From: a virus
Reading direction: 5' to 3' (one strand)
IMG/VR virus record: IMGVR_UViG_3300017752_000242
Span: 1 to 20,012 of that record
Length of the DNA: 20,012 nt
Shown: one piece after another, positions 1 to 20,012 of the stretch
How the letters are laid out: every line of letters begins with the position of its first letter
Numbering within the stretch: the stretch's first letter is position 1
Position numbers and translations under genes: made by a program
The notes under the pieces: generated by a model
What the model was told of the DNA's origin: nothing
What the model saw: the letters and a program-made list of their open reading frames with translations, nothing else
The model's database searches: none

Positions 1-121
1 ACTCAAAGAAATAGATCGAGCCGGTACATTTAAATCTGATGATGAGGTTGGACAATTTTTTGATTCCATCCAGAAAATTCAAGATATCTTAAACGATTTC
101 AAGTTAAAAGAAATAAAATGA
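1..121 (+). CDS. C-terminal end of an unidentified upstream gene (partial)
   Basis: Reading from base 2 gives 39 codons that stay open from the window edge and end at a TGA at 119-121. The fragment is charged and looks helical (it ends in ILNDFKLKEIK). Its stop overlaps the ATG of the next gene in an ATGA arrangement, which is typical of co-translated phage genes. The other two forward frames are closed early by a TAG at 12-14 and a TAA at 31-33. The start and most of the gene lie outside the window and I do not recognise the product. Tight coupling to the sigma-like gene suggests the same transcription unit. Confidence 0.65.
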   Translation, partial: LKEIDRAGTFKSDDEVGQFFDSIQKIQDILNDFKLKEIK

Positions 122-852
122 TTACCGTGGCTAGAAAAAGAAGACCTAAGAGTAAAAACTACTTTACTAAAGATACCGAACAAGCTATTGTTAGATATAA
201 TAATGAACCAGATTCAGAAATTAGAAGTCAAATATACAGAGATGAGATACATTATGCTTTTTTTAAATTAACAGAAAACATAATTCACACCTTTAAATTC
301 TATTACACAGAAGTAGACCAAATAGAACATCTACAACATGAAGTAATAACTTTTTTACTTTCTAAACTACATTTATTCAATCCAGATAATGGGGCAAAAG
401 CGTACTCATATTTTGGTACCATAACTAAAAATTGGTTAATAGTATATAATACAAAAAATTACAAAAAACGAGTCCAAAAAGCACCTGTAGATGAATTATA
501 TAAGGATGACAATTATTCTTATAATATGGGTGAAGAAAAAGAAAAAGAAAAATTAGGTATTTTTATAGACACATATGTAAAGTATGTTGAAGATAGATTT
601 GATAAATTTTTTCCTAAGGGTAATGATGCTAAAGTAGCAGACGCTATATTAGAATTATTCCGTAAAAGAGAAAATCTAGAAATATTTAATAAAAAAGCAT
701 TATACATTTATATTAGAGAAATAATGGCTACACATGGTTTAGAAGTTAAAACCCCTAAAATAACTAAGATAGCTACTAAATTATATGGTCTATTTAAAGA
801 TAATTATATTTTTTACTTAGAAACTGGATATATAGATTTCAAAAGGCTCTAA
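118..852 (+). CDS. Late-transcription sigma factor-like protein (T4 gp55-like)
   Basis: This 244-residue protein probably directs host RNA polymerase to phage late promoters. The sequence shows a basic N-terminus (residues 6-13). A helical block at about 35-110 has the sigma region 2 pattern of phage late sigma factors: AFFKLTENII, then an acidic EVDQIEHLQHEVITFLL helix, then a conserved FNPDNGAKAYSYFGTITKNWLI segment containing the SYFGTI signature. After a charged linker (about 117-147), the C-terminal part (about 185-235) could be a helix-turn-helix. T4 gp55 has 185 residues, so this protein is longer, mainly at the C-terminus. The ATG overlaps the stop of the preceding gene (ATGA), with no Shine-Dalgarno sequence; a GTG at 127 is an alternative start. 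Placed ahead of the tail genes, it could activate the TATTTATA sites downstream. The family call is from pattern recognition; its promoter specificity is inferred. Confidence 0.72.
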   Translation: MITVARKRRPKSKNYFTKDTEQAIVRYNNEPDSEIRSQIYRDEIHYAFFKLTENIIHTFKFYYTEVDQIEHLQHEVITFLLSKLHLFNPDNGAKAYSYFGTITKNWLIVYNTKNYKKRVQKAPVDELYKDDNYSYNMGEEKEKEKLGIFIDTYVKYVEDRFDKFFPKGNDAKVADAILELFRKRENLEIFNKKALYIYIREIMATHGLEVKTPKITKIATKLYGLFKDNYIFYLETGYIDFKRL

Positions 853-858
853 TTAATC

Positions 859-867
859 ATATTTATA
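859..867 (+). promoter_or_regulatory. ATATTTATA site, candidate late promoter upstream of the first tail operon
   Basis: This copy of ATATTTATA lies in the 35-nt gap after the sigma-like gene and ends 20 nt before the ATG at 888. The core TATTTATA matches the T4 late core TATAAATA at six of eight positions. No conserved -35 box is visible, as for T4 late promoters. With T4-like geometry, transcription would start near 873, leaving a leader of about 14 nt. It would serve the genes at 888-4291. Confidence 0.5.
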
Positions 868-887
868 CATGAATAAAACGTATAATT

Positions 888-1238
888 ATGAGTCACTTAG
901 ATAAAAATATATTCGGTAAAAAATCATATTCAGATTTACTTAAAGAAATTTACGATAACCAAAAAAAGAAAGAAACACAAATTAGTGCATTAATCAATGA
1001 ATTAAAACCATTAATCAGTGATATAGGTGATGCTACAATGATTGTACCACTTATCAAAGAGTACATGGAATTAGGCATCAAAAATGATGAAGCACTTATA
1101 AAAGTTGCTACAATTTTTCAACGTATATTTGCAAACGAAGGTAATGAAGATAATGGATTTGGTATTTCGGAAGCAGAAAAAGAACAACTACTAAATGAAA
1201 TACAAAATTTGCAATTGCCTCCTAAAAAAGAAGAATAA
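888..1238 (+). CDS. Small helical protein of unknown function
   Basis: This 116-residue, mostly helical, charged protein has no signal peptide or membrane segment. A lysine-rich N-terminal helix (about 10-30) is followed by a more hydrophobic block (about 35-90) containing LINELKPLISDIGDAT and IVPLIKEYMELGIKNDEAL. The tail is acidic then lysine-rich (LPPKKEE). The middle block resembles small conserved proteins found beside baseplate genes in marine T4-like phages, but I cannot attach a function. The start follows the first ATATTTATA site, has an A-rich context (ataattATG) and lacks a Shine-Dalgarno sequence. The stop TAA directly abuts the ATG of the spike-like gene, so the two are probably translated together. 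A tail assembly factor or baseplate accessory role is possible from position alone. Confidence 0.6.
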   Translation: MSHLDKNIFGKKSYSDLLKEIYDNQKKKETQISALINELKPLISDIGDATMIVPLIKEYMELGIKNDEALIKVATIFQRIFANEGNEDNGFGISEAEKEQLLNEIQNLQLPPKKEE

Positions 1239-2519
1239 ATGGCTATTAACCAAAAAGGACTTTTTGCTAATCAAAAACAAAGTAAACCCCTAATTAATCC
1301 TTTTAATTTAAAGGATGCAATTAAAATAGGTAGGGTTAAAGATATAATTTTAACTAAAGACTACCCTAATATTGAAGATTATGGAGGGGACACAGCTATA
1401 GGAACAATATTCTTTGAAGAACAAAATTTAATTTCCTCAAAATCTCTCCCAGCAAAACCACTTTTCCCTCAATTTTCTTCTTATCCTTTAGTTAATGAGT
1501 TAGTTTTACTATTTCAATTACCTAACCAAAATATAGGCATAAATCGTTCTGAAAAATCATATTATTATATGAATATGATAAGTTTATGGAATCATCCTCA
1601 CCATAATGCTTACCCAAACCCTAAATCTTTAAATCAAAATAAGGAATCTTATAATGAATCTTATTCTAATTCTGAAAAAGGAATACAAAGAAAAGCTTCA
1701 TCTGAACTAGAAATATTAAATTTAAATAGCCCTATAAATATTTTCCAAAACACTTTTATAGAAAGGTCAAACATCCACCCACTTTTACCTTTTGCAGGAG
1801 ATATTATTCACCAAGGAAGATGGGGTAATAGTATTAGATTAGGAAGTACAGCAAAATCCACTAGAGGAAGCATTGTAAGAAATGCCCCAAGTGTATATAA
1901 TAATGATTGGTCTGATGTAGGGAAAAACGGAGATCCTATTACAATATTAAGAAATGGTCAACCTCGAAATGCTAGTGAAAAAGGATGGGAACATATAACA
2001 GAAAGGATCCAAGATGATTTATCTTCTATATATTTAACTTCATATCAATCTATAAAACTAACCCCAGCTAGCGAAAATTATAGATCATATATTAATGCTC
2101 CTACATCAATAAAAGATTATACAAATCCTCAAATACTTCTTAATTCAAGTAGAGTAGTAATTAATGCTAATATGGATTCTACTTTAATAGGAGCTAAGGA
2201 TTCAATTAATTTAAATTCAAATAATTCTGTTAATATTAATACTCAAAATTTAAGAATAGATGCAGGAAGTATTAAGTTAGGTAGTAAAGACGCTGAACAA
2301 GATATAGTTTTAGGAAATAAACTATATTCTTTATTAGATAATTTACTAATAGCATTACTAAAAATGACTAAAGTAATGAAAACATCCCAAATTTGGCCTA
2401 ATGGTGTTCCCCAAGCTGATTTAGAATCAAATACTGAATATGCAAGTGTACATAAAACTTTAGATTTGATACAAAAAGATTTAGAGTCTATTTTATCTAA
2501 AAATGTTAAAACTATATAA
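1239..2519 (+). CDS. Baseplate hub/spike-like protein (gp5/gpV-type, OB-fold plus short beta-helix)
   Basis: This 426-residue protein probably forms the tip of the tail tube that pierces the host envelope. Residues about 28-100 and 180-205 look like a split OB-fold (GRVKDIIL, IGTIFFEE, VNELVLLFQLP, and later PFAGDIIHQGRWGNSIRLGS). Between them lies a distinctive histidine cluster, WNHPHHNAYP (117-126). Residues about 298-360 are short alternating hydrophobic/Asn-Ser strands (VVINANMDSTLIGAKDSINL, VNINTQNLRI) of the type that builds a trimeric beta-helix spike. A helical C-terminus (about 360-420) follows, where a small apex domain might be expected. No lysozyme domain like that of T4 gp5 is visible. 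The start abuts the previous stop (TAAATG), and the gene overlaps the next by one base (TAATG). The structural class is well supported; precise equivalence to T4 gp5 is inference. Confidence 0.7.
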   Translation: MAINQKGLFANQKQSKPLINPFNLKDAIKIGRVKDIILTKDYPNIEDYGGDTAIGTIFFEEQNLISSKSLPAKPLFPQFSSYPLVNELVLLFQLPNQNIGINRSEKSYYYMNMISLWNHPHHNAYPNPKSLNQNKESYNESYSNSEKGIQRKASSELEILNLNSPINIFQNTFIERSNIHPLLPFAGDIIHQGRWGNSIRLGSTAKSTRGSIVRNAPSVYNNDWSDVGKNGDPITILRNGQPRNASEKGWEHITERIQDDLSSIYLTSYQSIKLTPASENYRSYINAPTSIKDYTNPQILLNSSRVVINANMDSTLIGAKDSINLNSNNSVNINTQNLRIDAGSIKLGSKDAEQDIVLGNKLYSLLDNLLIALLKMTKVMKTSQIWPNGVPQADLESNTEYASVHKTLDLIQKDLESILSKNVKTI

Positions 2520-4291
2520 TGTCTAACTCTATTACAGATATAGAAATAAGAGAACTTCTTACTCCTAGTGATGTTTTAGATGCTCAAGATGCAGGAATTA
2601 TTCCTGATGGTAGTTATACTTTAAGAAATGAAGAAGTTATCTTACAAAATAGAGAAATATATGAATGGTTAAAATCAAAAGATGATCCTAGATTTATAGA
2701 TACAATATTTTCAAATGATATAAATCAAGAAATATTATCCAAAACAGTACCTAATAACGGAGAGGAAGAACTACCAGTTTATTTAATAAAATCATCAATC
2801 CCATCAGGGCCAAGAGGTGACATTTCTTTTGAATTTAAGAATGGTAAAGAAGGAGAAATTAAATCTTTATTATGTAAAGGCAATTTATATCCTGAAACTT
2901 ACGATAATTCTATTTTTACTATTAAAGAAGAAATATTAACATCTGAAAATTATGAATATTTACCTTTAGCTGAGAAAGTAGTTGATAATATTAATCTCCA
3001 AATTGAAAATAATAACATAACCCCAGATTTTGGTAAAATATCTATAGTTAAAACTTCAAATGAACCTCCTCAAAATTTTTATTTTTATACTTTAAAAGGA
3101 AAAGTAACAGATGGAACTAATCCCCTATCAAATGTTGCTATTGAGGATGATAATAAAAATATAGGTTTAGATGGTAGTATTACCTATTCTAATCCTAATG
3201 GAGAATTTACTTTAAAAGGAGAATATTTAAAATCAAAAAAATTTAATATTAATTTATCTTTAAAAGATTTTATTTCTAAAACAAAATCTCCATTTACAAA
3301 AACAAGTTCAAATATTTTAACCTTACCTCCTGATTTAGGTGTTATTGTTTTATCAAAAGCAAGCTTTGATCAATCTATAGTAATAAGTAATTCTCATTTG
3401 CAGGATAGTCAAACAAATAGTATAGTAAATGCAAAAAAATTACAAGATCCTGGAGGGTTTGCAACTGGTGAAATTTTAAATAAAATAATAAGTAATGCTA
3501 AAACTATTTTATTACCTTATGCTCTAACACAAATAGCTAAATTTGGAATAACAAATGCTCCCGAAGCTTTAGGTAAATCTTTAGATAGTTTAAACATTTC
3601 TTGTCCTTCTAATTTAGATACCTTAAATAAAATTATAAAACAAAAAAATTCTTTAACAAAACAGTTAAATAACATTTTTGAAAATTTAAAAGATATAAAA
3701 GTTGCAGTTGAAGTTGCTGATCAAGTTATTACTGTAGCATCTATAGTAGCAAGTACCTTAAGTACGTTAATTTTAGCATTCCCTACTATCCCTTTTGCAC
3801 CAGACCCATTAAAACCCATAACATCTAAAATCCCTCAAGCTACTGGGAAATTAAAAAGTGTAATAGAAATTATTGCTGATACATTAGCTAAAATGAAAAT
3901 AATTTCATCTTCAATACTTTTAATTTTAACTATACTAATCCAAATAATCCAGGAAATTTTAAATTATCTATCTCTACTAGATCAATTAATCGAAAAATGT
4001 GCTATTGATGGGGCATTACCTCAAGAAAATATTTCATCAGATTTATTAGCAGCTACTGAAGAACAATCTCAACAATTATCTCCTGTCGTAACTGATGTAA
4101 ATGGGTTTGCAATGGCTGTTGTAGATGTAGAAGGTGCAACAAATCAAGGATTAAAACGTAGAAAAGCTGTAGCTAGAAACCAAGCAGGAGTAATTATGTT
4201 ACAAGGGGAACCTTCATTTTCATCTAACGACCAGATATTAATAGATGAATTAGTATATTATATACAAACAAATGATTTAAAAGCAGATTAA
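2519..4291 (+). CDS. 590-aa tail/baseplate protein with carboxypeptidase-regulatory-like domain and long hydrophobic helices; possible tape measure or hub protein
   Basis: Three parts are visible. The N-terminal 180 residues are mixed and acidic. Residues about 190-280 read as a carboxypeptidase-regulatory-like (Ig-type) beta domain: LKGKVTDGTNPLSNVAI, then NPNGEFTLKGEYL. Residues about 315-500 are helical and strongly hydrophobic, with two membrane-like stretches (about 402-425 and 461-490) separated by a Pro-rich loop (FPTIPFAPDPLKP). The C-terminus (about 522-590) is a compact conserved-looking block (VTDVNGFAMAVVDVEG, NQAGVIMLQGEP). Hydrophobic helices in a phage tail operon suit a tape measure. 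T4 gp29, the T4 tape measure/hub protein, also has 590 residues, but I see no sequence similarity. Its position between the spike and gp25 fits a hub role. A structural role is likely; the tape-measure identity is a hypothesis. It starts at TAATG, overlapping the spike gene. Confidence 0.55.
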   Translation: MSNSITDIEIRELLTPSDVLDAQDAGIIPDGSYTLRNEEVILQNREIYEWLKSKDDPRFIDTIFSNDINQEILSKTVPNNGEEELPVYLIKSSIPSGPRGDISFEFKNGKEGEIKSLLCKGNLYPETYDNSIFTIKEEILTSENYEYLPLAEKVVDNINLQIENNNITPDFGKISIVKTSNEPPQNFYFYTLKGKVTDGTNPLSNVAIEDDNKNIGLDGSITYSNPNGEFTLKGEYLKSKKFNINLSLKDFISKTKSPFTKTSSNILTLPPDLGVIVLSKASFDQSIVISNSHLQDSQTNSIVNAKKLQDPGGFATGEILNKIISNAKTILLPYALTQIAKFGITNAPEALGKSLDSLNISCPSNLDTLNKIIKQKNSLTKQLNNIFENLKDIKVAVEVADQVITVASIVASTLSTLILAFPTIPFAPDPLKPITSKIPQATGKLKSVIEIIADTLAKMKIISSSILLILTILIQIIQEILNYLSLLDQLIEKCAIDGALPQENISSDLLAATEEQSQQLSPVVTDVNGFAMAVVDVEGATNQGLKRRKAVARNQAGVIMLQGEPSFSSNDQILIDELVYYIQTNDLKAD

Positions 4292-4295
4292 TTTA

Positions 4296-4304
4296 ATATT
4301 TATA
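4296..4304 (+). promoter_or_regulatory. ATATTTATA site, candidate late promoter of the gp25-gp6-gp7 run
   Basis: The motif lies in the 25-nt gap after the 590-aa protein gene and ends 12 nt before the ATG at 4317. A start 6-7 nt downstream of the motif would leave a leader of only about 6 nt. The next run of genes is unbroken to 13393 with no gap over 10 nt, so one message could carry the whole wedge module. Confidence 0.5.
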
Positions 4305-4316
4305 ACAAACACAAAA

Positions 4317-4688
4317 ATGAAAACCGAAGCACTTAAAAAAATAATCAAAGAAGCCGTTAGAGAGGCCATACAAGAGGAGCTAAAGGAAGTTTTACTAGAA
4401 GCAATTAAAGCACCTAAAGCTGTAGTTACACAACCAGTACAAGAAAGTATTACATCACCAACTACACTCACTGTTACACAAACACCTAAAAAATCTTTAA
4501 AAGAACAAAGACAATCTTATTTAGATATTATAGGTGAAACAGGAATAAATATGAATAGTACACATGCTCCTGGATTTGGAAATAAACCATTTAACCCTCA
4601 AGGGGCTGGAGATACTACCTCGGCAAATGGAAGTTTACCTACTGGAGAAGTTAATATGGATCAAATAATGGGATTAATGACTAAATAA
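4317..4688 (+). CDS. Small protein with N-terminal amphipathic helix, unknown function
   Basis: This 123-residue protein begins with a long charged amphipathic helix (about 3-31: EALKKIIKEAVREAIQEELK, then EVLLEAI), probably an oligomerisation or docking helix. A Thr/Val/Pro-rich linker (about 35-58) and a Lys-rich segment (KKSLKEQRQSYLDIIGETG, about 58-77) follow. The last third is Gly/Asn-rich and ends in MDQIMGLMTK. There are no catalytic motifs, signal peptide or membrane segment. It overlaps the gp25 gene by one base (TAATG) and is first in the run behind the second ATATTTATA site. Similar small helix-plus-linker proteins occur next to gp25 in related phage modules as far as I recall, so a minor virion or assembly protein is plausible. 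The function is unknown. Confidence 0.6.
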   Translation: MKTEALKKIIKEAVREAIQEELKEVLLEAIKAPKAVVTQPVQESITSPTTLTVTQTPKKSLKEQRQSYLDIIGETGINMNSTHAPGFGNKPFNPQGAGDTTSANGSLPTGEVNMDQIMGLMTK

Positions 4689-5095
4689 TGGCATTTGGAC
4701 AACAACAAATATTTCCAATAGACTTTAATAAAAGTGCTGCTGTAGGTGTAGATTTACCTTTTTCTGCCCCTGGGGTATTTAAATCAAATTATACAACAGC
4801 AGCGGCTACTAAAAACAACTTAATTAATTATTTTTTAACAAACCCTGGTGAACGTCCTTTAAATCCTAGTTTTGGAGGAGGTTTAAGAGCTTTTATTTTC
4901 CAACAAATTACAGATAATAATTTAGATTTCCTTAAAGAAGAAATCTCAGAAAAACTAAAAATCTTTTTTAATAATATTAAAATAGAAAATTTAAACATTA
5001 CAGACAATAAGGATATAAATACAATAACTGTAACTTTATCCTATAGTATTAAAAACACAAATATTAGTGATAGTATAGAAATAGACTTTGCATAA
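4688..5095 (+). CDS. 25: Baseplate wedge protein, gp25/gpW family
   Basis: At 135 residues this is the size of T4 gp25 (132 residues). The diagnostic block NPGERPLNPSFGGGLR at 52-67 contains the family's Glu-Arg motif followed by the Pro and Gly-rich turn. The N-terminal IFPIDFNKS and the C-terminal strands (INTITVTLSYSIK, about 110-122) also fit the GPW_gp25 fold. In contractile tails this protein sits in the wedge core, contacts the gp6 and gp7 homologues, and primes sheath assembly. It overlaps the preceding and following genes by one base each (TAATG), a tight arrangement that suggests coupled translation with gp6. No Shine-Dalgarno sequence precedes it. The family assignment is the firmest in the window; the sheath-priming role is known for the family. 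Confidence 0.9.
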   Translation: MAFGQQQIFPIDFNKSAAVGVDLPFSAPGVFKSNYTTAAATKNNLINYFLTNPGERPLNPSFGGGLRAFIFQQITDNNLDFLKEEISEKLKIFFNNIKIENLNITDNKDINTITVTLSYSIKNTNISDSIEIDFA

Positions 5096-6951
5096 TGGCT
5101 ACAATAAAAAGAGATATAAATTATATAAATAAGGATTTTCCAGATATTAGGGCTAAATTAATAGAATTTTCCCAAACTTATTTTCCTAATACTTACAATG
5201 ATTTTTCACCTACATCACCTGGAATGATGTTTATGGAACAAGCAGCCTATGTAAGTGATATAATGTCTTTTTATTTAGATAATCAACTACAAGAAACATT
5301 TACCCAATTTGCTAGACAAACAAATAATTTATATGAACTAGCTTATATGTTTGGTTATAAGCCTAAAGTAACAACAGCAGCTCAAGTAGAAGTTGAATTA
5401 TTCCAACAAGTTCCTTCAAAAAAAGTAGGTGGAAGTTTTATTCCTGATTATGATTATACTTTAACTATAGGGGAAAATACTACACTACAATCAACATCAA
5501 ATCCTGATTCTACATTTTTAATACAGGATAAATGTGATTTTAGTTTTTCAAGTTCATATGACCCAACAGAAATTTCTGTTTACCAAGTTATAGGAACTGA
5601 ACCTCAATTTTACCTTTTAAAAAAGACAAGAAAAGCTATATCTGCTAATATTAATACCAAAAGTGTTTCATTTAACTCTCCAAAACAATTTCAAACTATT
5701 AATATAGAAGCATCTAATATAATCAAAATATTAGACATTACGGATTCAGATGGTAATATATGGAATGAAGTAGATTATTTAGGTCAAGAAATGATATTTG
5801 ATAGTATAAAAAATACTAATCCAAATGATCCTAATAATGTAGCTGATGTAGGTGAAGTACCTTATTTACTACAACTTAAAAAATGTCAAAGACGTTTTGC
5901 TACAAGATTCACCTCAGAAAACAATTTACAAATACAATTTGGAGCGGGTAATCCAAATGATACGGATGAATTAATAACACCTAACCCAAACAATGTAGGT
6001 ATAGGTTTACCATTTGAACAAGATAAACTTACAACAGCATATTCACCTACAAACTTTTTATTTACAAAAACTTATGGTATATCTCCATCAAATACAACTT
6101 TAACAATACGATATTTAACAGGTGGAGGGGTTGAATCCAATGTTCCTAGTAGTGATTTAACTGGAATAGAAGGTAGTAATACTTTTTTTAATACTATTAA
6201 TTTAAATGCTACTACAGCTAATTATATTTTTAACTCTTTAGCATCCAATAATCCTTTAGCTGCTGATGGTGGAGCATCTGGAGATACAAATAATGAAATT
6301 AGACAAAATACTTTAATGCAAATTGCTACCCAACAAAGAACAGTTACTTTAGATGACTATAAAGTAAGAGCAATGAGCATGCCTTCTGATTTTGGAACCG
6401 TATCTAAAATATATATAGAAAAACCTACATTAGATAATCAAACATCCACAGTTGAAACTTTATGTATGTATGTTTTAGCTCAAAATTCATTAGGCCAACT
6501 AGACTCTCCAACATTAACTTTAAAGAAAAATTTAAGAACCTATTTATCACAGTATAAAATGATAGGTGATAGTATTGAAATAAAAGATGCTTATATCATT
6601 AATTTAGGTATAGATTTTGAAATAGTAGTATTACCTAATTTTATAAATAGTCAAGTAATATTATCCTGCATTGAATCCTTACAAACTTATTTTGATGTAG
6701 ATAATTGGCAAATAAATCAACCTATTTTAATAAATGACTTATATGTTAGGTTAGATAATATAGAAGGGGTTCAAACTGTAAAAAATATAAAATTTTCAAA
6801 CAAATCGGGAATTCCATCTGGATATTCTGAATATGCTTATGATATAGAAGGAGCTACTTTAAATGGTGTAATTTATCCAAGTTTAGATCCTAGTATATTT
6901 GAAGTAAGATATTTAAATAATGATATTAAAGGTAGAGTAGTACCACTATAA
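5095..6951 (+). CDS. 6: Baseplate wedge protein, gp6/gpJ-like
   Basis: This 618-residue protein is close in size to T4 gp6 (660 residues). The N-terminus has the family pattern: MATIKRDINYINKDFPDIRA, then FSPTSPGMMFMEQAAYVSD and ELAYMFGYKP (about 37-90), which forms the helical head of baseplate J-like proteins. Residues about 417-443 (VTLDDYKVRAMSMPSDFGTV) match the conserved segment of the J-like core. The C-terminal part (about 500-600) repeats the small alpha/beta domain expected before the wedge dimerisation region. In T4, two gp6 chains and one gp7 form each wedge and encircle the hub. The gene follows gp25 with a one-base overlap, the standard W-J order. There is no truncation or frameshift. 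Identity is well supported by N-terminal pattern, length and position. Confidence 0.88.
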   Translation: MATIKRDINYINKDFPDIRAKLIEFSQTYFPNTYNDFSPTSPGMMFMEQAAYVSDIMSFYLDNQLQETFTQFARQTNNLYELAYMFGYKPKVTTAAQVEVELFQQVPSKKVGGSFIPDYDYTLTIGENTTLQSTSNPDSTFLIQDKCDFSFSSSYDPTEISVYQVIGTEPQFYLLKKTRKAISANINTKSVSFNSPKQFQTINIEASNIIKILDITDSDGNIWNEVDYLGQEMIFDSIKNTNPNDPNNVADVGEVPYLLQLKKCQRRFATRFTSENNLQIQFGAGNPNDTDELITPNPNNVGIGLPFEQDKLTTAYSPTNFLFTKTYGISPSNTTLTIRYLTGGGVESNVPSSDLTGIEGSNTFFNTINLNATTANYIFNSLASNNPLAADGGASGDTNNEIRQNTLMQIATQQRTVTLDDYKVRAMSMPSDFGTVSKIYIEKPTLDNQTSTVETLCMYVLAQNSLGQLDSPTLTLKKNLRTYLSQYKMIGDSIEIKDAYIINLGIDFEIVVLPNFINSQVILSCIESLQTYFDVDNWQINQPILINDLYVRLDNIEGVQTVKNIKFSNKSGIPSGYSEYAYDIEGATLNGVIYPSLDPSIFEVRYLNNDIKGRVVPL

Positions 6952-6961
6952 CAATAAAAAT

Positions 6962-7333
6962 ATGGAAAATTTAGAAAATTCTTTTTCAAAAACTTCTTTA
7001 GATTTAGAATCTAAATCACCTTTAGGAGGTCCTAATAGAACAAATGCAGATAATATTGTTCAAGGAACATATACTAATAATAGATCAGGTAATCTATATG
7101 GTAAATCAGTTGGAGGTCCATTAAAAGACAATAAAGGAAAAATTATTAATAATATGTTAAGTAAATATACACCTAAATCAACATATTTAGATTCTTTCAA
7201 AGGAACAAATTTTGCAGAACGTTTAAAACCTTTAAACCAAAATAACCCTAACCCAATTACTCCTTTTCCTTCAAACGTAGGAGGAATCATACAACAAATT
7301 CCTACAGATTTAGGTAGTGGAAACCAAACATAA
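6962..7333 (+). CDS. Small Asn/Gly/Pro-rich protein of unknown function
   Basis: This 123-residue, low-complexity, probably largely unstructured protein is rich in Asn, Gly, Pro, Ser and Lys. It contains short similar segments (KSPLGGPNRTN at about 18-28, SVGGPLKDN at about 49-57) and a Pro/Asn stretch (NQNNPNPITPFPSNVGG, about 93-109). No helix pattern, signal peptide or membrane segment is seen. It sits 10 nt after gp6 and 5 nt before the next structural gene, so it belongs to the wedge operon. An extended linker or clamp protein within the baseplate is possible, but nothing in the sequence proves it. The opposite-strand open frame over this gene is a shadow. Confidence 0.55.
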   Translation: MENLENSFSKTSLDLESKSPLGGPNRTNADNIVQGTYTNNRSGNLYGKSVGGPLKDNKGKIINNMLSKYTPKSTYLDSFKGTNFAERLKPLNQNNPNPITPFPSNVGGIIQQIPTDLGSGNQT

Positions 7334-7338
7334 TTAAA

Positions 7339-8511
7339 ATGGCATTTTATAAAATATTCCCACATAAAGACGCTACATTATATTCATTTTATCCTAATAT
7401 GAATACTGGGATAGATCCTGTTAATCAAATATCAAATTTAAACATAGCAGTAGATTCTAACCCACAAGTAGCTAGAATATTAACAGAATTTATTCAAGAT
7501 GAAATTGAAGATGTCATTAATAATAAAATTAAAGGAGCAGAATGGGATGTTAATTTTAGACAATATATTGCAACAGCTCAAGGTATAGTTGAATCTATAG
7601 AAACATTTATACACCCAGTAGCTCAATATTGGTGGAATGGAACTGGAACTTATTTAGATGTACCTCAAACTACTGATGGTTGTAATTGGCTTTCCCCGGC
7701 ATTTATGGGTTCTAATATCCCATGGTCACAAAGTGGTACTGATAGTACTAACCATTATGTTACAAGTTCTTACAATCCAAGTTTTGTAGGTGCTGGTGGT
7801 GGGGCTTGGTTTGTTAGTGGTTCAGATGGAGTAGAGTATGTAGTAACTCAATCATTTGATACACGTAGTGAAAAAGATTTAAATGTTAGTGTTAAAAATA
7901 TTGTAGAGTTATGGTATAGTAGTTCCTTAGGAGTACCCGCTTCTGCCTCATTACCCAATTATGGTTTTATAACTAAATGGGAAAATTTAGCTGAATTTAA
8001 TCAAAATGCTCAAATACAACCTGTAATGCAATTTTATAGTGTTGATACTAATACTATATACCCACCACAATTAGAATTTAAGTGGAGAGATTATCAAACA
8101 GTATTAACTGGATCTGCCACAGCTAGTATAGTAGATACTACTAATTTAATATCTTCATTAGCTGAAAATCCAGGTTATTTTACACCTCAGGGAATTAATA
8201 GATTTAGATTTAATGTTGCACCAAAATATCCTAAAAGAATATTCTCTACAGCATCTTTATTTACAGGAACAAATTATTTACCAACAGCTTCATATTATGC
8301 TATAAAAGATTTGGAGACCAACGAATATGTTGTAGATTACGACACTAGTTATACACAATTAAGTTCAGATAGTAAAGGAAATTATTTTGATGTTTATATG
8401 AATGGATTAGAACCAGAAAGATATTATGCAATATGTGTTAAAACTACAATTAAAGGTTCTACTTTAGTATTAGACGATAATTATTATTTTAAAGTAGTTA
8501 ATACTCTGTAA
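7339..8511 (+). CDS. Beta-rich virion (baseplate) structural protein
   Basis: This 390-residue protein starts with KIFPHKDATLYSFYPNMNTG, reminiscent of the opening strand of DNRLRE/disaggregatase-type beta-sandwich domains (a DATxYS...PNxNxG pattern). The middle is Trp-, Gly- and Ser-rich (QYWWNGTGTYL, GAGGGAWFVSGSDGV). The C-terminal 100 residues look like an Ig/fibronectin-like sandwich (NYFDVYMNGLEPERYYAICV, about 347-366, ending NYYFKVVNTL). Such proteins are typical of baseplate-peripheral or carbohydrate-contacting virion parts. It lies between gp6 and the gp7-like gene, where extra wedge components are found, and overlaps the next gene by one base. No catalytic motif is visible. A structural role is inferred from position and beta-rich composition; the exact T4 counterpart, if any, is unclear. 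Confidence 0.6.
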   Translation: MAFYKIFPHKDATLYSFYPNMNTGIDPVNQISNLNIAVDSNPQVARILTEFIQDEIEDVINNKIKGAEWDVNFRQYIATAQGIVESIETFIHPVAQYWWNGTGTYLDVPQTTDGCNWLSPAFMGSNIPWSQSGTDSTNHYVTSSYNPSFVGAGGGAWFVSGSDGVEYVVTQSFDTRSEKDLNVSVKNIVELWYSSSLGVPASASLPNYGFITKWENLAEFNQNAQIQPVMQFYSVDTNTIYPPQLEFKWRDYQTVLTGSATASIVDTTNLISSLAENPGYFTPQGINRFRFNVAPKYPKRIFSTASLFTGTNYLPTASYYAIKDLETNEYVVDYDTSYTQLSSDSKGNYFDVYMNGLEPERYYAICVKTTIKGSTLVLDDNYYFKVVNTL

Positions 8512-9089
8512 TGGCTGAAAATTTAAATTTAAATAAACAAGTTTTTAATAAGAGAGCATATCTAAAAACTATAGATACTTCTTTTAGTGAATTGGGGGCT
8601 AAAACTCTCCAAGAAGAAATTTCATCCCAACCTACAGTTCAAGAGTTTTTTAATATGTACAATACTTTATTTTATAATATAAATGAATTAGGTCCTACCA
8701 ATTCCCATGAGTATTTAATAAAAACAAGTCAAGAATATATAGGGTTTAAAGAAGATAATGAAATAATAAAATTACTTCAAGCCGAAATAGCAGGTTTAAG
8801 AAAAGAACTTTTAGAAACCCAAAAACAACTATCAGGCCTAGCTATAGAAGCAGCTTCAGTTTCTAGTGATGTTCCCAATGTAACTCTTCCAGAACCTGAA
8901 ATTCCAGAACCAGTACCCGTAGAAGTTCCAACCCCATCAACTCCAACTACACCTGATCCACCAACAGATGAAGAGAGAGTAATTAATGACTTTAATAGAT
9001 ACCCAAAATCATCAGTAAAAAAGAGATCAGAAAGACTAGGATTAGATAAAAAATATATTAGAGGAATTAAAAAAGCAAATAATTTATAA
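8511..9089 (+). CDS. Coiled-coil and proline-rich structural protein, unknown function
   Basis: This 192-residue protein has clear segments. An N-terminal domain (1-75) contains TSFSELGAKTLQEEISSQPT and NSHEYLIKTSQEYIGF. A probable coiled coil follows (about 80-115, with regularly spaced leucines: LLQAEIAGLRKELLETQKQL). A Pro/Glu/Thr-rich rigid linker (about 121-151, with PEPEIPEPVPVEVPTP) leads to a basic C-terminus (about 152-192, KKRSERLGLDKKYIRGIKKA) that could be a small helical DNA- or protein-binding piece. The N-terminal domain resembles proteins beside the large wedge gene in marine T4-like phages. The length is near that of T4 gp53 (196 residues), but I see no matching motif. One-base overlaps on both sides (TAATG) tie it to the wedge run. 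A trimeric or dimeric connector in the baseplate is a reasonable guess only. Confidence 0.6.
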   Translation: MAENLNLNKQVFNKRAYLKTIDTSFSELGAKTLQEEISSQPTVQEFFNMYNTLFYNINELGPTNSHEYLIKTSQEYIGFKEDNEIIKLLQAEIAGLRKELLETQKQLSGLAIEAASVSSDVPNVTLPEPEIPEPVPVEVPTPSTPTTPDPPTDEERVINDFNRYPKSSVKKRSERLGLDKKYIRGIKKANNL

Positions 9090-12000
9090 TGGCTCAAATC
9101 ATCCCCATAGATCCCCTTACGTTTGAAGCTCAATCCTATTCACAAAAAGATGAAGGATTAATCTTAAAAACCTCATTTAATTCTAATTTAGATTTAACTG
9201 GATATATAGAGTTTTATTCTTATGATAATAATGAAGAATTATTAGATCAAAATATAAATTATAATAATTATAGAGTTGAAAATTCTGGAACATCTACTTC
9301 TCCTGACAATGTCCAAAGTATTATAATAGACCCTGCAAAAGATTTAGAAGTATTAGCTGGAGATGGAGGAGGAGAATATATAGGTTTTTATAATTTCTTA
9401 AATTTAGAAATAGGAAACCAAACCCAAGAACTTTATATAAGTGAAATCTCCTCAGACAGAACAGAAATTAGATTAGAAAGTAATGATCTTATTGATATAG
9501 ATTTTGTAGAACAATCCGAAGATTTTATTGATAAAAGAGAAGAAAGTGAGTATTTTTTAGATTTCTATTTAAATTTTGGTAATAATATTTTAATTATAGC
9601 TAACAATTTAAAATTAGAAAATGAAGAGACTGATAACCCATCAATATTAGTTAAATTATATGAACCCTTACCTATAGGAATACAATTAAAATCTAAATTA
9701 TTTATTGTAACTAAATTTAATGAATCTACAGCTTATAAAGCTATATTCCCTTCAGAACCTACTTTTGTTCAAGGGAGTAGGTTTATGAAAGGTCCTAACT
9801 TTGCTATTCCCGTAAAAAATCAAGTAAATAATTCTACTGAGAATCTATCTTATGATAATATTATATCTAATGCTCCTTCTAATTCTCAAAACCAAATCCA
9901 AAGCCTTCTTGAAGAAAAATCAATTAATTTAAGTGTAAATTATAATGATTTCTCGGATTTTATTAATTTTAGTTCTGCACAAACACGTATAGAAAATTTT
10001 TATTATAAAGTAGGTTTAATTGAGAATTATAATTCTGAAATAAATGCTCTAAACAATGTAACAGGTTCAACTACTAGTAAACAAATTATTTCTACTAAAA
10101 TTTCTAATGTAACTAAAAATTTTGATCAGTTTGAATATTTTATGTATTATAGTAGTGGTTCTATGGTTTCATATCCTAAATCTACAACTACTCAACCTTA
10201 CACTTTATATCCTACTACTAGTTCTCAAGTATTAACTTGGTTAGGTAGTGTGAATGAAAATAGTGGAAATTTCGGAGGTTTACTTTTATCAGCCTCTAAT
10301 TATGATAATGAAAACCCAGACCAACTAAAAAAATCTATTCCAGAATATTTAAGAGAAGACCCAGCCAACCAACCATATGATTTATTTGTTGATATGGTTG
10401 CACAGTATTATGATAATATTTGGTTATACACAAAAGACATTACACAAAAATATAATGCAGATAATAGATTAGATTTTGGTATATCTAAAGATTTAGTATC
10501 TGATGCTATTAAAGATTTTGGTATAAAATTATATCAAAATAATTTTTCAAACAAAGAATTATACACAGCTTTTTTAGGAATTACTCCGGATGGATCATTA
10601 TTTCCATTCCCAGAAATAACAGGATCATTACCTGCCCCTACAGGAATGGAATTTGTAGATACAATGATTTCGGCATCAAATGATGTAATATCAATGGATG
10701 ATACTAATAAATCTTTATACAAAAGAATTTATCATAACATACCATACCTGCTCAAATCAAAAGGAACCCTTACTGGATTACGAGCATTAATAACTTCATA
10801 TGGCATACCTGATACTATATTAAAAATATCTGAATTCGGCGGTAAAGATCAAGTTAACGCTAATGACTATGATTTATACTTTAATAATTTTAATTACGCA
10901 TTTAATACTAAAGAAGGTAACAGTATTACAACCCCTTGGGGAGATACTTCTTTAGGAGTTGGTTTAAACAAATCTTGGATTCCTAATCCTAATTATAGCA
11001 GTAAAGATGCTGGAGCTAATACAGTTCAATTTAGATTTAAAGCTGAAAAGATTACATCAGGAACTATACCTTATGGTTTAAGTAACAAAAAACAAACTTT
11101 ATGGACTTTAACTAGTGAAGGAAATTTAAAAAACTCTTCTCAATTATATTTGTCATATGAAAAATTTGGTTTAAATTCTGGTTCACTCGTTAATGCTAGT
11201 GGTTCATATGATGGATCAATATCAGACCCCGATTATAAAAATGGAAAATTAATATTTTTACCTGATACACAAGATAATACTAATTTTGCTGCTATAGAAT
11301 TACCTTTTTTTGATGATGGTTGGTGGTCTGTTCAAGTTAAAAGAACTGGATTTGCCGATTTTGTATTATCTGCGGGAAATAAAATATATAATGGAAACAC
11401 AGGAACATCACTAGGATTTTATGCTACATCAAGTATTACAATTACTAAACCCTTAGGCTGGGATTCTTCTTATTTTTCAAACTTTGCAAAAGATTTTAAA
11501 GAAGGAATTAATACTAACTTTCTTGGTTTTTCAGGTTTACTTCAAGAAATAAGATATTATACTACTCCAATTAGTGAAAGTGTATTTAAAGATTATATAA
11601 TGAATCCTTTATCTTTTGAGGGTAATGGGATTAATAGTGCTCCTAATCAATTAATATTTAGAGCTGCTTTAGGAAGTGAATTATTAGAAAAATCAGCAGT
11701 AGTAAATTCATATGGTAATGCTATTTATGGTAGTAGCAACTATGGGAGTGCTTTTATTACAAGTTCATTTAATATAGATCGAATATCTACATCTTCTATC
11801 CATCCTAAAGTAACAGGATCTTGGGAAATAATAAATTCATTCCAAAGTCCCTCATCATCAAATTTTACTCTTAATTCTTCTAATTTTGTTAGTAATGTAG
11901 AATCTTTCTTTTTAGATCAACCTGCAGTAGGTATAAAAAATAGAATAACAGATAAAATAAGATCTGAAAATAGTACTATAGCTTCTGGAAATGTATTATC

Positions 12001-13393
12001 ACCTATTAAAAGTTTATCCCAAAATACAGAAGCAAGTGCATCATATACTGATAATATAAATTATTTAGAAGTAGCATTTTCACCACAAAATCAAATTAAT
12101 GATGATATTATAGGACAAATGGGTCATTTTAATATTGGTGATTATATAGGTGATCCTGCTCAACGATTTACAGGTAATAATTACCCAGATTTAAATAATT
12201 TAAGTGAAGATTATTTTAAAAAATATATTAAACAATATGATTTAACCGATTTTGTTAGACTAATAAAATTCTTTGATAATTCATTATTTAAAATGATAAA
12301 AGATTTTGTACCTGTGAGAACTAGTTTAGCATCAGGTTTAGTAATAAAACAACATTTACTAGAAAGAAATAAATACCCCCAACCCCAAGTATCCTACTCA
12401 GAAGAAGATTTAACTGGCTGTGTTAATTCTCATAAAGTATGGAATACTGCTTCTCAAGAAACTGAAATATCATGTTCTAAAATTGCAACTGTAGAAGGAG
12501 GTCCTGCAGGCATGTTTAACCCTTTTAATATTAATTATGAAGGTTTATCTACAGTTATTTCAGGAAGTAATACATTTAATTACCAGTGGGCTACTGTTGC
12601 ATTTGATGCTGTGTCAGAAACTGGGTTAGGGGATGTTGCAAAATTAATTGTACATCAACCTGGATTTTTTACCAATACAAACATATTAAAATTTTTAGAT
12701 TTTAGAGATACAACAAGTGAAAATAATCCTAATCTTTGGTTATCATTAAAATCAGTCCCAGCTATATTTCCTTTGTTTTATTTTAATACTTTAAATAATC
12801 ATGTTAGTGTAGCAAGAGTCCAAAACATAGAAGATATAGGAGGTGGTAGTTTTAGAATTTCATTAGCTACAGGATATGGGTTTGCTTCATCAGTACCAGC
12901 AGGAAATAATGAAGATAAAAATGGTGGAGTATTTTCATTTCAATCTAGTTCACTAGGTGGGACAACTTTTTCAGAAACAATTCCTTTTACTTCAAGTATT
13001 ACTAATTATACTTTTGAAACACCCCCTCAATTTAATGTGACTCAAAGTTGGGAAGTTACAGAACCTACTCTATCAGGTTCTATTACTTATATACACGATT
13101 CACAAGATGAATTTTATAATGGTGAATTAAGTGGTTCTACTTTAATAGTATCTAATGGAGAATTAAATGAAGGTGATGCTGAATTTAAAACTATTAATCC
13201 CAAGGGAGCAACTTATGGAATTAGATTTTATGATACTGGTTCGGGGTATAATTTTAATGATTTTATTAATCCCCTTAATAATCCTTACAACGGTTTTATA
13301 CAAATGTGGTATCAAGAAAATGCCTCATTATCAACAATCCCAGCTGCTAACCCAGGTGGAGGAGCTGGTGGAGGTGGAAATACTAATATTTAA
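9089..13393 (+). CDS. Large baseplate wedge protein, gp7/gpI-like, with LamG-like domain
   Basis: At 1434 residues this is the largest gene here (T4 gp7 has 1032). An N-terminal beta domain carries ELYISEISSDRTEIRLESN (about 114-132). Residues about 545-590 contain YHNIPYLLKSKGTLTGLRAL followed by YGIPDTILKISEFGG, a helical KGT segment that recalls the tail protein I core, regarded as equivalent to gp7. Residues about 640-835 look like a LamG/concanavalin-type sandwich (VQFRFKAEKI, WWSVQVKR, GLLQEIRYYTTPISESVF). Residues about 1055-1100 form a conserved helical block (FFDNSLFKMIKDFVPVRTSL, then IKQHLLERNKYP). The C-terminus is Gly-rich (PGGGAGGGGNTNI). Its place after gp6 fits the J-I order. 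The lectin-like domain may contact surface glycans or neighbouring subunits. The wedge role is likely; one-to-one identity with gp7 is inferred. Confidence 0.68.
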   Translation: MAQIIPIDPLTFEAQSYSQKDEGLILKTSFNSNLDLTGYIEFYSYDNNEELLDQNINYNNYRVENSGTSTSPDNVQSIIIDPAKDLEVLAGDGGGEYIGFYNFLNLEIGNQTQELYISEISSDRTEIRLESNDLIDIDFVEQSEDFIDKREESEYFLDFYLNFGNNILIIANNLKLENEETDNPSILVKLYEPLPIGIQLKSKLFIVTKFNESTAYKAIFPSEPTFVQGSRFMKGPNFAIPVKNQVNNSTENLSYDNIISNAPSNSQNQIQSLLEEKSINLSVNYNDFSDFINFSSAQTRIENFYYKVGLIENYNSEINALNNVTGSTTSKQIISTKISNVTKNFDQFEYFMYYSSGSMVSYPKSTTTQPYTLYPTTSSQVLTWLGSVNENSGNFGGLLLSASNYDNENPDQLKKSIPEYLREDPANQPYDLFVDMVAQYYDNIWLYTKDITQKYNADNRLDFGISKDLVSDAIKDFGIKLYQNNFSNKELYTAFLGITPDGSLFPFPEITGSLPAPTGMEFVDTMISASNDVISMDDTNKSLYKRIYHNIPYLLKSKGTLTGLRALITSYGIPDTILKISEFGGKDQVNANDYDLYFNNFNYAFNTKEGNSITTPWGDTSLGVGLNKSWIPNPNYSSKDAGANTVQFRFKAEKITSGTIPYGLSNKKQTLWTLTSEGNLKNSSQLYLSYEKFGLNSGSLVNASGSYDGSISDPDYKNGKLIFLPDTQDNTNFAAIELPFFDDGWWSVQVKRTGFADFVLSAGNKIYNGNTGTSLGFYATSSITITKPLGWDSSYFSNFAKDFKEGINTNFLGFSGLLQEIRYYTTPISESVFKDYIMNPLSFEGNGINSAPNQLIFRAALGSELLEKSAVVNSYGNAIYGSSNYGSAFITSSFNIDRISTSSIHPKVTGSWEIINSFQSPSSSNFTLNSSNFVSNVESFFLDQPAVGIKNRITDKIRSENSTIASGNVLSPIKSLSQNTEASASYTDNINYLEVAFSPQNQINDDIIGQMGHFNIGDYIGDPAQRFTGNNYPDLNNLSEDYFKKYIKQYDLTDFVRLIKFFDNSLFKMIKDFVPVRTSLASGLVIKQHLLERNKYPQPQVSYSEEDLTGCVNSHKVWNTASQETEISCSKIATVEGGPAGMFNPFNINYEGLSTVISGSNTFNYQWATVAFDAVSETGLGDVAKLIVHQPGFFTNTNILKFLDFRDTTSENNPNLWLSLKSVPAIFPLFYFNTLNNHVSVARVQNIEDIGGGSFRISLATGYGFASSVPAGNNEDKNGGVFSFQSSSLGGTTFSETIPFTSSITNYTFETPPQFNVTQSWEVTEPTLSGSITYIHDSQDEFYNGELSGSTLIVSNGELNEGDAEFKTINPKGATYGIRFYDTGSGYNFNDFINPLNNPYNGFIQMWYQENASLSTIPAANPGGGAGGGGNTNI

Positions 13394-13395
13394 AA

Positions 13396-13404
13396 ATATT
13401 TATA
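13396..13404 (+). promoter_or_regulatory. ATATTTATA site immediately before the 96-aa gene
   Basis: The motif occupies most of the 14-nt gap after the gp7-like gene and ends only 3 nt before the ATG at 13408. If it works as a -10-like late element, transcription would begin at or just after the start codon. Either the spacing to +1 is unusually short and the message is leaderless, or the site acts in another way. The next downstream in-frame Met is near the end of the small gene, so a simple start shift does not solve this. Confidence 0.45.
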
Positions 13405-13407
13405 ATT

Positions 13408-13698
13408 ATGGCAGTAACAGACCCTACAGGAGGTAAAGTAATATATATTAAAGTAGCTAAAATAGATGCTAATGGGGTAGATTTAACTTCAACTTTAGAT
13501 TCTTTATCTACTTTAGTTTTACCTTTTGGAAATACTAATGTTACTTTTAATATTTTAAATATAACATCTACCCCAAATTATTTTTTATACTATGTTTCTC
13601 CCCAAGGTTATAATAATATGATGACTCTTACAGGATCATTAGATACAGGGACTCCTTCTTATAATTCATCTTTTATCTCTAATACATCTTATCCTTAA
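13408..13698 (+). CDS. Small beta-rich protein, unknown function
   Basis: This 96-residue protein is rich in Thr, Ser, Asn and aliphatic residues in a strand-like pattern (KVIYIKVAKIDANGVDLTST, then VTFNILNITSTPNYFLYYVS). It looks like one small beta domain, with no signal peptide or helix. The ATG lies 3 nt beyond an ATATTTATA site, and the next gene starts 3 nt after its stop. Position between the gp7-like protein and the 601-aa structural protein suggests a baseplate or fibre-attachment component. The ATG at 13408 is the only start that keeps the domain whole. A longer frame that enters from inside the gp7-like gene is a different frame and not real. I do not recognise the family with confidence. 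Confidence 0.6.
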   Translation: MAVTDPTGGKVIYIKVAKIDANGVDLTSTLDSLSTLVLPFGNTNVTFNILNITSTPNYFLYYVSPQGYNNMMTLTGSLDTGTPSYNSSFISNTSYP

Positions 13699-13701
13699 AA
13701 T

Positions 13702-15507
13702 ATGGCAACAGCAACAGATCAAGGCGTAATAATACCATTAACAGTAGTTTCAGATCCTTTTAATTTAAAACCTTTAACTCAAGGTCTTTTAAAAGTAAAT
13801 ACGGTCCCACAAAAAAGTCTTTTTATTAATATAACTGGAAGTTTAAGTAATATAGTTATTTTTAATGAAATATCTAGACCTATGAGTGCTTCTCTTGTAG
13901 TTAGTTCTGCAACTGGAAATCCTACTAATAATATTTTAGCTCATGAGGTTTTATTTTCATCCATTACTGCGGGTAGTTTAACTGTTCTAAGTGCAAATGT
14001 AAGTATATCAATTACATCATCTTTTAATCTTAATGATCTAATTCTTTTAAGACTAGTAGGAAACCATGATAGTTTTACTACTAACAATATTATAAACCCT
14101 ACATCATTTGATAGTGACTTATCTTTAAATATTTCCTCAACACCAAACCCATCTAATACAAATATGGTATTAGAACCTTATTTTGAAGGAATACCATTTA
14201 TAGGTTCTAGTGCAGATGTTACATCAGGAAACATATTTAGAAATATACCAAACCCATTTTTACAAGACATTGATTATAATAGAGGTCCTATTCCTGTTAA
14301 TAACCAAGCCTTAATATCAGGTTCAGCTGAAAGAGGAACAGTTCCTGAATCTTATTACACTTCATTAGCTCAAACTAATATTAGATACAGAGGATCTAAA
14401 ATTCAATCAACAACAATAAATGAATATATTAATTCCTCAGGAAGTACAGATTTTGGGAATTCTTTTAATATAGGAAATTATGGAAAAACCCCATCAATTA
14501 ATGTTTTTAATACAGGAATATTTGAATTTCAATGGGGGGGTGGTACCACACCTGAGATAATGGATTGGGGAGCATTTAAAATAGGAAAAATTTTACAAGT
14601 AAGTTCAAAAGATTTAGTTAAAACTATAAATCCTAGTGCAAATTTAAAAACAGTTCAAGTCCTTAGTAGATTAGACTTTAATAGCTCCGCTCAAATACCA
14701 TCATCTCAACTTTCACAATCAATACCCCAAGTAAGAGGAGATTACTACCAAATTTTAAATTCAAGTAATCCTATTAATTCGGAAGTTTCAGTAGCTTTAT
14801 ATACTGGAGGAGGTTCATCTAATAACCCAACCTATCCCCCAACTGCTAAAATTTTAACAACAGAATTTGGTGTACCTACTAGATCTAGTTTTATGTATTT
14901 TACTGATGAAGCTACAGCAAGTGATACTTGGGCTAATGGTACTAGTGCTTTTCAAATGTATCAATCAGCAAATATTTTTAGAGTAACCTCAGATTACTCT
15001 CCAGGTTCTACAGTAAACCCAGTAGGAAATAGTACAGGTGATGGGATGGTAAATATAATACAAAGAGATATTAATGCAGGCGAAAGGTGGTTTTTTACTT
15101 TTTTTACAAATTTAGAAAATACTGGTACTTTTAATTCTAGTATTTTAGAACCTTACAATGGGGGTTATACTTCTAAAGATGAATTTGGAAATTATACTGA
15201 TCCTTTTGGTTTTAAAGGAGTGTATGAAATATTAGGAGTTTGGGAACCTAATTCTTCCAGAACTAGATTTCAATTAGATAAACCAAATCTAGGGGGTTCT
15301 AAAAAAATAGGGGGAAATTCTTCAACTTCTTTAGGATTTCTTATGTGGAAAGCTAGAGCAGCAGGAAAAAATGAATTTATAATGGTTCAAGATAGTGTAA
15401 CAGGCGGTGTAGGATATGGAGCACTTACTGGAAGATATTCACCTGAATATTTAACTCAAAACTTTGAAGCAATTACAAAAGAATATGGAAGTAACCAAAC
15501 AGGTTAA
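13702..15507 (+). CDS. 601-aa beta-rich structural protein, unknown function
   Basis: This protein is Ser/Thr/Asn/Gly-rich with a strand-like pattern throughout, typical of tail or baseplate appendage proteins. The N-terminus (about 8-130) looks like one or two small beta sandwiches (LFINITGSLSNIVIFNEISR, LTVLSANVSISITSSF). Residues about 150-260 carry a conserved-looking region (NMVLEPYFEGIPFIGSSADV, IRYRGSKIQSTTINEYI). The C-terminus (about 500-595) includes GVYEILGVWEPNSSRTRFQL and LGFLMWKARAAGKNEFIMVQ. No catalytic signature, chaperone domain or collagen-like repeat is seen. It starts 3 nt after the 96-aa gene (aaaatATG, no Shine-Dalgarno) and is followed by the longest gap in the window (58 nt), so it ends a transcription unit. 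A virion structural role is inferred from composition and neighbours. Confidence 0.6.
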   Translation: MATATDQGVIIPLTVVSDPFNLKPLTQGLLKVNTVPQKSLFINITGSLSNIVIFNEISRPMSASLVVSSATGNPTNNILAHEVLFSSITAGSLTVLSANVSISITSSFNLNDLILLRLVGNHDSFTTNNIINPTSFDSDLSLNISSTPNPSNTNMVLEPYFEGIPFIGSSADVTSGNIFRNIPNPFLQDIDYNRGPIPVNNQALISGSAERGTVPESYYTSLAQTNIRYRGSKIQSTTINEYINSSGSTDFGNSFNIGNYGKTPSINVFNTGIFEFQWGGGTTPEIMDWGAFKIGKILQVSSKDLVKTINPSANLKTVQVLSRLDFNSSAQIPSSQLSQSIPQVRGDYYQILNSSNPINSEVSVALYTGGGSSNNPTYPPTAKILTTEFGVPTRSSFMYFTDEATASDTWANGTSAFQMYQSANIFRVTSDYSPGSTVNPVGNSTGDGMVNIIQRDINAGERWFFTFFTNLENTGTFNSSILEPYNGGYTSKDEFGNYTDPFGFKGVYEILGVWEPNSSRTRFQLDKPNLGGSKKIGGNSSTSLGFLMWKARAAGKNEFIMVQDSVTGGVGYGALTGRYSPEYLTQNFEAITKEYGSNQTG

Positions 15508-15538
15508 AGATAATTTGGATTAAAAACAAACAATACAC

Positions 15539-15547
15539 ATATTTATA
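15539..15547 (+). promoter_or_regulatory. ATATTTATA site, candidate late promoter of the 15566-18156 genes
   Basis: The motif lies in the 58-nt gap after the 601-aa gene, the longest non-coding gap in the window, and ends 18 nt before the ATG at 15566. T4-like geometry gives a start near 15553 and a leader of about 12 nt. The upstream flank is A-rich (taaaaacaaacaatacac) with no -35 box. The gap shows no hairpin and T-run that would suggest an intrinsic terminator. Confidence 0.52.
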
Positions 15548-15565
15548 ACATATAATTAAACACAA

Positions 15566-16237
15566 ATGGGATATTTAAATAATCAAGTAGTAACAGTTGA
15601 TGCTATTCTTACAAAAAAAGGTAGACAATTATTAGCTCAAAATGACGGTTCATTCAGAATAACACAATTTGCACTCGCAGATGATGAAATAGATTATACA
15701 CTGTATAATCCAGAAAATAATCAGGGTTCAGCGTTTTATGGGGAAGCAATAGATAATATGCCTCTATTAGAAGCATTTGCAGATGAAAGCCAAATAATGA
15801 AATATAAATTAGCTACCCTACCAAGAGGTACTGCAGTCTTACCAGTATTAGATTTAGGTTATGCTTCTATATCTTTAAAACAAGGTGCTTCATTATCAAT
15901 AACACCACAAACATTAAATTATTTAGGTAATGCCTCAGCATTTGAAACATCAGGATATTCTGTTACTATAGCAGATGTTAGAACAATGGCTACTTTTAAT
16001 GGGATAGGAATTCAATCAGAAGCTGCCCAATCTTCAAATACTACTTCCACAACCACATTAGGAACAAATGTATCATCTACAGTAATAGGAACTCAAATTA
16101 ATTTAAGAGGAACTACAGTAAATACTTTATTTGGTTCAAATTCACAAATATCAACAACATTAACAGTAGTAGGTTTAGACAGTGGAGCTAGAATAACAAT
16201 ACCTGTTACCATAACACAAACAACAGCAAATTCATAA
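15566..16237 (+). CDS. Conserved phage structural protein
   Basis: In this 223-residue protein the N-terminal half (1-100) has a recognisable conserved pattern: VTVDAILTKKGRQLLAQNDG, ITQFALADDEIDYTLYNP, then a stretch with PLLEAFADESQIMKYKLATL. As far as I recall, this domain is frequent in tail regions of marine and Bacteroidota T4-like phages, where it is annotated only as structural. The C-terminal half (about 105-223) is a Thr/Ser-rich beta segment (TTSTTTLGTNVSSTVIGTQI) resembling an Ig-like decoration. It follows the fourth ATATTTATA site and is followed after 3 nt by the first of the two paralogues, so the three genes form one unit. The ADDEIDY motif and the small size suit an adaptor near the fibre attachment site. 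This role is inferred. Confidence 0.65.
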   Translation: MGYLNNQVVTVDAILTKKGRQLLAQNDGSFRITQFALADDEIDYTLYNPENNQGSAFYGEAIDNMPLLEAFADESQIMKYKLATLPRGTAVLPVLDLGYASISLKQGASLSITPQTLNYLGNASAFETSGYSVTIADVRTMATFNGIGIQSEAAQSSNTTSTTTLGTNVSSTVIGTQINLRGTTVNTLFGSNSQISTTLTVVGLDSGARITIPVTITQTTANS

Positions 16238-16240
16238 GAT

Positions 16241-17242
16241 ATGGGATTTAAAAGATTAGACGCTCAAGATTTTGTAGTTAGTGCTGATGCAGTACAATCT
16301 ACAGCATGGTCAACAGATACACCTACACTAACAAGTTTTTTTACATCATCTGTACAAAAATCAGGAACATCTGGGAATTATTATTTAAGTGCATTTCAAG
16401 TAACACCAACAGATGATGCAGCCGCTGTACAATTTGATATAGCATATGGAAATATGTTAGGTAGTGGTAGTAGCTATTTTAACTCTGCATACCCAGACCG
16501 AACACCTTCATCTACAATATATGGACAATATAGATCAATGATATTAGAAGATGAAAATTCTAGCTTTCAGTATGGTGATGGTACTAATATTTACACTCCT
16601 AATGATTTTTGGGCTTTATCAATAGATAGAGCTAGATACAAACAAGAAATTTTTTCTTCAACATTTAATCTTACTCTTACAGGTGCAGGAGGAACATTAA
16701 ATCTAACCAGCAATATCTTAGATACATCAATAAATACTTTTTTAGGTTCATCCCAGGTTTATCAAATAGTATCAGGATCAAATGGTAGTGCAATAGCAGG
16801 AGGAGGATTTGTAACCAATTCAGGTTCTTATGGTTTATTATTTCCCCAATTAGGAACTATTTTATTAAACCCCGCAGCAATTAATCAAAGTATAGGAGTT
16901 AATTCTGATCAAAGTTCTAATTTAACTAACGGTGAAAATAATATAACTTTATTTGAATCTTTAAGTTCATTTACTTTAAATGCCCAAGAAACTATCACTT
17001 CAGATTATGTTTTTATAAGATCTAGAAATTCAGAATTTAATTACTCTACTAATCCTTCATTTATATCAGGTTCCACTGGTGAAGTAGTATTTGAAAGTTT
17101 TATTAATAACCCTCAAACATATATTACTACAGTAGGAATGTATAATGACAAAAATGATTTGATAGCAGTAGCAAAACTTTCAAGACCTTTACAAAAAGAT
17201 TTTACAAAAGAAAGTTTAATAAGAGTCAAATTAGATTTTTAG
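16241..17242 (+). CDS. Structural protein, first of two tandem paralogues
   Basis: This 333-residue beta-rich protein has no signal peptide or catalytic motif. Its last 38 residues (from TTVGMYN, through LIAVAKLSRPLQ, to IRVKLDF) align without gaps to the end of the next gene product, with 20 identities by my count. Upstream, SEFNYSTNPSFISGS matches NEFTYTQNPSAISGS of the neighbour. Other blocks also line up in order: FKRLDAQDFVVSADAV with FKSLTTSDVIVTPFKV near the N-termini, and STIYGQYRSMIL with ALIYNSIKQLYY. The two are therefore collinear paralogues. The gene starts 3 nt after the previous stop and ends in TAG, unlike its TAA-ending neighbours. A virion role, probably at the baseplate periphery or fibre network, is inferred from context. 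Confidence 0.66.
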   Translation: MGFKRLDAQDFVVSADAVQSTAWSTDTPTLTSFFTSSVQKSGTSGNYYLSAFQVTPTDDAAAVQFDIAYGNMLGSGSSYFNSAYPDRTPSSTIYGQYRSMILEDENSSFQYGDGTNIYTPNDFWALSIDRARYKQEIFSSTFNLTLTGAGGTLNLTSNILDTSINTFLGSSQVYQIVSGSNGSAIAGGGFVTNSGSYGLLFPQLGTILLNPAAINQSIGVNSDQSSNLTNGENNITLFESLSSFTLNAQETITSDYVFIRSRNSEFNYSTNPSFISGSTGEVVFESFINNPQTYITTVGMYNDKNDLIAVAKLSRPLQKDFTKESLIRVKLDF

Positions 17243-17247
17243 GATGA

Positions 17248-18156
17248 ATGAGTGTTTTCAAGTCATTAACTACGTCGGATGTTATAGTAACTCCATTTAA
17301 AGTAAATAAAAGTTTTTCTTTTCAAGGAGCAAACACTTATGAAGAACTTAATGTAGGTATAGATAGGTTTATGGGAAGGAATATTCCATATATTTCTGGA
17401 TCAAATACAACAGGAAATATAAAAACCCAATCCCAAGCTTTAATATATAATTCAATTAAACAATTATATTACACTAATTTCTTATCAGGTAGTAATGGTT
17501 CTCCTGCTAATTTACCTTTTACTAATACTGATGGTACTATTACAATTCAAGGTGGAAGCGGATCTTATCAACCTATGTATGAAAATTATCTACCTAACAC
17601 ATTATTAGCAAATAGATTTTTCCCAACAGGTTCTAGTGAAGAAATAGGAGTAATATCAATACCTTCAAATTTATTTGGGGAATATATTAAACCTGGAAGC
17701 TTTGAATTTAAATTTTTTCAAGATACAGAGGTTCTTACTTTAACTGATAATAGTGAAGGTAAAATATTTTTAAATACTCAAGAAGTTGGAGACATAATTT
17801 ATCAACATGGTAATATTATAATTACAGACTTTCAAAATATAAGTATCCCTTCCTTAACCCAGTCTGGAAATACTACTTGTTCTTTTCAAAGCACAATGAC
17901 AATATATGAATCTCAGTATAAATGTACTTTAAATCCAAATGAATTTACATATACCCAAAACCCATCTGCTATTTCAGGTAGTGCAAATAGTGGGGTAGTT
18001 TATGATTTTTTAACGGGTTCATATTTTCAACCTTATGTAACAACAGTAGGATTATACAATGGAGCAAATCAATTAGTAGCCGTGGGAAAATTATCACAAC
18101 CTTTACAAAGTTCTAATGTTACTGATACTACTATATTAGTTAACTTAGATTTATAA
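17248..18156 (+). CDS. Structural protein, second of two tandem paralogues
   Basis: This 302-residue protein is the diverged partner of the gene before it, sharing the C-terminal TTVGLYN, LVAVGKLSQPLQ and LVNLDL segments. It contains a middle SIPSNLFGEYIKPGSFEFKF block that matches a weaker equivalent in the partner, and two cysteines (in TTCSFQS and QYKCTLN) absent from it. I chose ATG 17248, which keeps the N-terminal similarity; an ATG at 17244 is in another frame and closes quickly. AGGA at 17241-17244 is the closest thing to a Shine-Dalgarno sequence but is only 3 nt from the ATG. The last base of the stop is the first base of the next ATATTTATA site. Both paralogues probably occupy similar positions in the virion, perhaps as a hetero-oligomer (inference). 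Confidence 0.66.
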   Translation: MSVFKSLTTSDVIVTPFKVNKSFSFQGANTYEELNVGIDRFMGRNIPYISGSNTTGNIKTQSQALIYNSIKQLYYTNFLSGSNGSPANLPFTNTDGTITIQGGSGSYQPMYENYLPNTLLANRFFPTGSSEEIGVISIPSNLFGEYIKPGSFEFKFFQDTEVLTLTDNSEGKIFLNTQEVGDIIYQHGNIIITDFQNISIPSLTQSGNTTCSFQSTMTIYESQYKCTLNPNEFTYTQNPSAISGSANSGVVYDFLTGSYFQPYVTTVGLYNGANQLVAVGKLSQPLQSSNVTDTTILVNLDL

Positions 18157-18164
18157 TATTTATA
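18156..18164 (+). promoter_or_regulatory. ATATTTATA site immediately before the fibre-like gene
   Basis: The motif overlaps the stop codon of the second paralogue by one base and ends 3 nt before the ATG at 18168, the same spacing as the site at 13396. The fibre protein's N-terminus (MAKQLSKSGIATGQ) looks complete, so moving the start downstream is unattractive. With usual promoter geometry +1 would fall at or after the ATG. The site may therefore give a leaderless message or have a non-promoter role. Confidence 0.45.
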
Positions 18165-18167
18165 GAC

Positions 18168-19505
18168 ATGGCAAAACAATTATCAAAATCAGGAATAGCA
18201 ACAGGACAAACTATAAAAGCTTCAGAAGTTTCTCAATCTATAGACGCTCTTACAGGAGCAGATGACTACGACATTACAATATCTGGTTCATTAACTATAA
18301 CTGGATCTACAAGTATAGATGGAGATGTATTTATTAACCCAACATCTGCTACCACAGGAACTTCTGTACTAACTATTAATCCAACTACAGGCAAAATATT
18401 TAGAACAGGTTCATATTCTAGTGGAGGTAGTGGACCAACCCCAAGTTTAGAAGCAGTAACTACAGCAGGAAACACAACTTCCAATAGTATTACAACAGGT
18501 CGTATAACTTCAACAGGACAAATTAGTGCAAGTGGAAATTTATTTGCTAATGTAGATGACAGTTCCTTAGTATTTGGAGCCCCATTATTTAAATTAGTAA
18601 CATATGATACAGCTACAGGACGATTTTATAGAACAGGTTCATTTTCTTCCGTATTAGTTTCTAGTGGTAGTAAATTTAATGTTGGTGAGGATGAAATTGT
18701 TTATGATGATGGTAATGGTGGTGAAGGTGTTGGAATAAAAGGAACAGGTTCTAAAACTGTTGAAATCACCGATAAAGATGGAAATGGTGGAAAATTAGAT
18801 CTTAGTGGGGGTGATGGTAATGGAGAAGTAGTGATAGGTAAAGGGGGTGCGATTCAAGGTGATACTGGTAAAGGTAAAATTTCACCTGTAATGGATAATA
18901 ATATTCAAGAAGATGGACATTTTCAAGTACTTAAAAATAATGGAACTAAAGGACAAATTAGTGCCAATGTAAGAGCAGGAACTAATACTACAATAATAGA
19001 TGATAGCATTGTTTTATCAGAACCAACTGGACAGATTATTACAACAGGTAGTGTAACAACCTTATCTAACTTTGTAGGTGGTGGATTAGAATTAATCCCA
19101 ACAGCAGGAGGGAATGGTGGAAATATAACTGTAACTAATGTAGGTGGAGGTAATACTGGTCTTGTTCATATAAATGCATCAGGTAGTATAACAGCCTCAG
19201 GTGCTATTAGTGCAAGTGGTGATATATATGCTACTACAGGTTCATTTGGATCTCTATTTAATCATTCTGGACAAAATTTAACATTTAATGGAAATGGTGA
19301 TGATGCCTCATTTAAGTCATTTGGTGTTGTTACATTTGAAAGCTCAAGCGTAGATATTAGAGGAGGAAATCTAAATGTTGGAGCTGGTGGTAATGTTGAA
19401 ATTGATAGTATTGTAGTATCACTTCCAAATCTCCCTACTATTGACCCAGGAGTAGCTGGTAGGGTATGGCGTGATGGAACTGATTTAAAAATATCTGTGG
19501 GATAA
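18168..19505 (+). CDS. Tail fibre-like structural protein
   Basis: This 445-residue Gly/Ser/Thr/Asn-rich protein has short repeated units: TGKIFRTGSYSS (74-85) and TGRFYRTGSFSS (150-161), ISASGN (119-124), and ITASGAISASGD (341-352). The N-terminus (MAKQLSKSGIATGQTIKASE, then VSQSIDALTG) is a recurrent fibre N-terminus in marine T4-like phages and likely attaches to the baseplate. Residues about 172-240 are Gly/Asp-rich (DGNGGEGVGIKGTG) with an extended repetitive pattern. The C-terminus (LPNLPTIDPGVAGRVWRDGT, then DLKIS) is a short conserved cap. No S74 peptidase-type intramolecular chaperone domain is present, so trimerisation must rely on the cap or on a separate chaperone. It begins 3 nt after an ATATTTATA site. 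Its role in host recognition is inferred from repeats and position after the wedge genes. Confidence 0.68.
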   Translation: MAKQLSKSGIATGQTIKASEVSQSIDALTGADDYDITISGSLTITGSTSIDGDVFINPTSATTGTSVLTINPTTGKIFRTGSYSSGGSGPTPSLEAVTTAGNTTSNSITTGRITSTGQISASGNLFANVDDSSLVFGAPLFKLVTYDTATGRFYRTGSFSSVLVSSGSKFNVGEDEIVYDDGNGGEGVGIKGTGSKTVEITDKDGNGGKLDLSGGDGNGEVVIGKGGAIQGDTGKGKISPVMDNNIQEDGHFQVLKNNGTKGQISANVRAGTNTTIIDDSIVLSEPTGQIITTGSVTTLSNFVGGGLELIPTAGGNGGNITVTNVGGGNTGLVHINASGSITASGAISASGDIYATTGSFGSLFNHSGQNLTFNGNGDDASFKSFGVVTFESSSVDIRGGNLNVGAGGNVEIDSIVVSLPNLPTIDPGVAGRVWRDGTDLKISVG

Positions 19506-19541
19506 TTACAGTAAAATCTTAGTATTAACTAAAACAAATAT

Positions 19542-19994
19542 ATGGAATGGATAGGACTCAAAGGAGAACCAATATCAACCATCACAGATTTCCCAGATAA
19601 CACATTCGGATTCGTTTATAGAATAGTACATAAACCTACGGGCAAAGCCTATATAGGTAAAAAAGTATTATACTTTAATCGAAAAGTTAAATTAACTAAA
19701 AAAGATTTAGCTTTATATGAAGGTGTAGTAGGCAGGAAACCATCTTATAAACTAGTAATAAAAGAATCAAACTGGTTAGATTATTGGGGTTCAAATAAAT
19801 TACTTAAAGAAGTAATGGACTTAGAGCCAATAGAAAATTTCGAACGTCATATTGTTAAAACGGCACCAAATAAAAAACTATTAACATACTACGAAACACA
19901 AATGCAATTCGTACATCAGGTATTAGAAAAACCCGATGAATATTTTAATGATAATGTATTAGGAAAGTTTTACACAAAGGACTTTGAATTATAA
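19542..19994 (+). CDS. GIY-YIG-type endonuclease, possible free-standing homing or repair nuclease
   Basis: This 150-residue protein has the GIY-YIG arrangement: FVY (24-26) followed 11 residues later by YIG (37-39, in GKAYIGKK). Then come DYWGSNK (80-86), an Arg in FERHIV (102) and a Glu in TYYETQ (118), which are candidates for the catalytic Arg/Glu. Seg-type enzymes of T4 carry the same core and nick or cleave DNA, often promoting their own spread. The C-terminal 30 residues (VHQVLEKPDEYFNDNVLG) do not show a recognisable DNA-binding repeat, so target specificity is unclear. The gene lies 36 nt after the fibre gene, and its gap is the only internal gap over 10 nt that lacks ATATTTATA. This suggests separate expression or later acquisition. 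The first Gly of the GIY motif is replaced by Phe. Confidence 0.7.
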   Translation: MEWIGLKGEPISTITDFPDNTFGFVYRIVHKPTGKAYIGKKVLYFNRKVKLTKKDLALYEGVVGRKPSYKLVIKESNWLDYWGSNKLLKEVMDLEPIENFERHIVKTAPNKKLLTYYETQMQFVHQVLEKPDEYFNDNVLGKFYTKDFEL

Positions 19995-20012
19995 AATATA
20001 GTTCGTATATTA

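Follow-up and report, generated by a model that had tools for sequence, protein, structure and literature searches.

A predicted late promoter with a core reverse-complementary to that of T4 in a group of T4-like viruses with probable flavobacterial hosts

The late promoter of bacteriophage T4 is a textbook minimal promoter, served by the gp55/gp33/gp45 system and activated by the gp45 clamp. Its core, TATAAATA, is an 8-bp AT-only element at -10 that has no -35 element and is followed by AT-rich DNA. It is placed before structural genes and read by a phage specificity factor of the sigma-2 type. Transcription starts approximately 6 nt downstream of the core, and exact sites in T4 lie at least 13 nt from the ATG. 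The clamp-activated gp55 system has been regarded as general for T4 relatives (PMC2988020). The polarity of TATAAATA is kept in the T4-like cyanophages examined. In the in-silico late motif of Aeromonas phage Aeh1 the core varies, with a/gC at -13/-12 (PMC2988020). The housekeeping promoter of the Bacteroidota is built from TTTG at -33 and TAnnTTTG at -7.

The motif described here, ATATTTATA, is the 8-mer TATTTATA with a preceding A, and it is like the T4 late promoter in core length and composition, position at -10, lack of a -35 element, AT-rich downstream sequence, placement before structural genes and association with a candidate phage factor of the sigma-2 type. It is unlike the T4 promoter in that TATTTATA is found in gene direction and TATAAATA is not enriched, a polarity that is also opposite to that of the two cyanophages examined. 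Its distance from the ATG can be as short as 0-4 nt. As to the start site, the sequence offers a conserved purine/A 4-5 nt downstream, and T4 starts at approximately 6 nt. The two central bases of the core differ, whereas Aeh1 varies at -13/-12. The motif shares its hosts and a similar -7 box length with the Bacteroidota housekeeping promoter. In the openly accessible literature, no description of a phage promoter with TATTTATA was found.

The DNA analyzed is the 20,012-nt stretch of IMG/VR record IMGVR_UViG_3300017752_000242 (the window). ATATTTATA appears on the + strand at five gene boundaries. The relevant features are as follows.

118-852, + strand: candidate gp55-like late sigma, 244 aa; sigma-2-like domain at residues ~14-120, extra helical domain at ~142-244
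859-867, + strand: predicted late promoter, copy 1; 20 nt to the ATG at 888; in 127/139 orthologous starts
888-1238, + strand: open reading frame for a 116-aa protein with no family match; opens unit 1 (888-4291)
4296-4304, + strand: predicted late promoter, copy 2; 12 nt to the ATG at 4317; in 95/104 orthologous starts
4317-13393, + strand: unit 2, with a small protein, two baseplate wedge proteins and more genes, ending with a 1434-aa protein; gaps of at most 10 nt
4688-5095 and 5095-6951, + strand: the baseplate wedge proteins of unit 2 (PHROG 261/43 and 219)
13396-13404, + strand: predicted late promoter, copy 3; 3 nt to the ATG at 13408, leaderless-type spacing
15539-15547, + strand: predicted late promoter, copy 4; 18 nt to the ATG at 15566; in 14/14 orthologous starts
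18156-18164, + strand: predicted late promoter, copy 5; 3 nt to the ATG at 18168, leaderless-type spacing

The first-pass annotation had reported five + strand copies at gene boundaries, each before an ATG, and all of them were confirmed. Its count of five motif-bearing gaps among the six internal gaps longer than 10 nt also stands, and the internal gaps total 205 nt rather than the ~220 nt it gave. It did not mention that two of the copies are spaced just 3 nt from the ATG. The first A of copy 5 doubles as the last base of the upstream stop codon. The sole gap longer than 10 nt that lacks the motif is the 36-nt gap before 19542. The protein encoded at 19542-19994, after the tail genes, has a match to PHROG 447 ('NAD synthetase') and a weak one to a family of homing endonucleases.

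The number of TATTTATA copies on both strands of the whole window, 9 against 9.3 expected, shows no enrichment, so that any excess had to be sought in where the copies lie. Position, not number, is the unusual feature of TATTTATA in the window. A 9-mer common to five gaps was obtained in none of 20,000 simulations drawn from the dinucleotide composition of the gaps themselves; the maximum was four gaps, reached once. A sixth exact copy of the 9-mer is antisense and lies within a gene at 1733-1741. The core had been described as a variant of the T4 core at the two central positions. The bases are correct (TAT at the start and ATA at the end are unchanged, and the two central A's become T's), and what was missed is that TATTTATA and TATAAATA are exact reverse complements of one another, such that a search with either finds the same nine places in the window. 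A strand-blind count would therefore show nothing unusual, and orientation had to be tested. A reversed-pattern control is useless here because ATATTTATA is identical when read backwards.

Relatives of the window were collected from IMG/VR (80), and 75 more distant ones were reached through the sigma candidate. The gaps of the 80-relative set contain TATTTATA 143 times in gene direction and 12 times in reverse, against 81 and 136 times in coding sequence; these counts also take in stretches of immuto and Mel-JY01. When no motif was assumed, the top 9-mer in the gaps of the 80 relatives was ATATTTATA, found in 85 of 164 distinct gaps versus 1 for its reverse complement. The corresponding values for the gaps of the more distant relatives are 118 and 0. 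In an unbiased gap count, TATAAATA and TATTTATA appear 16 and 7 times in T4, 6 and 2 times in S-RIM8, and 6 and 0 times in S-ME01. The order is reversed in immuto (22 TATTTATA vs 7 TATAAATA), in Mel-JY01 (9 vs 2) and in two 65-kb contigs of the family (12 vs 0 and 12 vs 3). The 484-kb phage LR756508, tested as an outgroup, has no TATTTATA polarity (15 vs 14). Its sigma is 42% identical and it has a related baseplate gene; the lack of polarity despite this sigma suggests that sigma clades may not all use the motif alike.

The motif is tied to particular starts, namely the orthologues of the genes at 888, 4317 and 15566, and is absent at most others; for the orthologues of the gene at 7339 it appears at 20 of 93 starts. 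Copy 4 has a counterpart at the same place in immuto (90660). Conservation is lower for the copies before 13408 and 18168, which have few orthologues. For the former, TATTTATA is present in 4 of 14 relatives, just 5' of the ATG in three (L012, L067 and L068) and further upstream in L080. For the latter, the single orthologue found (L083) carries ATATTTATT in the corresponding position. An apparent pair of motifs facing each other in some leaders (23/127) was rejected, as it consists of the motif and the bases surrounding the ATG. The strand-switch test for independent promoters provided few informative cases (5/45).

The 244-aa protein encoded beside copy 1 had been called a gp55-like sigma. 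The adjacency holds, also in relatives, and the likeness to gp55 comes from a weak profile match and a model of moderate confidence. No sequence match assigning a sigma was found in PHROGs, Pfam or PDB. Alignment of the candidate family with seven gp55 proteins of T4-type phages using hhalign gave an E value of 2.6e-4 over 101 columns, and a gp55 profile search of immuto did not find the candidate, which is gp118 in that phage, at E ≤ 1. Residues 14-120 of the predicted model (pLDDT 67) match sigma factors, and T4 gp55 (7d7c_F) appears in the second row with Z 9.4 and 3.1 Å over 99 residues, although helical proteins readily give a Z of ~9, which makes this score a modest one. In contrast to T4 gp55, the candidate has an extra domain of ~100 aa. 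A hydrophobic C-terminal clamp-binding tail of the T4 type is not seen for it in the alignment, and the cyanophage gp55 rows are also without one. The extra domain (102 residues, window 544-849) is a confident helical fold (pLDDT 84) with no confident match in PDB, the best being a chain of a human RNA polymerase III initiation factor (Z 5.3). It also matches TFIIB chains with Z of 3.4-4.5.

The weak sequence homology of this neighbor, together with the alternative sigma factors that flavobacteria possess (PMC9723704), would suit a promoter that some other factor of phage or host recognizes, either a different sigma or a separate activator. This is improbable, given the match of the model to sigma factors including gp55, the gp55-like gene that adjoins the first copy in relatives, and the finding that among the phages tested the motif occurs only where a gp55-like gene is present. 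Recognition by the gp55-like protein itself also offers candidate residues for the altered core. In T4 gp55, Tyr97 stacks on A(-12), Asn13 and His95 touch A(-9), and Thr99 bonds A(-8) (PMC7892883). In the hhalign alignment, Tyr97, His95 and Thr99 correspond to an invariant Tyr98, a Tyr/Phe96 and mostly Gly100 of the candidate family. Cyanophage gp55 also has Phe at the His95 position, yet TATAAATA is kept in those phages, and thus the change at Thr99 appears to be the better candidate for the altered specificity.

The association with late genes was examined in Flavobacterium phage immuto, a complete cultured 160-kb genome (NC_055915) with T4-type head and tail genes, whose baseplate wedge protein shares 46% identity with its counterpart in the window. 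On this basis the host of the window phage is probably a flavobacterium. The motif is found in 17 of 38 gaps of the structural (late) blocks of immuto and in 5 of 76 gaps elsewhere (Fisher p = 3.2e-6). Sites in immuto precede terminase, portal, sheath, tube, hub and tape measure genes. Early-type promoters show the inverse pattern, with 1 of 38 late-block gaps and 20 of 76 others (p = 0.0016); both p-values are indicative because the block limits were drawn by the analyst from gene annotation. Five motif sites lie upstream of genes outside the late blocks, and about half of the late-block gaps are without the exact motif. Two expectations of the first-pass annotation, enrichment at gene boundaries (in the relatives and in complete immuto) and placement before late genes, are thus borne out in silico.

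The early promoters of immuto have the form TTG-N-TATATTTAG, as in the host consensus (-33/-7). Approximately 20 near-identical promoters of this host type, GTTGC-N-TATATTTAG(G/A)TATCAATAATTAAAAC, are found at ~22-76 kb of immuto (L089, L090, L087). The resemblance of the early TATATTTAG to the motif, the same length and AT richness, and the TA and central T in common could indicate that ATATTTATA is a weak variant of the promoter read by the host primary sigma (-33 TTTG / -7 TAnnTTTG). We regard this as quite improbable. In the motif, A stands in place of both T(-7) and G(-5), which hardly vary in the host -7 box (PMC6847099). TTG at the -33 spacing accompanies 22 of 23 early -7 boxes of immuto and only 6 of 23 TATTTATA sites, on a background of 8.7%. 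Unrelated flavobacterial phages also lack the motif: the counts in four Bacteroidota phages that are unrelated but comparable in GC are 0-1 copies per 29-46 gaps.

The weighted logo of 354 sites in 72 gene groups reads A-TATTTATA-A-n-n-R-A. No -35 or -33 element is conserved upstream in this logo, in agreement with the first-pass annotation, which saw no -35 element. The purine and the A at 4-5 nt downstream remain when the logo is restricted to sites 9 nt or more from the ATG, which suggests that they mark the start site; a start 5-8 nt downstream had been expected. The promoters of F. johnsoniae have 4-5 nt from the -7 box to the start (PMC6847099). The ATG begins 3-5 nt past the motif in 21 of the 72 gene groups. 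With the predicted start at 4-5 nt, roughly one in four marked genes would therefore have a transcript that is leaderless or nearly so. For comparison, 5.5% of the mRNAs of F. psychrophilum are leaderless (PMC9723704).

Avoidance of the motif inside genes was assessed by synonymous-codon shuffling of ~1,500 genes of the family, from which the expectation for each 9-mer was obtained. The antisense copy, TATAAATAT, is present within genes at 0.18-0.23 times expectation and ranks 4 of 512 AT-only 9-mers; those ahead of it are homopolymers and a TA repeat. For the sense copy the value is ~0.5 times expectation, and for the same-composition control 0.86-0.98 times. T4 provides the mirror image in small numbers: antisense TATTTATA is found once against 8.3 expected, and sense TATAAATA 6 times against 6.8. 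The avoidance of antisense copies fits a directional promoter in DNA and not an mRNA element. An RNA signal in the leader, either a processing site or a translation-initiation element, would account for a motif just before start codons in hosts whose initiation favors A-rich leaders (PMC6847099), but it is hardly credible given a distance to the ATG that varies from 0 to more than 30 nt, the many other starts without the motif, its occurrence mainly before late genes in immuto, and an avoidance that is stronger for antisense copies than for sense copies (0.2 vs 0.5 times), which an mRNA signal does not predict.

The gp45 clamp was not detected in immuto or Mel-JY01 with PF09116, which finds it in T4 and S-RIM8; a clamp of divergent sequence may nonetheless escape detection, as the cyanophage clamp recognized by PF09116 does with PF02916. 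The DNA polymerase of immuto belongs to family A, and none of family B was detectable; Mel-JY01 has a family B polymerase and no detectable clamp. With neither gp45 nor a family B polymerase detectable, clamp-activated late transcription as in T4 is unlikely in immuto, to which this applies; the window covers 20 kb of its own phage.

The most probable explanation, held with good confidence, is that ATATTTATA is a -10-like, -35-less late promoter read by the phage gp55-like sigma. From the position, polarity, conservation and late-gene association of the motif, the lack of a -35 element and the avoidance within genes, we infer sigma recognition, start site, timing and leaderless translation as follows. 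The gp55-like sigma would bind the host core RNA polymerase and read TATTTATA on the nontemplate strand. RNA would begin ~4-5 nt downstream of TATTTATA and run toward the structural genes, and where the site is 3-4 nt from the ATG the mRNA would be leaderless. Such mRNAs might be tolerable since flavobacterial ribosomes do not rely on Shine-Dalgarno pairing. The reverse-complemented core suggests a late sigma with changed DNA specificity.

The late promoter proposed by the first-pass annotation is thus supported by the sequence, which makes a strong case for a novel form of the T4-type late promoter. A large group of T4-like viruses, whose hosts are probably marine flavobacteria, appears to mark its late genes with ATATTTATA. 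More tentatively, and with somewhat less than even confidence, a widespread marine lineage may carry a late system of T4 ancestry that was freed of the clamp, with an added sigma domain replacing clamp tethering, a reverse-complement core, and many late mRNAs starting at or next to the AUG. The lineage would represent a natural specificity switch for which a solved T4 reference structure exists, and the residues that read -9/-8 are directly testable. The motif would also be a simple means of locating late units in fragments of uncultured phages with unannotated genes.
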